Shown in pieces: positions 1 through 64,000 of a stretch of 64,000 nucleotides of DNA. The stretch comes from Vogesella sp. LIG4 (GTDB lineage: Bacteria > Pseudomonadota > Gammaproteobacteria > Burkholderiales > Chromobacteriaceae). Below the pieces are notes generated by a model. It saw nothing but the letters and a program-made list of their open reading frames with translations, had not been told where the DNA came from and did not search any database. How positions within the stretch are numbered: position 1 is the first letter of the stretch; every line of letters starts with the position of its first letter. The stretch is from assembly GCF_900090205.1 (NCBI RefSeq), contig NZ_LT607802.1:1125215-1189214 (forward strand). Direction: 5' to 3'. The translations under genes were made by a program, and so were the position numbers.

Positions 1-89
1 CAGGCCGAAGCCCCTGTTACCGTTCGACTTGCATGTGTAAAGCATGCCGCCAGCGTTCAATCTGAGCCAGGATCAAACTCTTTAGTTCA
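1..89 (-). rRNA. rrs: 16S ribosomal RNA, 5' end (partial)
   Basis: Read on the minus strand, this holds the universal bacterial 16S start AGAGTTTGATCCTGGCTCAG, followed by the V1-proximal stretch with ACATGCAAGTCGAACGG. Only about 89 bases of the 5' end are present and the gene continues off the left edge. The mature end is placed about eight bases before AGAGTTTGATC by analogy with E. coli, so the boundary may be off by a few bases. The GGCATGCTTTACACATGCAAG stretch is typical of Neisseriales, which is the main taxonomic clue here. Confidence 0.96.
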
Positions 90-215
90 AATCCAAGCAA
101 TTTGTGGCACGCAAGTTCAAAGAAACCGAACTCGAGAAACCTCGAATCCGTGTCACTTTCTCTTGCAGTGCAAGTGTCTGGCTTGCCAGGCACTTACACC
201 TATCGGTTATTTGGT

Positions 216-227
216 TTGTTAAAGAGC
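216..227 (-). promoter_or_regulatory. boxA antitermination element of the rRNA leader
   Basis: The minus strand reads GCTCTTTAACAA, a near-exact match to the bacterial rRNA leader boxA, which is bound by the NusB-S10 antitermination complex. It lies between the rRNA promoter and the 16S 5' end, as expected. Confidence 0.85.
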
Positions 228-268
228 GGGCTGACTTCGTTTCGTTGCGTCGTCAGCAGAGGAGGCGA

Positions 269-297
269 ACTATACCCATCGCCCCTGAAGCCGTCAA
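269..297 (-). promoter_or_regulatory. Sigma-70 promoter of the rRNA operon
   Basis: On the minus strand, TTGACG (292-297) and TATAGT (269-274) are separated by exactly 17 bases. This is close to the ideal sigma-70 promoter. Transcription should begin near 262 and run through boxA into 16S. A GC-rich discriminator follows the -10, as in stringently controlled rRNA promoters. Confidence 0.88.
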
Positions 298-365
298 CAG
301 CTGATTGCACGAAAACCCCAACGAATTCGACAAGTGATTGATCCGTAAGGACAGCAAAAACCAAA

Positions 366-387
366 AAGGTTGGCCGCAGCCAACCTT
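366..387 (-). terminator. Terminator hairpin built from the TGCGGCCAAC repeat
   Basis: Arms AAGGTTGGC (366-374) and GCCAACCTT (379-387) form a 9-bp stem. On the minus strand it is followed by a T-rich run, and it lies about 50 bases beyond the carbonic anhydrase stop codon, so it should terminate that gene. The left arm contains one full copy of the dispersed uptake-like word. Confidence 0.8.
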
Positions 388-436
388 GCAGGAAAAAGCC
401 CGGCTGGCGCCGGGCTGTCTGGTTCTGAATTACGGC

Positions 437-1387
437 TTAATGGCTCGCCACTGTGCCGGTTACGCTGCCCGCGCCCATGAAGAAGTTGCCGGCCTTGGTG
501 AGTGCGGCCAGCTTGCCCGGCTCGGTTTCACCATTGATGTTGGTAATGATGAGTTTGCCGCGCCCCTGCTTGTAGTCGTTGCGGAAGTCATAGAAGGCGC
601 CGATTACCGCCAGCTTGCCGGCATCGACCTCGCCACCGAACTTGAGCAGTGCCGCCTCCACCTGGTTGTTGACGTTGATCAGCACGCCATCGTTCACCGC
701 GATGCCCTTGGGAATATTGATGGTGAGCAGTTCCTTGCGGATGGCCGGTTCCAGATTGGAGAAGTCACCGCTGGCGGCTTCGATGGCGCCGCAGACGGAG
801 TGGCCGATGAACATCAGCAGCGGGGTGTGCAGGTGACGTACGCCGTATTCGATGGAGCCCTCGGCCGTGGCCAACTGGTTGCCGATGTCGCGCACCACGA
901 ACAGGTCGTTGACGGCATCACCATGGAAGGCATTGGTCTGTACGCGGGAATCGGAACAGGTAACAACGGTGGCACGCGGCGTCTGCTTGCTGGCGAAGCG
1001 TTCGAAATAGGCGGCCGGTTTGCTCTTCATATAGCGCTGGTTGGCATCCAGCATGGCTTTGACCAGGCCCTGCACCGGGCCCAGTTCATCGGCATGGCTG
1101 CTGGCTGGTGCCACCGGCTTTCTGGCGTGTTTGGCCACCTTGCCGCTGGCAGCCGCATGAACGGCAGCCACCTTGCCGCGGCTGCTGTTCATTACCTTGC
1201 TTTTGTTGTTGACCGAAGCGCTGTGGTCCGCCGGCTGCAGGGGGTGGATGGATGGCTCCAGTTGTTCGGCATTGGCTGCCGGCAATGGCAGCTTGGGCGG
1301 CTGGATCTCGCTGGCCGGCACATTGCCCGCCACCAGCAGTAACAGGCCTGTGCACCACAAGCCCGCCGGACGCATCAACTTGCGCAT
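437..1387 (-). CDS. Beta-class carbonic anhydrase, exported
   Basis: Predicted 316-residue enzyme that interconverts CO2 and bicarbonate using zinc. The beta-class zinc site is visible: CSDSR at residues 144-148 (Cys144, Asp146, Arg148) and HSVCG with His196 and Cys199. Residues 1-25 form a signal peptide with a hydrophobic core ending near PAS. A low-complexity Ala/Lys/Pro linker of about 70 residues separates it from the catalytic domain, so the enzyme probably works in the periplasm. The start at MRKLM was chosen over an upstream ATG because AAGGGGAAGTC precedes it as a good ribosome binding site. A terminator hairpin lies downstream, so it is probably transcribed alone. The family call is firm; the exported location is inferred from the leader. 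Confidence 0.9.
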   Translation of the reverse strand: MRKLMRPAGLWCTGLLLLVAGNVPASEIQPPKLPLPAANAEQLEPSIHPLQPADHSASVNNKSKVMNSSRGKVAAVHAAASGKVAKHARKPVAPASSHADELGPVQGLVKAMLDANQRYMKSKPAAYFERFASKQTPRATVVTCSDSRVQTNAFHGDAVNDLFVVRDIGNQLATAEGSIEYGVRHLHTPLLMFIGHSVCGAIEAASGDFSNLEPAIRKELLTINIPKGIAVNDGVLINVNNQVEAALLKFGGEVDAGKLAVIGAFYDFRNDYKQGRGKLIITNINGETEPGKLAALTKAGNFFMGAGSVTGTVASH

Positions 1388-1450
1388 GACTTCCCCTTGC
1401 TTCAATTGTTCTGGCATCTTTGCCTCAATATCGGCAGGGTTGCAGAAAAC

Positions 1451-2341
1451 TCAATTTTTGTGAACTTGTCGTTGCGGCCAACGTTTGGCCTGGCTGATGA
1501 AAACGCCCAGCAATACCAGCACGCCGGCCAGCCATTGCGGCGTGCTCAGCCGTTCGCCCAGCATGGAGGCCGCCATGCCCAGGGTGAATACCGGAATCAG
1601 GTTGATGAAGGAACCGGCCAGCGCCACCGGCACCCGGCTTACCGCCCAGGTATAGATACCGTAGGCCCCCAGCGTTACGCATACCCCCAGGTACAGCACC
1701 CAGGCTACCGCCGTAGGCGGGTAATGCGTGGGCAGGTGCGCCCATGGTGTCAGCAGGATGACGCCGAACCAGGCTGCACCCAGCACCGTCTGGGTAGCCG
1801 TGATGGCCAGGGCGGAAAAGCGCGTGGACAGTTTCTTGGCGATCAGCACATAGCCGGTGGCGCAGATCATGGCCATGAATTCGAGGAAGTTGCCCAATAC
1901 CGGCGCCGGTGCGCTGGCATCCGGCTCGCTGCCGCTGGTCAGCCAGATCACGCCGGACACCGACAGCGACAGCCCCACCCACACCAGCGGCGACTGCCGC
2001 TCGCGCAACAGGAAGTGCGCGCCCACCGCCACCAGCAGCGGCAGTGTGGACGTGATCATGCTGGCTTGCGAGGCACTGGTGCGCAGCAGCGCATTGGCCT
2101 CGAACAGGAAGTACAGGCAGGGCTCGCACATGCCCATCAGCAGCAGCCACTTCCAGTCGCCCTTGCGGTATTTCCAGCGATCCCCGCGCCCGAGCAGGAA
2201 CGGCAGCATGCAGAGGGTGGCGATCACCATGCGGCAGAACAGCACGAATACCGGGTCGAACACCGCAAACACGGTTTTGAGTGCAATGAAGGCACTGGCC
2301 CACAGCAGCATGGCCAGGCTCAGGGCAAGGTAAGGCAGCAT
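1451..2341 (-). CDS. EamA/DMT family membrane transporter
   Basis: A 296-residue, ten-helix inner-membrane carrier of the drug/metabolite transporter superfamily (two EamA repeats). The N-terminal MLPYLALSLAMLLWAS and the repeated aromatic-glycine helices are typical. The substrate cannot be told from sequence; family members export amino acids or other metabolites. The start is preceded by CGGAG at good spacing. The long upstream extension of this reading frame lies antisense to the FAD oxidoreductase and is not counted. The C-terminal tail (RWPQRQ) is encoded by a copy of the uptake-like word at 1474-1482, showing that the repeat can invade a gene end. It is divergent from the downstream oxidoreductase. 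Confidence 0.87.
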   Translation of the reverse strand: MLPYLALSLAMLLWASAFIALKTVFAVFDPVFVLFCRMVIATLCMLPFLLGRGDRWKYRKGDWKWLLLMGMCEPCLYFLFEANALLRTSASQASMITSTLPLLVAVGAHFLLRERQSPLVWVGLSLSVSGVIWLTSGSEPDASAPAPVLGNFLEFMAMICATGYVLIAKKLSTRFSALAITATQTVLGAAWFGVILLTPWAHLPTHYPPTAVAWVLYLGVCVTLGAYGIYTWAVSRVPVALAGSFINLIPVFTLGMAASMLGERLSTPQWLAGVLVLLGVFISQAKRWPQRQVHKN

Positions 2342-2461
2342 GAATACTCCGAATGAAACAGCGGCCCGCATGGTGGACCAAGCCCGTGGGGGAGTCAAAG
2401 CCCGGCTGCAACGCGCTTTACCTGCCGACAGTGGCAAGGTAGAAACGCGCAGGGAGGGAAT

Positions 2462-3565
2462 ATGGATAAAGTGGATTGCGTGGTGATAGGCGCCGGGGTG
2501 ATTGGCCTGGCCTGCGCCCGGCTGCTTGCCGCCAGCGGCCGCGAGGTGGTGATAGTGGAGCGGGAGGCTGCCGCCGGCCAGCATTGCAGCAGCCGCAACA
2601 GCGAGGTGATTCACGCCGGCATCTATTATCGCCCCGGCAGCCTGAAAGCCCGGCTGTGCGTGGCGGGCAAGGCCATGCTGTACCGCTACTGCGCCGAGCG
2701 CGCCATCGCGCACCAGCGTATCGGCAAGCTGCTGCTGGCGGTAACGGCGGACGATCTGCCAAGGTTGGCCGCATTGCAGGCGCAGGCGGCGCAGAACGGC
2801 GTCACCGACCTGCGCTGGCTGGATCAAGCCGGACTGGCCGACTGCGAACCGGCCCTGCAGGCACATGCCGCCCTGCTGTCGCCCTCCACCGGCATCATCG
2901 ACAGCCACGGCCTGATGCAGGCGCTGCTGGCGGATACGGAAGCAGGCGGTGCACAGCTGGCGCTGGCTTCCAGCGTGCAGGGGCTGCGCGCCACGGCCGA
3001 TGGCCTGGTGCTGCAACTGGCCGATGGCTACGAGCTGCTGGCCGGCTGCGTCATCAATGCCGCTGGTGCCTGGGCGCCGGCGCTGGCGGCCGGCTGGCAG
3101 GATGTTCCACGTGAAACCGTACCCACGCCCTACTACGCCCGCGGCGTGTATTTTGCACTGCAGGGGCGCAGCCCGTTTTCGCGGCTGATCTACCCGATGC
3201 CTGAAGCCGGCGGCCTGGGCACCCACCTGACGCTGGACCTGGCCGGCCAGGCGCGCTTCGGCCCGGACGTGGAGTGGATAGACAAGGTGGATTACACGCT
3301 GGACCCGTCACGCGGCGAGCGCTTCTACGGCAGCATCCGCCGCTGGTGGCCGCAACTGGCGGATGGCGCGCTGGCGCCGGCCTACTGCGGGGTGCGGCCC
3401 AAGATTGCCGGGCCGGGCATGGCCGATGCCGATTTCCTGATCCAGGACGCCAGCCAGCATGGCGTGCCGGGGCTGATCAACCTGTTCGGCATCGAATCGC
3501 CCGGGCTGACCGCCAGCCTGGCGATAGCCGAACAGGTGGCCGCCCGCGTGTTGCCGGCAGGCTGA
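2462..3565 (+). CDS. FAD-dependent oxidoreductase, L-2-hydroxyglutarate dehydrogenase-like
   Basis: A 367-residue flavoprotein of the DAO/GlpD fold. An N-terminal dinucleotide-binding motif [10 protein letters not shown] sits at about residues 8-17, followed by [13 protein letters not shown], which is characteristic of the LhgO/L2HGDH subgroup. The conserved C-terminal block contains [10 protein letters not shown] and [15 protein letters not shown]. The likely reaction is oxidation of L-2-hydroxyglutarate or a related 2-hydroxyacid, with electrons passed to the membrane pool. AGGGAGGG precedes the ATG. One uptake-like word (2764-2772) and a parS-like site (3104-3117) lie inside the reading frame. 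Its stop codon abuts the stop of the convergent gene with no gap. The exact substrate is inferred from the subgroup. Confidence 0.85.
3104..3117. other. parS-like site 1
   Basis: GTTCCACGTGAAAC matches the bacterial ParB-binding consensus GTTNCACGTGAAAC, and the full 16-mer is TGTTCCACGTGAAACC. It lies within the FAD oxidoreductase gene, where it encodes VPRET. Confidence 0.8.
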
Positions 3566-4120
3566 TCAGCCGGCCACTTGCTGCTGCGCAATCCGTGCCA
3601 CGATGCCCAGCATGCGGCGGCGAATCAGGCCGCTGACCGGGCGGATCAGGCACCAGTACGGCAGAAAACGCAGATAGCTGGCACGGTCCGGGCAATGCAC
3701 CCGGGTTTCCGTCTGCAACAAGCTGCCGCCATCGGGCAGCGGCTTGATCTGCCAGCCCAGTACCAGGCGCGGCACATCGCTGCAGCGGGCAAACCCGGCG
3801 GCATCCGCCAGCGTCCGCAGCCCGTAATCGGCTTGCCAGAAGCAACCCGCCAGGCCATATACCAGGCCGCCATCGTCCTGATGCAGCATGGTGAAGGAAT
3901 GCAGGCCGAACGGCTGTGCCGGCAGCTGCCGGCGCGCGCCCAGACTTGCGGCCAACCTTGCCGGCGCTTCGCGTAGCGCTATCAGCCGCTCCACCAGCGG
4001 GTCACGCCACTGCGGCAGGGCGGCCAATGCCGCCCGCAGTTGCCCGGCATCGGTGCTGACCCGGCGCTGGTGGCGTTCGCTGAACTGGTAATGCGGCAGG
4101 AAATCATCAAGTGCCGGCAT
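3566..4120 (-). CDS. Conserved hypothetical protein, SRPBCC-like
   Basis: A 184-residue cytosolic protein without signal peptide or clear catalytic motif. The pattern of a YxFSERH start, an LPAxPFGLHSF middle, a GLAGCFWQ strand and a QTETRVH...YWCLIRPVSGLIRR C-terminus resembles a widespread uncharacterised family that I recall as SRPBCC/polyketide-cyclase-like. The terminal RPxSGxIRR motif is its clearest mark. No ligand or partner can be proposed. It converges on the FAD oxidoreductase with stop codons directly abutting, and is followed nine bases later by the solute-binding protein on the same strand. An uptake-like word at 3948-3956 is embedded in the reading frame. Confidence 0.72.
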   Translation of the reverse strand: MPALDDFLPHYQFSERHQRRVSTDAGQLRAALAALPQWRDPLVERLIALREAPARLAASLGARRQLPAQPFGLHSFTMLHQDDGGLVYGLAGCFWQADYGLRTLADAAGFARCSDVPRLVLGWQIKPLPDGGSLLQTETRVHCPDRASYLRFLPYWCLIRPVSGLIRRRMLGIVARIAQQQVAG

Positions 4121-4129
4121 CAGGCGTCC

Positions 4130-4885
4130 TCATGGCTGCGGCTCGCTCTGGTAGCGGCGGAAAATGGCATCGTAGCGGCCATCCTGCTTGATGCGGCGCA
4201 GGCCGGCGTCGTAGTGCTGGCGCAGCGTGGCATCGTGCCACAGCACGTCGGCCTCCTTGGGCGGCAGCAAGGGGTAGAACGCTACCGCCAGCTGCGCCTG
4301 CTTGCCCAGCTTGCGGCGGTTCCATTCGAAGATCAGCCGGTCGGTAAAAATCACGTCGCAGCGCCCCAGGTACAGCGTGCGCAGCTGGCTGACCTGATCG
4401 GCAATTTCACTGTAATTGCCATTGGCAATCGCCAGCACCGAGTCGTAACCGCTGTTGGGGATATCCGCCTGCGCGCCATCCCAGGCCACCACGCGCAGCG
4501 GTTGCAGATCCTGCAGGGTTTCCAGCTGCAGCTGCCGGCGCTGCAGCGCCACCACCACGTTATCGAAGGAATGCAACGGCCGCCCGGCGCTGCCGGGCAG
4601 CTGGTATTCATGCTGCAGGCTGGGGGAAACATCGTACAGCGCGTCCAGCTCGCCGCGGCGATAGGCGCTGACTCGCCGCGTGAACGGGTAGAACACCGGC
4701 GTTACCGTCAGCCCTTCGCTGCGCAGCGCTTCCACCAGCAGCTCCACCGCGATACCCGGGCGCTTGTCCACGTTCACCCACGGCGGGATGCTTTCCGGAA
4801 AGCCGACCTTCACCACATCGCCGCCCCAGGCGTTTGCCAGCCACAGCAGCAGTAGTGCGGCCAACTTGATACGGGCTGTTTTCAA
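4130..4885 (-). CDS. Periplasmic solute-binding protein, family 3 (TTG start)
   Basis: A 251-residue extracellular solute-binding protein of the amino-acid-type SBP_bac_3 family. It has a signal peptide (MKTARIKLAALLLLWLANAW) and then the two-lobe domain (FPESIPPWVN, GELDAL, LRVVAWDG). No permease or ATPase gene is adjacent, so it may be an orphan sensor-like binding protein, as is common in Neisseriales and pseudomonads. The reading frame continues upstream without an ATG. A TTG at 4885 is chosen because GGTGAG lies six bases before it and TTGA forms a four-base overlap with the stop of the MOSC gene, implying translational coupling. An uptake-like core at 4857-4865 lies in the leader-peptide codons. 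Confidence 0.82.
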   Translation of the reverse strand: MKTARIKLAALLLLWLANAWGGDVVKVGFPESIPPWVNVDKRPGIAVELLVEALRSEGLTVTPVFYPFTRRVSAYRRGELDALYDVSPSLQHEYQLPGSAGRPLHSFDNVVVALQRRQLQLETLQDLQPLRVVAWDGAQADIPNSGYDSVLAIANGNYSEIADQVSQLRTLYLGRCDVIFTDRLIFEWNRRKLGKQAQLAVAFYPLLPPKEADVLWHDATLRQHYDAGLRRIKQDGRYDAIFRRYQSEPQP

Positions 4886-5682
4886 TCGAAGCTCACCGTA
4901 CTTGCCAACACTTCTACAGTATCGCCCAGTTTCAGCACGCCGCTGTTGCGGGCCACCAGGTTCACGCCAAAGCACACGCCTTCCGGCAGGCGGCGGTAGC
5001 CCATCAGCGTGGCCAGCGGCTGTTTGTCCGGGTGCGGTACTGCGCTGTGCGGATCGATGGTGGTGAAGATACAGCGCGTGCAGCGGCTGGCTACCTCGAA
5101 CTCCACCTCGCCGATGCGGATGTGCTGCCACTCGTCTTCCTCGAAGGCGAAGGTGTCGTTCACCACCAGGTTGGGGCGGAACTGGCGCATGCTCACCGCT
5201 GCGGCCAACCTGCCGTTCAGATCCGCCAGCGAGGCCTCGCTGATCAGCATGAACGGCGCGCCGTCGGCAAACGACAACGGCAGTTCGCTGTCCTGGTAGC
5301 GGCGGGTGCTCTGCCCCAGCCACAACAACCGTACCGACTCGCCCAGCCAGGCGCTGAACCAGGCATCGGCGGCCGCATCGCCGGCCAGCGCGGTGAATTC
5401 CGACTTCCACACCTGCGCACGGTGCGATTGGGAGAACAGATGGCTGTGGGTATGCAAGGTGGCGGCGCCCGGCGCGGCAAACTGCCAAGCGCCATCCGCC
5501 AGCTGTTGCGCCACCACCTGCACCAGGCGGTGATGGGTACGCGCGGTGATCTGGCTGCCGTCCGGGCGCACCACCAGCCACACCCGGTCGCCGGCCAGGC
5601 CTTGCGGCGTCACGTCGGCCTGCTCCACGGCATTGCCGCGGCAGGATTTGAGCGGATGTACGAACAGCTGACTGAGTTGCAT
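4882..5682 (-). CDS. MOSC domain protein (YcbX-like)
   Basis: A 266-residue protein with an N-terminal MOSC beta-barrel (LSQLFVHPLKSCRGN at the start) and a C-terminal MOSC domain carrying a conserved Cys in RCTRCIF followed by GVNLVARNSGVLKLGD. MOSC proteins handle sulfur or nitrogen on the molybdenum cofactor. YcbX and the mARC family reduce N-hydroxylated compounds with Moco. The downstream ferredoxin domain of E. coli YcbX is absent, so an unknown electron donor would be needed. The start at MQLSQ is preceded by GGGGGA. It is translationally coupled to the solute-binding protein gene downstream. An uptake-like word is at 5201-5209. Confidence 0.87.
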   Translation of the reverse strand: MQLSQLFVHPLKSCRGNAVEQADVTPQGLAGDRVWLVVRPDGSQITARTHHRLVQVVAQQLADGAWQFAAPGAATLHTHSHLFSQSHRAQVWKSEFTALAGDAAADAWFSAWLGESVRLLWLGQSTRRYQDSELPLSFADGAPFMLISEASLADLNGRLAAAVSMRQFRPNLVVNDTFAFEEDEWQHIRIGEVEFEVASRCTRCIFTTIDPHSAVPHPDKQPLATLMGYRRLPEGVCFGVNLVARNSGVLKLGDTVEVLASTVSFD

Positions 5683-5766
5683 GAGTCCCCCGGCGTTATG
5701 CAGCGGCAATAAAGCGCTGTTTATAGCCGATTCGACAGTCCAGGGGAATCACCGGGTAACACGTGT

Positions 5767-5780
5767 TGCGGCCAACCTTT
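5767..5780 (+). repeat. Intergenic single copy of the uptake-like word
   Basis: TGCGGCCAACCTTT lies between the divergently ended MOSC start region and the stop of the symporter gene. No inverted partner is nearby. Confidence 0.85.
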
Positions 5781-5794
5781 ATAGGCGCGCCGCT

Positions 5795-6763
5795 TCAGCC
5801 TGCCTGCCGCCGCAGGCGGTAGCGCCGTGCCAGCACCGCGCACACCATCAGCTGGATCTGGTGGAACAGCATCAGCGGCAGCACGATGGCGCCGATGGCG
5901 TGGCCGGCGAACAGTACCTTGGCCATCGGCACCCCACTGGCCAGGCTCTTCTTGGAGCCGCAGAACACGATGGTGATCTCGTCCGCCAGGTTGAAACCCA
6001 GCTTGCGGCTGGCCAGCCGCGTCAGCCCCAGCACCAGCGCCAGCAAGCTGGCACAGGCCAGCAGCAGGCCGCCCAGCGCCGGCAGCGGCGTATCGCGCCA
6101 CAGCCCGCCGATGACCGCCGCGCTGAAGGCGGTGTACACCACCAGCAGGATGGAACCCTGGTCCACCAGCTTGAGCTTGCTCTTGTGGCGGTCCACCCAG
6201 CGCCCCAGCCACGGCCGCAGCAGCTGGCCAGCCACGAACGGCAGCAGCAGCTGGTAGACGATGGTCATGGCCGAGCCGGCGCTGCTGCCCACCTGGCCGG
6301 ACACCAGCAGCCAGCCCACCAGCAGCGGCGTCAGCGCAATGCCCAGCAGATTGGACGCGGTGGCGCTGCACACCGCCGCCGGCACATTGCCCTCCGCCAC
6401 CGACACGAAGGCGATGGACGACTGCACGGTGGACGGCAACAGGCACAGGTACAGCAGCCCCAGGTACAGCTCCGGCGTGGTGAGCCCGGTGAGCAGAGGT
6501 TTCAGCACCACGCCCAGCAGCGGGAACAGCACGAAGGTGGCCGCCAGCACGGTAAGGTGCAAGCGCCAGTGGGTGATCCCGGCCAGCACCGCCTCGCGCG
6601 ACAGCTTGGCACCATGCAGAAAGAACAGCAGGCCGATGGCGAAATCGGTTACCCACTCCAGCAGCCTGGCGGCGCTGCCGCTGCACGGCAGCAGCGTGGC
6701 CAGCAACACCGCAGTGATGAGGCCAAGAGTGAAATTGTCGGGCAGAAAACGTGGGCGCTGCAT
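5795..6763 (-). CDS. Bile acid:sodium symporter family protein (YfeH-like)
   Basis: A 322-residue inner-membrane protein with nine to ten hydrophobic helices, of the SBF-like family that includes E. coli YfeH. Diagnostic stretches are FLHGAKLSREA near residue 50, LPSTVQSSIAF in the central crossover and FCGSKKSLASGVP in the second half. The last two correspond to sodium- and substrate-site helices in the superfamily. The natural substrate is unknown. The start at MQRPRF has AGGA upstream; the longer frame extends into the divergent promoter region. The divergently transcribed LysR regulator (start 6926) is the obvious candidate regulator. The 160-base gap between them contains an uptake-like word at 6828-6836. 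Confidence 0.87.
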   Translation of the reverse strand: MQRPRFLPDNFTLGLITAVLLATLLPCSGSAARLLEWVTDFAIGLLFFLHGAKLSREAVLAGITHWRLHLTVLAATFVLFPLLGVVLKPLLTGLTTPELYLGLLYLCLLPSTVQSSIAFVSVAEGNVPAAVCSATASNLLGIALTPLLVGWLLVSGQVGSSAGSAMTIVYQLLLPFVAGQLLRPWLGRWVDRHKSKLKLVDQGSILLVVYTAFSAAVIGGLWRDTPLPALGGLLLACASLLALVLGLTRLASRKLGFNLADEITIVFCGSKKSLASGVPMAKVLFAGHAIGAIVLPLMLFHQIQLMVCAVLARRYRLRRQAG

Positions 6764-6827
6764 GCTGATCCTGTCTGGAGCCGGCCCTGTGTGTTGCCAG
6801 CAGTCCGGCGGCGGGTGATGGGTTGAT

Positions 6828-6836
6828 GCGGCCAAC
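6828..6836 (+). repeat. Uptake-like word in the symporter/LysR promoter region
   Basis: GCGGCCAAC core, preceded by GAT and followed by CTGC. It is a single copy in the divergent intergenic region and may lie close to promoter elements. Confidence 0.75.
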
Positions 6837-6925
6837 CTGCCACGGCCAGCCATACAGCCGCTATTTCACCGCGCCGCGATCTACAATACAAATTCATTTA
6901 TCTCATTGATTGATGCGCTATTGCG

Positions 6926-7816
6926 ATGAATATCACCCTGCGCCAGCTGCGCGCCTTCCTGGCGGTAAGCCAGCACGGCGGCTTCGGCCGCGCCGGCGAC
7001 CGCGTCGGCCTTACCCAGTCGGCAGTAAGCCGCAGCATTCGCGAGCTGGAGGAACAACTGGGCGTGCGGCTGCTGGATCGCACCACCCGCGAGGTGCTGC
7101 TCACCGCCACCGGCCAGCGCCTGAGCGCCCAGCTCACCCGCGTGCTGGACGAGCTGGACGGCGTGCTGGCCGAGGCGCACCAGGCCGGCGAACAGGCCAA
7201 GGGCACGGTGCGGGTGGCCAGCAGCCCGACGCTGTCCGCCAGCCTGATGCCCGCCTGCCTGGCGGCTTGCGGCCAACGTTATCCCCAGGTGCAGCTGCAG
7301 ATACTGGACCAGGTGCAGCGCTTGAACCTCGACAGCGTGCTGTCCGGCGAGGTGGATTTCGGCCTGGTGGTGGACCCGCGCGCGCAGCCGGGGCTGGAAG
7401 GCGAAGCGGTGGTCAGCGACCCGTTCTGCCTGGTGCTGCGCCCGGATCATCCGCTGGCGCAGCAGGACAGCGTGCAGTGGCGGCAGTTGCAGGATGCGCC
7501 GCTGGTGCTGCTGGACGGCAACAGCGGCAGCCGGCCGCTGATCGAGGCGGCGCTGGCGGCGCAGGGCGTCAGCGCCCACGTGGTGCAGCAGCTGGGCCAT
7601 TCCAGCGCCGTATTCCGCGTGGTGGAGGCCGGCATCGGCATCAGCATCTCGCCCCGACTGGCCCTGCCGCTGCCGGCCGGCAGCCAGCTCACCGTGCGCC
7701 CGCTGCTGCCGGAGATCCGCCGTGACGTGATGCTGGTGCGCCGCGCCGGGCGCTCGCTGTCGCCGCTGGCGGAAAAGGTATGGCAGCTGATGCGCGAGGT
7801 GCTGACCACGCAGTAG
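6926..7816 (+). CDS. LysR-family transcriptional regulator
   Basis: A 296-residue regulator. The N-terminal winged helix-turn-helix (residues 1-60: ITLRQLRAFLAVSQHGGFGRAG, then LTQSAVSRSIRELEEQLG) is textbook LysR. The remainder is the periplasmic-binding-protein-like effector domain (TVRVASSPTL at about 92). It probably controls the divergent symporter gene, possibly through the 160-base shared promoter region; the effector is unknown. There is no strong Shine-Dalgarno before the ATG. An uptake-like word (7269-7277) lies inside the effector domain, encoding CGQRY. The stop is followed by a perfect palindrome of two head-to-head uptake-like words. Confidence 0.92.
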   Translation: MNITLRQLRAFLAVSQHGGFGRAGDRVGLTQSAVSRSIRELEEQLGVRLLDRTTREVLLTATGQRLSAQLTRVLDELDGVLAEAHQAGEQAKGTVRVASSPTLSASLMPACLAACGQRYPQVQLQILDQVQRLNLDSVLSGEVDFGLVVDPRAQPGLEGEAVVSDPFCLVLRPDHPLAQQDSVQWRQLQDAPLVLLDGNSGSRPLIEAALAAQGVSAHVVQQLGHSSAVFRVVEAGIGISISPRLALPLPAGSQLTVRPLLPEIRRDVMLVRRAGRSLSPLAEKVWQLMREVLTTQ

Positions 7817-7834
7817 CCGTAACCAGGCGCTTCA

Positions 7835-7854
7835 TGCGGCCAACGTTGGCCGCA
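7835..7854. repeat. Palindromic pair of uptake-like words between convergent genes
   Basis: TGCGGCCAACGTTGGCCGCA is a perfect 20-base palindrome made of two fused copies. It sits between the convergent LysR and AraC-type genes, 3 bases from the AraC stop codon. It could act as a bidirectional terminator, but no T-run follows on either strand. Confidence 0.85.
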
Positions 7855-7856
7855 GA

Positions 7857-8642
7857 CTATTCCGGCGGCAGCCCGAAAAACACGCTGGGCACCATGCCGA
7901 ACTGGCGGCGGAACATGGCGGTAAACGCGCTGGGGCTGGCATAGCCGGCATCCAGCGCCACATCCAGCACCCGCGCGCCGGCGGCCAGCTGCGCCAGCGC
8001 ATGCATCAGCCGCGCCTGCCGCCGCCAGGCGCCGAAGTTCATGCCGGTGGCGCGCACGAAACGGCGCTGCAATGTACGCACATCCACCCCCAGCCAGGCC
8101 GCCCAGTCGTCGCTGCTGCGGGTGTCGTCCGGCTGCGCCTGCAAGGCCTGGCACAGCGGCGCCAGCAGGTCGTCGTCCGGTGTCGGCAAGGCCAGCGGCA
8201 GGGTTTCCAGTACCTCCACCTCCTCCAGCAACAAGGCCAGCAGCCGCGCGGCACGGGTGCCCGGCAACACCGGCGGCGGGCAGCGCACCGCGGCCAGCAG
8301 CAGTTCGCGCCACAGCGGCGTTACCGCCAGCACACAGCATTGCTGCGGCATGCCGCCCAGCGCCGGCTGCTGCACATAGACACTGCGCACCTGCGCCGGG
8401 CTCAGCATGTGCACCTCGTGCCAGTGGCCGGGCGGAATATAGATGGCACGCGTCGGCGGCACGATCCACTGCCCGCGCGCGGTGATCACCCGCATCACTC
8501 CGGCGGTGCCGTACAACAGCTGCGCGGTGCTGTGGGTATGGCGCACGGTGGCGTGGCCGGCCGGGTAATCCTGCGACTTGCCTATCATCAGCGTATCGCT
8601 GGTGAGCAGCGGCGGCTCGATCATCTCGATATCTGCACTCAT
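7857..8642 (-). CDS. AraC-family transcriptional regulator with N-terminal cupin
   Basis: A 261-residue regulator. Residues 1-130 hold an AraC_N/cupin fold (HATVRHTHSTAQLLYG, PPGHWHEV) typical of the subgroup that senses small molecules. The C-terminal 100 residues carry the two helix-turn-helix motifs (LGVDVRTLQRRFVRATGMNFGAW and LDVALDAGYASPSAFTAMFRRQFG). This domain order matches the many regulators found divergent to MFS efflux pumps. Here the neighbour across a 93-base promoter gap is an Fsr-like MFS gene, so local activation or repression of that pump is likely. The start at MSADIEM has only a weak ribosome binding site. Confidence 0.9.
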   Translation of the reverse strand: MSADIEMIEPPLLTSDTLMIGKSQDYPAGHATVRHTHSTAQLLYGTAGVMRVITARGQWIVPPTRAIYIPPGHWHEVHMLSPAQVRSVYVQQPALGGMPQQCCVLAVTPLWRELLLAAVRCPPPVLPGTRAARLLALLLEEVEVLETLPLALPTPDDDLLAPLCQALQAQPDDTRSSDDWAAWLGVDVRTLQRRFVRATGMNFGAWRRQARLMHALAQLAAGARVLDVALDAGYASPSAFTAMFRRQFGMVPSVFFGLPPE

Positions 8643-8735
8643 GCCGTTTTCTCGATAGTTGCTGCCATTTTCGCGTGAGACTGGCAGATGTGGACATTCT
8701 AGGATGCTGCTACACCCACCCACAAGGAGTGCATC

Positions 8736-9932
8736 GTGCAAGCTACCCTGTCCACCCCGGCCCCAGCGGCCACCAACCCGCGCTGGCGGGTAATCGGCGC
8801 CGTGAGCGTCGCGCACTTTCTCAACGACCTGGTGCAGTCGCTGATCCTGGCCATCTATCCGCTGCTGAAAGGCAATTACGCGCTGAGCTTCGCGCAGATC
8901 GGCCTGATGACGCTGACCTACCAGTGCACCGCCTCGCTGCTGCAGCCGCTGGTAGGCATCATCACCGACCGCAAACCGCAGCCGCGCGCACTGGTGCTGG
9001 GCATGGCCGCCACCCTGTGCGGCCTGCTGCTGCTGTCGCAGGCTACGCAGTTCGGCTGGCTGCTGCTGGCCGCCGCACTGGTGGGCTCCGGCTCGTCCAT
9101 CTTCCACCCTGAATCGTCGCGCGTGGTGCGCCTGGCCGCCGCCGGGCGCAAGGGGCTGGCACAGTCGCTGTTCCAGGTGGGCGGCAACGGCGGCACCGCC
9201 ACCGGCCCGCTGCTGGCGATGCTGATCATCCTGCCCTACGGCCAGCACAGCCTGGCCTGGTTCGCCAGCCTCACCCTGCTGGCCATGCTGGTGCTGTGGC
9301 AGGTGGGCAACTGGTACCGCGCGCAGCTGGGCAACGGCAGCGTGCGTGCCGCGCACAATGTGGCGCCGCCGCTGCCACCGGCCAAGACCCGCAAGACGCT
9401 GGCGGTGCTGATGGCGCTGGTGGTGACCAAGTACACCTATATGGCCTGCCTGCACAGCTACTTCATCTTCTACCTGATCGATCGCTTCGCCATGTCCACC
9501 GCCGATGCGCAGCTGTACCTGTTCGCCTTCCTGCTGGCGGTGGCCAGCGGCACGGTGCTGGGCGGCCCGCTGGGCGACCGCATCGGCCGCCGCCGGGTGA
9601 TCTGGTTCTCCATCTTCGGCAGCGCCCCGTTCGCCCTGGCCCTCCCCTATGCCGACCAGCACACCACGCTGGCGCTGGTGGTGATGATCGGGCTGATCCT
9701 GTCGTCGGCGTTCTCCGCCATCCTGGTGTATGCGCAGGAGCTGATGCCGCAGCGGGTGGGCATGATCTCCGGCCTGTTCTTCGGCCTCGCCTTCGGTGTG
9801 GCCGGCCTGGGCGCGGCGCTGATCGGCCAGCTGGCCGACCACTTCGGCCTGCAGACGGTGTACCAGTGGTGCGCATGGATACCGCTCACCGGCATCGTCG
9901 CCGCGCTGCTGCCGGAGCTGCGCAAGCGCTGA
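8736..9932 (+). CDS. fsr: MFS efflux transporter, fosmidomycin-resistance (Fsr) type, GTG start
   Basis: A 398-residue, twelve-helix major facilitator. The conserved opening VAHFLNDLVQSLILAIYPLLK, the loop with GIITDRKPQPRAL and GSGSSIFHPESSRVVR strongly resemble Fsr, a proton-driven exporter of fosmidomycin and related compounds. The second motif A (GGPLGDRIGRRRVIW) is intact. The start is GTG with AAGGAG six bases upstream. It is divergent from an AraC-type regulator that likely controls it, and ends in an inverted pair of uptake-like words that could form a terminator. Assignment to Fsr within the MFS rests on motif recall; the actual exported compound is unknown. Confidence 0.86.
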   Translation: MQATLSTPAPAATNPRWRVIGAVSVAHFLNDLVQSLILAIYPLLKGNYALSFAQIGLMTLTYQCTASLLQPLVGIITDRKPQPRALVLGMAATLCGLLLLSQATQFGWLLLAAALVGSGSSIFHPESSRVVRLAAAGRKGLAQSLFQVGGNGGTATGPLLAMLIILPYGQHSLAWFASLTLLAMLVLWQVGNWYRAQLGNGSVRAAHNVAPPLPPAKTRKTLAVLMALVVTKYTYMACLHSYFIFYLIDRFAMSTADAQLYLFAFLLAVASGTVLGGPLGDRIGRRRVIWFSIFGSAPFALALPYADQHTTLALVVMIGLILSSAFSAILVYAQELMPQRVGMISGLFFGLAFGVAGLGAALIGQLADHFGLQTVYQWCAWIPLTGIVAALLPELRKR

Positions 9933-9948
9933 CGATGTGCTGAAACGA

Positions 9949-9989
9949 AAAGGTTGGCCGCAAATCCTCCGGGGCTTGCGGCCAACCTT
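9949..9989 (+). terminator. Inverted pair of uptake-like words after the MFS gene
   Basis: AAAGGTTGGCCGCA and TTGCGGCCAACCTTT are inverted around a 13-base loop (cores 9953-9961 and 9978-9986). The hairpin begins about 17 bases after the MFS stop and ends in short T-runs, consistent with a Rho-independent terminator. Confidence 0.75.
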
Positions 9990-10122
9990 TATGCCGATTC
10001 GTGGCGGCTGGCGTGCAGGGGCAGATGCTATAACTCAGGGGCCAATAACAAGAATCCAGCTCGGTATCAGGGGTGCGCGCCAGGCGCATGGCGCCCACGT
10101 CCCAGGGGGAAAAGGAGCCACC

Positions 10123-10323
10123 ATGGCCAGGAAATACATCGACTGCCGGGATCATCCTGGCAACACGCAATGCACGGTGTCCATTGCAGCGGACAACGAA
10201 GACGAACTGCTGAATGCAGCGGTACAACACGCGGTAGCCATGCACGGCTACCAGGATAGCCCGCAGCTGCGCGAACAATTGCGGCAGATGTTCAAGGAAG
10301 AACACGCCGCGGCGGCGCACTGA
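10123..10323 (+). CDS. DUF1059 domain small protein
   Basis: A 66-residue acidic protein. MARKYIDCRDHPG at the start, with CTVSIAADNEDELLNAAVQHAVAMHGY in the middle, matches the DUF1059 family: short proteins with one conserved Cys-rich or Cys-containing N-terminus and unknown function. AAAGGAGCCACC precedes the ATG, an excellent ribosome binding site. It stands alone with its own terminator. No signal peptide or membrane segment is present. Nothing in the context points to a pathway. Confidence 0.85.
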   Translation: MARKYIDCRDHPGNTQCTVSIAADNEDELLNAAVQHAVAMHGYQDSPQLREQLRQMFKEEHAAAAH

Positions 10324-10351
10324 CGCAGCGCCTGCTCGGCGAACCACAACA

Positions 10352-10373
10352 AACGGCTCCTGCAGGAGCCGTT
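10352..10373 (+). terminator. Rho-independent terminator of the DUF1059 gene
   Basis: AACGGCTCCTG / CAGGAGCCGTT forms an 11-bp perfect stem with essentially no loop beyond the centre, followed by GGCTTTATGT. It starts about 28 bases after the stop codon. Confidence 0.75.
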
Positions 10374-10450
10374 GGCTTTATGTAGCCAGTTTGGCCAGTA
10401 GTGAGGAGGCCCACAGAGCTGCCAATGTTAATGAGCAATTGCGCAGTAGA

Positions 10451-10520
10451 TGTTGGGCTTCGCTGCGCTCAAGCCCCTACGTGCTCATTGGTGGGCACGC
10501 TCCGCTTTGCCCACCCTACG
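10451..10520. repeat. Two tandem hairpin repeats ending in CCTACG
   Basis: First unit: TTGGGCTTCGCTGCGCTCAA with the tail GCCCCTACG. Second unit: GGTGGGC (10490-10496) pairing with GCCCACC (10509-10515), followed by CTACG. A further TTGGGCTTCGCTACGCTCAA unit at 10811-10830 and a truncated relative near 20486 show this is a dispersed intergenic repeat type. No gene is visible between 10381 and 11017. Confidence 0.65.
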
Positions 10521-10580
10521 TACCAGCAGAATCGCACCGACTTGCCCCAATCCCGTTGGCGCGAGCCGGGCAAAACGGTG

Positions 10581-10800
10581 CGCCCCAGGTTTTAAGACGC
10601 CGATCTGTCTGAGTCCCGAGCCGTTAGCGAGGGACGAGTTCGGCGGCGCCTGGGGCGTGCCTTTTTGCACGGGGTTTCGAGCAGCCCCGGGTCGCCTTTT
10701 CTTTGGGTACTTTCTTTTGGCGAAGCAAAAGAAAGTACCCCGTGCGCCGGGCGGAACCGGCTACTTCAATCAATATCCGCGCAGCGGATTCAAAATCAAA
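10581..10800. repeat. Structured intergenic element, copy A
   Basis: The outer stem is CGCCCCAGG (10581-10589) with CCTGGGGCG (10649-10657). The inner stem is GTCCC (10613-10617) with GGGAC (10631-10635), closing a loop that contains GTTAGC. There follow CCTTTTTGCACGGGGTTTCG, a perfect 14-bp hairpin (10705-10718 with 10727-10740, GGGTACTTTCTTTT), then GCCGGGCGGAACCGGC and ATCCGCGCAGCGGAT. Copy B at 20258-20475 shares the frame of these blocks with different, still complementary stem sequences. Confidence 0.7.
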
Positions 10801-10937
10801 CGTGGTAAACGTTGGGCTTCGCTACGCTCAACCCAACCTACGTGCTGCCCGTTTAGCATGGAGCGCTGCCAAGAAAAAAGGGCAAGCCTCGCGGCTTGCC
10901 CTTGCTTGTGTCCTGCACGACCAACCTGCCACAGCGT

Positions 10938-10972
10938 GGCGGAACGCCCCGTTACCGGGGCTTCCGCCCTAC
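10938..10972. repeat. GGCGGAACGCC...GGCTTCCGCC hairpin repeat, copy 1
   Basis: GGCGGAACGCCCCG, TTAC, then CGGGGCTTCCGCCCTAC forms a bulged hairpin. Related copies with different but complementary inner stems occur at 20508-20540 and 55761-55796. Confidence 0.7.
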
Positions 10973-10984
10973 TGCTTACTGCTG

Positions 10985-10993
10985 GTTGGCCGC
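10985..10993 (-). repeat. Single uptake-like word downstream of hutH
   Basis: GTTGGCCGC core within CTGGTTGGCCGCAG, about 25 bases after the hutH stop codon. It has no inverted partner. Confidence 0.8.
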
Positions 10994-11017
10994 AGTCCTT
11001 CCCCTGTTGTTATCCGC

Positions 11018-12553
11018 TTACAGCGACGGCAGCAGGCCGTCGATGGCGTAGCGGTTGTACTCGGCGCGCTGGATCAGCGCGGCTGCCTTCTGGATGTCCG
11101 GCGCGAAGTAGCGGTCCTTGTCGTAGAACGGCACTTCGGCGCGCAGCGTAGCCTTGGCGGCTTCCAGTGCGGCGGCAGCCTTGTTCGGCGCGCGGAAGTC
11201 CACGCCCTGGCAGGCGGCCAGCAGTTCCACGGCCAGGATGCCGGCGGTGTTGTCGGCCATGTCGCGCAGGCGGCGGCCGGCGAAGGTGGCCATGGACACG
11301 TGGTCTTCCTGGTTGGCGGAGGTCGGCAGGCTGTCTACGGAAGCCGGATGCGCCAGCGACTTGTTCTCGGAGGCCAGGGCCGCGCCGGTTACCTGGGCGA
11401 TCATGAAGCCGGAGTTCACACCACCGTTGTTCACCAGGAACGGCGGCAGCTTGGACAGGTTGCTGTCGATCAGCAGCGCCATGCGGCGTTCGGACAGCGA
11501 GCCGATTTCGGCAATCGCCAGCGCCAGGTTGTCGGCGGCGAAGGCTACCGGCTCGGCGTGGAAGTTACCGCCGGACAGGATGTCGTTGTCGGTGGAGAAC
11601 ACCAGCGGGTTGTCGGATACCGAGTTGGCTTCCACCAGCAGCACTTCCGATGCCTGGCGGATCTGGGTCAGGCAGGCGCCCATTACCTGCGGCTGACAGC
11701 GCAGGGAGTACGGGTCCTGCACCTTGCCGCAGTCGGCGTGGGAGTCGGCAATCTGGCTACCGTTGCCCAGCAGGGAGCGGTACTGCGCAGCAGCGTCGAT
11801 CTGGCCCTTGTGGCCGCGAACCTGGTGGATGCGGTCGTCGAACGGGGTGCGGCTGCCCTGGGCGGCTTCCACCGACATGGCGCCGGCCACGGAGGCGGCT
11901 ACGTACAGGTCTTCAGCGGCGAACATGCCTTCCAGTGCGAAGGCGGTGGATGCCTGGGTGCCGTTCAGCAGGGCCAGACCTTCCTTCGGTGCCAGGGTGA
12001 TCGGCTCCAGGCCGGCGGCACGCATGGCGTCGCCACCGTGTACGCGCTGGCCGTTCACGAAGGCTTCGCCTTCACCGATCAGCACGGCGCTCATGTGCGA
12101 CAGCGGGGCCAGGTCGCCGGAGGCGCCCACGGAACCCTTCTGCGGAATCACCGGGTAGATGCCCTTGTTGAACAGGGTGATCATCGCTTCCAGCACCAGG
12201 CGGCGGATGCCGGAGAAGCCGCGGGACAGCGAGTTGATCTTCAGCGCCATAACCAGGCGCACGGTGGAATCCTTCATCGGCTCGCCGATGCCGGCAGCGT
12301 GCGACAGCACGATGGAGCGCTGCAGCAGTTCCAGCTCTTCCGGGGCGATCTTGGTGTTGGCCAGCAGGCCGAAACCGGTGTTGATGCCGTATACGGTGCG
12401 GTTTTCGGCCAGCACGCGCGCCACGGTGGCGGCGGAGGCGTCGATGGCGGCGTGGGCAGCCGGGTCCAGCTTGATCTGCACGGAGGCGTCACGGGCGATC
12501 AGGCGCAGTTGGGCCAGCGACAGCTTGCCCGGGGTAATGGTGATGGTGGTCAT
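11018..12553 (-). CDS. hutH: Histidine ammonia-lyase
   Basis: A 511-residue cytosolic enzyme that deaminates L-histidine to urocanate, the first step of the Hut pathway. The MIO cofactor precursor Ala-Ser-Gly is at 144-146 within [14 protein letters not shown]. The active-site blocks YGINTGFG (55-62) and [10 protein letters not shown] near 400 are intact, and the length is normal for the family. The start at MTTITIT was taken for its upstream GGAAAG; the longer frame only adds antisense repeat sequence. It is the last gene of the hutIGUH unit, separated from hutU by 86 bases that contain an inverted pair of uptake-like words, so some transcription may end before it. Confidence 0.97.
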
Positions 12554-12607
12554 GATGGTCTTTCCGGTTGGGCGGCCGCTATCGGCCGCCACAGGTGTTT
12601 CGATGCT

Positions 12608-12632
12608 GCGGCCAACCTTGTGGGTTGGCCGC
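12608..12632 (-). repeat. Inverted pair of uptake-like words between hutU and hutH
   Basis: GCGGCCAACCTT (core 12608-12616) and GGGTTGGCCGC (core 12624-12632) can form a GC-rich hairpin inside the operon. There is no T-run, so it may lower or protect downstream transcript rather than terminate fully. Confidence 0.75.
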
Positions 12633-12639
12633 AAGCGGA

Positions 12640-14328
12640 TTACTTGATCATCGGCAGCTTGAGGCCGAAGCGCTTGGCAGCGGCAATGGCTTGCTCGTAG
12701 CCGGCGTCGGCATGGCGCATCACGCCGGAGCCGCAGTCGTTCACCAGCACGCGGGCCAGGCGCTCGGCGGCGGCGTCGGTGCCGTCAGCCACGATCACCA
12801 TGCCGGAGTGCTGCGAGTAGCCCATGCCTACGCCGCCACCGTGGTGCAGCGATACCCAGCTGGCGCCGCCGGCGGTGTTCAGCAGCGCGTTCAGCAGCGG
12901 CCAGTCGGATACGGCGTCGGTGCCGTCCTTCATGGCTTCGGTTTCGCGGTTCGGGCTGGCTACCGAGCCGGTGTCCAGGTGGTCGCGGCCGATCACGATC
13001 GGGGCCTTCAGCTCGCCGTTCTTCACCATCTCGTTGAAGGCCAGGCCAGCCAGGTGGCGCTCGCCCAGACCCAGCCAGCAGATACGTGCCGGCAGGCCCT
13101 GGAAGCTGATGCGCTCACGCGCCATGTCCAGCCAGCGGTGGGTGTGCTTGTTGTCCGGGAACAGTTCCTTGATCTTGGCGTCGGTCTTGTAGATGTCTTC
13201 CGGGTCGCCGGACAGCGCTACCCAGCGGAACGGGCCCTTGCCTTCGCAGAACAGCGGGCGGATGTAAGCCGGTACGAAGCCCGGGAAGTCGAAGGCGTTC
13301 TGCACGCCCTTGTCGAACGCAACCTGGCGGATGTTGTTGCCGTAGTCCACGGTCGGGATGCCCATGGCCTGGAAGTCCAGCATCGCCTGTACGTGCACGG
13401 CGCAGCTCTGCGCGGCTTCGTCGGTGAGGCGGGCGTGCTGTTCCGGCTTGGTTTGCGCGGTCTTCCACTGCTCCACGGTCCAGCCGATCGGCAGGTAGCC
13501 GTTGATCAGGTCGTGGGCGGAGGTCTGGTCGGTTACCAGGTCCGGCTTGATGCCGCCGGCCTTGGCGCGCTTCACCAGCTCCGGCAGGATTTCGGCGGCG
13601 TTGCCCAGCAGGGCGATGGATACGGCTTCCTTGCGCGCGGTGTGGTACTTGATCAGTTCCAGCGCGTCGTCGATGTCCTTGGCCTGCTTGTCCACGTAGC
13701 GGGTACGCAGACGGAAGTCGATGCTGCTCTGCTGGCATTCGATGTTCAGCGAGCAGGCACCGGCCAGGGTAGCGGCCAGCGGCTGTGCGCCACCCATGCC
13801 GCCCAGGCCAGCGGTGAGGATCCACTTGCCGCTCAGGTCGTTGTTGTAGTGCTGGCGGCCGGCTTCGACGAAGGTCTCAAAAGTACCTTGCACGATGCCC
13901 TGCGAGCCGATGTAGATCCAGCTGCCGGCGGTCATCTGGCCGTACATGAACAGGCCCTTGCGGTCCAGTTCGTTGAAGTGTTCCCAGTTGCCCCACTTCG
14001 GCACCAGGTTGGAGTTGGCGATCAGCACGCGCGGGGCGTTGGCGTGGGTCTTGAACACGCCTACCGGCTTGCCGGACTGCACCAGCAGGGTTTCGTCTTC
14101 GTTCAGGTCCTTCAGCGACGCCAGGATCTGGTCGTAGCACTCCCAGTTACGCGCAGCGCGACCGATACCACCGTATACCACCAGCGCCTGCGGGTTCTCG
14201 GCAACGTCCGGGTCGAGGTTGTTCTGGATCATGCGGTAGGCCGCTTCGGCGATCCAGTTCTTGCAGTTCAGTTCGGCGCCGCGGGGGGCATGGATTACGC
14301 GGGTGGCGTCAAAACGCGGGTCAGTCAT
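12640..14328 (-). CDS. hutU: Urocanate hydratase
   Basis: A 562-residue NAD+-dependent enzyme that converts urocanate to 4-imidazolone-5-propionate, the second Hut step. The whole family signature is present, including [11 protein letters not shown] near the N-terminus, the Rossmann [12 protein letters not shown], and the C-terminal [20 protein letters not shown] and [13 protein letters not shown] blocks. Length matches the usual 555-560 residues. The start at 14328 has AGGAGCACTCCC immediately upstream. It lies 88 bases downstream of hutG in the same orientation, and upstream of hutH. Confidence 0.98.
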
Positions 14329-14416
14329 GGGAGTGCTCCTAAATGGTTTGTGCTCTGGTCAGGTGTTGTTCACTGCTGGGTCCGCACCGGCCTTCCATCC
14401 GGCTGCGGTGATACTG

Positions 14417-15349
14417 TCAGCGCCGCAGCTGGCGCGTGATCGACCACGCCAGCCGCGCCGCCGCCTTGGCGCCGTGGCTGTCCTGATCGAATGTCGGGTT
14501 GAATTCCACCAGGTCGGCGCCGATCAGCTTGCCGCTCCTGGCGATCTTGGACACCAGCGCTTCCACCACGCTGATATCCACGCCGTAACCGGCCGGGGCG
14601 GATACCGCCGGCATCTGTGCCGCCGGCAGTACGTCCAGGTCGATGGTGAGATAGACCACATCCACGCTGTCGACGAACTCGGCCAGCTGGTGGCGGGCAT
14701 CGGCCAGCTGCCAGGCGGTCATGTCGCTGTCCAGTCGCCATTCGGCGCCGAGCTTGGCAGCGGATTCGAACAGCGCACGGGTGTTGGCGGTTTCCGCCAC
14801 GCCCAGGCACAGGTAGCGGAAGTTGTTACCGCGACGGGTGCATTCGGCGGCGATCTGTGCGAACGGGGTGCCACTGGTGGCTTCTGCCGCGCTGCGCAGG
14901 TCGAAGTGGGCGTCGAAGTTGACGATGCCGATGCGCTTGCCCTGGTGGGCATTGGCCAGGCCCAGCCAGTGGCCGTAGGCGGTTTCGTGGCCGCCGCCCA
15001 GTACCAGCGGCAGGTGGCCGGCTTGCACGATGGCGGTCACTGCTGCGGCCAACCTTTGATGCGCGGCATCCAGGTCGCCGTCGTCGCAGACCACGGTGCC
15101 GGCGTCGTACAGCGGCAGCGTCGGGTGCCAGGCCAGGTTGGCCAGCGCCTTGCGCAGCGCCAGCGGGCCGGCCACGGCGCCGGTGCGGCCCTGGTTGCGG
15201 CGCACGCCTTCGTCACAGGCAAAGCCGAGAATGGCGATGCCCGGTGCCACGCCGGCCGCCAGCGGTTGTACCGCCTGGTGCCAGCGGCGGGCCAGATCGC
15301 CCTCGGCGGCGTCAATGCGCCCGGTCCACATGCTCATGTCGATAGTCAT
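14417..15349 (-). CDS. hutG: Formimidoylglutamase
   Basis: A 310-residue arginase-superfamily metallohydrolase that splits N-formimidoyl-L-glutamate to glutamate and formamide. Manganese-ligand motifs are visible: GGGHETAYG, NFDAHFDLR and the DLDVLP block. Presence of this enzyme indicates the four-step Hut route rather than the five-step deiminase/HutF route, since no hutF is seen here. It starts three bases after the hutI stop, so it is tightly coupled. An uptake-like word at 15045-15053 lies in the gene, encoding part of QRLAAAV. Confidence 0.94.
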   Translation of the reverse strand: MTIDMSMWTGRIDAAEGDLARRWHQAVQPLAAGVAPGIAILGFACDEGVRRNQGRTGAVAGPLALRKALANLAWHPTLPLYDAGTVVCDDGDLDAAHQRLAAAVTAIVQAGHLPLVLGGGHETAYGHWLGLANAHQGKRIGIVNFDAHFDLRSAAEATSGTPFAQIAAECTRRGNNFRYLCLGVAETANTRALFESAAKLGAEWRLDSDMTAWQLADARHQLAEFVDSVDVVYLTIDLDVLPAAQMPAVSAPAGYGVDISVVEALVSKIARSGKLIGADLVEFNPTFDQDSHGAKAAARLAWSITRQLRR

Positions 15350-15352
15350 TGC

Positions 15353-16585
15353 TTAACCCTCGTGCTGCACCACGCCACGGAACACGCGGCGGGTCAGCGG
15401 ATTGGTACCGAGGCCGTATACGATCTCGGCAGGATGTTCGATGTCCCACAGCAGCAGGTCGGCCACGCAACCGGCGGCCAGTTTGCCGTGGCTGGCACCG
15501 CGGCCCAGCGCCTGCGCGGCGTGGCGGGTGGTGCCCAGCACCGCTTCTTCCGGCGTCAGGCCGAACAGCACGCAAGCCTGGTTCATGGCCAGCCGGATGG
15601 AGGCGAACGGGCTGGTGCCCGGGTTCAGGTCGGTGGATACCGCCATGGCCACACCGGCCGCGCGCAGTTTGTCCACCGGCGGTTTCTGCGTTTCGCGCAG
15701 GAAGTAGTAAGCACCCGGCAGCAGCACTGCCACGGTGCCGGACTTGGCCAGCGCAGCCACGCCGGCATCGTCCAGGAATTCGATATGGTCGGCGGACAGG
15801 CCGCCGAACTCGGCCACCAGCTCGGCGCCGTGCAGGTTGGACAGCTGCTCCACGTGGCCTTTCACCTGCAGGCCGTGGGCGCGGGCGGTCTCGAATACCT
15901 GGCGGGTCTGCGCCGGGCTGAAGCCCACGCCTTCGCAGAACACGTCCACCGCCTCGGCCAGGTCTTCCTGCGCTGCGGCGGGGATGATCACCTCGCACAC
16001 GTGGCGGATGTAGCCGTCGGCGTCGCCGGCGAATTCCGGCGGCAGCGCGTGGGCGGACAGCAACGTGGTGGAGACTTCCACCGGCAGCGCGGCTTCCAGC
16101 CGGCGTGCGGCGCGCAGCTGCTTGAGTTCGTCCACCAGGGTCAGGCCGTAGCCGGACTTCATCTCGATGGTGGTAACACCTTCCTTCATCAGCGCCTTCA
16201 GCCGCGGCAGGCTCACCAGCGCCAGCTCGTCCTCGTCCAGGCCACGGGTGGCGCGCACGGTGGAGATGATGCCGCCGCCTTCAGCCGCGATCTGCTGGTA
16301 AGGCACGCCGGTCAGGCGCTTTTCCCATTCCGCGGCGCGGTTGCCGCCGTACACCAGGTGAGTGTGGCAATCGATGAAGCCGGGGGTGATCCAGGCACCC
16401 TTCGCATCGATGATTTCGCCTTCGCCGAACGCACGCAGCGCTGCATCCTGCGGCAGCACGGCGTGGATCATGCCGTCACGCAGCCACAGTGCGTGGCCGT
16501 CCAGCGCGCCATAGGGCGCGGCAACGGCGGCGTCGCAGGTGGCGAGGCGGGCGTTGATCCACAGGGTGTCGGTGCGCTTGCTCAT
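15353..16585 (-). CDS. hutI: Imidazolonepropionase
   Basis: A 410-residue amidohydrolase that opens imidazolonepropionate to N-formimidoylglutamate, the third Hut step. Metal-site motifs: FIDCHTHLVYGG (the HxH pair near residue 75), KGHVEQLS, SADHIEFLDD and STDLNPGTSP carrying the final Asp. Length is normal. It is the first gene of the hutIGUH unit and follows a promoter region holding HutC operators. The start at MSKRTD is the only ATG near the promoter. Confidence 0.97.
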   Translation of the reverse strand: MSKRTDTLWINARLATCDAAVAAPYGALDGHALWLRDGMIHAVLPQDAALRAFGEGEIIDAKGAWITPGFIDCHTHLVYGGNRAAEWEKRLTGVPYQQIAAEGGGIISTVRATRGLDEDELALVSLPRLKALMKEGVTTIEMKSGYGLTLVDELKQLRAARRLEAALPVEVSTTLLSAHALPPEFAGDADGYIRHVCEVIIPAAAQEDLAEAVDVFCEGVGFSPAQTRQVFETARAHGLQVKGHVEQLSNLHGAELVAEFGGLSADHIEFLDDAGVAALAKSGTVAVLLPGAYYFLRETQKPPVDKLRAAGVAMAVSTDLNPGTSPFASIRLAMNQACVLFGLTPEEAVLGTTRHAAQALGRGASHGKLAAGCVADLLLWDIEHPAEIVYGLGTNPLTRRVFRGVVQHEG

Positions 16586-16611
16586 GGTTGTTCCGGTGTT
16601 TCGCGATTAAT

Positions 16612-16648
16612 TGTATATACATTTAGTTGATTCCCGCGGACACGTCAA
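16612..16648 (-). promoter_or_regulatory. hutI promoter overlapped by HutC operator 1
   Basis: TGTATATACA at 16612-16621 is the core palindrome recognised by HutC repressors of the GntR family. On the minus strand it lies just downstream of TTGACG (16643-16648), at the position of the -10 and start site, so repressor binding would block hutIGUH transcription. The -10 itself (TAAATG) is weak and not certain. Confidence 0.75.
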
Positions 16649-16704
16649 GATATTTCTTGGACCGGCAATGCAGGCCGTCAGCGCCACGCAACAGCACACG
16701 GCGA

Positions 16705-16750
16705 AAAAAACCCTTAAAAAACAACAGGCCACGCGTTTGCGTGGCCTGTT
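16705..16750 (-). terminator. Rho-independent terminator of hutC
   Basis: AACAGGCCACGC (16723-16734) and GCGTGGCCTGTT (16739-16750) form a 12-bp stem with a GTTT loop. On the minus strand it is followed by TTTTTTAAGGGTTTTTTT. It therefore separates hutC from the hutIGUH unit. Confidence 0.92.
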
Positions 16751-16764
16751 TTCCGTTGTTGCGT

Positions 16765-16780
16765 AAATGTATATACATTT
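16765..16780. promoter_or_regulatory. HutC operator 2 between hutC stop and hutI
   Basis: AAATGTATATACATTT is a perfect 16-base palindrome with the TGTATATACA core. It lies three bases beyond the hutC stop codon, about 150 bases from operator 1. The spacing would allow looping between the two sites, although the terminator lies between them. Confidence 0.75.
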
Positions 16781-16782
16781 TG

Positions 16783-17511
16783 TCAGCGCTTGCGCACCCT
16801 GGTCTGCGAACGCAGCTTGTACTTGGCGCCCGGGTGCAGCAGACGGGCGAAACTCACCAGGTGTTTGCCGGACCAGGTACGGCGCAGCACGCGCAGGCAG
16901 GGGTCGCTACCTTCCACCACCAGCAGCCGGCATTCGTCGGCCAGCGGCAATACCGCCTCCACCGTGTGCTCCACGTCGGACAACGGACAGGTGCGCATCA
17001 GGTAGGCGTTGGGGGTTTCGCGGGTGAAGTCCTGCTGCAGGTAATCCGGCGCCCACTGCGGATTCACGTAGCGCTCTTCGATCTGGATCGGGCTGTCGTC
17101 CTCGAAGTGCACGATCAGCGAGTGGAACACCGGCGCCGCTACTGCCAGCCCCAACCGCAGCGCCACTTCCTCGCTGGCGGCCTCCTGGCGCACGTAGTGC
17201 ACTTCGGCGCTGTAGTGGTGGCCGCGGGTGGCGATTTCCTCGGCGATATTGTTCACGTCCAGCAACGGCGATTCCGCCTTGCGCTCGGCCACGTAGGTAC
17301 CGTCGCCGGCATAGCGCAGCAGCACGCCGGCCTCGGCCAGATCGCGGATGGCCTTGTTCACCGTCATGCGCGATACGCCGAACTGCCTGGCCAGTTCCAC
17401 TTCGGGCGGAATCTTGGCGCCGGGGGCGTAGCTGCGGTTCTTGATGCCGTCGAGGATGTAATCGCGGATGCGCAGATAGTGCGGCTTGGATGCGGTCTTG
17501 GGCGTGCTCAT
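16783..17511 (-). CDS. hutC: Histidine utilisation repressor, GntR family
   Basis: A 242-residue regulator. It has an N-terminal winged helix (YLRIRDYILDGI, then LARQFGVSRMTVNKAIRDLAEAGVL at about residues 40-65) and a C-terminal UTRA effector domain (SLIVHFEDDSPIQIEERYVNP). Family knowledge: HutC represses hut genes and is relieved by urocanate. The gene lies upstream of hutI on the same strand but has its own terminator. Start uncertain: MSTPKTASK at 17511 has no clear ribosome binding site, and an in-frame ATG at 17556 would add 15 residues. TGTATATACA operators on its 3' side fit the known binding site. Confidence 0.93.
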   Translation of the reverse strand: MSTPKTASKPHYLRIRDYILDGIKNRSYAPGAKIPPEVELARQFGVSRMTVNKAIRDLAEAGVLLRYAGDGTYVAERKAESPLLDVNNIAEEIATRGHHYSAEVHYVRQEAASEEVALRLGLAVAAPVFHSLIVHFEDDSPIQIEERYVNPQWAPDYLQQDFTRETPNAYLMRTCPLSDVEHTVEAVLPLADECRLLVVEGSDPCLRVLRRTWSGKHLVSFARLLHPGAKYKLRSQTRVRKR

Positions 17512-17633
17512 GCCGGCATTGTAAGGGAAAGTCTGTTCCAAAAGCGTGTCCACCATCTCGCGGGCAGGCGCGAGACAAGGCGAAACGGAGGGCGGGGTTT
17601 ACGGCACGTTGCAGAGCATAAACAGACGCCGGG

Positions 17634-17657
17634 GTTGGCCGCATGCTTGCGGCCAAC
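17634..17657. repeat. Inverted pair of uptake-like words after the dienelactone hydrolase gene
   Basis: GGTTGGCCGCA and TTGCGGCCAACC (cores 17634-17642 and 17649-17657) are inverted with a 6-base loop. They lie 15 bases past the hydrolase stop codon on the minus strand. No T-run is present. Confidence 0.8.
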
Positions 17658-17671
17658 CCTGGCAGGCTCAC

Positions 17672-18373
17672 TCAGCCCAGCTTGTCGGCCAGGAATTGCA
17701 GCGTGCGGCCATGTGCCAGTGCAGCGGCGCGCTGGTTGTACATCTTGGCCCGCCCCCAGCAGTTGAAGCCGTGATCGGTACCGGGGTAGTCATGGAACTG
17801 CGCATTGCTCTTGCCGGCAAACGCCTGCTTTACCTGCGCCACGATGTCCTGGGTGATGTGGGCATCCTGCTGCGCGTAGTGGAACAGAATGGGCATGCCG
17901 ATCTGCCCGGCCAGGTCCAGGTGCTGGTGGATGCCGCCACCGTAGTAGCACACCGCGGCATCGGCCTGGCTCAGCGCCGCGGCGCGGAAGGCCAGTTGCC
18001 CGCCCAGGCAGTAACCCAGCGTGGCCACCTTGCCCGTTACCTGCGGCATGGCGCGCAGCGCGGCCACTGCCGCCGCCACGTCGCTGGCGGCCAGCGCGGT
18101 GTCCACCTGCTGGTAGTAGCCATAAGCCTGCTGGGTGCCGGCTTCGTCGTATGTCAGATCCACCCGCGGCGACAGCCGCCAGAACACGTCCGGCGCCAGC
18201 ACCACGTAGCCGTCCTGCGCGTACTGGTCGGCCACGGCGCGGATGTGTTCGTTCACGCCCCAGATTTCCTGCACCAGCACGATGCCGGGGCCATGCCCGG
18301 CCGGCGGCAACGACAGGTAGCCGGAGAAGGTTTCACCATTGGCGGTTTGCAGATCGATCCAGCGAGAATTCAC
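17672..18373 (-). CDS. Dienelactone hydrolase family protein (GTG start)
   Basis: A 233-residue alpha/beta hydrolase. The nucleophile elbow is GYCLGG with the Cys typical of dienelactone hydrolases (carboxymethylenebutenolidases). Asp and His of the triad are suggested by HYAQQDAHI and YPGTDHGF. The N-terminal IVLVQEIWGVNEHIRAVADQ block is diagnostic. The physiological substrate in non-aromatic-degrading bacteria is unknown. Start is GTG with AGGAG six bases upstream. It is divergent from the mutarotase-like gene across 212 bases. A single uptake-like word at 18391-18399 lies just upstream of its ribosome binding site, so it should be in the 5' leader or promoter. Confidence 0.9.
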   Translation of the reverse strand: MNSRWIDLQTANGETFSGYLSLPPAGHGPGIVLVQEIWGVNEHIRAVADQYAQDGYVVLAPDVFWRLSPRVDLTYDEAGTQQAYGYYQQVDTALAASDVAAAVAALRAMPQVTGKVATLGYCLGGQLAFRAAALSQADAAVCYYGGGIHQHLDLAGQIGMPILFHYAQQDAHITQDIVAQVKQAFAGKSNAQFHDYPGTDHGFNCWGRAKMYNQRAAALAHGRTLQFLADKLG

Positions 18374-18390
18374 GTTGTGCTCCTGTGAAG

Positions 18391-18399
18391 GTTGGCCGC
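18391..18399 (-). repeat. Uptake-like word upstream of the dienelactone hydrolase gene
   Basis: AAGGTTGGCCGCATG at 18388-18402 lies 5-10 bases upstream of the AGGAG ribosome binding site of the minus-strand gene. Confidence 0.8.
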
Positions 18400-18585
18400 A
18401 TGCAGACGGCACTGGCTTTGTGCCGGCAACTGCTGCATTGTAGCCGGCAACAATAGATAAAGGTGCCGGCGTCGATGGCTGAACGACGGCGCCACATAAT
18501 GGTCTGAATCTGGCTGGCAGCGACAGCGCGGCCCGCTTGCACCCAGAAACGGCGCATGGCAACAGGCGCCAGCAAGGATGTCATC

Positions 18586-19452
18586 ATGTCCCACCCAGTC
18601 CACCCCGATCTGCTCGTGCCGGGCGTACGCGCCATCGAACTGGCCCCCGGCCTGCCCGGCCTCGCCTTCAGCCACCCGGCCTTCAGCGCCACCTTGAGCC
18701 TGTACGGCGGCCAGCTGCTGGATTTCACGCCGACTGGCGGCCAGCCGCTGCTGTACCTGTCGCCGGCCAGCCGCCTGGAAGACGGCAAGGCGATTCGTGG
18801 CGGCATTCCGCTGTGCTGGCCATGGTTCGGCCCGCACCCGCAGGATGCCGGCCAGCCGCAGCATGGCGTGGCGCGCACCGCGCTGTGGACGGTCAGCGCG
18901 GTGGCACGCAGCGACGACGGGTTTCACGTGAAACTGGCCGGCCCGCGCCACGGCGCAATGGATGCCAGCCTCACCCTGCAGCTGGGCCCAGGCGTGGACA
19001 TCGCACTGACCAGCCGCAACCTGGGCCAGGACAACATTACCGTCAGCGCCGCACTGCACAGCTACCTGGCGGTAAGCGATATCCGCAGCATCCAGCTGCA
19101 TGGCCTGGGCGGCGCCCGCTATCACGACAAGCTCAGTGGTGATAGCGCCACCCTGCCCGCCGGCGACTGGCGCTTTGCCGCCGCCACCGATGCCGTGGTA
19201 CAGCATGCCGGACCGTGCACGCTGGCCGACCCCGGCTGGCAACGGCACATCGCCATAGGCAGCAGCGGCTCGGCCAGCACCGTGGTGTGGACGCCGTGGC
19301 AGCAGGGTGCGGCCAACATGGCCGATCTGCCGGACGACGGCTGGCAACATTTCCTGTGTGTGGAAGCGGCCAACGCCGGCAGCGATGCCCGCGTGCTGGC
19401 CCCCGGCGCCAGCCACACGCTACGGCAGCAATTGCTGCTGCAGGCGCTATAA
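18586..19452 (+). CDS. D-hexose-6-phosphate mutarotase-like protein
   Basis: A 288-residue beta-sandwich protein of the aldose 1-epimerase superfamily, YeaD subgroup. RGGIPLCWPWFGPHP is the strongest family mark, followed by QHGVART and the C-terminal NFLCVE-type block (HFLCVEAANA). These enzymes interconvert the alpha and beta anomers of glucose-6-phosphate and related sugars in the cytosol. The start at MSHPVHP is preceded by AAGGATG; an upstream in-frame ATG would add ten residues. The gene contains a perfect parS core and two uptake-like cores (19309-19317, 19366-19374), the latter weaker in flanks. The next gene follows after 37 bases. Confidence 0.87.
   Translation: MSHPVHPDLLVPGVRAIELAPGLPGLAFSHPAFSATLSLYGGQLLDFTPTGGQPLLYLSPASRLEDGKAIRGGIPLCWPWFGPHPQDAGQPQHGVARTALWTVSAVARSDDGFHVKLAGPRHGAMDASLTLQLGPGVDIALTSRNLGQDNITVSAALHSYLAVSDIRSIQLHGLGGARYHDKLSGDSATLPAGDWRFAAATDAVVQHAGPCTLADPGWQRHIAIGSSGSASTVVWTPWQQGAANMADLPDDGWQHFLCVEAANAGSDARVLAPGASHTLRQQLLLQAL
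18921..18934. other. parS-like site 2 (perfect palindrome)
   Basis: GTTTCACGTGAAAC is the exact symmetric core of the ParB binding consensus. It is in the mutarotase-like gene, encoding FHVKL. Confidence 0.82.
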
Positions 19453-19489
19453 TCCGCCCCTTGTACCCGCGTTTCCGAGACCTGCAGCA

Positions 19490-20107
19490 ATGATGATGCA
19501 ACCCGACCGGTTGGACCGGTTCTTTCCGATCACCTACCCCAATGGCGCCACTGTCAGCCGTTTCGCCAAACCCTGTCCGCACTGCCGGCAGTTGGTGAAG
19601 GCCAGTGCCATGGAAGGCGTGGCGATGCTGCTGCAGGACAAGGTATTCGTACTGGCCGACGGCGAATGCCCGCATTGCCAGCACCGCTTCGTGGTGAAGT
19701 GCGTGATCGACGCCTACAAGCGGGTATTGCCGGTACAGCTGCCGGTATTCCTGTACCGCCTGCTGCTGCGCTGGGGCGCACGGCGCCAGCTCAAGCTGTT
19801 CCGCCAGCAACCGGAATGGCAGCGCGCACGTCAGCTGGTGGAGGCGATGGACCCGGAACAGGTGAAGGAAGCCATCAGCCAGCTCACCAGCAGGCTGCTG
19901 AACGACAGCGAGGCGGTGGAAAAATCGACCGACATCGTGGGCCGCTTCCAGGACCAGCCCATCCACGCCTGGCTGCGCCATGATGGCCGCACGCTGGTGT
20001 TCGACCGCGCCGCCCCCGGCGCGGATGCGCAGTTCCAGCTGCAGGATGGCGAAGTGCTGTTCGATGGCCGTCTGATCTATAAGCAGGTCATGCCGGAACA
20101 GGCCTGA
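19490..20107 (+). CDS. Hypothetical protein with two CxxC pairs
   Basis: A 205-residue cytosolic protein of unknown function. Two CPHC motifs (near residues 28-31 and 62-65) look like a zinc-ribbon or rubredoxin-like knuckle. They are followed by an amphipathic arginine-rich region and a C-terminal half rich in Glu/Asp (EAMDPEQVKEAISQLTSRLL). No membrane segment or signal peptide. The start is one of three consecutive ATGs (19490, 19493, 19496) with no clear Shine-Dalgarno. It follows the mutarotase-like gene by 37 bases and may be cotranscribed. A strong terminator follows. Confidence 0.7.
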   Translation: MMMQPDRLDRFFPITYPNGATVSRFAKPCPHCRQLVKASAMEGVAMLLQDKVFVLADGECPHCQHRFVVKCVIDAYKRVLPVQLPVFLYRLLLRWGARRQLKLFRQQPEWQRARQLVEAMDPEQVKEAISQLTSRLLNDSEAVEKSTDIVGRFQDQPIHAWLRHDGRTLVFDRAAPGADAQFQLQDGEVLFDGRLIYKQVMPEQA

Positions 20108-20123
20108 GCCACCATCCCTAATA

Positions 20124-20157
20124 ACAAAACCGCCAGACATCGTGCTGGCGGTTTTGT
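20124..20157 (+). terminator. Strong bidirectional terminator
   Basis: ACAAAACCGCCAG (20124-20136) and CTGGCGGTTTTGT (20145-20157) form a 13-bp stem followed by TTTGTAAAT. It ends the CxxC-protein transcript. Confidence 0.92.
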
Positions 20158-20199
20158 TTTGTAAATATTGTCTTGGTGATCAAGCATGTTGCAAAACAT

Positions 20200-20208
20200 G
20201 CGGCCAAC
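20200..20208 (+). repeat. Single uptake-like word at the edge of the copy-B element
   Basis: ATGCGGCCAACGTTGTG lies between the terminator and the structured repeat, in a gene-free stretch. Confidence 0.8.
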
Positions 20209-20257
20209 GTTGTGAGGCGCCCAAACTGCCCCACGGGGAGCGCCGGCCAAAATGGTG

Positions 20258-20475
20258 TTCGCCAGGTTTTAAGACGGCAGCTGAGCCGTTTGACGTTAGC
20301 AAACGGCGAATTGCCGGCGCCTGGCGAATGCCTTTTTGGCCGGGGTTTCGCGGACCACCCTATTGAACCATCCGGCGAGCGGGGGTGGCGGGGGGCGGCG
20401 GCACGCCCCCTGGCCCGTCCGCCGGGCGGAACCGGCGACTTCAATCATCATCCGCGCAGCGGATACAAAACCAAA
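20258..20475. repeat. Structured intergenic element, copy B
   Basis: The outer stem is TTCGCCAGG (20258-20266) with CCTGGCGAA (20320-20328). The inner stem is GCCGTTT (20285-20291) with AAACGGC (20301-20307) around the loop GACGTTAGC. Then come ATGCCTTTTTGGCCGGGG and TTTCG, a GC-rich variable middle, GCCGGGCGGAACCGGC and ATCCGCGCAGCGGAT. Stems differ in sequence from copy A but keep pairing. The 14-bp hairpin of copy A is replaced by a different GC-rich block. Confidence 0.7.
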
Positions 20476-20507
20476 CCCGGTAAATGTTGGACTTCGCTAC
20501 GTGGGCA

Positions 20508-20540
20508 GACGGAACGCCCGCTTTGCGGGCTTCCACCTAC
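20508..20540. repeat. GGAACGCC...GGCTTCC hairpin repeat, copy 2
   Basis: GACGGAACGCCCGC, TTT, then GCGGGCTTCCACCTAC. The last four bases include the waaA stop codon (CTA at 20537-20539 on the plus strand), so the repeat abuts or overlaps the 3' end of that gene. Confidence 0.65.
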
Positions 20541-21787
20541 ACCTGGCTGCTGATCAGCTGCAGCATGCGCTGGCTGGCGCCGCGATGCTGCGCGGTAAAC
20601 GCCAACCCGGCGTCCCGCATCCGCTGGCGCGCCGCGTCATCCTGCAGCAGTTCCAGCGCTACCGACACCAGCGTGCCGGCATCCCTTACCTGGCGCGCGG
20701 CGCCTGCTGCCAGCGCCAGGCTGGCTGCCTCGGCAAAGTTGAAGGTGGACGGGCCGATCAACACCGGCAGGCCGACGCTGGCCGGCTCGATCAGGTTCTG
20801 CGAACCGTAATCCAGCAGCGAACCGCCGACAAAGGCCACATCGGCAGCGACATAGTAGGCGAACAGCTCGCCCATGCTATCGCCCAGCCACAGCTGGGTG
20901 CCGGCGGCCACCGGCTGCTCGTCGCTGCGGCGCTGCACGGTAAAGCCCATGCTTGCGGCCAACATGGCCACCGTGTCGAAACGTTCCGGATGGCGCGGCA
21001 CGATCAGCAGCAGCGCATCGCCACGCGGTGCTGCCTGCCAGGCCTGCAGGATCAGTTCTTCTTCGCCGTCGCGGGTGCTGGCGCACACCCATACCGGGCG
21101 GCTGCCAATGCGCTGGCGAAAGCGCTGCCCCAGCGCCAGCTGGTCCGCCGGCGGGGTGAAATCGTACTTGCTGTTGCCACAGACACTGACCTTGGCCGCA
21201 CCCAGCTGCCGCAGCCGTTCGGCATCGGCTTCGCTCTGCGCCGCCACCGCGGTGAGCGCGCGCATCGCCGGGCGGATCAAGGGCCCGATGCGGCGGTAGC
21301 CGCGCAGCGATTTTTCCGACAGCCGCGCGTTCACCAGGAACAGCGGCACGCCGGCGGCGCGGCAGGCGTGCAGCAGATTCGGCCACAGCTCGGTTTCCAT
21401 CAGCACGCCGAAGCGGGGCCGCAGCGCGGCGATGAAGCGGCGCATATTGCCGGCACTGTCGTACGGCAGATAGCGGATCTCGGCGTCCGGGTACAGCTCC
21501 AGCGCGGCGGCGCGGCCGGTGGGCGTCATCTGGGTGATGACAAAACGGGCAGCCGGGTACTGCTGGCGCAGCAGCTTCACCAGCGGTAGTGCGGCACGGG
21601 TTTCACCCACCGATACCGCGTGCAGCCAGATCACCTCGCGGCCATCGCCACGCGGCAGGTCGCGGGCAAAACGTTCGTCCCAATGCTGCAGATAGGCCGG
21701 CGCCTGGCGCGCGCGTTTCTTCAGATAGCGTTTCACCAGCGGCGTGAGCAGCGGCCACAGCGTGCTGTACAGCAGCCGCGCGATCAT
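20537..21787 (-). CDS. waaA: 3-deoxy-D-manno-octulosonic acid (Kdo) transferase
   Basis: A 416-residue inner-membrane-associated GT30 glycosyltransferase that adds Kdo to lipid IVA during LPS assembly. An N-terminal membrane anchor (LLYSTLWPLLTPLVKRYL) is followed by LHAVSVGE, METELWPN, STRDGEE, IVPRHPER, GDSMGEL and the donor-site FVGGSLLDYGSQNLIEPA. All are WaaA hallmarks. The start at MIARLLY overlaps the stop of waaC by four bases (ATGA), indicating coupled translation. An uptake-like word at 20955-20963 lies inside the gene, encoding MLAAS. The C-terminus ends inside a dispersed hairpin repeat. Confidence 0.95.
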   Translation of the reverse strand: MIARLLYSTLWPLLTPLVKRYLKKRARQAPAYLQHWDERFARDLPRGDGREVIWLHAVSVGETRAALPLVKLLRQQYPAARFVITQMTPTGRAAALELYPDAEIRYLPYDSAGNMRRFIAALRPRFGVLMETELWPNLLHACRAAGVPLFLVNARLSEKSLRGYRRIGPLIRPAMRALTAVAAQSEADAERLRQLGAAKVSVCGNSKYDFTPPADQLALGQRFRQRIGSRPVWVCASTRDGEEELILQAWQAAPRGDALLLIVPRHPERFDTVAMLAASMGFTVQRRSDEQPVAAGTQLWLGDSMGELFAYYVAADVAFVGGSLLDYGSQNLIEPASVGLPVLIGPSTFNFAEAASLALAAGAARQVRDAGTLVSVALELLQDDAARQRMRDAGLAFTAQHRGASQRMLQLISSQV

Positions 21788-22743
21788 GCCGCGCCCCGGC
21801 AACGCGCCAGCAGCGCCAGCACCTCGTCCACCGGCGGAATCACCCCGGCCTCACCGATGTTGACCGCACGCGCGGTTTCCACCACGCCGGTCAGTGCCGG
21901 GTCGGTATCGGTGTAGATCGCCACCAGCGGTATATCCAGTGCATTGGCCAGGTGGGTAAGGCCGGTATCCACCCCTACCACCGCCGCCGCGTGGCCGAGC
22001 ATGGCGGCGGCCTCCTGCAGCCGCATGCGCGGTGCCATCACGGCGCCGGGAATGGCTGCGGCCAACCTTTGTGCGCGCTGTTGTTCGCTGGCATTGCCCC
22101 ACGGAATCACCGTGGCCAGGCCCTGTGCCTGCAATTCATGCGCCAGCGCCACCCAGTGCGCCTCCGGCCACAGCTTGCTGTCGCGGCTGGTGGCGTGCAG
22201 CAGCACCCAGTACGGCGCGGCCGGCAGCCAGGCGGGGCGCTCGCCGGCACGGATGCCGAATACCGGCGGGCCACTGAATTCATAGCCCAGCGCCGCAGCG
22301 AACAGCCGGCGGTTGCGTTCGATGGCCGACAGCTGGCGGCTTACCGGGTAGCAATGCTGATAAAACCGGCTGGCCAGCGGCTCGCGGATGCTGGCGGCGT
22401 CATAGCCGGCCAGCGGGCCGTTGGCGAGCTTGCCGGGCAAGGCGCTTTTCAGCAGCCCCTGCGCATCCAGCACCAGATCCCAGCGCGTGCCGGCCAGCGC
22501 CTGGCGCAATTCGCCCATCTCGCGCCAGCTGCGCCGCTGCAGCAGGGTTTTGCGCCAGCGCCGCCAGGCGATGGGAATGGTGCGCACCACCAGCGGATGC
22601 AGACCCGGGATATCCACAAACGCTTCTTCCGCCAGCCAGCTCACCTGCATGTCGGGGCGGGCACGGGCCAGATCGGACAGCGCCGGAAAGGTGTGGATCA
22701 GGTCTCCCATCGAAGAAGTACGCAATAACAGGAGATTTTGCAT
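21784..22743 (-). CDS. waaC: Lipopolysaccharide heptosyltransferase I
   Basis: A 319-residue GT9 enzyme that adds the first L-glycero-D-manno-heptose to Kdo. The N-terminal LLLRTSSMGDLIHTFPALSDL, LDAQGLLKSAL and the C-terminal donor site VVGVDTGLTHLANALDIPLVAIYTDTDP are conserved. The enzyme works at the cytosolic face of the inner membrane. It is the first gene of a waaC-waaA pair. The chosen ATG at 22743 is where homology begins; the longer frame runs into the DnaA-box region. An uptake-like word at 22058-22066 is in the gene. Confidence 0.94.
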   Translation of the reverse strand: MQNLLLLRTSSMGDLIHTFPALSDLARARPDMQVSWLAEEAFVDIPGLHPLVVRTIPIAWRRWRKTLLQRRSWREMGELRQALAGTRWDLVLDAQGLLKSALPGKLANGPLAGYDAASIREPLASRFYQHCYPVSRQLSAIERNRRLFAAALGYEFSGPPVFGIRAGERPAWLPAAPYWVLLHATSRDSKLWPEAHWVALAHELQAQGLATVIPWGNASEQQRAQRLAAAIPGAVMAPRMRLQEAAAMLGHAAAVVGVDTGLTHLANALDIPLVAIYTDTDPALTGVVETARAVNIGEAGVIPPVDEVLALLARCRGAA

Positions 22744-22800
22744 GCGCGGGATTGTACGAGCGGGCCTGTGGTTAACCAAGTAAAATCGCCCGGCACCGTT

Positions 22801-23192
22801 TGTGGATAAGCGCTTGTGGATAAGGACGGCCGGATTTGTCCACAACTGGTCACGAGGCTGCCGGTAGTAGTAATCCAACGGCCATCAACAGACTAAGTTA
22901 CTGTCAGGTCAATGTTTTTGACTGTTATCCACATTTTTTGCCGCCTTTATCTTTATCTTCAATATAAATACGGGAAAACAGGGAACAACAGGATGAGCAG
23001 CAGACTGTGCCGGCAAAAACAGTACTGCACAGCCCCGGTGGAACAGTGTGGCGTCAGCCTGTGGAAAACACGGCGCTGCAGAATATCGCCAGAATTATCC
23101 ACAACTGCTGCACCGCTGATCCTGCCTGGCAACCACATGCTGGCAAAGCACATAAACAGCTGAAAATATTCAGGAAAACAGGCTTATCCACA
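22801..23192. other. DnaA-box cluster with AT-rich tract; candidate oriC or DnaA-binding reservoir
   Basis: The 500-base gap between waaC and the glycosyltransferase gene holds no gene that I can support. Perfect TTATCCACA boxes lie at 22801-22809 (-), 22815-22823 (-), 22925-22933 (+), 23095-23103 (+) and 23184-23192 (+). One-mismatch boxes lie at 22836-22844 (TTGTCCACA) and 23060-23068 (TGTGGAAAA, minus). Between 22913 and 22985 the sequence is unusually AT-rich for this genome, with repeated TTTATC units (CCTTTATCTTTATCTTCAAT) like a DNA unwinding element. No dnaA, dnaN or gyrB lies next to it, so oriC is not proven. Confidence 0.7.
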
Positions 23193-23249
23193 GCAAGGCT
23201 GTACCTTCATCTGCCCTCTTCTTTTTAAAAATTGGACATCTTAGAAACC

Positions 23250-24029
23250 ATGTCTGAACCGCTAAGCGTGGTACTGATCACCAAAAACGCTGCTGCATTA
23301 CTGGAAAAATGTCTGCAAAGCTGTGCCTTTGCCGACGAGATCGTGGTGGTGGATTCCGGCAGCAGCGACAACACCACTGCGATAGCTTCTGCCTATAAGG
23401 CCCGAGTTATCCACCAGGACTGGCTGGGATTCGGCCCGCAGAAGCAGTTTGCGGTCAGCCAGGCCAGCCATGACTGGGTGCTGTGCCTGGATGCCGACGA
23501 GTGGCTGTCGGAAAAACTGGTTAGTGAAATCAATGGCTTGCTGAACAATCCACAGCAGCTGGCTGCCTGCGGCGCCTGGCGCTTCGCGCGCAGCAACAAA
23601 TTCATGGGGCGCTTCCTGAAATTCGGCGAGGGCTATCCTGATTACAGCCTGCGATTGTTTGATCGCCGCCGCGCCCGCTGGTCGGACGACCTGGTGCATG
23701 AATACGTGCACAGCCAGGGAGAAGTCGGCACCTTGCGTGGCGACCTGATGCACGAATCCGGCGAGGACATCGCGCTCTATCTTGGCAAGCAGAACCGTTA
23801 CACCACGCTGCAGGCGGAAACGCTGTATCAGCGCGGCAAGAAAGTGGGCGTGGGCAAGCTGCTGTTCAGCCCGCTGCTGCGCTTCGTGAAGTTCTACCTG
23901 CTGCGGCAGGGCTTTCGCGATGGTCTGCCGGGGCTGGTGCACATCAGCATCGGCTGCTTCAACAGCTATATCAAATACGCCAAGCTGATCGAACTGCACC
24001 GGCTGGCCGCACAGGCAAAACCGCGCTGA
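23250..24029 (+). CDS. Family 2 glycosyltransferase, WaaE-like LPS core enzyme
   Basis: A 259-residue GT-A fold transferase. SVVLITKNAAALLEKCLQS, EIVVVDSGSSDNT, CLDADEWLS (the DxD metal site) and LVHEYVHSQG are characteristic of the WaaE/KdtX group, which adds glucose to the inner-core heptose. A C-terminal amphipathic segment (RFVKFYLLRQGFRDG) probably docks on the membrane. The start at MSEPLSV was chosen over an in-frame TTG at 23232 on family alignment; no strong ribosome binding site is visible. Location next to waaC and waaA, across the DnaA-box gap, fits LPS core synthesis. A DnaA-like box (TTATCCACC, 23407-23415) is inside the gene. Confidence 0.9.
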   Translation: MSEPLSVVLITKNAAALLEKCLQSCAFADEIVVVDSGSSDNTTAIASAYKARVIHQDWLGFGPQKQFAVSQASHDWVLCLDADEWLSEKLVSEINGLLNNPQQLAACGAWRFARSNKFMGRFLKFGEGYPDYSLRLFDRRRARWSDDLVHEYVHSQGEVGTLRGDLMHESGEDIALYLGKQNRYTTLQAETLYQRGKKVGVGKLLFSPLLRFVKFYLLRQGFRDGLPGLVHISIGCFNSYIKYAKLIELHRLAAQAKPR

Positions 24030-24042
24030 ATCGGCAGACGGC

Positions 24043-24164
24043 TGTGGATAAGCGGCGCTGACCAGCTATCCACAGCCTTGCTGGCTGGCAAGCGGCGACA
24101 TGGCAGCGGCAGTGTTTTTTGCGGGTACTGCCGGCAGTGGCCCTTGCGGCCAACCTTATCCACA
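24043..24164. other. Second group of DnaA boxes upstream of the S66 peptidase
   Basis: Perfect TTATCCACA sequences at 24043-24051 (minus) and 24156-24164 (plus), with a one-mismatch CTATCCACA at 24066-24074. The last box directly follows an uptake-like word (24146-24154) and overlaps the approach to the AGGAGG ribosome binding site. Confidence 0.65.
24144..24157 (+). repeat. Uptake-like word in the 5' leader of the S66 peptidase gene
   Basis: TTGCGGCCAACCTT, with its last TT forming the first two bases of a perfect DnaA box. It lies 16 bases before the start codon. Confidence 0.85.
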
Positions 24165-24173
24165 GGAGGCGTC

Positions 24174-25172
24174 ATGCAGATACGTTTCCCTGCGCCCTTG
24201 CAGCCCGGCGACCGTATCGCGGTGTGCGCGGTGTCCTCCGGCGTGCCCGAGGTGATGCAGGGCGGGCTGGATGCCGCCCTGCACTGCCTGCGCGCAGCCG
24301 GTTACCAGGTGCTGGAAGGCGCTACCCTGCGCCGGCAGCGACAGGATGCCAGCGGCAGCGTTGCCGAGCGGCTGGCGGATCTGCAGCGCTTCCTGTACGA
24401 CCCGGACATCCGCGCCATCCTGCCGCCCTGGGGTGGCGAGCTGGCGATACAGCTGCTGTCCGGCATCGACTTTGCCCGCCTGGCGACGCTGCCGCCGAAA
24501 TGGCTGTGCGGTTTTTCCGATGTTTCCACCCTGGCGGTGCCGCTGACGCTGCTGTCTGGCTGGGCCACGCTGCACGCGCCCAATCTGTTCGACCTGGGAG
24601 ATACCGAGCGGCAGCAGGAGCAGCAGGCGCTGTGGCATAGCTGGCAATACGGTTTGCCGCCGCAGCAAGCGGCCTTCCCGCGCTTCTGGCCGTTTGGCGA
24701 CCCCGGGGTAAGCCGCGACAGCGGCGTGCGCGTGCTGGGCGGCGGCAGCGCCGTAATGGAGGGCAGGCTGGTGGGAGGCTGTCTGGATGTACTGTCGCGA
24801 CTGGTGGGCACCCGCTATTTCGATCTGCGCGCTTTCAAGCGCCAGCCGGCCATCCTGTATCTGGAAAACTGCGAACTGGCGCCGTGCGAGCTGGCGCGCG
24901 CGCTGACCGGCATGCGCCTGGCCGGGGTGTTCGATGATCTGGCCGGGCTGGTGTTGGGCCGCAGCGGCGCGGTGGAACCCGCTGGCAGCGATGCGCTGCA
25001 TTACCACGATGCGGTGCGGCAGACGCTGGACGGGCTGGGCTGCCCGGTGGTGGTGGATGCCGATATCGGCCATGTGCCGCCGCAGTGGTGCCTGCTCAAC
25101 GGCGCCTGGGCGCGCTTGCAGGCCGGGGACGGGCAGGCACTGCTGACGCAGACGCTGCCCGGGGCTGTATAG
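24174..25172 (+). CDS. S66 family peptidase, LD-carboxypeptidase-like
   Basis: A 332-residue serine peptidase of the LdcA/MccF family. LdcA trims the terminal D-Ala from murein tetrapeptides during cell-wall recycling. The Ser nucleophile lies in GFSDVST (Ser115), a Glu in YLENCELAP, and the final His in DADIGHVPPQ. The N-terminal PGDRIAVCAVSSGV block is conserved. No signal peptide, so it is cytosolic. The start has AGGAGGCGTC in front. Whether the true substrate is murein tetrapeptide or a microcin-like adduct cannot be told. It is convergent with the next gene, 6 bases apart. Confidence 0.88.
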   Translation: MQIRFPAPLQPGDRIAVCAVSSGVPEVMQGGLDAALHCLRAAGYQVLEGATLRRQRQDASGSVAERLADLQRFLYDPDIRAILPPWGGELAIQLLSGIDFARLATLPPKWLCGFSDVSTLAVPLTLLSGWATLHAPNLFDLGDTERQQEQQALWHSWQYGLPPQQAAFPRFWPFGDPGVSRDSGVRVLGGGSAVMEGRLVGGCLDVLSRLVGTRYFDLRAFKRQPAILYLENCELAPCELARALTGMRLAGVFDDLAGLVLGRSGAVEPAGSDALHYHDAVRQTLDGLGCPVVVDADIGHVPPQWCLLNGAWARLQAGDGQALLTQTLPGAV

Positions 25173-25178
25173 CGGCGC

Positions 25179-25775
25179 TCAGCCGCCTACGCCGCTGTGC
25201 AGCCAGACCAGCAGGCCAAGGTTGGCCGCAATGCTGCCGCGGTACCAGAACTGGAACGCCAGCTTGCTGCTCTTGTGGCGCAGCCGCCGTTGCGCCAGCC
25301 AGGCTCCGGGCCAGCCGCCGAGCAGCGACAGCAGGTGCAGGGTGCTTTCGCGGGTACGCCAGCGCCGCAGCTGGGCAGCGCGCTTGTCGCGGGCGTACAC
25401 GACATAGGTGAGCAGGCTGAAGAACAGGTAGAGGCCGGCCACGCCGACCGGCACGTAGTGCAGCAGGATGGCGCCGGCCAGCAGCACGGCGAACAGCAGC
25501 AGCGGAACAGCGCTGCTGCGCGGCCGGCGCACCGGCAGCGCCGGCCGGGTGCTGAGGCGGTGACGGACGCTCAGCTGGCGTATGGCGTGGGCGTTCAGGC
25601 GCCCTTGTGGATCACGACTCACGTTGTAGCTCAACAGATCGCCATTGCGTGGCGGGTGGTGCAGGCGCTGGAAGTCAGGCTGATGGACCAGGGCCGGTTC
25701 GCCGCCGCCATTGGGCGTAACCATGCCGAAGCCGCGCTGTGGCTGCCAGTTGTGCAATCTGCCCTGAAAACGCAT
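25179..25775 (-). CDS. Cold-shock domain/DUF1294 membrane protein
   Basis: A 198-residue protein with two parts. Residues 1-60 look like a divergent cold-shock nucleic-acid binding fold (MRFQGRLHNWQPQRGFGMVTP, VHQPDF). The rest has two or three membrane helices and the DUF1294 signature (LLTYVVYARDKRAAQLRRWRTRESTLHLLSLLGGWPGAWLAQRRLRHKS, seen as several shorter blocks). Such fusions are common in proteobacteria and their role is unknown. The start at MRFQG is preceded by GGGGGA. An uptake-like word at 25221-25229 lies in the 3' part, encoding IAANLG. Confidence 0.88.
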   Translation of the reverse strand: MRFQGRLHNWQPQRGFGMVTPNGGGEPALVHQPDFQRLHHPPRNGDLLSYNVSRDPQGRLNAHAIRQLSVRHRLSTRPALPVRRPRSSAVPLLLFAVLLAGAILLHYVPVGVAGLYLFFSLLTYVVYARDKRAAQLRRWRTRESTLHLLSLLGGWPGAWLAQRRLRHKSSKLAFQFWYRGSIAANLGLLVWLHSGVGG

Positions 25776-25856
25776 TTGTAAATCCCCCAATGGCTGATGG
25801 GGGTATTTTCTATACATTCGTCATTTATGACAAATGTTTTGAAGCGCCAGTGTGCT

Positions 25857-26585
25857 TCACACGCTGTAGTCGCCCCACACCGTCTGCATGGCACCCACCG
25901 CCGCCAGTGCCGCGGTCTCGGTGCGCAGGATGCGCGGGCCCAGCTTCAGCGGCGTGCAGCCGGCGGCAATCGCTGCGGCTTCCTCGCCGGCGGACAGTCC
26001 GCCTTCCGGCCCGGCCAGCAGCCAGGCCGCGTCGGGCTGGCTGGCGATATCGGCCAGCCGCCGCGTGCCCAGTGGCGACAGCAGCAGATGGGCAGCGGCC
26101 GGCGGCAATGCGGCCAACCATTGCTTGAGGGTGAGAATGGGCAATACCTGCGGAATGACATTGCGCCCGCTCTGCTCGCAGGCGGCAATCACGATTTCCT
26201 GCCAGCGCTGCACGCGCTTGTCGGCGCGATCGCCGGCCAGCTTGACGATGCTGCGCTCGGTAGCCAGCGGCTGGAAGGCGCTGACGCCCATTTCCACCCC
26301 CTTCTGCAGGGTGAATTCCATGCGGTCGCCGCTGGAGATAGCCTGTGCCAGCCCCAGCCATACCGGCGATTCGCGGCTGACATCGTCAAAAGCGGTGATG
26401 GCGCAGCTGGCCTCGCGCTTGGCAATGCTGCCAAGCACCGCCTGCCACTCGCCGCCGCGGCCGTTGAACAGGGTGATGGCATCGCCTTCACGCAGGCGCA
26501 GTACCTGGATATGACGCACTACACTGTCAGGGAGCGCGTACTGTTCTGCCGTGGTCAACACAGCGTCGATGAAAAACCTTGGCAT
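25857..26585 (-). CDS. rsmE: 16S rRNA (uracil1498-N3)-methyltransferase
   Basis: A 242-residue SPOUT methyltransferase that modifies U1498 of 16S rRNA. MPRFFIDAVL at the N-terminus, an OB-like PUA-type domain, then the knot (LLAGPEGGLSAGEE, LGPRILRTETAALAA) with the SAM-binding GPEGG are all family marks. The start at MPRFF was chosen on family length; the Shine-Dalgarno is weak. An uptake-like word at 26110-26118 lies inside. It is divergent from suhB across 149 bases. Confidence 0.94.
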   Translation of the reverse strand: MPRFFIDAVLTTAEQYALPDSVVRHIQVLRLREGDAITLFNGRGGEWQAVLGSIAKREASCAITAFDDVSRESPVWLGLAQAISSGDRMEFTLQKGVEMGVSAFQPLATERSIVKLAGDRADKRVQRWQEIVIAACEQSGRNVIPQVLPILTLKQWLAALPPAAAHLLLSPLGTRRLADIASQPDAAWLLAGPEGGLSAGEEAAAIAAGCTPLKLGPRILRTETAALAAVGAMQTVWGDYSV

Positions 26586-26734
26586 TGCGTGTTGCCCGTA
26601 ACTGTCGATGGCGGTATTTTGCGTGTTTTGCTGCAGTTGCAACAACCATGGCGTGCAGCAAGGTCCGCACCCGGGCCGTCAGCGCTGCCGCGGCTATCCG
26701 CCGCGGCACCACACCACCACAGCGGGAGAAGGCT

Positions 26735-27526
26735 TTGCAGGTAGTCGATGAGGTGATCAAGGTCGTACGCGCGGTAGCCCGAAGCGAGGTGATGCCGCGG
26801 TTCCTGCGCGTGGGCAAGACGCGCAAGGAGGACGGCTCGCTGTTTACCGAAGCGGATCTCGCCTGCCAGAGCGCCCTGCAGCAACAGCTGCCGCGCATCC
26901 TGCCGCACCCGGTGCTGGGCGAGGAAATGACCATCGAGGAACAGGACGCACTATGGGCGGCCAACCCGGATGGCCTGTGGGTGGTGGACCCGATCGACGG
27001 CACCACCAACTTCGTCAACGGCCTGCCTTACTTCGCCATTTCCGTGGCGCTGATGATCAATGGCCGCAGCGAGTTGGGGGTGATCTACAACCCGGTATCC
27101 GACGAAATGTTCTACGCCCGCCGCGGCCACGGCGCCTTTCTCAATGGCCAGCGCCTGCCGCTGAAATCCATGGCCAACAGCATGGGCGACGCCATTGCCG
27201 CGGTGGAAATCAAATACCTGCGTTCCGGCAAGCTGGCCGCGCGCATGGGCAGCGTGGCGCCGTTCGGCAGCCAGCGCAGCATGGGCTCCAGCACCCTGGA
27301 CTGGTGCTTCCTGGCCGCCGGCCGCTATGACCTGTACCTGCATGGCGGGCAGCGGCTGTGGGACTACGCCGCCGGCGCGGTGATCCTGGAAGAAGCCGGC
27401 GGGCGCATCGCCAGCCTCAACACCGACGATTACTGGGCGGACACGGTGTGGAAACGTTCCGCCATTGCCGCGCTGGATACCGCGCTGTTTGCGCAGTGGC
27501 ACCGCTGGGTGCGCGCCAACCAGTAG
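26735..27526 (+). CDS. suhB: Inositol-1-monophosphatase family protein (TTG start)
   Basis: A 263-residue magnesium-dependent phosphatase. Metal-site motifs: GEEMTIEEQ, DPIDGTTNFVNG and WDYAAGAVILEEAGG, all intact. SuhB hydrolyses inositol-1-phosphate and, in E. coli, also acts as a Nus-associated factor in rRNA antitermination. No ATG exists near the expected N-terminus. TTG at 26735 is preceded by GGGAGAAGG and gives a normal length; the upstream extension of the frame overlaps the rsmE start. An uptake-like core at 26957-26965 lies inside. The SuhB name is by family; paralogues share the motifs. Confidence 0.86.
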   Translation: MQVVDEVIKVVRAVARSEVMPRFLRVGKTRKEDGSLFTEADLACQSALQQQLPRILPHPVLGEEMTIEEQDALWAANPDGLWVVDPIDGTTNFVNGLPYFAISVALMINGRSELGVIYNPVSDEMFYARRGHGAFLNGQRLPLKSMANSMGDAIAAVEIKYLRSGKLAARMGSVAPFGSQRSMGSSTLDWCFLAAGRYDLYLHGGQRLWDYAAGAVILEEAGGRIASLNTDDYWADTVWKRSAIAALDTALFAQWHRWVRANQ

Positions 27527-27547
27527 CGCTGGTGCTGTCTTGTGACC

Positions 27548-27571
27548 ACGGCCAGGCGCTTGCCTGGCCGT
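27548..27571 (+). terminator. Rho-independent terminator after suhB
   Basis: ACGGCCAGGC (27548-27557) and GCCTGGCCGT (27562-27571) form a 10-bp stem followed by TTGCTTTGC, 21 bases after the stop. Confidence 0.82.
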
Positions 27572-27662
27572 TTGCTTTGCTGGCTTGCTACGTTTGGTTG
27601 CAACAGCCGGCGCGCCGCCGCCGGATACTTGTCGTTATCGAAACAATGGCGAGGAACGGGCA

Positions 27663-28232
27663 ATGGAAGTGGAACTGAGCGTGGAAGGCCGCCAGCGGCG
27701 GATCAACACCGCGGTGGCGATGACGGTGGTGCTGCTGTCGGTATTCATGGGCATCGCCAAGATCAAGGACGACAACCTGGTGCAGGCCATGCAGCTGGCC
27801 AAGTCGGACGCGGTCGATCTGTGGTCGGAATACCAGAGCCGCAGCATCAAGAAATCGCTGGCCGAAAGCACGCTGCAGCAGCTGGATATCGCCGCTGCGG
27901 CCAACCCGGCGCTGACTGCGCCGCTGGCTCGCCAGCGCAGCGAACTGCAGCAGAAGATCGCCGCCTACAACCAGGCGATTCCGGCCACTGCCGCCAAGGC
28001 CAAGGACCGCGAGGCGGAATACAACCGGCTGAATTTCCACGACGACCAGTTCGACCTCAGCGATGCGGCGATTTCCATCGCCATCGCCTGTGCGGCGGTG
28101 GCGGCGCTGGTGGAAATGTGGCTGCCGCTACTGGTGGCCTGGGGCTTTGCCGCCTTCGGCATGGTATTCGGCGTAGCCGGTTTTGCCGGCTGGATGCTGC
28201 ACCCGGACTGGCTGATGAATCTGCTGAGTTAA
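27663..28232 (+). CDS. DUF4337 family membrane protein
   Basis: A 189-residue protein with an N-terminal membrane helix (RRINTAVAMTVVLLSVFMGI). A periplasmic or cytosolic helical segment follows with WSEYQSRSIKKSLAES, then two C-terminal membrane helices (IAIACAAVAALVEMWLPLLVAW and FGMVFGVAGFAGWML). The W-x-x-YQ-x-KS block marks DUF4337. Function is unknown. AGGAACGGGCA precedes the ATG. The stop overlaps the stop of the convergent hydrolase by three bases (shared TTAA). An uptake-like core at 27897-27905 encodes AAANP. Confidence 0.85.
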   Translation: MEVELSVEGRQRRINTAVAMTVVLLSVFMGIAKIKDDNLVQAMQLAKSDAVDLWSEYQSRSIKKSLAESTLQQLDIAAAANPALTAPLARQRSELQQKIAAYNQAIPATAAKAKDREAEYNRLNFHDDQFDLSDAAISIAIACAAVAALVEMWLPLLVAWGFAAFGMVFGVAGFAGWMLHPDWLMNLLS

Positions 28233-28924
28233 TCCGCCAGCCAGCTACCTGCCACCAGCCAGGCGGCAAAATCGTGCGCCATCTCGGTGCTGAGCTGGTG
28301 TCCGCCGGGGTAGCGCTGCAGCTGGTGCGGCACGCCAAGGTCGCTCAGCCAGGCGGTGGCGCGCTCGGCCCAGGCAATCGGCAGCTTGTCGTCCAGCTCG
28401 CCGTGGCCGATGAAGGCAGATAGCTGCGCCAAGTCTGCCGGTTCGCCGATGATGGGCGCAATTTCCGGCAGGATGCGCCCGCTGAGCAGGCCGAAGCCGG
28501 CCACCTGCTGCGGCGCGGTCAGTGCCACGCCGGCACTCATGATGCCGCCCTGGCTGAAGCCGGCCAGCACGGTATGTGCGGCATCGATGCCGTACTGCTG
28601 CTGCAGGCTGGCACACAGCTGCAGCAATTGCTGGCGGCTGCGCTCGGCCTGCTGCGCATCGATACGCGGGCCGTTCGGCCCGAAACTCACCTGGAACCAG
28701 CCATACTGCTGCGGCCCGAAGGTCAATGGCGCGCGCAGCAACACCAGCTGCACCCGCTCGTCCAGCAGCGGCTGCAGGCCGGCAAGATTCAGCTCGTTGC
28801 CACCCACGCCATGCAGCAGCAGCAACAGCACTTTGGCCGGCTGCCGGCTCGCCCGTGGCAGGGCGCGGTAGATCAGGCCGGAAGCGGCGTCTTCGATGGC
28901 GGGTGGCAGGCTGCTGGTGCTCAT
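28229..28924 (-). CDS. Carboxylesterase/phospholipase family alpha/beta hydrolase
   Basis: A 231-residue serine hydrolase of the phospholipase/carboxylesterase (YpfH-like) family. LLLLLHGVGGNELNL carries the oxyanion-hole block, AGFSQGGIMSAG the nucleophilic Ser, and the GHGELDD and YPGGHQLS segments supply Asp and His. No signal peptide, so it is cytosolic. Substrates are probably short esters or thioesters. The start at MSTSSLP gives the standard length; the frame continues upstream without support. Convergent with the DUF4337 gene. Confidence 0.9.
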   Translation of the reverse strand: MSTSSLPPAIEDAASGLIYRALPRASRQPAKVLLLLLHGVGGNELNLAGLQPLLDERVQLVLLRAPLTFGPQQYGWFQVSFGPNGPRIDAQQAERSRQQLLQLCASLQQQYGIDAAHTVLAGFSQGGIMSAGVALTAPQQVAGFGLLSGRILPEIAPIIGEPADLAQLSAFIGHGELDDKLPIAWAERATAWLSDLGVPHQLQRYPGGHQLSTEMAHDFAAWLVAGSWLAD

Positions 28925-29091
28925 GGCGGATCTCGGTCGATAAGTGGGGATACGGCATTGTGCGATGCGCCGGCAAGTGAATAAACACGCTGCCGGTAAA
29001 GGAATTGTTGCCGTTGGTGACACAATGGCAGTGCGGTGGCCGGTGTTGTGTAGCGGATATGGCTGCAGTGCCTGGAGCCAGGGCGACAAAC

Positions 29092-31077
29092 TTATTTCAA
29101 TTTGATTTTTGCTTGGGAATGCCCTTGTTCTGCAGCCTTGCGGAACCAGCTTTGCGCTTGCGACTCATCCTTTGCTACGCCGGAACCGTCCTGATAAAGC
29201 AGGCCCAGTTTGAATTGGGCATCGGGCAGCCCCTGTTCGGCTGCCTGCCGATACAGGGCAATTGCCTGTTCCATATCCTTGTCTACGCTCCAGCCCCACT
29301 CGTACATCCGGCCAAGATTCAACTGTGCTTGCGGCAAGCCCTGCGCTACGGCTTTGCGGTACCACTCAACCGCAAGTGCAGTATCAATGGGCACACCACG
29401 CCCGTTGTCGTACATCTCCGCCAGCGCGTTCTGGGCGCGGGCGTCGCCCTGAGCTGCGGATCTGGCGTACCACTGGCGTGCCAGCTGCAAATCGCGCAGC
29501 ACGCCCCAGCCATTGGCGTACATCACGCCAAGGTAATACTGGGCGATGCTGTCACCCTGCTCGGCGGCCTTGCGGTACCAGAAGGCCGCCTGGTCGGTGC
29601 TCTGCGGCATGCCCTTGCCGGCGTCGTGCATCAAACCGATCAGACGCTGGGCCACCGCATCGCCCTGCACTGCCGCCTGGCGGTATTTTTCCGCTGCCAG
29701 GATCTCGTCCTTGCTCAGGCCATAATCGTTCTCGAAAAGCGATTTGAAATAGATTTCAGCGATAGGGTTTCCGCCATCAATTGCCTTTTGATACCAGTAG
29801 GCAGCAGCACCAAAATCCATGGTTGTCCCCTGACCCCGTTCATACATTCTGGCCAGGCTGCCTTGGGCATAGATTTCCCCTTGTTCTGCCGCCTTGCGAT
29901 ACCACATGAATGCCTCGGTATCATTGTGTGGTACGCCTTCGCCAGATGCATATTTCTGGGCCAAGTTGGCTTGTGACGCAGCGTGACCTTGCTCGGCTGC
30001 TTTGCGGTACCACATCGCAGCTTCAACATCATCTTGTGCTCCCCCGCGGCCAGAGTCGTGCATATATGCCAGGGTGTACTGAGCACTGGCATATCCTTGC
30101 TTGGCTGCTTTGTAAAACCAGAGGGTGGCAGCTTTGTAGTCCTGTTTTATGCCAATGCCATTTAGCAACATTGCTCCCAAGTTATATTGTGATTGCGCAT
30201 CACCCTGTTCGGCCGCCTTGCGAAACCAGACAAAAGCTTCATTACTATCTTGAGTAACCCCTTTGCCTTCCAGATACAGTGCGCCGAGGCTGAGTTGTGC
30301 CGCTGGCAAATTTTGTGCTGCCGCCTTGCGGAACCAGCTCAGGGCGGTCTGGTAATCCCGAGGTACTCCTCGCCCGAGTTCGTACAGGACCCCCAGATTA
30401 CTCTGGGCGATGGCAATCCCCTGCTCGGCGGCCATGCGGAACCATGTCACTGCTGCGGCATCATCCTGTACCAAACCTCTGCCTTCCAGCATCATTAACC
30501 CGAGGTTGTGCTGCGCACTAGGATTGCCCTGACTGGCTGCCTTGCGAAACCAGGTGACAGCTTCCTCGTCATTTTTCTGTGTACCCCAGCCGTTCATATA
30601 CATCACGCCAAGAGCGTTTTGTGCTTCGGCAAAGCCCTGTGCCACAGCCTTGCGAAACCAGGTGACGGCCTCCTCGTCATTTTTCTGTGTACCCAAGCCG
30701 TTCATATACATCACGCCAAGAGCGTTTTGTGCTTCGGCAAAGCCCTGTACCGCAGCCTTGCGATACCAGGCGAGAGCCTCGCCATAATTTTTGGTCACCC
30801 CTTGACCGTTCTGGTACAGCACAGCAAGGTTGTGCTGCGCCTCGGCCAAACCTTGCTCAGCGGCTTTGCGATACCACCGTGCCTCCTCGGCAAAATTCTG
30901 CGGCACTCCATTGCCTGTTTCGTAGCGGTAACCCAGTCGGAACTGGGCCATGGCATCGCCTTTCTCGGCTGCGATCTGTTCGATGGGTGGGGTGGCAGGT
31001 GTGGCGAGGGTGGCGTACGCAGCGGTGGGCAAGAGTATGGCGGACAGTAATGCAGCTAGCGGGGTGAGAGTCTTCAT
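29092..31077 (-). CDS. Exported Sel1-repeat (SLR) protein, about 17 repeats
   Basis: A 661-residue protein with a signal peptide (MKTLTPLAALLSAILLPTAAYA). There follow about 17 tandem 36-residue Sel1-like repeats, each of the form AxAQxxLGxMYxxGxGVxxDxxxAxxWYRKAAEQG. Sel1 repeats form an alpha-solenoid that scaffolds protein interactions. Members occur in secretion, encystment and host-contact systems, but no partner is nearby. Base composition is noticeably less GC-rich than the neighbours, particularly 29800-30900, which may reflect transfer or relaxed codon choice. Repeats 3 and 4 are almost identical at DNA level. Flanked by its own gap and a repeat-built terminator belonging to the next gene. 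Confidence 0.92.
   Translation of the reverse strand: MKTLTPLAALLSAILLPTAAYATLATPATPPIEQIAAEKGDAMAQFRLGYRYETGNGVPQNFAEEARWYRKAAEQGLAEAQHNLAVLYQNGQGVTKNYGEALAWYRKAAVQGFAEAQNALGVMYMNGLGTQKNDEEAVTWFRKAVAQGFAEAQNALGVMYMNGWGTQKNDEEAVTWFRKAASQGNPSAQHNLGLMMLEGRGLVQDDAAAVTWFRMAAEQGIAIAQSNLGVLYELGRGVPRDYQTALSWFRKAAAQNLPAAQLSLGALYLEGKGVTQDSNEAFVWFRKAAEQGDAQSQYNLGAMLLNGIGIKQDYKAATLWFYKAAKQGYASAQYTLAYMHDSGRGGAQDDVEAAMWYRKAAEQGHAASQANLAQKYASGEGVPHNDTEAFMWYRKAAEQGEIYAQGSLARMYERGQGTTMDFGAAAYWYQKAIDGGNPIAEIYFKSLFENDYGLSKDEILAAEKYRQAAVQGDAVAQRLIGLMHDAGKGMPQSTDQAAFWYRKAAEQGDSIAQYYLGVMYANGWGVLRDLQLARQWYARSAAQGDARAQNALAEMYDNGRGVPIDTALAVEWYRKAVAQGLPQAQLNLGRMYEWGWSVDKDMEQAIALYRQAAEQGLPDAQFKLGLLYQDGSGVAKDESQAQSWFRKAAEQGHSQAKIKLK
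30541..30756. repeat. Near-identical tandem 108-base duplication in the Sel1 gene
   Basis: 30541-30648 and 30649-30756 differ at only about five positions, whereas other repeats of the gene diverge strongly. Each unit encodes one 36-residue Sel1 repeat (AEAQNALGVMYMNG...). It looks like a recent duplication. Confidence 0.85.
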
Positions 31078-31162
31078 CCTGCAATATCCATCAGTAAATG
31101 AAACGGGCAGGCGTACAGCATACGGTAAGTGCTGACTGGGTAGTCTGTATTTATGACAAAAA

Positions 31163-31198
31163 AATGCGGCCAACCTTTGGGAAAAGGTTGGCCGCAAG
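31163..31198 (-). terminator. Terminator formed by an inverted pair of uptake-like words
   Basis: TGCGGCCAACCTTT and AAAGGTTGGCCGCA (cores 31166-31174 and 31187-31195) with a short loop form a 14-bp stem. On the minus strand it is followed by TTTTTTTG, so it is a good terminator for the EamA gene that stops at 31213. Confidence 0.9.
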
Positions 31199-31212
31199 TA
31201 TGTGAAGCCGTC

Positions 31213-32103
31213 TCAGCGCAGCACGATCAGCATGCTGCCGGCCACGCTGGCAGCGGCGCCCAGCCAGGCCAGGGTGGGAGGGCGCTGGCCCATTACCGCC
31301 CACAGCATGGGCAGGATCATCACCGGGGTCATTGCCGACAGCATGCCCACGGTGGCGACGTTGCCGCCTTTCAGTGCCAGCATCACCAGCGTCATGCCCA
31401 CGCCCTGGCCGACCAGGCCGTTGAGCACGGTCTGGCCGAACAGCCGCGGCGCCAGCGGGCTTTGCAGCCGCGCGTGGCGGTTGCCGCTGGCCCACAGCAG
31501 CCAGTGCGCCGCGCAGCTGACGGCGATGCGCAGGCCGTTGGCGGCAATCGGGTCGATGCCGGCGGCCATCACCGGCTTGGCAAGAAAGGTGCCCAGCGCC
31601 TGGCATAGAGCGGCGGTCAGCGCCAGGGCCACGCCCAGCTTGAGGCCGTGGGTGTTTTCCCAGTGGTGTTGCTGGCTGTCGCGGCGGCCGAAGGCGATGG
31701 CGCACAGCACGCCGGCGAACACCAGCAGGCTGCCGGCCGCCGCCGCCAGGCTCAGCCTTTCGCTGAGCAGCAGCACGCCCAGGCTTACCGAGAACACCGA
31801 ATGGGTGGCGAACAGCAGGCCGGTGCGGCGCGGGCCGATGCGGTTCATGGCTGCGAACATCAGCGTGTCGCCGAGGAAGATGCCGGTAAGGCCGGAGGCG
31901 GCCAGCAGTGCCAGCTGGCTGGCGCTGAGCATCTGCCAGCCGCCGCCGGCCAGTGCAATGCCGCCCAGCAGCACGGTGAGCAGGCTCAGGCGGATGCGGG
32001 TGAAGCCGAAGGAGCCCAGCTGCCGCGACGGCGTGGCACCGATGATGGAGCTGAGTGCCCAGCAGGTGGCGGCACCCAGTGCCGCCAGGTCGTAGAACTG
32101 CAT
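31213..32103 (-). CDS. EamA/DMT family transporter
   Basis: A 296-residue ten-helix carrier (MQFYDLAALGAATCWALSSI..., second repeat beginning GLKLGVALALTAALCQALGT). Substrate unknown. It begins two bases after the stop of the MarR regulator gene and has GGGAGACTGAAT upstream, so the two form an operon. A second EamA gene is divergent on the other side of the MarR gene, suggesting that one repressor controls two exporters. Terminator present downstream. Confidence 0.87.
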   Translation of the reverse strand: MQFYDLAALGAATCWALSSIIGATPSRQLGSFGFTRIRLSLLTVLLGGIALAGGGWQMLSASQLALLAASGLTGIFLGDTLMFAAMNRIGPRRTGLLFATHSVFSVSLGVLLLSERLSLAAAAGSLLVFAGVLCAIAFGRRDSQQHHWENTHGLKLGVALALTAALCQALGTFLAKPVMAAGIDPIAANGLRIAVSCAAHWLLWASGNRHARLQSPLAPRLFGQTVLNGLVGQGVGMTLVMLALKGGNVATVGMLSAMTPVMILPMLWAVMGQRPPTLAWLGAAASVAGSMLIVLR

Positions 32104-32105
32104 AT

Positions 32106-32621
32106 TCAGTCTCCCGGGGTTTCCAGTAGTGCCAGCAGGCGGATCAGCCCCTGTTCCAGCTGCGCGCGTTCCGCCGCCGCCAGCGGCGCCAGGATGGCGT
32201 GTTCGTTGGCCACGTGTGCGGCTACCGCCTCGTCGATCAGTGCCAGGCCGGCGGCGCTGAGCTGCACCAGCTGGCTGCGGGCATCGTCCGGGTTGGGCAG
32301 GCGGCCGATCAGGCCGCGGCCTTCCAGCTGCTGCAGCTGGCGGGTCATGGTGCCGGAGGTGATCATCAGCGTGCGGAACAGCGCGGTGGGTGCCAGGCAG
32401 TAGGGGCTGCCGGCGCGGCGCAGGGTGGCCAGCACGTCGAATTCCCAGCTGCTGAGGCCGAAGCGGGCGAAGGTTTCGTCCAGCCGGCCGCGCAGCAGCG
32501 CGGTGCAGCGGCCCAGGCGGCCGATGATGCCCATCGGGCTGGCATCCAGATCCGGCCGCTCGCGCTGCCATTGCTGCAGGATGGCGGCGACGGCGTCGCC
32601 GGGAGTGGCAGTGCTGTCCAT
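32106..32621 (-). CDS. MarR-family transcriptional regulator
   Basis: A 171-residue winged-helix regulator: an N-terminal helix (MGIIGRLGRCTALLRGRLDETF), then FGLSSWEFDVLATLRRAG, TMTRQLQQLEGRGLIGRLPNPDDARSQ (recognition helix and wing). The D-D-x-R-S pattern is typical of MarR. It is cotranscribed with an EamA transporter and divergent from another. The 80-base promoter gap contains two TTGAATTCAA palindromes that should be its operators. The effector is unknown. Confidence 0.92.
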   Translation of the reverse strand: MDSTATPGDAVAAILQQWQRERPDLDASPMGIIGRLGRCTALLRGRLDETFARFGLSSWEFDVLATLRRAGSPYCLAPTALFRTLMITSGTMTRQLQQLEGRGLIGRLPNPDDARSQLVQLSAAGLALIDEAVAAHVANEHAILAPLAAAERAQLEQGLIRLLALLETPGD

Positions 32622-32640
32622 GCCTGTTCCTCGTAATTTG

Positions 32641-32654
32641 TCTTGAATTCAAGA
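32641..32654. promoter_or_regulatory. Probable MarR operator 1
   Basis: TCTTGAATTCAAGA is a perfect 14-base palindrome, 20 bases upstream of the MarR gene start. Centre at about 32647. Confidence 0.75.
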
Positions 32655-32680
32655 TGATTCTGCGATAGCGTGAATTATAT

Positions 32681-32692
32681 CTTGAATTCAAG
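32681..32692. promoter_or_regulatory. Probable MarR operator 2
   Basis: CTTGAATTCAAG, within ATCTTGAATTCAAGGT, shares the core of operator 1. It lies 39 bases from it centre to centre and 10 bases upstream of the divergent EamA gene start. Confidence 0.75.
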
Positions 32693-32701
32693 GTAATTGA
32701 G

Positions 32702-33577
32702 ATGGCTACCACCCGCTTCTGGCGCGATGTCGCCGTTACCGCACTGGCGCCCGCGATCTGGGGCTCCACCTACATTGTCACCACCGAACTGCTGCCGCCG
32801 GAACGGCCATTCACCGCCGCGCTGCTGCGGGTATTGCCGGCGGGCCTGCTGCTGCTGGCCTGGACCCGCACCCGGCCGCGCCCCGGCGAATGGTGGCGGC
32901 TATGGCTGCTGTCGGCGCTGAACATCGGTGTGTTCCAGGCGCTGCTGTTCGTGGCGGCCTACCGGCTGCCCGGCGGCATCGCCGCGGTGATCGGCGCCTG
33001 CCAGCCGCTGCTGATCATGGCATTGCTGTGGCTGGCGGAGCGGCAGCCGCCACGGCGCCTGGCCCTGCTGGCCGCCTGCGGCGGCATGGCGGGCATGGCC
33101 CTGTTGTTGTTGTCGTCGGCAGCGCACTGGGACGGCCCCGGTGTGCTGGCCGCCCTGGCCGGCGCCGGCTGCATGGCCAGCGGTACCTACCTTACCCGCC
33201 GCTGGGGCAGCAGCCTGCCGGTGCTGGCGCTGACCGGCTGGCAACTGCTGCTGGGCGGTGTGTTGCTGGCGCCGCTGGCCTGGTTGCTGGATCCGCCGCT
33301 GCCGGTGCTGGCTGCACGGCAATGGCTGGGTTACGGCTATCTGTCGCTGGCCGGTGCGCTGCTGGCCTACGCGTTGTGGTTCCGCGGCGTGGCGCGGCTG
33401 CCGCCGGTGGCGGTGTCGTCGCTGGGCCTGCTCAGCCCGTTGTGCGCGGTGCTGCTGGGCTGGCTGCTGCTGGGACAGTCGCTGGGCGGCTGGGCGCTGT
33501 GCGGCTTGCTGCTGGTGTTGGGCAGCGTGCTGGCGGTGCAGTGGAGCAGCCAGCGGCCGGCACCGCACCGGGCTTGA
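32702..33577 (+). CDS. EamA/DMT family transporter, divergent from MarR
   Basis: A 291-residue ten-helix carrier (IWGSTYIVTTELLPPERPF is the conserved first-helix block of the YedA/RhtA-like subgroup). The AAGG ribosome binding site overlaps operator 2 of the MarR regulator, so repression is likely. Its stop codon abuts the stop of the convergent AlaX-like gene. Substrate unknown; amino-acid or drug export is typical. Confidence 0.88.
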   Translation: MATTRFWRDVAVTALAPAIWGSTYIVTTELLPPERPFTAALLRVLPAGLLLLAWTRTRPRPGEWWRLWLLSALNIGVFQALLFVAAYRLPGGIAAVIGACQPLLIMALLWLAERQPPRRLALLAACGGMAGMALLLLSSAAHWDGPGVLAALAGAGCMASGTYLTRRWGSSLPVLALTGWQLLLGGVLLAPLAWLLDPPLPVLAARQWLGYGYLSLAGALLAYALWFRGVARLPPVAVSSLGLLSPLCAVLLGWLLLGQSLGGWALCGLLLVLGSVLAVQWSSQRPAPHRA

Positions 33578-34237
33578 TCAGCTGTCAGCCGGGGGCTCGT
33601 CCAGCAGGGTAATCTCCACCCGCTCCTTGCCCTTGCCCACGTTTTTGCGTTTCAGCGCGATGCGGCCAACCTCGCCGGTGCGCTGCAGGTGGGTGCCGCC
33701 GCAGGGTACGCGGCAGTAGTCGGGTACTTCCCAGTAGCGGCGCTCGCTGGCGGTATCGGAAAACGCGCTGATGATGGCAGAGTCGGCGTCGATCAGCGCC
33801 TGCACCCTGGCTGTGATGGCGGCCAGGTGCGGGGTGATCGGCTGTGGCAGCGCAAAGTCGATGCGCGCCTTGTGTTCGCCGATGTGGGCGCCGATTTTTT
33901 CCACGCCGTCGAAGTCGCGGTAGATGGTTTCCAGCGTCAGCTCGGCGGCGAAGTGCAGCCGCATCAGCCGGTAGCGGCGCGGCCAGTCGATGCGCACGTT
34001 TACCGCGTCGCCAGCGTACAGGCCGTGGCCATCGGCCAGGGTGTAGACGATGTCATGGCCATGCTTTTCCGCCTGCAACACCGGCTGGCCGGCAATGCTG
34101 CCGCTGTCGCTCTCCTGGCCGCCGCTTTCGGCGTAGAAGATGGTTGCCTGCAGCGTGATGCGGTTGCCATCCACGCTGGCGACGCGGGTGGCGAGTTCGC
34201 TCTGGTACGGGTCGTCCCAGAAGGTCTTGTGCGTCAT
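33578..34237 (-). CDS. Alanyl-tRNA editing-domain protein (AlaX-like)
   Basis: A 219-residue protein with the editing domain of alanyl-tRNA synthetase. FYAESGGQESDSG near residue 35, a helix with HFAAEL at 95-100 and CRVPCGGTHLQRTGEVG at 175-191 match the family. These proteins free-stand and hydrolyse mischarged Ser- or Gly-tRNA(Ala). The second half of the zinc site, CxxxH (Cys179-His183), is intact, but the first, normally HxxxH, reads His95...Glu99. Activity is therefore uncertain. It overlaps the upstream acetyltransferase gene by four bases (ATGA), so the two are translationally coupled. An uptake-like word at 33662-33670 is in the 3' part. Confidence 0.84.
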   Translation of the reverse strand: MTHKTFWDDPYQSELATRVASVDGNRITLQATIFYAESGGQESDSGSIAGQPVLQAEKHGHDIVYTLADGHGLYAGDAVNVRIDWPRRYRLMRLHFAAELTLETIYRDFDGVEKIGAHIGEHKARIDFALPQPITPHLAAITARVQALIDADSAIISAFSDTASERRYWEVPDYCRVPCGGTHLQRTGEVGRIALKRKNVGKGKERVEITLLDEPPADS

Positions 34238-34683
34238 GCCGGTTTGCCCTGGGCGGCCAGACGCTGGTAGATGTCCGGTTCCACCTTTTCCATGATGCGT
34301 TCCGGCGCACTCAGTTCGGCAAAGCCGTACTGCGCGTACAGGCCGTGGGCGTCGGCGGTGGCCAGCATGAAGCGGCGCAGGTTCTGCAGCTGCGGGTGGG
34401 CCTGGATATAGCCCATCAGCGCCTTGCCCACGCCCTGGCCGCGTACGCTGTCCAGTACGAACACATCGCCCAGGTAGGCGAAGGTGGCGTAGTCGCTGAT
34501 CACCCGCGCGAAGGCTACCTGCTGGCCGTGTTCGTCGTAGCCGCCGATGCACAGCGCACCGTCCAGCGAGCGTTCGAAGATGTCGCGCGGCAGGCCGCGC
34601 GCCCAGTAGGATTCGCCGCTCAGGTAGCGGTACACCATGTCGCGGTCCAGCCGCTGCTTGTCGGTATCGAATTCGATGCTCAT
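34234..34683 (-). CDS. GNAT family N-acetyltransferase
   Basis: A 149-residue acetyltransferase. The acetyl-CoA motif is VFVLDSVRGQGVGKALMGYIQ (about residues 75-94: RGQGVG), and the C-terminal LYAQYGFAEL is also typical. The substrate is unknown. AGGGGGACCGAG precedes the ATG. It forms a coupled pair with the AlaX-like gene, hinting at a shared quality-control role, for example acting on amino-acid analogues; this is an inference from gene order only. Confidence 0.88.
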   Translation of the reverse strand: MSIEFDTDKQRLDRDMVYRYLSGESYWARGLPRDIFERSLDGALCIGGYDEHGQQVAFARVISDYATFAYLGDVFVLDSVRGQGVGKALMGYIQAHPQLQNLRRFMLATADAHGLYAQYGFAELSAPERIMEKVEPDIYQRLAAQGKPA

Positions 34684-34781
34684 CTCGGTCCCCCTCCTCA
34701 CAGCCTGTAACGCTACTGCCGGTATCGGGCGGCGGCAAGCACTGCCGGCTGAACACTGTGTGATGCAGGCGGTCAAAAACA

Positions 34782-34813
34782 ATGCGGCCAACCCGTTGCC
34801 AGGTTGGCCGCAT
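34782..34813 (-). terminator. Terminator from an inverted pair of uptake-like words after rarD
   Basis: ATGCGGCCAACC and GGTTGGCCGCAT (cores 34784-34792 and 34803-34811) pair around an 8-base loop. On the minus strand it is followed by TGTTTTTG. It lies about 20 bases past the rarD stop. Confidence 0.85.
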
Positions 34814-34833
34814 GATCCGCTTGCTGTTGCTGC

Positions 34834-35742
34834 TTACGCACGCTGCAGCTGGCGTTCCTTCCAGTAGCTCAGCAGGCCGTGGCCGGAGTACAGCGCCAGC
34901 GCCAGCCAGATCAGCGCGAAGCCGATGGCATGCGCCTGGTCGAACGGCTCGCCGTACAGCCACACGCCCAGCGCCAGCACCAGGGTAGGCGCCAGGTACT
35001 GGATCAGGCCGACGGTGGCGAGCTTGAGGCGGCGCGCGCCGCTGGCGAACATCAGCAGCGGTACGGCAGTCACCACGCCGGCGCCCATCAGCAGCGCATC
35101 CTTGCCGAATGCCTGGTGGCCGAAGGCGCCGTTGCCCTGCCACTGGAACCACAGCAGCAGGCCCAGCGCCAGCGGGGTGAGCAGATAGGTTTCCAGCGCG
35201 AGCCCTTCCAGCGACGGCAGCGGCGCTTTCTTGCGCAGCAGGCCGTAGCTGCCGAAGGTGCCGGCCAGGCTCAGCGCGATCCACGGCAGTGCGCCGGAAT
35301 TGAGGGTGATCCACGCCACGCCGACGGCGGCCAGCGCCACGGCGGTGGTCTGCACGCGGTTCAGCCGTTCGTGCAGGAAGATGCGCCCCAGCAGCACGTT
35401 CACCAGCGGGTTGATGAAGTAGCCCAGGCTGCTTTCCACCACATGGCCGGCGTTTACCGCCCAGATGTAGATCAGCCAGTTGCCGGACAGCAGCAGCGAG
35501 GACAGCGCGAAGATGGCCACGCGGCGCGGTTCGCGCAGCGCCTTGCCCAGCCACGCCCAGTTGCGCTGCCACAGCAGGATGAAGGTGACGAACAGCGCCG
35601 ACCACACCACGCGGTGGCACATGATCTGCAGGGCGGGCACCTGGTGCAGCGGTTTCCAGTACAGCGGAAACAGCCCCCAGATGAAGAAGGCGCCAATGGT
35701 GTACAGCACACCGCGGCTGGTTTCGTGATGGGTATTCGACAT
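34834..35742 (-). CDS. rarD: EamA family transporter RarD
   Basis: A 302-residue ten-helix carrier. The RarD signature GVLYTIGAFFIWGLFPLYWKPL at the start, VVWSALFVTFIL, WLIYIWAVNAGHVVESSLGYFINPLVNVLLG in the middle and IQYLAPTLVLALGVWLYGE near the end are all conserved. Role and substrate are unclear (first named for chloramphenicol sensitivity). Start at MSNTHHET with weak ribosome binding site. An uptake-like word (35756-35764) lies just upstream of the start. Confidence 0.92.
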   Translation of the reverse strand: MSNTHHETSRGVLYTIGAFFIWGLFPLYWKPLHQVPALQIMCHRVVWSALFVTFILLWQRNWAWLGKALREPRRVAIFALSSLLLSGNWLIYIWAVNAGHVVESSLGYFINPLVNVLLGRIFLHERLNRVQTTAVALAAVGVAWITLNSGALPWIALSLAGTFGSYGLLRKKAPLPSLEGLALETYLLTPLALGLLLWFQWQGNGAFGHQAFGKDALLMGAGVVTAVPLLMFASGARRLKLATVGLIQYLAPTLVLALGVWLYGEPFDQAHAIGFALIWLALALYSGHGLLSYWKERQLQRA

Positions 35743-35755
35743 GATGATGACCAGC

Positions 35756-35764
35756 GTTGGCCGC
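35756..35764 (-). repeat. Uptake-like word in the rarD 5' leader
   Basis: GCGTTGGCCGCAT at 35754-35766, 13 bases upstream of the rarD ATG on the minus strand. Confidence 0.8.
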
Positions 35765-35960
35765 ATGGGCTTGTGGCCCGGCGGCAGGAATGGAAACTGC
35801 ACTGTAACCATCTGCCGCACGCTACTCAACCACTGTAGCCAAAACGCAGTGTTCAAGTTGGCACAACGATAGGCACAGGTGCGTTGTGGCTGCCGGTTTT
35901 GCTGCGTTGGCACATTTGCCGCAGTCCACTAGGTAGAGACCGCAATAAACGACAAACACT

Positions 35961-35989
35961 TTGACGTTTACGTTCACGTCAATTAATGT
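35961..35989 (+). promoter_or_regulatory. Promoter region with an imperfect palindrome upstream of the oxidoreductase gene
   Basis: TTGACGT (35961-35967) and ACGTCAA (35976-35982) are inverted around TTACGTTC. The block resembles the TTTACGTNNACGTAA sites bound by MerR-type LiuR regulators of branched-chain amino acid catabolism. TTGACG could also be a -35 with TAATGT (35984-35989) at 17-base spacing. Otherwise the 366-base gap holds nothing I recognise. Confidence 0.45.
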
Positions 35990-36108
35990 CCGCAGCAGTC
36001 GGCGCATAGACGCCTCGCCACCTATAAAGACAGAGAGCCAGCCAGATCGGGACCGCTCACAAGGCCCACCCGACCCGTTGCCACAAGCACAAACATGGAG
36101 GAGAAACC

Positions 36109-39100
36109 ATGTCGATTCGCCACGTCGAACTGGAAGACAAGTACACCGCCCCCACCGGCGAAGTGCTGCTGAACGGCATTCAGGCGCTGGTGCGCCTGCC
36201 GATGATGCAGCAGGAGCGCGACCGCGCCGCCGGCCTGAACACCGCCGGTTACGTTACCGGCTACCGCGGCTCGCCGCTGGGTAACGTCGACCAGAACATG
36301 CAGAAGGCGGAAAAACACCTCGCTGCACACAACGTGGTGTTCCACCCCGGCCTGAACGAAGACCTGGCTGCCACCGCGGTATGGGGCACCCAGCAGGTGA
36401 ACATGTTCGAAGGCGCCAAGTACGACGGCGTGTACGCCATGTGGTACGGCAAGGGCCCGGGCGTGGACCGCTCCGGCGACGTGATCAAGCACGGCAACGT
36501 GGCCGGCACCAGCAAGAATGGTGGCGTGCTGCTGGTGTGCGGCGACGACCATGCCGCCAAATCCTCCACCTTCCCGCACCAGTCCGACCATATCCTGGCC
36601 GCCAGCATGATCCCGGTGCTGTCGCCGTCCGGCGTGCAGGAAGTGCTGGACCTGGGCCTGCACGGCTGGGCGATGAGCCGCTATTCCGGCTGCTGGGTGG
36701 CGATCAAGGCCATCTCCGACACCGTGGAAAGCTCCGCTGTGGTGGATGTGAGCCCGGAACGGGTGCAGCCGGTGATTCCCGATGACTTCCCGCTGCCGGA
36801 AGACGGCCTGTCGATCCGCTGGCCGGACACCCCGCTGGCGCAGGAAAAGCGCGTGCTGCACCACCGCCTGTACGCGGCGCTGGCCTACGCCCGTGTGAAC
36901 AAACTGAATCACGTCACCCTGGATTCGCCCAAGGCGCGCCTGGGCATCATCACCTGTGGCAAGAGCTACCTGGACGTGATGCAGGCGCTGGACGACCTGG
37001 GCATCGATGAAACGTTGGCCGCAGACATCGGCCTGCGCATCTTCAAGGTGGGCATGGTGTGGCCGCTGGAGCCGGAAGGCGTGCGCCAGTTCGCCGAAGG
37101 CCTGGACGAGATCCTGGTGGTGGAAGAAAAACGCCAGATCATCGAATACCAGCTGAAGGAACAGCTGTACAACTGGCGCGACGACGTGCGCCCGCGCGTG
37201 GTGGGCAAGTTCGCCGAGAAAGGCGAATGGGCACTGCCGCACGGCGACTGGCTGCTGCCGGCGGCCGGCGAGCTGACCCCGGCGATGATCGCCCGCGCCA
37301 TTGCCAAGCGCCTGGCCAATATCTACGACAGCCCGGTGATTCACGACCGGCTGAAGTTCTACGAAGAAAAAGAAGCGCAGCTGGTGAAGCCGCGCGAGGC
37401 CATCGCCCGCGTGCCGCACTACTGCTCCGGCTGCCCGCACAACACCAGTACCCGCGTGCCGGAAGGCAGCCGCGCGGTGGCCGGCATCGGCTGCCACTAC
37501 ATGGCGCACTGGATCGAGGGCGACAGCACCAAGACCTTCACCCAGATGGGCGGCGAAGGCATCACCTGGCTGGGCCAGGCGCCGTTCACCACCACCAAGC
37601 ACATCTTCACCAACCTGGGCGATGGCACCTACTTCCACTCCGGCCTGCTGGCGATCCGCGCCGCGGTGGCCGGCAAGGTGAACATCACCTACAAGATTCT
37701 CTACAACGACGCGGTGGCCATGACTGGCGGCCAGCACGTGGACGGCTACCTGGACGTGCCGATGATCACCCGCCAGGTGCATGCCGAAGGCGTGAGCCGC
37801 ATCGTGATCACCAGCGACGACCCGGACAAGTACCGCACCGCCCACGGCCTGAAAGAAGGCCTGGCGCCGGGGGTGGAAGTGTTCCATCGCCGCGAGCTGG
37901 ACCGCATCCAGCGCGAACTGCGCGATGTCGAAGGCACCACTATCCTGATCCACGATCAGACCTGTGCCGCCGAGAAGCGCCGCCGCCGCAAGCGCAAGGA
38001 ATTCCCGGACCCGGATCGCCGCGCCTTCATCAACGAGCGCGTGTGCGAAGGCTGTGGCGACTGCAGCAAGAAATCCGGCTGCCTGTCGGTGCTGCCGGTG
38101 GAAACCGCCATGGGGCGCAAGCGCAAGATCGACCAGAGCAGCTGCAACAAGGACTACAGCTGCGTGGAAGGCTTCTGCCCCAGCTTCGTGTCGGTAGCCG
38201 GCGCCAAGCTGAAGAAATCCGGCAGCGGCAAGACCAGCCTGGACAGCATGGGCGAGCTGCCGATGCCGCGCCTGCCGGGTGCGCATGAGCCGTACGGCAT
38301 CATGGTCACCGGCATCGGCGGTACCGGCGTGGTTACCATCGGCCAGGTGCTGGGCATGGCTGCCCACCTCGACAACAAGGGCGTGACGGTGCTGGACATG
38401 GCTGGCCTGGCGCAAAAAGGCGGCTCGGTGTGGTCGCACGTGCGCATCGCTGACAGCCAGCAACAACTGCACGCAGTGCGCATCGCCGCCGGCGACGCCA
38501 ACCTGGTGCTGGGTTGCGACCTGGTGGTGACCGCCGCCGAGGAAGCCATGGCCAAGATGCGCGACGGTTTCAGCCACGCGGTGGTGAACAACTACGAATC
38601 GCCGACCAGCGCCTTCCTGAAAAACCCGGACGTGCGCTTCCCGTCCAAAGCCATGAAGGACGCCATCGTCGAATCGGTGGGTGCGGCCAACTATGCCGAG
38701 GTGAACGCCACCCGCATCGCCACCGCCCTGCTGGGCGATGCCATCGCCGCCAATATGTTCATGCTGGGTTACGCCTGGCAGCGCGGCCTGGTACCGGTGT
38801 CGCTGGAAGCCATCATGCACGCCATCGAGCTGAACGGCGCCGCGGTGAAATTCAATCAGGATGCCTTCGCCTGGGGCCGTCATGCCGCGCATGACCCGGC
38901 AAAAGTGGAAGCGCTGGTGTCGCCGTCTACCGTAGTGCAGTTCGTTCCACGTGAAACCGTGGAAGGCGTGCTGCATCACCGCAGCAAGGAGCTGACGGCC
39001 TACCAGAACGACAAGCTGGCCGCCCGCTACAAGGCGCTGGTGGAACGCGTGAAGCAGGCCGAGGAGCAGGTGAACCCGGCCAGCAGCGCGCTGACCCTGG

Positions 39101-39600
39101 CGGTGGCGAAGAACTACTACCACCTGCTGGCCTACAAGGACGAGTACGAAGTGGCGCGCCTGTACAGCGACGGCGAGTTCCAGCGCGAGCTGGCCGCCCA
39201 GTTCGATGGCGACTTCAAGCTGACTTTCCACTTTGGCGCCAGCTGGATGACCGGTCACCAGCCGAAAAAGATCAACCTCGGCCCGTGGGCGCTGAAGGTG
39301 ATGGGCGTGCTGGCCCGCTTCAAGGGGCTGCGCGGTACCGCGCTGGATCCGTTCGGCTGGCAGAGCGACCGCAAGCTGGAGCGCGAGCTGATCGTCGAGT
39401 TCGAGCAGCTGGTGAACGAACTGACTGGCAAGCTCAAGCTGGGCAACCTGGCCACCGCCACCGAGATGATCAAGCAGTACGAAGGCGTGCGCGGCTTCGG
39501 CCACGTGAAGGAAGCCGGCCTGAATGTGGCGCGCCAGAAACTGGCCGAACTGCGCAAACAGTTCGAAGCCCTGCCAAGCAGCAAGGGCGCGGCAGCGTAA
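36109..39600 (+). CDS. Indolepyruvate ferredoxin oxidoreductase family protein, fused alpha and gamma subunits
   Basis: A 1163-residue cytosolic enzyme that decarboxylates aryl- or branched 2-oxoacids to acyl-CoA with reduction of ferredoxin. Domain order: N-terminal pyrimidine-binding region (NTAGYVTGYRGSPLG, near residue 45), central thiamine-diphosphate domain (CPHNTSTRVPEGS, GDGTYFHSG, a metal-site NDAVAMTGG), and cysteine motifs CEGCGDCSKKSGC and CNKDYSCVEGFCPS for iron-sulfur binding. The C-terminal gamma part (MVTGIGGTGVVTIGQVLGMAAH) completes it. GGAGGAGAAACC precedes the ATG. It stands alone with a strong terminator. Likely role: aerobic degradation of aromatic or branched amino acids. 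Contains uptake-like words (37014-37022, 38683-38691) and a parS-like site. Confidence 0.93.
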   Translation: MSIRHVELEDKYTAPTGEVLLNGIQALVRLPMMQQERDRAAGLNTAGYVTGYRGSPLGNVDQNMQKAEKHLAAHNVVFHPGLNEDLAATAVWGTQQVNMFEGAKYDGVYAMWYGKGPGVDRSGDVIKHGNVAGTSKNGGVLLVCGDDHAAKSSTFPHQSDHILAASMIPVLSPSGVQEVLDLGLHGWAMSRYSGCWVAIKAISDTVESSAVVDVSPERVQPVIPDDFPLPEDGLSIRWPDTPLAQEKRVLHHRLYAALAYARVNKLNHVTLDSPKARLGIITCGKSYLDVMQALDDLGIDETLAADIGLRIFKVGMVWPLEPEGVRQFAEGLDEILVVEEKRQIIEYQLKEQLYNWRDDVRPRVVGKFAEKGEWALPHGDWLLPAAGELTPAMIARAIAKRLANIYDSPVIHDRLKFYEEKEAQLVKPREAIARVPHYCSGCPHNTSTRVPEGSRAVAGIGCHYMAHWIEGDSTKTFTQMGGEGITWLGQAPFTTTKHIFTNLGDGTYFHSGLLAIRAAVAGKVNITYKILYNDAVAMTGGQHVDGYLDVPMITRQVHAEGVSRIVITSDDPDKYRTAHGLKEGLAPGVEVFHRRELDRIQRELRDVEGTTILIHDQTCAAEKRRRRKRKEFPDPDRRAFINERVCEGCGDCSKKSGCLSVLPVETAMGRKRKIDQSSCNKDYSCVEGFCPSFVSVAGAKLKKSGSGKTSLDSMGELPMPRLPGAHEPYGIMVTGIGGTGVVTIGQVLGMAAHLDNKGVTVLDMAGLAQKGGSVWSHVRIADSQQQLHAVRIAAGDANLVLGCDLVVTAAEEAMAKMRDGFSHAVVNNYESPTSAFLKNPDVRFPSKAMKDAIVESVGAANYAEVNATRIATALLGDAIAANMFMLGYAWQRGLVPVSLEAIMHAIELNGAAVKFNQDAFAWGRHAAHDPAKVEALVSPSTVVQFVPRETVEGVLHHRSKELTAYQNDKLAARYKALVERVKQAEEQVNPASSALTLAVAKNYYHLLAYKDEYEVARLYSDGEFQRELAAQFDGDFKLTFHFGASWMTGHQPKKINLGPWALKVMGVLARFKGLRGTALDPFGWQSDRKLERELIVEFEQLVNELTGKLKLGNLATATEMIKQYEGVRGFGHVKEAGLNVARQKLAELRKQFEALPSSKGAAA
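38944..38957. other. parS-like site 3
   Basis: GTTCCACGTGAAAC, identical to site 1 and sharing its 3' flank CGT. It again encodes VPRETV, in an unrelated protein. Confidence 0.8.
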
Positions 39601-39631
39601 CAGACTACTGATGCTGAAGTAGAGGGTGTTC

Positions 39632-39660
39632 AGCGGGCCATATGGCCCGCTTTTTTTTTT
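39632..39660 (+). terminator. Rho-independent terminator of the oxidoreductase gene
   Basis: AGCGGGCCATATGGCCCGCT is a perfect 20-base palindrome followed by ten T residues. Confidence 0.95.
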
Positions 39661-39743
39661 AACAAATAAAGCCTGAACGAGGCGCTTTTTTCCGGTAACG
39701 GTGAAATGTGCGGGGCGGGTGCGCTGGATCAAGGTTTTTGTAG

Positions 39744-39764
39744 ATATATCGTTCTACGATATAT
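39744..39764. promoter_or_regulatory. Operator A: ATATATCG-N5-CGATATAT
   Basis: The half-sites ATATATCG (39744-39751) and CGATATAT (39757-39764) flank TTCTA. It lies 45 bases upstream of the DUF488-like gene. The same inverted half-site with the same 5-base spacing recurs at 41131-41149. The MarR gene between them is the likely binder. Confidence 0.78.
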
Positions 39765-39808
39765 TTGTGCAGTCGTGAATAGCGGCCGCCACAGCAAGGA
39801 GAACAATC

Positions 39809-40249
39809 ATGGCATCGCGCATCCGCCTGCTGGCTGTAGCCGACTACTGCCAGCGCGCCGACAACGTATTTCTGATTACCGCCAGCTGGCCCACCGGCCT
39901 GCCGCGGCGCAGTATCACCCGTGCGCGCTGGCTGCCGCGCGTGGCGCCGGCCGATGGCCTGCTGGCCTGGCTGCGGCGCGACGAAGGCCGCTGGCCGTAT
40001 TTCTGCGACAGCTACTGGGCCGACCTTGCGGCCAACCCGGCACGCTGGCAGCCGCTCATCGACGCGGTGCGGCAGTACGGCGAAGTGGTGCTGCTGCACG
40101 ATACCCCGATGGTGGAAGCCAACCCGGTGGTGGCGCTGGTGCAGTTCCTGGAAGCACGGCTGGCGGCGGAAGACTGGCGCGCCGGTGCGGCCTGCCTCGC
40201 CTCGCCGGTGTGCTATGCCGCCGAGACCCTTCACGGTGGGGAATTGTGA
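39809..40249 (+). CDS. DUF488 family-like protein
   Basis: A 146-residue protein. The RARWLPRVAPADGLLAWLRRDEGRWPYFCDSY block, followed by WADLAANPARWQPL and VVLLHDTPMVEANPVVALVQFLEARL, aligns well with DUF488, a family of unknown enzymatic function that often sits beside MarR or redox genes. No signal or membrane segment. Spacing of 33 bases to the following MarR gene suggests one transcript, controlled by operator A. An uptake-like word at 40028-40036 encodes the AANP part. The family link is from motif recall. Confidence 0.72.
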   Translation: MASRIRLLAVADYCQRADNVFLITASWPTGLPRRSITRARWLPRVAPADGLLAWLRRDEGRWPYFCDSYWADLAANPARWQPLIDAVRQYGEVVLLHDTPMVEANPVVALVQFLEARLAAEDWRAGAACLASPVCYAAETLHGGEL

Positions 40250-40282
40250 TACCGTGGCGCGGTTTCCCTGCCGCTGCCTGCC

Positions 40283-40732
40283 ATGACCCCGCCTGACACC
40301 CTCAGCAAGGACGATTTTCAGCGTCTCGCCGACTTCCGCTACCGCCTGCGCCGCTTCCTGCGTTTCAGCGAAGAACTGGCGCAGGAACATGGCCTGACGC
40401 CGCAGCAGTACCAGGTGCTGCTGCAACTGCGCGGCTACCCTGGCCGCGACTGGGCCACGGTGGCCGAGCTGGCCGAGCGGCTGCAGACCCAGCATCACAG
40501 CGTGGTGGGGCTGATCAGCCGCTGCGAGGCGCTGAACCTGGTGCAGCGCACGCCGGGGCGCGACGACAAGCGTTGCGTGGAAGTGAGCCTGCTGCCGCTG
40601 GGCGAGCAGCTGGTGGAAGAAATGGCGCGCGCGCACCGCGACGAACTGCTGGCACTGCGCCAGCTGGGTGGTTTTGCCTCGCTGGAGCTGCTGCTGCACA
40701 GCGGCCCGGGCAGCGAGGAACCCGCCATCTGA
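40283..40732 (+). CDS. MarR-family transcriptional regulator
   Basis: A 149-residue winged-helix protein: FRYRLRRFLRFSEELAQEHGLTPQQYQVLLQLRG, then AELAERLQTQHHSVVGLISRCEALNLVQRTPGRDDKRCVEV, with the recognition helix and wing (DDKR). It is cotranscribed with the DUF488-like gene and flanked by two identical-architecture operators (39744 and 41131), so it probably autoregulates and also controls the Yip1-like membrane protein gene. No clear Shine-Dalgarno. The effector cannot be inferred. Confidence 0.9.
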   Translation: MTPPDTLSKDDFQRLADFRYRLRRFLRFSEELAQEHGLTPQQYQVLLQLRGYPGRDWATVAELAERLQTQHHSVVGLISRCEALNLVQRTPGRDDKRCVEVSLLPLGEQLVEEMARAHRDELLALRQLGGFASLELLLHSGPGSEEPAI

Positions 40733-40736
40733 CCCT

Positions 40737-40756
40737 TGCGGCCAACGTTGGCCGCA
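40737..40756. repeat. Palindromic pair of uptake-like words between convergent genes
   Basis: TGCGGCCAACGTTGGCCGCA is a perfect 20-base palindrome, identical to the copy at 7835. It lies 4 bases past the MarR stop and abuts the stop codon of the minus-strand gene. Confidence 0.88.
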
Positions 40757-40984
40757 TCAGCCGGGGAACAGGCTCAGGCGGCGGGCATCGTCCACCGCCT
40801 TTTCCATATCGTGGCTCTCGTCCTGCCACACCCATACCTTGTGCAGGGAATCAAACACCTCCACCAGCCACAGCCCGCCGCGGCAGTCCTGGGCGACCAG
40901 GCGCGCGCGGGTGGGACGCTGGTAATTGAAAATCACGGCTTCGCTGGTGGCGGCGGCTGACGGTTTGGCAAAGCGGGCTAGCAT
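40757..40984 (-). CDS. Hypothetical small protein
   Basis: A 75-residue soluble protein (MLARFAKPSAAATSEAVIFNYQR...) with a WLVEVFDSLHKVWVWQDESHDMEKAVDDARRL C-terminal helix region. The aromatic-rich centre resembles no family that I recognise. GGAG lies six bases before the chosen ATG; an in-frame ATG at 40999 would add five residues. It converges on the MarR gene and its stop codon directly follows a palindromic uptake-like pair. Confidence 0.62.
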   Translation of the reverse strand: MLARFAKPSAAATSEAVIFNYQRPTRARLVAQDCRGGLWLVEVFDSLHKVWVWQDESHDMEKAVDDARRLSLFPG

Positions 40985-41130
40985 GACGCGCTCCTGCATA
41001 CTGGATTACATGGCATTGCAAAAGGCATGCCTGCTTGCTGCGGCTTGCGGCGTGGTAAATGGCTGCCTGCTGGTGCAAGCCGCATCCGCTTGCAGCACGG
41101 CACGCACCAGCTTGAAACCCGGCTTGAATT

Positions 41131-41149
41131 TATATCGTATCACGATATA
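41131..41149. promoter_or_regulatory. Operator B: TATATCG-N5-CGATATA
   Basis: TATATCG (41131-41137) and CGATATA (41143-41149) flank TATCA. It lies 50 bases before the Yip1-like gene, mirroring operator A. Confidence 0.78.
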
Positions 41150-41198
41150 TTTATGGTACCACCCGTCATTTGCCGGGCACTGCCCAGGGAGTACTGCC

Positions 41199-41762
41199 AT
41201 GACCCCGCTTACCCCGTTCCGCATGCTGATGTCGTCCCACCACGGTTGGGATGAGCTATCCACCCGCCACCCGGGCGCAGGCTCCAGCTTCAGCCACGTG
41301 GTGCTGCCCGCCTCCACTCTGGCGGCCGCCATGCTGCTGTACGCCGGCCACATCAACGGCCATGTCTATGCGGCCAACCTGTCCATGCTGCGCTGGGATG
41401 TAATGGTGGCGCTGTTCTGGTGTGCCTGCTGGGGCAGCGTGCACCTGATGGCAGGCTTCATCCGCATGGCGGTGCATGCCGAAGCGCGCCCGCCGTATGC
41501 CGACTGCTACCGGCTGGCGGCGCTGGTGGCACTGCCGATCTGGCTGTCGTCGCTCACCCTGCTGCTGCCGTGGCCGCTGTTCAATGCCGCGGTGGGCGTG
41601 CTGGGGCTGCTGGCATCCGGCCTGCTGCTGTACCACGGGCTGGATGCGCTGTTCGAGCACGATGACTCGGTGCGTACCGAAGCGCTGGCCTACACCGTGT
41701 TCAGCGTCGGCGCGCTGGTGTGGAGCCTGCTGGTGGCACTGATCCTGCTGCCGTTGCTGTAG
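41199..41762 (+). CDS. Yip1 family membrane protein (YohC-like)
   Basis: A 187-residue protein with an N-terminal soluble part (MTPLTPFRMLMSSHHGWDELSTRHPG) and five hydrophobic helices. The RMLMS-x-x-GWDEL start and the helix spacing fit bacterial Yip1/YohC proteins, whose function is unknown. AGGGAG precedes the ATG; the longer frame is not used. Operator B upstream links it to the MarR gene. An uptake-like word at 41370-41378 encodes AANLS in a loop between helices. Confidence 0.78.
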   Translation: MTPLTPFRMLMSSHHGWDELSTRHPGAGSSFSHVVLPASTLAAAMLLYAGHINGHVYAANLSMLRWDVMVALFWCACWGSVHLMAGFIRMAVHAEARPPYADCYRLAALVALPIWLSSLTLLLPWPLFNAAVGVLGLLASGLLLYHGLDALFEHDDSVRTEALAYTVFSVGALVWSLLVALILLPLL

Positions 41763-41773
41763 GCCTGCCGGGC

Positions 41774-41812
41774 AAAAAAAGCGCCAGCGGCCGCAGACGG
41801 GCGCGCTGGCGC
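41774..41812 (-). terminator. Terminator of the tct operon
   Basis: GCGCCAGCG (41781-41789) and CGCTGGCGC (41804-41812) pair. On the minus strand a run of seven T follows (41774-41780). It ends the tctCBA transcript about 50 bases past the tctA stop. Confidence 0.88.
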
Positions 41813-41859
41813 AAGGACCGGTACTGGGAAGTACGGTGTTCAGTGTGGCCGCATGCTGT

Positions 41860-43365
41860 TCAGGCGGCGGCCAGCAGGCGCTGGCGGCGTTTCAGCAGCG
41901 GCGGCACCACCAGGATGGCTACCGTCACCAGCAGAATGGCCAGCGAGATCGGGTGGGTGAGGAATACCGTCAGGTCGCCCTGGTGGATGGACATGGCGCG
42001 GCGGAAGTGTTTTTCCGCCATCGGCCCCACTATCAGCCCCACCACCAGCGGCACCACCGGGAAGTCATAGCGCCGCATCAGGAAGCCCAGCACCCCGATC
42101 ACGTACAGCAGCATCAGGTCGAACCAGCTCTGGCGCAGCGCGTAGGCGCCCATGGTGGCCAGCAGTACGATGCCGCCATACAGCAGTGGGCGCGGCACTT
42201 TCAGGAACTGCACCCACAACCCCACCAGCGGCAGGTTCAGCACCAGCAGCATCACGTTGCCGATGTACAGCGAGGCGATCAGGCCCCACACCAGCTCCGG
42301 GTTGGTATCGAACAGCAGCGGGCCGGGCACGATGTTGTACTGCTGGAAGGCAGACAGCATGATGGCCGCGGTGGCCGAAGTGGGGATGCCCAGCGTCAGC
42401 AGCGGCACCAGGGTACCGGTGACGGCGGCATTGTTGGCCGCTTCCGGGCCGGCCACGCCTTCGATGGCGCCCTTGCCGAATTCCTTCTGCGCCTCCGGGC
42501 TGGCCAGCTTCTTCTCCGCCGAGTAGGACAGGAAGGTCGGCATCTCGGTACCGCCGGCCGGCAGGGTGCCGAACGGGAAGCCGATGGCGGTGCCGCGCAG
42601 CCAGGACTTCCACGAGCGGCGCCAGTCACTCTTGCTCATCCAGAAGCTGCCACCCATGGTTTCCAGGCCGGCCTTGACCTTGTTCTCGTAGGTGGCGGTG
42701 TACAGCGTCTCGCCAACCGCGAACAGGCCCATGGCGATCACCACGATATCCACGCCGTCGATCAGCGGCAGCAGGCCGAAGGTGAAGCGGCTCTGGCCGG
42801 ATTGCGGCTCGATGCCGATCAGGCCGATGGCCAGGCCCAGCAGCAGCGCGATGCAGCCTTTCAGCGGCGAGTTGCCCAGCACCGCGGATACCGCGGCAAA
42901 GGTCAGCATCATCAGCGCGAAGGTTTCCACCGGGCCCAGCTGCAGCGCGAAGCCGGCGATCACCGGTGCCAGCAGCGACAGCAATACGGTGGAGATGCTG
43001 CCGGCCACGAAGGAGCCGATGGCGGCGGTGGACAGCGCCGGGCCGGCGCGGCCGGCCTTGGCCATCTTGTTGCCTTCCAGCGCCGAGACGATGGAGCCGG
43101 CCTCACCCGGAGTATTGAGCAGGATGGAGGTGGTGGAGCCGCCGAACATGGCGCCGTAGTAGACACCGGCCAGCATGATCAGCGCGCCGGTAGGATCCAC
43201 GCTTTGCGTCACCGGCAGCAGCAGCGCCACGGTTACTGCCGGGCCCACGCCGGGCAGCACGCCGATGGCGGTGCCCAGGGTACAGCCCAGCAGCGCCCAC
43301 AGCAGGTTGGCCGGGGTCAGTGCGGTAGCAAAGCCCAGGCTGAACAGCGCATTCAAGGATTCCAT
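41860..43365 (-). CDS. tctA: Tripartite tricarboxylate transporter, large membrane subunit
   Basis: A 501-residue twelve-helix protein, the transport subunit of the citrate-type TTT system. The repeated motif [19 protein letters not shown] near residue 35 and its partner [16 protein letters not shown] near 340 form the two TctA signature repeats. [15 protein letters not shown] is also conserved. The start at MESLNALF lies directly before the tctB stop with no gap. It is the last gene of tctC-tctB-tctA. Substrate is probably a C4-C6 carboxylate. Confidence 0.96.
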
Positions 43366-43881
43366 TTACAGTACTCCCCCCGGCAGCAGGGCCGGCAGGT
43401 TCAGGCCCAGCCACTTGAACAGGTGGAACAGGACGAGGGCCAGGGCGAAGGACAGCACCAGATCCAGCGCCGGACGGCGGGTTTCCAGTGCGCGGCAGAT
43501 GCCGAAGCACAACAGCGTGCCGGCCAGGGTGAAGCCGATCAGGCCGATCAGCGCCATGTGCGCGATCAGGCTGCCGCTGGCAATGACGAACATGCGCCAG
43601 TCCGGGTCGCCGCGCTCGGCGGCTTCTTCGGCTTCCAGCGCGTCCGTGTCGTCTTCCCCGTCGCTGAGCACCGTGTCCGGCCCGTTGCGGTGGCGACGCT
43701 GCATCAGCAACGCGCCACCGGCAACGATGAGACCGGAAACGATCAGGGTGGGGAAGAAGCGCGGACCGATGCCGGCGTAACCGGCATCATTCGGGATATC
43801 GCCGATCTGCCAGGCCATGAAGATGCCCAGCACGATCACCCCGATGGCGAGCCACTGCTCGCCGGATACGCGCTTGATCAT
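43366..43881 (-). CDS. tctB: Tripartite tricarboxylate transporter, small membrane subunit
   Basis: A 171-residue four-helix protein of the TctB family. Helix 1 is LAIGVIVLGIFMAWQIGDI, followed by the conserved GIGPRFFPTLIVSGL loop. A charged acidic insert (DGEDDTDALEAEEAAERG) sits between helices 2 and 3. It assists TctA. Stop adjoins the tctA start; its own start lies three bases after the tctC stop. Confidence 0.93.
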   Translation of the reverse strand: MIKRVSGEQWLAIGVIVLGIFMAWQIGDIPNDAGYAGIGPRFFPTLIVSGLIVAGGALLMQRRHRNGPDTVLSDGEDDTDALEAEEAAERGDPDWRMFVIASGSLIAHMALIGLIGFTLAGTLLCFGICRALETRRPALDLVLSFALALVLFHLFKWLGLNLPALLPGGVL

Positions 43882-43884
43882 GGC

Positions 43885-44838
43885 TCAGTTACCCAGCTTC
43901 AGTTTCTTCACGGTGGCGGCGGTACGCTTCACGTCCTCGTCGAGGAAGCTCTTGAAGCTGTCGCCGGTCTGCAGCATGTCCAGCCATTCCATCTTGTCGG
44001 CCTTGGCTTTCCAGCCCGGCGATTTCACCGCCACTTCCACCGCCTTGATCAGCGCGGCCTTCTGGCTGGCGTTGATGCCCGGGGCGGCGAACACGCCGCG
44101 CCAGTTGTACACCACCACATCGCTGCCCTGTTCACGCAGGGTCGGCACCGGGATGTCCGGGTTGCGGGTGGCGGCGGAGATGCCCAGCGCGCGCACCTTG
44201 CCGGCCTTGATCAGGTCGGCCAGCTCGCCGTAGCCGCTGATGTAGGCGGCGATCTGGCTGCCCAGGATGGCGGCCTTGCCCTCGCCACCACCGGCGAACG
44301 GGATGTAGTTCAGCTTGGCCGGATCCACGCCGGCTTTTTCCGACATCAGGCTGGCCATGATGTGGTCGATGCCGCCGGCGGAGCCGCCACCGATGCTGAC
44401 GCTGCCCGGGTTGGCCTTGTAGGCGGCCAGCAGGTCCTTGATGGATTTGTACGGCGAGGAAGCCGGCACCACGATGACGTTGAACTCACCCATCAGGCGG
44501 GCAATCGGCGTCACCATGCCGAAGTTCACCGGCGACTTGTTGGTCTCCAGCGCACCCACGGTCACGGCGCCGGCCACCAGCAGGGCGTTGGGGTTGCCCT
44601 TCTCGTTGTTGACGAACTGCGCCATGCCGATGGCGCCGCCGGCGCCGGCCTTGTTTTCCACCACCACGCTCTTGGCGTAGCCGGTGGCCTGAAGTGCTTC
44701 GGCCATGGTGCGCGCCACGGTGTCGAAGCCACCGCCCGGGTTGGCCGGCGCCATCATCTTGAACTGGTCCACCTGTGCCAGGGCGGCGAACGGCGCCAGC
44801 GCGAGCAGGCAGGCGGCAAGCAGTGCTTTGCGTTTCAT
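43885..44838 (-). CDS. tctC: Tricarboxylate-binding periplasmic protein (Bug family)
   Basis: A 317-residue solute receptor with a signal peptide (MKRKALLAACLLALAPFAALA). The Bug/TctC fold is shown by MMAPANPGGGFDTVARTMAEAL, VENKAGAGGAIGMAQF and GGGSAGGIDHIMASL. It delivers carboxylates to TctAB. GGAGGAGAAACAC precedes the ATG. First gene of the tct operon. Ligand identity (citrate, tricarballylate or other) is not readable. Confidence 0.95.
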   Translation of the reverse strand: MKRKALLAACLLALAPFAALAQVDQFKMMAPANPGGGFDTVARTMAEALQATGYAKSVVVENKAGAGGAIGMAQFVNNEKGNPNALLVAGAVTVGALETNKSPVNFGMVTPIARLMGEFNVIVVPASSPYKSIKDLLAAYKANPGSVSIGGGSAGGIDHIMASLMSEKAGVDPAKLNYIPFAGGGEGKAAILGSQIAAYISGYGELADLIKAGKVRALGISAATRNPDIPVPTLREQGSDVVVYNWRGVFAAPGINASQKAALIKAVEVAVKSPGWKAKADKMEWLDMLQTGDSFKSFLDEDVKRTAATVKKLKLGN

Positions 44839-44932
44839 GTGTTTCTCCTCCGTCATGCGGTTGTTGTGTGATGTATGCCCTCTGCCGGGGCGGTATTGGC
44901 AGCCGGTGCCGGCACCGGTCTGCGAATGGGGT

Positions 44933-45985
44933 TTACGGCGCCCTGCCCGGCGCCAGCTGCTGTTGCCAGTGGCGCAGGAACAGGCTGCGCTTGGCACTGT
45001 CCAGGTACACCAGCAGGCCGCTGCCCACCTGGATCGGGCGCAGCTTGGGCGCCTCGCGGTCCAGATCGACATTGCCCAGCCGCCGCGGCAGGTCATTGCG
45101 TATCGGCGGCAGGCCGCTGGCCTGTGCCAGCACCTGCTGACCTTCGCGCGACAGCACGAAATCCATCCACAGCCTGGCCGCTGCCGGGTGCCGCGCCGCC
45201 TTGTGGATCAATTGCAGGCGGCTGACCACCAGCGTGTAATCCTGCGGCAGCAGCCAGCCCACCTGCGGGTGCTGCCGGGCGAAGCGCCATGCATACGGCC
45301 CCAGCACGTTGTAGGCGATGTCCGCTTCGCCGCGCTGCAACCGCTGCAGCAGGGTCAGGCTGTTGCCGTCCTGGTAGCGCATGTGGCGCCCCAGCGCCGC
45401 GGCCAGATCCCAGAACTCCGGGTTGTGCCGCGAGTCCTGGCTGAAAAAGAAATAGCCGGCACCGGAGCTGGCCACGTCGTAGCTGGCCAGCCGCCAGCGG
45501 GCGCCGTCCTGGCGCAGGGCACGGCGCAGCGCGGCATGGCTGTCCGGCATGTCGCCATCGGCAATGCGGTGGCGGTCGTAGGCCAGCACGATAGGCTCGA
45601 AGGTGGTGCCGTACACTTCGTCGCGCCACGATGCCCAGCCGGGCAGCGCTGCCTTCTGCGGCGAGCTGTAGCGCAGCGCCAGCCCCTCGTTCACCAGCTT
45701 GATCTGCAGGTCCATCGCCGAACTCCACAGCACGTCGCCATGCTCGCCGCGCAGTGCGCGGCGGTAGATGTCGGCACCGGACAGGTCGCGGTAGTCCACT
45801 CGCAGGTAGGGGTGGCGCTGGTGGAAGGCTGCCAGCAGCGGCGCCACCTGTTCGCGGTCGGTGGTGGAATCCACCTGCAGCACGCCTTCGCGGCGCGCGG
45901 TTTCCTCCAGCGCGCTACGCGGCGCAGCGCCCGCCAGCAGCGGGGCGGCGATCAACAACAGCAACAGTGCGCGCAAAGCGTTCAT
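44933..45985 (-). CDS. Periplasmic binding protein, Fe3+/AfuA-like (family 1)
   Basis: A 350-residue exported protein with signal peptide (MNALRALLLLLIAAPLLAGA). EGVLQVDSTTDREQVAPLLAAFHQRHP, YRDLSGADIYRRAL and the EPIVLAYDRHRI block match the iron/thiamine-type binding proteins. No ABC permease follows. In several proteobacteria an AfuA-like gene sits between tctDE and tctCBA, suggesting that it helps signal to TctE rather than transport. AAGGAAAACCGC precedes the start. It is divergent from tctD and 94 bases upstream of tctC on the same strand. Confidence 0.88.
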   Translation of the reverse strand: MNALRALLLLLIAAPLLAGAAPRSALEETARREGVLQVDSTTDREQVAPLLAAFHQRHPYLRVDYRDLSGADIYRRALRGEHGDVLWSSAMDLQIKLVNEGLALRYSSPQKAALPGWASWRDEVYGTTFEPIVLAYDRHRIADGDMPDSHAALRRALRQDGARWRLASYDVASSGAGYFFFSQDSRHNPEFWDLAAALGRHMRYQDGNSLTLLQRLQRGEADIAYNVLGPYAWRFARQHPQVGWLLPQDYTLVVSRLQLIHKAARHPAAARLWMDFVLSREGQQVLAQASGLPPIRNDLPRRLGNVDLDREAPKLRPIQVGSGLLVYLDSAKRSLFLRHWQQQLAPGRAP

Positions 45986-46205
45986 GCGGTTTTCCTTCCG
46001 TTGGTGGCTAGTCTGGCAAGGCAAGCTTTCAATTCCCTTTCATCCGCCGCTTGTTGCACTGCACTGGTGCAAGAAAGCCGCAGCATGGCGGCGTGCCGGG
46101 CGGAGCCGTGGCACACGGGTGTTACGATGAAAAAAGACGGCCGCGCCACCGCAGCGCTGCCGGCATACAACACACGAAGCAATGAGAGAACGAGAGAGCG
46201 AGACC

Positions 46206-46874
46206 ATGAGACTGTTGCTGGTCGAAGACAACCCCGACATCGCGCTGTGGCTGCAGAAGGCGCTGTCGGCTGCCGGCCACGCGGTGGATGTCGCCGCCGA
46301 CGGCGTGCAGGCCGATCAGCTGCTGGGCTATGAGCCCTACGCGCTGGTGATCCTGGACATTGGCCTGCCGCGCATGGACGGCTTCGAGGTGCTCAAGCGC
46401 CTGCGCCGGCGCGGCAACCGGGTGCCGGTGCTGGTATTGACAGCGCAGACCGGGGTGGATGCGCGCGTGCATGGCCTCGACCTGGGCGCCGACGACTACC
46501 TGGGCAAACCGTTTGAGCTGGCCGAGCTGGAAGCGCGGGTGCGCGCGCTGCTGCGCCGCTCGCAGGGCAAGGAAGACGGCGTGCTGCAATGCGGCGAGCT
46601 GTTGTTCGAGCCGGCCAGCAAGCGCTACAGCGTGCGCGGCCAACCTTTGGCGCTGACGCCGCGTGAAATGGCGGTGCTGGAAGTGCTGCTCTACCGCCAG
46701 GGCAAGCCGGTGAGCAAGGAAACCCTGGCCGAGCAGATCGTGCGCCTGGACCAGGACCTGAGCCCGGACGCCATGGAAATCTACGTGTACCGGCTGCGCA
46801 AGAAGCTGGTGGACAGCGGTGTGGTGATCCTCACCCTGCGCGGGCTGGGCTATATGCTGGACGTGGCCAAATGA
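46206..46874 (+). CDS. tctD: TctD-like response regulator
   Basis: A 222-residue OmpR-type regulator. The receiver domain has Asp8, the phosphorylation site Asp51 in VILDIGLPRMDG, Thr79 and Lys101 (GKPF). The C-terminal winged helix carries LTPREMAVLEVLL and YVYRLRKKL. It overlaps tctE by four bases. Family knowledge: TctD activates tctCBA in response to tricarboxylates; the divergent AfuA-like gene and the tct operon nearby make the same role likely here. An uptake-like word at 46636-46644 encodes RGQPLAL. Confidence 0.92.
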   Translation: MRLLLVEDNPDIALWLQKALSAAGHAVDVAADGVQADQLLGYEPYALVILDIGLPRMDGFEVLKRLRRRGNRVPVLVLTAQTGVDARVHGLDLGADDYLGKPFELAELEARVRALLRRSQGKEDGVLQCGELLFEPASKRYSVRGQPLALTPREMAVLEVLLYRQGKPVSKETLAEQIVRLDQDLSPDAMEIYVYRLRKKLVDSGVVILTLRGLGYMLDVAK

Positions 46875-48250
46875 GCCGTTCGCTGCGCCGCCAGCTGGTG
46901 CAGTGGGTGGTGATTCCGTTGCTTCCGCTGGCGGCGGCCACCGCCTGGCTGGCACAGAACAACGCGCGCGAGGCGGCCAATGCCGCCTTCGACCGCACCC
47001 TGCAGGCTTCCGCGCGCAGCATTGCCGAGCGCATCACGCTGCAGGATGGCGAACTGGTGGTGGACCTGCCGGTGGCGGCGCTGGAGATGTTCGATCCGCA
47101 CTTCCAGGACCGGGTGTTCTACCGCATCAGTTTTGCCGGCGGCACCACCGTTACCGGCGATAGCGAACTGCCACAGCCGCCCAGCCTGCCGGCGGCGGGC
47201 GAGGTGCGTTTCTACGATGCCCGCCTGCGTGGCGAGGAAATCCGCAGCGTGGCGCTGGGCGTGCCGCTGTTCTACGGCGGTGGCCAGCGCCTGCTGCTGG
47301 TGCAGGTGGGCGAGACCACCCTGTCGCGCCAGGCGCTGGCGCGACAGCTGTTCCGCCAGTCGCTGGCACAGCAGTGGCTGATCGGCGCGGTGGCGGCGCT
47401 GCTGGTGGCGGTGGGCATCAACCGTGCGCTGCGGCCGCTGCAACGGGTGCGCGCCATCCTGCGCGAGCGTGCCGGCGACCCGTCGCTGCAACTGGAAGTG
47501 GGCAGCGTGCAGCGCGAGCTGCAGCCGCTGGTCAGCGCACTCAACAGCGCGCTGGCGGAGCTGGAGCAGCAACTGGCGGTGCAGAAGCGCTTTACCGCCG
47601 ATGCCGCCCACCAGCTGCGCACCCCGCTGACGCTGTTGAAAACCCAGGCCGAGGTGACGCTGCGCATGGCGGATCCAGCCGAGCAGCGCAGTGGTGTGGC
47701 AGCGCTGGTGCGCGCCACCGACCAGGTGATACGGCTGGCCAACCAGCTGCTGGCGCTGTCGCGCGCCGAACCCGGCCCCAACCGCCACGACACCGCCGAG
47801 CTGGACCTGGCTGAGCTGGCGCGCGCGGTGACCCTGGACTTCGTCACCGTGGCGCTGGGCAAGTCGCTGGACCTGGGCTACGAGGGCGACGAGCATGCCC
47901 CCTTATGCGGCCAACCTTTGCTGCTGCGCGAAATGCTGTCCAACCTGGTGGACAACGCGGTGCGCTACACCCCGGCCGGCGGTGAAATCACCGTCGGTGC
48001 GCATGCCCGCGGTGACGAGGTGGAACTGACAGTGGCCGACAGCGGCCCGGGTATTGCGCCGCAGGAGCGCGCGCTGGTGTTCGAGCGCTTCTACCGCGGC
48101 CAGCAGACCGGCGGCGACGGCTGCGGCCTCGGTCTTGCCATCGTGCGCGAGATCGTGCGCGGCCACGGCGGCCAGATCCGGCTGGAAAGCGCCAGCGCCG
48201 GCGGCCTGCGGGTGGCGATCACCCTGCCCCGTCAGCCACCGGCGCGCTGA
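46871..48250 (+). CDS. tctE: TctE-like sensor histidine kinase
   Basis: A 459-residue membrane kinase. Helix 1 (VVIPLLPLAAATAWLAQ, residues 13-29), a periplasmic 2CSK_N sensor domain to about 160, helix 2 (WLIGAVAALLVAVGI) and a HAMP-like linker. The H-box has His247 in TADAAHQLRTPLTLL. The ATPase has NLVDNAVRYTP, DSGPGIAPQE and GLGLAIVREIV. The start overlaps tctD (ATGA). An uptake-like word at 47907-47915 encodes CGQPLLL, much like the one in tctD. Confidence 0.93.
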   Translation: MSRSLRRQLVQWVVIPLLPLAAATAWLAQNNAREAANAAFDRTLQASARSIAERITLQDGELVVDLPVAALEMFDPHFQDRVFYRISFAGGTTVTGDSELPQPPSLPAAGEVRFYDARLRGEEIRSVALGVPLFYGGGQRLLLVQVGETTLSRQALARQLFRQSLAQQWLIGAVAALLVAVGINRALRPLQRVRAILRERAGDPSLQLEVGSVQRELQPLVSALNSALAELEQQLAVQKRFTADAAHQLRTPLTLLKTQAEVTLRMADPAEQRSGVAALVRATDQVIRLANQLLALSRAEPGPNRHDTAELDLAELARAVTLDFVTVALGKSLDLGYEGDEHAPLCGQPLLLREMLSNLVDNAVRYTPAGGEITVGAHARGDEVELTVADSGPGIAPQERALVFERFYRGQQTGGDGCGLGLAIVREIVRGHGGQIRLESASAGGLRVAITLPRQPPAR

Positions 48251-48252
48251 GC

Positions 48253-48612
48253 TTACTGCCGGATCACCTCGTCCTTCAGGCTGTACAGGATGGCGATCAC
48301 TTCGTGGCGGGCGTCTTCCGCTACGTTGTTGCTGGCCAGTGCCGTGAGGATATCGTCCATCACCGCCAGGTATTCCTGCTCGCTGATATTCATGCCGCGG
48401 TGCGCGCTGCGCATGTCCTTGCCGCAGTACACCTGCGGCCCGCCACTACCCATGCAGAAAAACTGGAACACCATTTCCTTGAGGTGGCCAAGGTCGGCAA
48501 CGTGGGCAAAACGGGGATGCACAGCCGGGTTGGACAGGTGGTTGGCCACCACGTCGTCGATGATGCGGCGGATGCCGTCGGCGCCGCCAAGTCGTTCGTA
48601 AAGGGTAAGCAT
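48253..48612 (-). CDS. Group I truncated haemoglobin
   Basis: A 119-residue haem protein of the 2-on-2 truncated globin family. LYERLGGADGIRRIIDDVVAN opens it, the conserved Gly-Gly and the PRF segment follow, and the proximal haem ligand is His71 in MRSAHRGMNI. Group I (trHbN) proteins detoxify nitric oxide or bind oxygen; which applies here is unknown. GGGAG lies five bases before the ATG. Its stop faces that of tctE two bases away, so the genes converge and are unlikely to be functionally linked. Confidence 0.93.
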   Translation of the reverse strand: MLTLYERLGGADGIRRIIDDVVANHLSNPAVHPRFAHVADLGHLKEMVFQFFCMGSGGPQVYCGKDMRSAHRGMNISEQEYLAVMDDILTALASNNVAEDARHEVIAILYSLKDEVIRQ

Positions 48613-48767
48613 GATGACTCCCGCGTGCGTGGATCACTGCTGCAGGCAGCGGCCATCGGGGTCGTCGGGTGCGGCAGACTGCGCCTGCCAGCGGGCAGGC
48701 TGGCCGGGTAGTTTCACCATAGCCCGCGAGGCGGGGGAGTCAATTGCTGGGCGCAGGCGCATGAAAA

Positions 48768-48790
48768 ACGCCACCGCGGGGCGGTGGCGT
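48768..48790 (-). terminator. Terminator of pyrBI
   Basis: ACGCCACCGC (48768-48777), GGG loop, GCGGTGGCGT (48781-48790). On the minus strand it is followed by TTTTTCATG. It lies 27 bases past the pyrI stop. Confidence 0.9.
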
Positions 48791-48816
48791 CGGGTCGGTG
48801 CAGCGCGGGCCGGCGC

Positions 48817-49284
48817 TTAGCGGCTGCCTACCACGATGTCCTTGCTGAACACCTTCTCGCAGTATTTGCACTTCATCTTGGTGTCGTGCTCGGTGACGCG
48901 CACGGTGAAATGGCTCTTTACCGGCTCCACGTGCGATACGCAGTTGGAGTTGGCGCAGGCGAAGATGCCGGTGACTTCTTCCGGAATCGCCAGCTTCTGC
49001 TTGCGCACCACTTCGAAGTCCTCGATCACGCTGACGGTGCACTTGGGTGCCAGCAGCGCCAGCTCGTTGGCCTGCTCTTCGCTCAGCACCAGGTTTTCCA
49101 CCTTGATCAGATCCTTGGCGCCCATGTGGCCGCTGGACAGGTTCAGCCCCACGGTGACGCGCTCGCCGTATTCGGTGAGTTTGAACAGGTGCAGGATGCG
49201 CAGGCCCATACCGGCCGGGATGTGGTCGATCACGGTACCGTTTTTCAGTGCCTCGACGTTGCGGGCGTAGACTTTTTCGCTCAT
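48817..49284 (-). CDS. pyrI: Aspartate carbamoyltransferase regulatory chain
   Basis: A 155-residue regulatory subunit that binds CTP and ATP and tunes the catalytic trimer. The N-terminal allosteric domain (IDHIPAGMGLRIL, LTEYGERVTVGLNL) is followed by a zinc domain with Cys110, Cys115, Cys139 and Cys142 (CANSNC, CKYC). AAAGGAAAACCG precedes the ATG. It follows pyrB by 11 bases as in enteric pyrBI operons. Confidence 0.97.
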   Translation of the reverse strand: MSEKVYARNVEALKNGTVIDHIPAGMGLRILHLFKLTEYGERVTVGLNLSSGHMGAKDLIKVENLVLSEEQANELALLAPKCTVSVIEDFEVVRKQKLAIPEEVTGIFACANSNCVSHVEPVKSHFTVRVTEHDTKMKCKYCEKVFSKDIVVGSR

Positions 49285-49295
49285 CGGTTTTCCTT

Positions 49296-50216
49296 TCACA
49301 CCGTTTCGTTCAGTACCAGCGACAGCAGCGCCTGGCGTGCGAACACGCCGTTGCGGGCCTGTTCGAAGTAGTAGGCATGCGGGGTGCTGTCCACGTCGGT
49401 GGTGATTTCGTCCACCCGCGGCAGCGGGTGCAGGATCTTCATGTTCGGGCGCGCGTTGCGCAGCATGTCGGCGCGCAGCACGAACTGGCCCTGGATCTTC
49501 TGGTACTCGGCCTCGTCGAAGCGCTCGCGCTGCACGCGGGTCATGTACAGGATGTCGATGTGCGGGATCACTTCTTCGATGGTGGCAGCGATGGTGTAGC
49601 TGATGCCGCGCTCGTCCAGCTCCTCGCACAGGTAGTCAGGCATTGCCAGCGACTCGGGGCCGACAAAGTAGAACTTGGCGCCGAACAGCGACAGCGCCTG
49701 CGCCAGCGAGTGCACGGTGCGGCCGTACTTGAGGTCGCCGACGAAGGCCACGGTGAGGTTGTCCAGCCGGCCCTGGGTTTCGCGCAGGGTGAACAGGTCC
49801 AGCAGGGTTTGCGACGGGTGCTGGTTGGCGCCGTCGCCACCGTTGATGATGGGCACGGCAGAGAACTCGCTGGCCACGCGCGCGGCGCCTTCCTTGGGGT
49901 GACGCATCACGATGGCATCGGTGTAGCTGCTGATGATGCGCACGGTGTCGGCCAGGGTCTCGCCCTTCTTGGTGGAGGTACTGGCGGCGTCGGAAAAGCC
50001 GATCACGTTGCCGCCCAGGCGCTGCACCGCGGTTTCGAACGACAGGCGGGTGCGGGTGGACGGCTCGAAGAAGCAGGTGGCGATCAGGCGGTCCTTGAGC
50101 AGGTCGGCGCGCGGCTTGGCCTTCAGGCGCGCGGCGGTTTCCACTACCAGTTCCAGCTCTTCACGGCTGAAGTCCGGAATGGAAAGGATGTGCTTGCGGT
50201 AAAGCGGATTGGCCAT
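49296..50216 (-). CDS. pyrB: Aspartate carbamoyltransferase catalytic chain
   Basis: A 306-residue enzyme that makes N-carbamoyl-L-aspartate from carbamoyl phosphate and aspartate, the first committed step of UMP synthesis. The carbamoyl-phosphate site STRTR is at 53-57; [18 protein letters not shown], the aspartate-site loop and [12 protein letters not shown] are intact. The start at MANPLY follows GGAGCGATATCCC. A terminator-like hairpin stands 32-65 bases upstream, which suggests attenuation. pyrI is downstream. Confidence 0.97.
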
Positions 50217-50248
50217 GGGATATCGCTCCGGCAATGATGAAACTTTAA

Positions 50249-50281
50249 AAAAAAGCTCCTGAACGGGTCAGGAGCTTTTTT
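50249..50281 (-). promoter_or_regulatory. Probable pyrimidine-sensitive attenuator of pyrBI
   Basis: On the minus strand, AAAAAAGCTCCTGA and TCAGGAGCTTTTTT (50268-50281 and 50249-50262) form a strong terminator with eight T residues. It lies only 32 bases before the pyrB ATG and more than 240 bases beyond the previous gene. A T-run (GTTTTTGTG) lies just before it. The layout is that of the E. coli pyrBI attenuator, where UTP level sets RNA polymerase pausing. I could not identify a convincing leader peptide. Confidence 0.75.
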
Positions 50282-50410
50282 CACAAAAACGGCAGGGCCA
50301 GGCCACGCCTCGGCCACGTTCGGCAACGCCGGCTGCGCGCGCGGCGGTGGCGCACGGGGCTGGCTGGCAACGGGTGGCGGTCATGGCAGGCTTTCGAACA
50401 AAACCGCGGG

Positions 50411-50416
50411 ATTATA
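50411..50416 (-). promoter_or_regulatory. Candidate -10 element of pyrB
   Basis: The minus strand reads TATAAT exactly, within TTTCGTATAATCCCG. It would give a leader of about 190 bases containing the attenuator. No good -35 is seen at 17 bases. Confidence 0.5.
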
Positions 50417-50456
50417 CGAAATTCACTTTCGTCGCGGTAGGCCCACGCTGCAAGCT

Positions 50457-50476
50457 TGCGGCCAACGTTGGCCGCA
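50457..50476. repeat. Palindromic pair of uptake-like words after the chemoreceptor gene
   Basis: TGCGGCCAACGTTGGCCGCA is the third identical 20-base palindrome in the window (also 7835 and 40737). It lies about 50 bases past the chemoreceptor stop. The T-run lies on the wrong side for terminating that gene. Confidence 0.85.
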
Positions 50477-50528
50477 AAAAAGGCCACGCCGCGCATGACA
50501 TGCGGGGGGGCCCGTGCTGCTGCGCGGC

Positions 50529-52607
50529 TTACAGCCGGAAGTTGCCCACCAGGTTTTCCAGGCTGGCGGCCAGTTCGCGCAGCTGATCCACCTCGCGGCG
50601 CACTTCGCCAACGATGTGGTTGTTGCTCTGCGCCATGGTGCTGATGCGCTCCACGTTCTGCGCAATTTCGGAGGCGGCGCTGGATTGCTCGCGGGTGGAG
50701 GAGGCAATGTCGCCGATGCCCAGCACCAGCGCCTGGCTCTTCTCGCGCACCTGCTGCATGGCCTGGTTGGCTTCCTCGGCAATGTCCACGCTCACCGCCA
50801 CCATGGCGCTGGATTTCTTCACATTGCTCACGGCCTCGTCGGTTTCGCTGCTGATGGCGTTGACGATGCGGGTGATCTGCAGCGTGGCCTCGGCGGTGCG
50901 GCTGGCCAGCTGGCGCACTTCGTCGGCCACCACCGCGAAGCCGCGGCCCATTTCGCCGGCGCGCGCCGCTTCGATGGCAGCGTTCAGCGCCAGCAGATTG
51001 GTCTGGTCGGCAATGTCCTTGATCACGTTGACGATGGTGGTGACTTCGCCGGAGCGCTCGCCCAGTGCCTCCATGCGCGTGGCCAGCGCCTGCATGCCGC
51101 TGGTCATGCGGGTGATCTCGGTGGTGACTTTCTCCACCGTGGCCACGCTCTGCTCGGTGAGGCTGCCGGTATCGCGCGCCGCGGTTTCGGCGTCCTGCGC
51201 GGTGTTGGCGATGTGGTGCACGCTGACGGTGACCTGCTCCACCCCGGCGGCGGTGGCGCTGGCGGCGTCGGACTGCTGCGCCGAGGCCTGTTCCACCTGC
51301 ACGGCGGAGGCGCTGAGCTGGCCCGCGGTGCGGCTTACCGCCAGGCTCTGCTCGCGTACTTCCACGAACATGTCGCGCAGTGATTCGATGAACTGGTTGA
51401 AGGCGGCGGCGGTGCGACCGATCTCATCGCGGTTGGGCACCTGGATGCGCACCGTCAGGTCGCCCTTGCCGGAGGCCAGCTGCTCCATGGTGCCGGCCAG
51501 CACGTTCAGCGGGCGGGTCAGCGCGCGCACCACGCCGGCCAGCACCAGCAGGATGATCACCAGCGCGGCGATGCCGATGCCGATGGCGGTGTTGCGCTGG
51601 CTGGCGGCGGCCGCGGTGATGGCGGCGGTGGGCACCGACACGCCGGCGGCCCAGAACTGGCCGGTGTCACCTACCTTGATCGGGTAGAAGAAGTGGGTGA
51701 AGCCGGCGTCCTCGTAGACGAAGCTCTCGCCCTTCTTGATCTTGTCGAGGTTGGCCGCAAGCGGGTCTTCCTTGGCGATGGGCTTGCCCAGCAGCTCGGC
51801 CTTGGGGTTCACCACGTACAGGCCGCCTTCCGACACCATGCGCACGAAGCCGGTGTCGTACAGCTTCACGCTGCCGTATTTCTTCTGCAGGTCGTCCAGC
51901 GCCAGGTCGGCGGCGGCCAGGCCCTGGAACTTGCCGCTGCCGTCCTGGATGGCGTGCGCCAGCGAGCTTTCCAGCACCTGCTTGCCCTGCACTTCGTAGA
52001 AGAACGGCTCGGTGATGGTGTCGCGGTTACGGGTCTTCGGCGTGTAGTAGAAGTCGCCCCAGCCCGGCTTGTCATAGTCCGGCTGGTACTGGGAGAGTTT
52101 GTCCTTCCATTCCGGGAACTTGGCCACCCGGTCGCTGGACATCATGACGTCCTGCTTGGCCTTGCCGTCCGCGCTGCGGGTGATGTACGGGGTGTAGCGG
52201 CCGCTGGGGTCGTGGCGCGGCCAGTCCAGGCGGAACTGGTCGTCCTTGCCGTCCAGCGCGTTCGGCTCGTACAGCATCCACACGCCGATGGCCTGCTTCT
52301 CGGCGTCCAGAGTGCTCAGCAACATGTTGTCCACCACCTTGCGATCCACCGCGCCGGCGCGTTGCAGCCCGGCCACGTTTTCCGCCAGCAGGCGCGGAAT
52401 GGCGAAGCCGCGTGCCAGGTCGCCGGTGACGGAGTCGGCGAAGCGGCCGGCCTGTTGCGAGGCCAGCTCGTAGCCCTGTTCCTTGGCCGAGTCGTAACTT
52501 TGCTTGGCGATCAGCGCGATCATGCTGGAAAAGCCGATGGCGATGGCGATGCCCGCCACCAGGATGATGCGGTTGCTCAGATGGCCCCAGCGTGTGGTTT
52601 CTGTCAT
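50529..52607 (-). CDS. Methyl-accepting chemotaxis protein with dCache-type sensor
   Basis: A 692-residue transmembrane receptor. Helix 1 ([21 protein letters not shown]) is followed by a periplasmic double-Cache-like domain with the [29 protein letters not shown] and [19 protein letters not shown] blocks, then helix 2 ([19 protein letters not shown]) and HAMP. The C-terminal signalling hairpin has [38 protein letters not shown]. No CheR-binding pentapeptide at the C-terminus. The ligand is unknown, but Cache receptors often sense amino acids or organic acids. An uptake-like word at 51750-51758 encodes LAANLD. Confidence 0.95.
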
Positions 52608-52917
52608 GACTTCCCCCTTGTTGTTGTGCGCATTCTTGCTACCAGCTTAAGCGCCTAGCCGTATTCTTACTGAGGCTTTGCCGGTGTTATGGAAAATATC
52701 CTCAATTGTGTCCTGATAAAAATCAAGTGTTTGCAGCGGAATATACGGCTGCGCTGCAAACAAAACACCCATTTGTAGAATGACGCTGTGTTCGATGTAG
52801 GCTATATCAGGCTGTGGGGAAAATGCCAGATTTGCATTTGATTAAGGTTGAGGACGGATGCGATTCTGCGGCGTATGATCGTTTGAATTCCGGTGTATCG
52901 CGGCTAGTGGCGTATTC

Positions 52918-54132
52918 ATGATCAAGTGTATCGACGTGTCCGACCTGAAGGTCGGGATGTTTGTGGATGACCTGAATTGCGATTGGTCTTCGCACCCGTT
53001 TTTCCGCAAAAGCTTCCTGCTCAAGAACGAGCAGGAGATCGAGAAAATCGTCGCCGCCGGCATCCACGAGGTATACATCGATACCAGCAAGGGCCTGGAT
53101 GTAAAGCATGCCCGCACCGCCGAGGAGGTGAAGGTATCGCTGGAAAAGGAGATGATCGAGGCGCTGTCGCAGGAGCAGGCGCTGCCGCTGAAAGTGGAGC
53201 TGGCCGACGAAATGTCGCGCGCTGCCCGCATCAAGAACCAAGCGCACGAGCTGGTGAAAACGGTGATGCAGGACGTGCGGCTGGGCAAGGCGGTGGAGCT
53301 GGAAAAGGTCGATCCGATGATCGAGAGCATCACCGAATCCCTGCTGCGCAATGGCGGTGCGCTGCTTACCCTGCTGCGCATCAAGCACAAGGACGACTAC
53401 ACCTTCCTGCATTCGGTGAGCGTGGGCACGCTGATGATCGCCTTCTGCCGCTCGGTGGGCATGGACCGCGAAACCATCCACCTGGCCGGCATGGGCGGGC
53501 TGCTGCACGATACCGGCAAGGCGCTGGTGCCTGACGAGGTGCTGAACAAGCCTGGCCGGCTCACCGAAGCAGAGTTCGACATCATGAAGCGCCACCCGCG
53601 CGATGGTTTCGACATTCTGTGCCGCACCGACGGCATCGACGAGATTCCGCTGGACATCACCCTGCACCACCACGAACGCATCGACGGCAGCGGCTACCCG
53701 CACCACCTGAAGGGCGACACCATCAGCACGCTGGCCAAGATGGCGGCCATCGTCGATGTCTACGACGCCATTACCGCCGACCGCTGCTACCACAAGGGCA
53801 TGCCGGCCACCGATGCGCTGCGCAAGATCTACGAATGGTCGAAGTACCACTTCGACCCCAAGCTGGTGCAGGCCTTTATGCGCTGCGTCGGCATCTACCC
53901 GGTGGGCACGCTGGTGCGGCTGGAGTCCGGCAGGCTGGGCGTGGTGGTGGAACAGAACGAGGGCAGCCTGCTGCAGCCCAAGATCAAGACCTTCTTCAGC
54001 GCCAAGAGCGGCGTGTACCTGACGCCGGAGATTGTCGACCTGTCCAAACCGCTGGGTTTTGGCGGCGGCGACAAGATCGTCAGCCACGAGAATCCGGAGC
54101 AATGGCAGCTCAACCCGCTGCGTTTCATGTGA
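52918..54132 (+). CDS. HD-GYP domain cyclic-di-GMP phosphodiesterase
   Basis: A 404-residue cytosolic protein. An N-terminal DUF3391-like domain (residues 1-120: DVSDLKVGMFVDDL) is followed by the HD-GYP domain with HD at 197-198 (LLHDTGKAL) and HHHERIDGSGYP at 250-261. All catalytic residues are present, so it should hydrolyse cyclic-di-GMP to GMP or pGpG. No membrane segment. Preceded by a 310-base gap with no recognisable riboswitch. The ribosome binding site is weak. The convergent neighbour is a GGDEF protein, a natural synthesising counterpart. Confidence 0.94.
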   Translation: MIKCIDVSDLKVGMFVDDLNCDWSSHPFFRKSFLLKNEQEIEKIVAAGIHEVYIDTSKGLDVKHARTAEEVKVSLEKEMIEALSQEQALPLKVELADEMSRAARIKNQAHELVKTVMQDVRLGKAVELEKVDPMIESITESLLRNGGALLTLLRIKHKDDYTFLHSVSVGTLMIAFCRSVGMDRETIHLAGMGGLLHDTGKALVPDEVLNKPGRLTEAEFDIMKRHPRDGFDILCRTDGIDEIPLDITLHHHERIDGSGYPHHLKGDTISTLAKMAAIVDVYDAITADRCYHKGMPATDALRKIYEWSKYHFDPKLVQAFMRCVGIYPVGTLVRLESGRLGVVVEQNEGSLLQPKIKTFFSAKSGVYLTPEIVDLSKPLGFGGGDKIVSHENPEQWQLNPLRFM

Positions 54133-54135
54133 AAC
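54122..54135. other. Degenerate parS-like site
   Basis: GTTTCATGTGAAAC differs from the perfect core by one base (C to T in the centre). It overlaps the stop codon of the HD-GYP gene. Functional binding is doubtful. Confidence 0.4.
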
Positions 54136-54158
54136 AGTCAGCCAAATGCTGAAAACGA

Positions 54159-54189
54159 TGCGGCCAACCTTTGAGCAAGGTTGGCCGCA
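54159..54189 (+). terminator. Terminator from an inverted pair of uptake-like words after the HD-GYP gene
   Basis: TGCGGCCAACCTTTG and CAAGGTTGGCCGCA (cores 54160-54168 and 54180-54188) pair, with TTATTTTTGG after it on the plus strand. It begins 27 bases past the stop codon and faces the GGDEF gene. Confidence 0.9.
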
Positions 54190-54206
54190 TTATTTTTGGG
54201 CTGCGT

Positions 54207-55145
54207 TTACAGCCGGATCAGCTCGCGGTCATTGCCGCCGCGGCGCTTGGCGCGGTACATCGCGCGGTCGGCCTGGCCCAGCAGGTCTGCCGGCATGGCG
54301 TCGCCGGTAGTGAAGGTGGCGATGCCGATCGACACGCCCACCTGGTTGGGGTGCGGCAGCCCTTCCAGCGGGTGACGCAGCGAGGCAATGACCTTGGCGG
54401 CCACCGCGCGGGCGCCGACATCGTTGCTGTTTTCCAGCAGGATGGCGAACTCGTCGCCGCCGACGCGCACCAGCAGATCGTTGCTGCGCACCGCGCCACG
54501 CAGGCGCTGGGCGATCAGCGACAGCACCCGGTCGCCTACTACGTGGCCGTGCACATCGTTGATGGGCTTGAACTGGTCCAGGTCGGCGAACAGCAGCGCG
54601 CACTGGCGCGACACGCGGTCGCGCGCCAGGGTTTCCAGCTTCAGTTCCAGGAAGCGGCGGTTGGACAGGCTGGTCAGCGGGTCGCGATGCGCCAGCTCGG
54701 TCAGCTGGCCCTGCAGCAATTGCAGGCGCTGCTCTTCCTGCTTGCGGGCGGTGATGTCGTGATGGGTTTCCAGCAGGCCTTCCAGCAGGCCATCGTCGCC
54801 GAACAGCGGTGCCACGGTCACATCGATGAAGCGTTCATTGCCGAGGATGTCCTGCTGGCGATGCTCCATGGTGACGGGCTGGCCGCTTTGCAGCGCGCTC
54901 TGGAACGGGCACGGCTGCTCGCCGCTGCAGGGGCTGGTGCTGGCATGGGCATAGTGGTGGCAGTTGCTTGCCGCGTCGGGGGTGCCGAACTGGCGCCGTG
55001 CGGCGGCATTGGCGTAGTCCACGCGGCCATCGGGACGGAACAGCATCACCGGTTGCGGCAGAAAATCCAGGATTTGCTGCAGACGGCGTGCCGCCGGGCT
55101 GTTGATTGCACCGTCGTGAATCAGGGCATGATCGGAATGCGTCAT
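54207..55145 (-). CDS. PAS-GGDEF diguanylate cyclase
   Basis: A 312-residue cytosolic protein. Residues 20-130 form a PAS domain (LPQPVMLFRPDGRVDYANAAARRQFG). It has a CxxxC-type Cys-rich stretch (SPCSGEQPC, 72-80), which could bind a metal. The GGDEF domain has the active site GGDEF at 229-233 and an RxxD inhibitory site (R220-D223) five residues before it, so product inhibition is expected. LAHRDPLTSLSNRRF opens the domain. No good ribosome binding site is seen; the start at MTHSDHA is the first plausible ATG. Pairs with the HD-GYP gene as a synthesis/breakdown neighbour. Confidence 0.92.
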   Translation of the reverse strand: MTHSDHALIHDGAINSPAARRLQQILDFLPQPVMLFRPDGRVDYANAAARRQFGTPDAASNCHHYAHASTSPCSGEQPCPFQSALQSGQPVTMEHRQQDILGNERFIDVTVAPLFGDDGLLEGLLETHHDITARKQEEQRLQLLQGQLTELAHRDPLTSLSNRRFLELKLETLARDRVSRQCALLFADLDQFKPINDVHGHVVGDRVLSLIAQRLRGAVRSNDLLVRVGGDEFAILLENSNDVGARAVAAKVIASLRHPLEGLPHPNQVGVSIGIATFTTGDAMPADLLGQADRAMYRAKRRGGNDRELIRL

Positions 55146-55195
55146 GGCAGCCAGTGGAAGCAAAAATAGGATGCTAGCATTCGATTTAAAATATT

Positions 55196-55231
55196 GGTGA
55201 TGAATATTGGGTATTACGCCCGTTCATCACC
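55196..55231 (-). terminator. Possible terminator of the MazG-like gene
   Basis: GGTGATGAA (55196-55204) and TTCATCACC (55223-55231) form a 9-bp stem. On the minus strand AATATTTTAAAT follows. The loop is 18 bases, so it is a weak call. The whole 55146-55322 gap is AT-rich and has no gene. Confidence 0.4.
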
Positions 55232-55322
55232 ATGAATGCGTTTTTTGGTGAAATATTTCTATAAATAGAGGTATCAGAAACGGCGCTGGCGACTGCCCTT
55301 TTTCGCAACACGCCGCCGTGCT

Positions 55323-55655
55323 TCAGCCTGCCGGCGGTGGATATTTCCGCGCGTTCTTGCGCAGTTTGTCCGCTACCGCGGCATCCAGGTCCACCTGGCA
55401 CACGTCGGCCAGCCGCACCAGGTACATCAGCACATCGGCCAGCTCTTCCTGCAGGTGGGTGTACTCGGCCGGGTTTCCCGCAAGCTGCGCTGCCTCGGCA
55501 TCGGTCTTCCACTGGAAGATTTCCGCCAGCTCCCCTACTTCGCCGGCCAGCGCCAGCATCAGGTTGCGCGGGGTATGGTAGGGCTGCCAGCTGCGCTCGG
55601 CGGCAAAATCGCGCTGCGCGGCAATCAGGCCGTCCACATCGACCAGTCTGCTCAT
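55323..55655 (-). CDS. Nucleotide pyrophosphohydrolase, MazG/RS21-C6-like
   Basis: A 110-residue all-alpha NTP pyrophosphohydrolase. GEVGELAEIFQWK and HLQEELADVLMYLVRLADVC are the EExxE-like and ExxD metal-binding helices of the MazG family. Homologues of this length (dCTPase/RS21-C6 type) cleave non-canonical or methylated deoxy-CTPs in house-cleaning. No ribosome binding site of note. Upstream lies a 153-base gap with a repeat hairpin. Confidence 0.9.
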   Translation of the reverse strand: MSRLVDVDGLIAAQRDFAAERSWQPYHTPRNLMLALAGEVGELAEIFQWKTDAEAAQLAGNPAEYTHLQEELADVLMYLVRLADVCQVDLDAAVADKLRKNARKYPPPAG

Positions 55656-55705
55656 GTTTTTGCTCCAGCTGCCAAAACAGCGATGAATGGTGGCCGCAGT
55701 TGGGC

Positions 55706-55734
55706 GGATACCCCGCAGGGGTGATCCGCCAGCG
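55706..55734. repeat. Hairpin repeat preceding the GGCGGAACGCC unit
   Basis: GGCGGATACCCCGC and GGGTGATCCGCC pair as a short hairpin. It sits beside the GGCGGAACGCC unit in the 153-base gap, which otherwise contains no gene. Confidence 0.5.
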
Positions 55735-55760
55735 GCCTTGCCACAAGTCTGCCATGTATC

Positions 55761-55796
55761 GGCGGAACGCCCGGCTATGCCGGGCTTCCGCCCTAC
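55761..55796. repeat. GGCGGAACGCC...GGCTTCCGCC hairpin repeat, copy 3
   Basis: GGCGGAACGCCCGGC, TAT, then GCCGGGCTTCCGCCCTAC. The outer stem is shared with copy 1 and the inner stem differs but still pairs. Confidence 0.72.
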
Positions 55797-55808
55797 TCAA
55801 GGCAGTGC

Positions 55809-56417
55809 TTACAGCAGCCCTTCCTCGCGCATGGCCTGCATTACCGCCGGGCGTTCGCCGATGCGGCCACGGTAGGCTTGCAGCACCGGCCAGGCGTCCA
55901 GGTTGCGGCCCAGGATGCTCGCCCAGCCCAGGCAGGTGAACAGGTAGCCGTCGGCCACGCTGAAGCCGTCGGCCAGCAGGTAGTCCTGTTTGGCGAGGAT
56001 GCCGCTGAGCAGGGTGAAGCGGGTGCTCAGCTGTTGCCAGGCGGCATCGCGCACGGCTTCGTCCTGGCTGCGGAACATCGGCGAGAAGCCCTTGTGCACT
56101 TCGGTGGAGATGAAGTTGAGCATTTCCTGCAGGCGGTAGCGCGCCAGCGTGCCGTTGGCCGGCGCCAGCTTGCGCTCGGGCGCCTGGTCGGCGATGTACT
56201 GCACGATGGCCGGGCCTTCGGTGAGGAACTCGCCGTTATCCAGCTGCAGCGCCGGCACGTAGCCTTTCGGGTTCAGTGCGCGGTAGTCGGCGCCGCTCTC
56301 GGTGAGGCGCGGCTCGGCACGCAGGTTCACTTTTTCGAAGCTGTACGCCAGGCCGGATTCGGCCAGGGCGATATGCGGGGACAGCGAGCAGGCACCGGGG
56401 GAGTAAAACAGTTTCAT
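55809..56417 (-). CDS. gstA: Glutathione S-transferase, beta class (GstA-like)
   Basis: A 202-residue enzyme. MKLFYSPGACSLSPHIALAESGL has the beta-class catalytic Cys10 and Ser11. The thioredoxin-fold part ends at LTEGPAIVQYIAD (Glu-Gly-Pro/Ser site), followed by the helical domain (LRCLQEML-type, here RYRLQEMLNFISTEVHKGFSP). It conjugates glutathione to electrophiles in the cytosol. GGAG lies five bases before the ATG. Confidence 0.93.
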   Translation of the reverse strand: MKLFYSPGACSLSPHIALAESGLAYSFEKVNLRAEPRLTESGADYRALNPKGYVPALQLDNGEFLTEGPAIVQYIADQAPERKLAPANGTLARYRLQEMLNFISTEVHKGFSPMFRSQDEAVRDAAWQQLSTRFTLLSGILAKQDYLLADGFSVADGYLFTCLGWASILGRNLDAWPVLQAYRGRIGERPAVMQAMREEGLL

Positions 56418-56549
56418 CGCGACTCCATGCAGTATGTCGGCGATGAGCAGGCCCGGCGTGTAGCCGGCGGGGCGATCGCCAACGGTTGGACAGCCTCCGG
56501 TGGGAGGGACCAGCTGCAAATGGCGTCGGCTTATGCGTTTTGCAATGGC

Positions 56550-56834
56550 TTAGTGTTGATTTTTGCCGGCGAACAGCACCCGCGGTGCCGGGCCGCGTGG
56601 CGCAGGTGCGGCCTTGGGCGTGACCAGTTCCAGGTACAGCGCTTCCACCTGCTGTCGTGCCCACGGGGTGCGGCGCAGAAAAGCCAGGCTGGATTTGATG
56701 CTGGGGTCGTGGTTGAAGCAGCGGATCTTCACCAGCTGCCCCAGGCGCGGCCAGCCGTAGTGGCGCACCAGCTCGGTGAGCAGCGCTTCCAGCGTGATGC
56801 CGTGCAGCGGGTTGTTGGCCTGCTTGTCAGTCAT
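56550..56834 (-). CDS. VF530 (DUF2132) family DNA-binding-like protein
   Basis: A 94-residue basic protein. [61 protein letters not shown] covers the whole VF530 domain as several conserved blocks ([18 protein letters not shown] is diagnostic). The family fold is known but its role is not. It has a proline-rich C-terminal tail. The start overlaps the stop region of the YkgJ-type gene by eight bases, so the two are coupled. Confidence 0.88.
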
Positions 56835-57231
56835 GGCTGGTTACCTTGCGGCCATGCGCCGGATTGCGCAGGTAGGCGCAGAAACCGGGGCGCGGGCCAA
56901 CCTTGGGGTGGTTGCGGCAGGTGTTGGGGCGCTGTTCGTAGATGGTGCACAATCGGCTTTTGGCATCCAGGTACAGGCAGTCGCCGTTGGAGCGCTGCGC
57001 CAGGGTGAATACCCCGTACTTGAAGTTGAAATGCTGGATGATGCGCTGTTTTTCCAGCCGTTTGGCGATGTTCTTGATCGGCTCGTCCAGCTCGAACTCG
57101 TCCACCACACCCATGCGCACCAGGTCCGGCAGCTTTACTTCCACCGGCATGGTGCAACAGGAGGCCATGCAGTCGCTGCACAGCCCGTTCTTGTACTTGA
57201 TCCAGGTATCGAGGCGGTCGATATCGGCCAC
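56827..57231 (-). CDS. YkgJ family cysteine-cluster protein (GTG start)
   Basis: A 134-residue protein with a zinc- or iron-chelating cysteine cluster. Cys18, Cys21, Cys25 and Cys26 lie in [34 protein letters not shown] supplies further Cys and the conserved RPxxCR. The start is GTG with AGGGATAGCC upstream. Members often sit beside flagellar or VF530-type genes. Metal binding is likely but the function is not known. First of a coupled pair. Confidence 0.88.
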
Positions 57232-57338
57232 GGCTATCCCTAACGCATTGAATTGACAACGAAATCCGCCCTCTGGCGGAAGCCGCGCATTCTACGGGCA
57301 GGTGGCAGTGGTGGCAAGGCCGCTGTCAGTGCAGGATT

Positions 57339-57803
57339 TCAAGCCGGCTGGTTGGCCGCATCCGGCGCCGGAAACGGCCGCGCGTAGCTGAACGCCGCGG
57401 CACTGGGGCCCTGCTGGCGCAACAGCGCCAGCTTGTCGGCGGCTTCCTGCAGGCTGGGGATGTGACCATGCGGCACCCACCACAGCACGGTGGCGGCCTC
57501 GGCCATGCGGCCGAACCACTCGCGGCGGCGGCGGAAGAATTCCACGTGCTCGCTGCGGTAGACGAAGTCGCCCAGCGCCTCGATGCTGCGCCACACCGAC
57601 ATGTTCACGATCACGTCGTCGCCGAACGGGCGCAGGCTGGTGGCGTCGCCGGCTTCGTCCTGCAGCCGCCACACGAAGCCGGGCGAGCCCTCGCCCAGGC
57701 CGTTGATGTGCTGCAGGTTGGCGACGAAGTCGGCCAGCTGCGGCGAATCCAGTGGCGCCAGCAGGGTGGCGATATTGAGTTGGGCAAGCTGGTAGGCGGA
57801 CAT
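57339..57803 (-). CDS. DUF3291 domain protein
   Basis: A 154-residue cytosolic protein resembling an antibiotic-biosynthesis monooxygenase (ABM) fold. AYQLAQLNIATLLAPLDSPQLADFVANLQHINGLGEGSPGFVWRLQ opens it and NMSVWRSIEALGDFVYRSEHVEFFRRRREWF is the diagnostic block. The catalytic activity is unknown. GGAGCCTGCC precedes the ATG. The last codons (AANQPA) arise from an uptake-like word at 57351-57359, so the C-terminus may have been set by insertion or drift of the repeat. Confidence 0.87.
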   Translation of the reverse strand: MSAYQLAQLNIATLLAPLDSPQLADFVANLQHINGLGEGSPGFVWRLQDEAGDATSLRPFGDDVIVNMSVWRSIEALGDFVYRSEHVEFFRRRREWFGRMAEAATVLWWVPHGHIPSLQEAADKLALLRQQGPSAAAFSYARPFPAPDAANQPA

Positions 57804-57860
57804 GGCAGGCTCCATCGCGGGTGGGTGTCCGGCACAGGTGGTGATGACGATGGCAAAAAA

Positions 57861-57892
57861 CAAGCGGCCAACCCTGGCAGGCTGGCCGCTTG
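57861..57892 (-). terminator. Terminator containing one uptake-like word, for the VOC gene
   Basis: CAAGCGGCCA (57861-57870) and TGGCCGCTTG (57883-57892) form a 10-bp stem, with GCGGCCAAC complete in one arm. The minus strand continues into TTTTTTGCC. It lies downstream of the VOC gene. Confidence 0.88.
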
Positions 57893-57954
57893 TTGATCGC
57901 GCGTAGTGAGCGCCCCGCCTGGCGAGGCCCGACGTTTGCCGTGTTCGGCGCCTG

Positions 57955-58320
57955 CTACATGGAATGCAGGCCGAAGCTGTTGCCGTCCGGGTCCAGCCCC
58001 AGCGCGATGAAGCCGTACTGGCCGATGGATGTCTTGCCTTGCAGCAGTTTGCCGCCGGCGGCTTCGATACGGCTTGCCTCCTCGGCGCAGTCACCGCAGA
58101 TGAAATACACCATTACGCTGTTGCCGCCGGAGGGCTGGCCGTCGCGTTTCACCAGGGCGCCGCCTGCGCCCCTGCCTTCCGGCTGCATCGGGAAGGTCCA
58201 CATTTCCATGCCGGGGAATTCCAGTTTTTCCAGTTGCTGCTGCAGGACTGCCTGATAGAAGCTCACTGCGCGCGCCATGTCCTGGACGTGGATTTCGAAC
58301 CAGCCTACCGGGTTGTTCAT
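57955..58320 (-). CDS. VOC superfamily (glyoxalase/dioxygenase-like) protein
   Basis: A 121-residue single-domain VOC protein. VGWFEIHVQDMARAVSFYQAVL gives the first beta-alpha-beta unit with His11. GGNSVMVYFICGDCAEEASRIEAAGGKLLQGKT and GFIALGLDPDGNSFGLHSM complete the second, the Glu/His metal positions being partly replaced. It may bind a small hydrophobic ligand. AGGAGGCAATC precedes the ATG. Confidence 0.88.
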   Translation of the reverse strand: MNNPVGWFEIHVQDMARAVSFYQAVLQQQLEKLEFPGMEMWTFPMQPEGRGAGGALVKRDGQPSGGNSVMVYFICGDCAEEASRIEAAGGKLLQGKTSIGQYGFIALGLDPDGNSFGLHSM

Positions 58321-58415
58321 GATTGCCTCCTGTCTGTCCGGCTGGATGCCGGTGAGACTTCAGCATAGTGGCTGGTGGTGATTTGGCGATTAAAAAATAT
58401 TGAGCAGACAATGGC

Positions 58416-58445
58416 TTGCGGCCAACCTGCAGAGGTTGGCCGCAA
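58416..58445. repeat. Inverted pair of uptake-like words after the DUF3141 gene
   Basis: TTGCGGCCAACCT and AGGTTGGCCGCAA (cores 58418-58426 and 58435-58443) pair with a short loop, 14 bases past the stop of the DUF3141 gene. No T-run is seen. Confidence 0.88.
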
Positions 58446-58458
58446 GGCGTGGCGCGGT

Positions 58459-60879
58459 TTATTCCGCGTCCGGCGCTGCCGGTTTGCGGCGGCTGCGCGG
58501 TGCTGCCGGCTTGGCCTCCGCGCTGCTTGCCGCTTTGCTGGCGGCGGGTTTGGCAGCGGCCGGGCTGCGCTTGGCGGCAGGCTGGCGCGCGGGTTTGGCT
58601 GCCGGCGTGGCAACTTCTACCCTGGCGGCTTCTGCTGGCTCAATTACCGCCGCTGTTTGCGCGGCCTCTGCTACTTCAGCAACTGCGGCAGCGGGTGCCG
58701 GTGCTGCCGCTTCGGCCTTGCCCGGCTGCGGGCTGGGGCCGCTCAGCTGCAGCGCGGCGGCCACGCGGGCCAGGCGTGCCTGTTTCTCCTCGCTGATCGG
58801 CCCGGCGATGCCCAGCAGGTGCCAGGCCAGGTCCAGCGCCTGCTGGCGCTGCTGCGGCTCGGTAAGCAGGCTGCCCAGGGTGTCCAGCGCGCGGGTTTCG
58901 TCGTTGCGCACCAGCCAAGTCTGGCGGCGGATGCTGTCTTTCAGCGCCGGCAGCGCCACGCCCTCGCCCAGCGGCGTTTCCGCCATCAGGCGGCGAATGG
59001 CGTTGAACGGGCGCACGTCCACCACGCCGGTGCCGATGGCGGTGTACACCAGCAGGCGCAGCAGGCCGTCGAACGGGTTGCCGGCGGTGTAGTGCTGCTC
59101 CAGCTCGGCACGCTTCAGGCGCAGCATTTCCTCGCGCTCCCAGCGGCCGGACTGCGCTTCGCGCTGCCAGGCGTCCGCCGGCGGCAGGCCGACCACTGCA
59201 CGCAGCCACGGCGCGCCGTAGGTGAGTTCGAAGCATTGCTCCATCCAGCGGTCGCGCCAGTCGCCCCACTGCTCCAGCGCGCCGGCCATGAGCTTGCTGC
59301 CTTGCTGCTGCCACTGCCAGAACAGGTTGCCCTCGTCCACCGGCTGGCGTTGCAGGCGAATCTGCTCGGCCGCCCGTGGCAGCCAGGACAGCCACGGGTT
59401 GAGGCTGGACAGCAGCAGGCGCTCCTGCCGCGCCGGGTGCAGCACACGCAGTGCCTCGGCCTGCGCCGGCTTGATCAGCGCGCGCAGCCAGGGCGACACG
59501 AAGCTGTCGTACAGCTGCTGGTTGATCTCGGCTACGCGGCGCACCACTTCGAATGGCAGCTCGTCGTCGCGGCCGTCGTCCAGCGCGGCAATGTCGGCGA
59601 TGTCGCGCGGCTCGAAGCGCACGATGTAGCGGCCCTGCAGGTAGTCCACGCCGGGGGTTTCCGGGTGGGTGTCGGTGATGACCGCCTCGTACAGCCCCGG
59701 CGGCAGCACGTCGATGAGATCCAGCGCGCTGGCCAGCTCGCTGTGCTCGCGGTTGGCCACGCCGGCGGACACGAAAATACCCAGGTGGCCCACCTGCTCG
59801 TGCAGGCAGTAGACGATGGTCTGCTCGTTGGCGCGAATCTCGTCGGTGCTGCGGTACAGGTCCATGACCCAGTTCAGCGCCTGTTGCGGCGGGGTGATGT
59901 TGTCGCCCCAGCTGGCGAACACGATGATGGGCGAGCGGATGTTGCGCAGGTCGACGCGGGTATTGCCCTGCTCCAGCTCGATGTCGCCGGCGGACAGGTG
60001 ATTGCCGACGAACAGGTTCTGGGTGATCCACTCCATTTCCTGCTTGCCGAGCATGAAATGGCCGCCCCACCAGCGTTCGAAGTCCAGGAAGCGCTCGCGC
60101 TCGTCATCCACGTTGGCGTACAGACGGTACGGCTTTTCCCACAGCGTGTTGGCCGGGTTCAGGTTTTCGAAGTTGCTTACCAGGTGGGCGCCGTCGAACA
60201 GCCCGCCGCCCAGGTCGCCGGCCAGCGAGGCGCCCCAGGTGCCGCCGGTGAGGCCGCCGCTGTAGCGCAGCGGGTGCTTGCCGCGAATGCCGGACCAGTA
60301 GGCCAGCGGCGAGCCGGCCAGCAGGATGGGGCCGACCTTTTCCGGCGCGGTGGCCGCCAGCAGCGCCAGCGCCCAGCCGCCCTGGCAGTTGCCGATCACG
60401 AACGGCTTGCCGCTGTGGCCGCTGTGCAGGCTGTTGATGCGATCCATGAAGGCTTTTTCCGCCTGCAGCACGCATTCGATGGTCTGGCCCGGCTCCGGCT
60501 GCGGGAAGAACATCACGAAGTAGCACGGGTGGCCCTGGCGCAGCGCGATGCCGATTTCGCTGTCCATCTTGAAGCCGCCGATACCGGGGCCGTGGCCGGC
60601 GCGCGGGTCGATCACCACGAAGGGGCGTTTGTCCGGGTCGGTGGCCGGGCTGCCGGCCGGCGGGTGGATGGCGGCCAGTGCGTAGTTCACCGGCTGCGGC
60701 AGCTTGCGGCCATCCATGATCAGGCTGTAGTCGAAGGCCAGCACCGGCGGCTTGCCGTCGGCGTGGTGCTGCAGGTAGACATCGCCACGTTCGCGCAGCA
60801 CATCCAGCGCGAGGATGCCGCGCTGCCAGGCATCGGTGAGGTAGGAATTCAGGTCGTTGAACAGGGTTGCGCTGTGCAT
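58459..60879 (-). CDS. DUF3141 alpha/beta hydrolase with PhaC-like nucleophile and basic tail
   Basis: An 806-residue cytosolic protein. An alpha/beta hydrolase core contains the elbow GNCQGGWA with Cys165, the G-x-C-x-G-G form of poly(hydroxyalkanoate) synthases rather than a Ser. FASWGDNITPPQQALNW and CLHEQVGHLGIFVS probably hold Asp and His. A long helical middle follows (to residue 690), then an Ala/Pro/Lys-rich tail of about 115 residues (AAKPARQPAAKRSPAAAKPAASK) like a histone-H1 or PhaM tail, which could bind DNA or granules. DUF3141 has been linked to PHA metabolism in family descriptions, but the reaction is not known. Confidence 0.86.
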   Translation of the reverse strand: MHSATLFNDLNSYLTDAWQRGILALDVLRERGDVYLQHHADGKPPVLAFDYSLIMDGRKLPQPVNYALAAIHPPAGSPATDPDKRPFVVIDPRAGHGPGIGGFKMDSEIGIALRQGHPCYFVMFFPQPEPGQTIECVLQAEKAFMDRINSLHSGHSGKPFVIGNCQGGWALALLAATAPEKVGPILLAGSPLAYWSGIRGKHPLRYSGGLTGGTWGASLAGDLGGGLFDGAHLVSNFENLNPANTLWEKPYRLYANVDDERERFLDFERWWGGHFMLGKQEMEWITQNLFVGNHLSAGDIELEQGNTRVDLRNIRSPIIVFASWGDNITPPQQALNWVMDLYRSTDEIRANEQTIVYCLHEQVGHLGIFVSAGVANREHSELASALDLIDVLPPGLYEAVITDTHPETPGVDYLQGRYIVRFEPRDIADIAALDDGRDDELPFEVVRRVAEINQQLYDSFVSPWLRALIKPAQAEALRVLHPARQERLLLSSLNPWLSWLPRAAEQIRLQRQPVDEGNLFWQWQQQGSKLMAGALEQWGDWRDRWMEQCFELTYGAPWLRAVVGLPPADAWQREAQSGRWEREEMLRLKRAELEQHYTAGNPFDGLLRLLVYTAIGTGVVDVRPFNAIRRLMAETPLGEGVALPALKDSIRRQTWLVRNDETRALDTLGSLLTEPQQRQQALDLAWHLLGIAGPISEEKQARLARVAAALQLSGPSPQPGKAEAAAPAPAAAVAEVAEAAQTAAVIEPAEAARVEVATPAAKPARQPAAKRSPAAAKPAASKAASSAEAKPAAPRSRRKPAAPDAE

Positions 60880-61092
60880 GGCACGCTCCGCTAGACAGTA
60901 TCACTAGCAGCATAGCCATACTTTTGTTGCAGTGCAGCTAAGGTATGCGGCAAAAATGTATCCGCATGTCCTTGATCTTTCGTGGGCAAGGCATGCGGCC
61001 AAGCTGTCCGTTCGGGCATGTTGTGTGCGGCGCAACAATACCCTGGCTGCAGGCCGGATCGTCTTGCGCAGTGTTGCCGGCCCTGCTCATCT

Positions 61093-61106
61093 GTTCCACG
61101 TGAAAC
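61093..61106. other. parS-like site 4 (intergenic)
   Basis: GTTCCACGTGAAAC, with flanks TGTTCCACGTGAAACG. The only one of the set in a gap (between the DUF3141 and YdcZ-like genes, 10 bases past the stop of the latter). The 235-base gap has no other feature. Confidence 0.8.
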
Positions 61107-61115
61107 GCCGCGGGT

Positions 61116-61580
61116 TCAGGCCTTGCCGATCTTGTCGCCCAGGTTCACCAGCAGCACGCCGGCAATCACCAGCGCCGCGCCCAGCAGGCGCCAGCTGTTG
61201 ATCTCCTTCAACGGCATACCCAGCCAGCCGTAGCGGTCGAACAGCAGCGAGGCGCATACCTGGCCGGCGATGATCAGCGACAGCATTACCGCCACGCCCA
61301 GCCGCGGCGCCAGCAAGGTGGTGCCGAACACGAACAGCGCGCCCAGCATGCCGCCGGTAAGCATCCACCATTCGGCCTTGGGCAGCGCGGCCAGGCCCAG
61401 CCAGCGCTGGCCGGTAAGCAGGGCGGCAATGGCCAGGGTGACGGCGCCCACCAGGAAGGACACCAGGGCGGCCATGATGGGGCTGCCGCCTATCAGCATC
61501 TTGAGCTGGTTGTTGATTGCCGCCTGCAGCGGAATCACGATGCCGATGACGAAGGCCAGCGGGAGGTAAAGCGAGTTCAT
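61116..61580 (-). CDS. DMT family transporter, YdcZ/DUF606-like
   Basis: A 154-residue protein with five hydrophobic helices, half the size of usual EamA carriers, matching the small YdcZ (DUF606) class, which may act as homodimers. PLAFVIGIVIPLQAAINNQLKMLIGGSPIMAALVSFLVG is the diagnostic N-terminal half. FGTTLLAPRLGVAVMLSLIIAGQV is the second block. The ribosome binding site is weak. Confidence 0.87.
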   Translation of the reverse strand: MNSLYLPLAFVIGIVIPLQAAINNQLKMLIGGSPIMAALVSFLVGAVTLAIAALLTGQRWLGLAALPKAEWWMLTGGMLGALFVFGTTLLAPRLGVAVMLSLIIAGQVCASLLFDRYGWLGMPLKEINSWRLLGAALVIAGVLLVNLGDKIGKA

Positions 61581-61799
61581 GGGTAAATCCGGTCGGGTGG
61601 GAGCGGCGATGATCCCGCCAATACCGGCGGCATGCAAGCAACGCAGTGTTCAGTTGCGCCCTGCCGGGGCCACGCTCCGGCGCGCGGGTGCGGGACAGGG
61701 CGAACACCGGGGGGCGCGGCATTTACAGAGGGTAAATGCGCCTGCCCAAAGCGGTATCAACGCCGTATCGCCGCCGCGTGGTGGAGCGTGTATCGCCGC

Positions 61800-62300
61800 T
61801 CAGTCCTGGCTGCCGGCCTGGCCGTCCCAGTATTCCATGGTGGCCTTGCCGTCGAAGCCCTGCCCCAGGCTGCGCACGCCGATGCGGCCGCTTTCCGGGT
61901 ACACCACCACCTCGTTGCGGTTGCGCTCGCCGATGATCAGGTAGCGGCATGGGGCATCGCTGTGGTTGAACAGCGCATGGCCCACCTGCTGCCCGGCGGG
62001 AAAGCACACGTAGTCGCCGGCCTGCATGCGGTAGCGCGCCTCGCCCAGCAGCAGCGTCAGCTCGCCATCCAGGATCAGCAGGTGTTCCTCCTCCTGCATG
62101 TGGTAGTGCAGCGGGCAGGATTGCTTGCCGGGCGCCAGCTCCTCGCGGCTTACGCCCACGTGCTGCGCACCGCCGAATTCGCCCAGCTGTTGATAACGCA
62201 GGCCGAAGCGGCTGCCCTGTTGATAACTGTCCCACGGCACGCTGTCGGCGGCGAACGGTTCGTAGGCGCCAATGGTGTTGCGGCTGGTTTTCTGCTCCAT
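61800..62300 (-). CDS. Cupin domain protein
   Basis: A 166-residue cytosolic protein with one cupin barrel. PLHYHMQEEEHLLILDGELTLL is motif 1 (His, His, Glu metal ligands) and DYVCFPAGQQVGHALFNHSD is motif 2 (the final His). An unknown ligand or enzymatic role. The start at MEQKTS is preceded by GGAGCC six bases upstream. The upstream frame extends by six residues but is less likely. Confidence 0.85.
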   Translation of the reverse strand: MEQKTSRNTIGAYEPFAADSVPWDSYQQGSRFGLRYQQLGEFGGAQHVGVSREELAPGKQSCPLHYHMQEEEHLLILDGELTLLLGEARYRMQAGDYVCFPAGQQVGHALFNHSDAPCRYLIIGERNRNEVVVYPESGRIGVRSLGQGFDGKATMEYWDGQAGSQD

Positions 62301-62342
62301 ATATGGCTCCGTGGTCAAGGCCCGGTCTGTGCATCCCGGCGC

Positions 62343-62510
62343 TTACTGCGCCGGGGAACTGTCGGTGTGCTGCTGCAGCTGCTGATTGTAGCTGTCCACC
62401 TGCTGCTGCACCGCCTTGGCCTTGTCCAGATCCTGGCGCTGGCTTTCGGCGATCTTGCCGCTGGGGCCGCAGGCGGCAAGCAGCAGGCTGAGGAGAATGA
62501 CGACGCGCAT
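62343..62510 (-). CDS. Small lipoprotein, 55 residues
   Basis: Reads MRVVILLSLLLAACGPSGKI... on the minus strand, with a lipobox LAAC (Cys14) and then a short charged, Gln-rich helix (AESQRQDLDKAKAVQQQVDSYNQQLQQ) ending SSPAQ. Lipidation at Cys14 would anchor it in the inner or outer membrane. The Gly after the Cys is neutral for sorting. GGAGAGCACC gives a strong ribosome binding site. It is 42 bases upstream of the cupin start and may be cotranscribed with it. Too short for most gene finders. Confidence 0.78.
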   Translation of the reverse strand: MRVVILLSLLLAACGPSGKIAESQRQDLDKAKAVQQQVDSYNQQLQQHTDSSPAQ

Positions 62511-62694
62511 GGTGCTCTCCGGCGGGTAGTGATGCCTGCGTTGTAGGCCAGGTCGCGGCGGGAGGAAAGCCCCAGGGGCGGCTCAGCATGGGGGCACTAC
62601 CGCCTTCATGCCGGCATTGTGCAGCGCACTGCAGCGATTGATCCCGTTGACGTGCCGGGTGAGCGCAGCCGCCCCGGCAAAGCCTGGTGAATCA

Positions 62695-63144
62695 TCACCT
62701 GGGCAGCGGGCACTGCGCGGGCGGGCCGGGCTGCTGCTGCGCCAGCAGCGCATCGGCCTGTGCCTGCTCGCCCTCGCTCAATTTGCGGTAGCCACGGCCA
62801 TAGCGCCAGCCATAGCCCCAGCGGTAAGGCGTGAAAAAGTATGGCCCGCCGCCCAGGTGCACGCCAGTGAACATCAGCTCGGCAAGCTCGCGGCTGCCGC
62901 TGGCCGCCAGCACGCAGCGGCGCAGGGCCTGATCTGCCTGTAGCCGTTGCTCGGCGCTGCCGCCGCGCCAGTAGGCCAGATCATGTGCCACGCAGCAGGT
63001 GCACCAGTCCGCCTTGCCGATCAGCGCCCGGTCCGGAAACAGGCTGCAGCCATCGGTGGTGAACGGCTGCAACGGTGCCTGGGTGGCACAGGCGGACAGC
63101 AGAACGGCACAGCTGGCAATCAGGGATTTGGCAGGGAATGTCAT
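62695..63144 (-). CDS. Lipoprotein with phospholipase A2-like CCxxHD motif
   Basis: A 149-residue protein. The signal MTFPAKSLIASCAVLLSAC ends in a lipobox (LSAC). The mature part has DGCSLFPDR and WCTCCVAHDLAYWRGG. The latter resembles the PLA2 histidine motif CCxxHDxCY, with Tyr/Trp replacing the last Cys. A C-terminal tyrosine-rich block (PYRWGYGWRYGRGYRKLS) is shared with a widespread uncharacterised family. The GGAG ribosome binding site favours the second of two ATGs (63144). Enzyme activity is not established. Confidence 0.78.
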   Translation of the reverse strand: MTFPAKSLIASCAVLLSACATQAPLQPFTTDGCSLFPDRALIGKADWCTCCVAHDLAYWRGGSAEQRLQADQALRRCVLAASGSRELAELMFTGVHLGGGPYFFTPYRWGYGWRYGRGYRKLSEGEQAQADALLAQQQPGPPAQCPLPR

Positions 63145-63279
63145 GCGCATGCTCCAGGCGGGGGCCAGGGCAAGGTGCGCGTGCGGTGGTAGCGGGTCAA
63201 GCCGCGATGGCTAAACAATGGTGTGCATCGCGGCTGCCGCCGTGGCCGGCTTGGTGCTATGGTGGGCGCCTCGGCCAGG

Positions 63280-63288
63280 GTTGGCCGC
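63280..63288 (-). repeat. Uptake-like word in the leader of the double-cupin gene
   Basis: GGGTTGGCCGCAGGAG, its end merging with the AGGAGAG ribosome binding site of the plus-strand gene at 63299. Confidence 0.82.
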
Positions 63289-63298
63289 AGGAGAGAGC

Positions 63299-63958
63299 AT
63301 GCTGCTACGAGCCGACATGACGCAACGCGCGCTGGTGCTGCCCGGCGACTACCAGTTCGTGGCCTCGCCGTTGCCCGGGGTGCAACGCATGATGCTGGAC
63401 CGGGTGGGCGGCGAAGTGGCGCGCGCCACCAGCATTGTCGATTACGCCCCCGGCGCCTGTTTTGACGCCCACGATCACGATGGCGGCGAAGAGATACTGG
63501 TGCTGTCCGGCGAGTTTGCCGACGAGCACGGCGTGTACCCGGCTGGCAGCTATCTGCGCAACCCGCCGGGCAGCCGCCACGCGCCGTATTCCCGTAGCGG
63601 CTGCCGGCTGCTGGTCAAGCTGCGGCAGTTTGCGCCGGACGATGCCGCCACGGTGCGTATCGATACCGCCAGCGCGCCGTGGCAGCCGGGGATGCATCCC
63701 GGCGTGCAGTTGCTGCCACTGCATCGGCATGGCGCCGAGCACACCGCGCTGTTGCGCTGGGCGCCCGGCACGCTGTTCCCGCTGCACAGCCACCCCGGTG
63801 GTGAAGAGATGCTGGTGCTGCAAGGCGTGCTCTGCGACGAAAACGGCTGCTACCCGGCCGGCAGCTGGCTGCGCAGCCCCTGTGGCAGTGCGCACACGCC
63901 GTATACCGGCCACGAGGGCGCTGTGATCTACGTGAAAGCGGGCCACTTGGCGGTGTGA
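63299..63958 (+). CDS. ChrR-like double-cupin protein
   Basis: A 219-residue protein made of two cupin barrels in tandem. The first has FDAHDHDGGEEILVLSGEF and GSYLRNPPGSRHAPYS, the second FPLHSHPGGEEMLVLQGVL and GSWLRSPCGSAHTPYTG. Each has the HxH, Glu and His metal ligands. The YPAGSxLRxPxGSxHxPY pattern is that of the ChrR/anti-sigma cupins and ACC-like oxygenases, but no sigma factor gene is adjacent within the window. AGGAGAGAGC precedes the ATG; a longer in-frame ATG at 63218 has no ribosome binding site. Confidence 0.85.
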   Translation: MLLRADMTQRALVLPGDYQFVASPLPGVQRMMLDRVGGEVARATSIVDYAPGACFDAHDHDGGEEILVLSGEFADEHGVYPAGSYLRNPPGSRHAPYSRSGCRLLVKLRQFAPDDAATVRIDTASAPWQPGMHPGVQLLPLHRHGAEHTALLRWAPGTLFPLHSHPGGEEMLVLQGVLCDENGCYPAGSWLRSPCGSAHTPYTGHEGAVIYVKAGHLAV

Positions 63959-64000
63959 TGCGGCAGCCCGGCGCCGCCGCTCAACCCAGCCAGCAGCTCA

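Follow-up and report, generated by a model that had tools for sequence, protein, structure and literature searches.

A dispersed DNA word in Vogesella, its sister dialects in related Chromobacteriaceae, and a candidate ComP reader

Known uptake words and the Vogesella word

The closest described systems are the DNA uptake sequences (DUS) of Neisseriaceae and the USS of Pasteurellaceae. In the parts of Frye 2013 that treat these points (PMC3630211), every DUS dialect retains CTG at +6 to +8 as well as A at +10, and five genomes, from Laribacter, Lutiella, Pseudogulbenkiania and Chromobacterium, are reported to have no obvious DUS. The corresponding passages of PMC12616744 give the USS as AAGTGCGGT and ACAAGCGGT, with PpdA/ComN as proposed receptor, and those of Berry 2016 (PMC4906244) describe the DD region of Neisseria ComP as having two disulfides built from four cysteines. 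Where a 2025 paper lists uptake words, it names dialects of DUS together with two types of USS, and no further group. In the open-licence PMC literature, we found no report of the Vogesella word described here as an uptake word and none of natural transformation in Vogesella.

The window, by which we mean the whole 64,000-nt stretch of Vogesella sp. LIG4 that was analysed, contains 55 exact copies of GCGGCCAAC on both strands together, as compared to a mean of 2.69 and a maximum of 7 in 100 dinucleotide shuffles of the window. This count bears out an earlier, sequence-only reading that had put the core at more than 50 copies, and all 31 of the positions and strands named in that reading are present among the exact matches; its estimate of about 11 inverted pairs was too high, the exact count being 10. 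All features listed below are exact matches to GCGGCCAAC.

369–377, minus strand, word copy
1474–1482, plus strand, word copy
2764–2772, minus strand, word copy
3948–3956, plus strand, word copy
4857–4865, plus strand, word copy
5201–5209, plus strand, word copy
5768–5776, plus strand, word copy
6828–6836, plus strand, word copy
7269–7277, plus strand, word copy
7836–7853, inverted pair, no gap
9953–9986, inverted pair
10985–10993, minus strand, word copy
12608–12632, inverted pair
15045–15053, plus strand, word copy
17634–17657, inverted pair
18391–18399, minus strand, word copy
19309–19317, plus strand, word copy
19366–19374, plus strand, word copy, A at -1
20200–20208, plus strand, word copy
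20955–20963, plus strand, word copy
22058–22066, plus strand, word copy
24146–24154, plus strand, word copy
25221–25229, minus strand, word copy
26110–26118, plus strand, word copy
26957–26965, plus strand, word copy, G at -1
27897–27905, plus strand, word copy
31166–31195, inverted pair
33662–33670, plus strand, word copy
34784–34811, inverted pair
35756–35764, minus strand, word copy
37014–37022, minus strand, word copy
38683–38691, plus strand, word copy
40028–40036, plus strand, word copy
40738–40755, inverted pair, no gap
41370–41378, plus strand, word copy
42433–42441, minus strand, word copy, A at -1
46636–46644, plus strand, word copy, C at -1
47907–47915, plus strand, word copy
50458–50475, inverted pair, no gap
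51750–51758, minus strand, word copy
54160–54188, inverted pair, flanked by convergent called genes
57351–57359, minus strand, word copy
57864–57872, plus strand, word copy, A at -1
58418–58443, inverted pair
63280–63288, minus strand, word copy

T stands at -1 in 50 of these 55 copies, position -2 varies (A 21, T 19, C 10, G 5), and the 3' tail reads CTT or GTT in 28. The 5' 'TK' of the earlier reading was therefore wrong. The strict word is TGCGGCCAAC, the C/G-T-T tail is softer, and past about 13 bases the flanks carry little signal. Over the 4.15 Mb chromosome, TGCGGCCAAC occurs in 1437+1458 copies as compared to 4+4 for the reversed control, and GCGGCCAACSTT occurs in 504+506 copies in the whole genome as compared to 0+1 for its reversed pattern; the genome-wide count, named beforehand as a point on which the idea might fail, is therefore far over expectation.

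The likeness to the DUS of Neisseriaceae is extensive: an asymmetric word of 10–12 bases, thousands of copies on both strands and in genic and intergenic DNA, inverted pairs close to gene ends, dialects that track genus, a type IV pilus and a ComP ortholog. The Vogesella core CGGCCAAC, however, lacks CTG, and the two systems have no word in common. Seven DUS dialect words are each present in 0–10 copies in 464 kb of the Vogesella genome and are not enriched (the highest ratios are 4 versus 1.3 expected for eikDUS and 9 versus 3.9 for kingDUS). GCCGTCTGAA occurs in 2+0 copies in the whole Vogesella genome; as a positive control, a search of 110 genomes for it returned 932+931 copies in one of them (G044). 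The USS is likewise a clade-specific uptake word with dialects, but differs in both the word and the proposed receptor pilin, and 464 kb of the Vogesella genome hold no copy of Hin-USS and one of Apl-USS.

Sister dialects across the family

The Vogesella word is found in 13 of 13 Vogesella genomes examined and in 0 of 48 other genomes of the same family (Chromobacteriaceae), 10 of which instead carry a sister word, TTCGGCCAAC or CTCGGCCAAC. The core CGGCCAAC is common to all of these words while the 5' bases differ by genus, so that the dialects can be told apart by two bases: TG (Vogesella), TT and CT. Sister words on a common core in related genera are a new result. Outside the family, 0 of 386 sampled genomes showed enrichment of the word. 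The word had been taken as this lineage's own; it is indeed confined to a clade, but that description was too narrow, since the word belongs to a set of dialects spread over several genera of the family.

On a tree of one gene covering 30 of the 61 family genomes, TG forms one clade and CT another, TT is scattered and takes five changes, and the word-less state takes four. The dialects thus follow phylogeny, as is a trait of uptake words. Genera are called word-less here from a de novo word search that covered 80 kb of a single genome per genus, a scale at which rarer words could escape.

The ComP candidate and the competence machinery

The Vogesella sp. LIG4 genome contains comEC, comEA and pilQ, and with them an ortholog of Neisseria ComP, so that the expected competence gene set was found. 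This candidate receptor lies near pilQ and outside the window (G000:C1:1559002-1559418), and its sequence and fold are closest to solved ComP structures. Its non-pilin structure matches (inositol monophosphatases, barnase) were taken as common arrangements. The Pfam model ComP_DUS (PF16732) is not specific and was set aside as evidence, since the candidate is outscored by other pilins of its own genome: it reaches 23.8 bits, under the cut-off of 27.3, while two other minor pilins pass with 72.1 and 53.1 bits, one of which, compared with the PDB, matched PilE-type pilins and no ComP entry. In contrast to the two disulfides of Neisseria ComP, the 13 Vogesella ComPs have one C-terminal pair of cysteines only, and the second disulfide of the DD region is therefore missing; the ComPs of G000, G442 and G441 have additional Cys in the N-terminal half.

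ComP type and word presence go together across the 61 family genomes. The best 22 ComP matches by bits are all from word-bearing genomes, and by E-value the best 23 are the 23 word-bearing genomes, with a tie at the end of the ranking between the 23rd, G436, and word-less genomes: G436 stands ahead of word-less G435 by E-value (1.8e-12 versus 2.0e-12) and, at 48.5 bits, behind word-less G435 (48.8) and G413 (48.6). A loop motif, N[TVA]DxG, is present in 21 of 23 word-bearing ComPs as compared to 0 of 13 word-less ones, and N-x-D at this loop in 22 of 23 as compared to 2 of 13. G436 ComP is without the motif, G341 ComP has NTD with the G absent, and two ComPs of Chromobacterium, a word-less genus, have NID or NVD, also with the G absent. 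RNTD is found in 13 of 13 Vogesella ComPs and 0 of 10 other word-bearing ComPs. ComP homologs also occur in genera without a detected word (Chromobacterium and others), so that ComP alone does not imply the word, and because both are inherited down the tree, part of their association reflects common descent.

From these data we consider it highly probable that Vogesella uses TGCGGCCAAC(C/G)TT as its dialect of an uptake word for natural transformation, with ComP at the type IV pilus as the putative reader. An uptake word had been proposed from the window; the count, clade limits, dialects, strand neutrality and low-GC depletion agree with it, and uptake function is predicted from these patterns in sequence. 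Recognition by a ComP-like pilin had been proposed as well, and an ortholog near the pil genes, of a type that tracks the word, fits. ComP is thus predicted to bind the word, uptake to be biased, and the N-x-D loop to help in reading. The minor pilin ComP would bind free word-bearing DNA at the type IV pilus, and this DNA would be drawn in via PilQ, passed on to ComEA and taken over the inner membrane by ComEC; word-bearing DNA would be favoured in uptake and recombined at homologous loci, and related genera would do so with the sister dialects on the same core. Through such preferential uptake and homologous recombination, the word would accumulate and stay sharp in the core genome while remaining rare in recent islands.

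Another pilin might instead read the uptake word, for example the GspH/FimT-type one encoded just before comP or the GspH-type one in the minor pilin cluster. The gene directly upstream of comP does encode a GspH-domain pilin, further GspH-domain pilins are present in the genome, and FimT-type pilins of other bacteria bind DNA. We regard this as unlikely, since it is the ComP candidate that resembles solved ComP in both sequence and fold, and the ComP loop that largely splits word-bearing from word-less genomes in a family comparison made on ComP.

With ComP as the preferred reader, we lean somewhat towards a broader interpretation: a third uptake-word lineage beside DUS and USS, whose readers, ComP orthologs, moved to a wholly different word, such that one receptor lineage serves two unrelated words (CTG in Neisseriaceae, CGGCCAAC here), changes of dialect at the two 5' bases (TG, TT, CT) go along with the N-x-D loop and neighbouring residues, and the word was lost several times with comP kept. 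The data point to a previously unreported password for kin-DNA uptake in Vogesella. If true, a third set of uptake words would stand beside those of Neisseriaceae and Pasteurellaceae, and environmental, non-Neisseria bacteria would become available for study in a group where five genomes had no obvious DUS reported. They would offer three natural dialects with a two-base difference and a fixed core, and relatives with comP in which the word is undetected, so that word and receptor swaps could test both the recognition of a DNA word by a pilin and the switch of a lineage from one word to another.

Strands, genes and inverted pairs

The word is strand-neutral, both relative to GC skew (73+/83- and 69+/61-) and relative to gene strand. 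Copies lie within and between genes and on both strands, as had been read from the window, in hundreds to thousands and far over expectation; within genes, the count is far over a codon-shuffle null. Densities of 0.51/kb in coding and 1.04/kb in non-coding DNA are rough, because our home-made gene calls miss genes (coverage was 71.5% of the sample, then 80.5% in a redone call). The lowest-GC bins, used as a proxy for acquired islands, hold no copies. Close pairs of TGCGGCCAAC number 24 among 286 copies in the sample, and all 24 are inverted; for GCGGCCAAC, 25 of 27 close pairs are inverted.

These patterns bear on whether the word, being short, sharp and dispersed over the genome, is instead the site of a chromosome-organising, recombination or repair protein (of the Chi, KOPS, matS, parS or nucleoid-protein type). 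Neither hairpin pairing nor an absence of strand bias is predicted for Chi, KOPS or matS/parS sites, and the word shows no strand bias and pairs frequently; moreover, the four changes to the word-less state would be odd for an essential site, and low-GC depletion suits uptake better. We therefore hold this reading to be very improbable. A tie to restriction-modification or methylation, or to shielding from a self-nuclease, draws on the GGCC contained in the word, which is a common modification target, but restriction normally depletes its own sites, 10 asymmetric bases are required, the 3' tail is soft, and the bases at the 5' end differ by genus on a constant core, leaving it next to no probability. 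Equally implausible is a mobile or structural repeat, such as a REP/MITE-like element or terminator cassette, since although pairs could form hairpins and 18 of the 27 GCGGCCAAC pairs lie no more than 80 bases from a called gene's 3' end, close pairs are few, flanks carry little signal, and copies are found within genes, on both strands and in none of the lowest-GC bins, so that the word is not confined to a transposable unit. Inverted pairs near gene ends, a trait of uptake words, are thus present for the Vogesella word as well.

Abundance and sharpness of the word

Counting GCGGCCAAC in the window (G000:C1:1125215-1189214) revealed 55 copies, as compared to a mean of 2.69 in 100 shuffles, and all 31 of the copy positions listed in the sequence-only reading proved correct. 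Alignment of these copies revealed a T at base -1 in 50; on the 3' side of the core, 50 have a C or G at the first position, 39 a T at the second and 35 a T at the third, with little signal in the flanks past these C/G-T-T positions. Ten exact inverted pairs of the word lie in the window, which also encodes the following ordinary genes:

window 11018-14328: adjacent histidine ammonia-lyase and urocanate hydratase genes
window 36109-39600: fused indolepyruvate ferredoxin oxidoreductase gene

Across the whole source genome (G000, a single contig of 4,147,242 bases), TGCGGCCAAC occurs 1437 times on the forward and 1458 times on the reverse strand, versus 4 and 4 for its reversed control, and GCGGCCAACSTT occurs 504 and 506 times, versus 0 and 1. 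A 464 kb sample of G000, comprising the window and 20 stretches (about 10% of the genome, with at least two sited at comP and comEC), contains 286 copies of TGCGGCCAAC where an order-3 Markov model expects 3.3. Under this model, most single-base variants of the 10-mer in the sample are about as frequent as expected or rarer, and the first base shows the largest excesses (C, 21 versus 4.7 expected; G, 13 versus 6.6); the word is therefore sharp, with slight slack at the first base. Among genomes of the family, TGCGGCCAACSTT is present in 13 of 13 Vogesella (assigned by NCBI to Chromobacteriaceae, order Neisseriales) at 233-704 copies per strand and at 0-7 in the other 48, and enrichment of GCGGCCAACSTT is limited to the six Vogesella among 399 genomes sampled across the order.

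The layout of this word resembles that of the Neisseriaceae DNA uptake sequence (DUS), but its core lacks CTG. Since CTG and the final A are kept by all DUS dialects according to the portion of PMC3630211 consulted, the word is not a DUS dialect in the sense used there. The portion consulted of PMC12616744 mentions only DUS and the Pasteurellaceae uptake signal sequence (USS) as uptake-word groups, and the literature searched, mostly at title level and including part of PMC12061091, yielded no report of the Vogesella word. We regard it as a candidate uptake word that probably serves in a DUS-like role.

Layout across genes and strands

Within the 390 called genes of the 464 kb sample, TGCGGCCAAC occurs 192 times, as compared to a mean of 7.3 (sd 2.3, maximum 11) in 30 shuffles of synonymous codons within genes; thus, the word is not accounted for by protein sequence or by codon usage. 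The genic copies are split evenly by orientation, 96 following the gene strand and 96 opposing it, and no GC-skew bias was detected in the sample (73 forward and 83 reverse copies in positive-skew stretches, 69 and 61 in negative-skew stretches; p 0.34). With low GC as a proxy for acquired islands, counts in 2-kb bins were 0 in 10 bins below 50% GC, 3 in 11 (50-55%), 13 in 21 (55-60%), 99 in 87 (60-65%), 166 in 99 (65-70%) and 5 in 4 above 70%. The stretches L085:10000-20000, L089:1-10000 and L087, in which words are nearly absent, have a GC content of about 38-57% versus 63% overall and are probably acquired islands.

All 24 close pairs of TGCGGCCAAC (less than 60 bases apart) are inverted, as are 25 of the 27 pairs of the looser GCGGCCAAC within 30 bases, the other two being direct; five of these 27 lie within called genes, and 18 lie at most 80 bases from the 3' end of one. 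Word counts were more even than Poisson across 16 of the 20 stretches (index of dispersion 0.51), the index reaching 1.67 once the four low- or mixed-count stretches are joined to them.

Sister dialects and their history

De novo counts of 9-mers, made on samples of 13 Vogesella genomes and of 10 others in the family, revealed that five further genera (collection labels) have words built on this core: TTCGGCCAAC in g4, g161, g163 and g164, and CTCGGCCAAC in g160. These sister dialects are new relative to the sequence-only reading. The g161 signal was strong in genome G429 and weak in G428 (7 copies in 40 kb). Whole-genome counts of YTCGGCCAACSTT confirmed ten genomes (G117, G426, G427, G428, G429, G312, G436, G437, G438 and G439) at 19-379 copies per strand, as compared to 0-3 in the 13 Vogesella and 0-2 in the remaining 38 family genomes; G438, which is 84% complete, is the lowest of the ten (21+19). 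Chromobacterium is word-less by these counts, in agreement with the portion of PMC3630211 consulted, which reports no obvious DUS in Laribacter, Lutiella, Pseudogulbenkiania and Chromobacterium genomes. None of 386 genomes sampled from other families showed enrichment of the core common to the dialects, CGGCCAACSTT, the maximum being 8 per strand; the positive control for the word search, GCCGTCTGAA across 110 genomes, was counted 932+931 times in G044 and 2+0 times in G000.

Each dialect consists of two 5' bases on a constant core, with a soft C/G-T-T tail in most. In G000, TG precedes CGGCCAAC at 286 of its 357 copies; CT does so at 49 of 66 in G426, and TT accounts for 29 of 40 in G429, 57 of 75 in G436, 40 of 54 in G312 and 33 of 43 in G437. 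A tree of one gene, PBP1A, for 30 of the family's 61 genomes resolves TG as a single clade and CT as another (100/100 for both). It requires five changes for TT and four for absence of the word, the latter at g159 (sister to Vogesella), at g162, at g2 and at g3 minus G117. The simplest reading of this one-gene tree is that an old TT-type word may have given way to TG and CT and disappeared repeatedly.

Sequences of ComP, named for the Neisseria minor pilin that acts as DUS receptor, link several of these genomes to named species: G426 (g160) and G428 (g161) encode proteins identical to those of Crenobacter cavernae and Crenobacter sp. SG2303, respectively; the G435 (g162) protein is identical to Paludibacterium yongneupense ComP, and the G406 (g2) protein and Chromobacterium amazonense ComP share 98.6% identity; in a ComP-based scan with the G443 protein as query, Vogesella aquatica ComP was 88% identical. 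Crenobacter is classed in Neisseriaceae by NCBI and in the Vogesella family by the collection used here.

A candidate receptor

The Vogesella ComP query matched 59 of the 61 family genomes (E 0.01), and the top 22 matches all came from word-bearing genomes. The 23rd word-bearing genome, G436, ranked ahead of word-less G435 by E-value (1.8e-12 versus 2.0e-12) and behind word-less G435 and G413 by bits. Because the query is a Vogesella protein, relatedness contributes to this ranking. The telling case beyond relatedness is G117, the sole word-bearing genome among ten of g3, which has the best ComP match of that genus (1.4e-16; next, 3.8e-12).

The beta1-beta2 loop is one main DNA-contact region of N. 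subflava ComP, according to the portion of PMC4906244 consulted. In the region aligned with it, N-[TVA]-D-x-G is found in 21 of 23 ComPs from word-bearing genomes versus 0 of 13 word-less ones (Fisher p 5e-8, a statistic that ignores kinship), the latter representing seven genomes and six Chromobacterium-type proteins in a family with 38 word-less genomes. With the G not required, N-x-D is found in 22 of 23 versus 2 of 13, and RNTD is found in all 13 Vogesella ComPs and in 0 of the 23 others compared. In G436, which bears the word, ComP lacks the loop motif. G117 combines a TT word with an N-x-D-x-G loop; the nine other g3 genomes lack the word, and the four of their ComPs compared lack this loop. 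G117 and its congeners amount to a natural experiment in how an uptake word is lost (or gained).

In G000, comP and a GspH-type pilin gene (stretch L090:4639-13700, at ~1.559 Mb) are flanked on one side by a cell-envelope sugar cluster (msbA, glycosyltransferase, deacetylase-like) and on the other by aroB-aroK-pilQ. The encoded ComP lacks the DD region's second disulfide; the evidence therefore supports the designation ComP ortholog and not ComP with a DD region. Pfam PF16732 (ComP_DUS) scores two other G000 minor pilins above this ortholog, so the model name alone is misleading. A tandem array of three major-pilin-like genes, of which two are near-identical, lies at G000:C1:1524970-1526148 (stretches L009/L011/L013).
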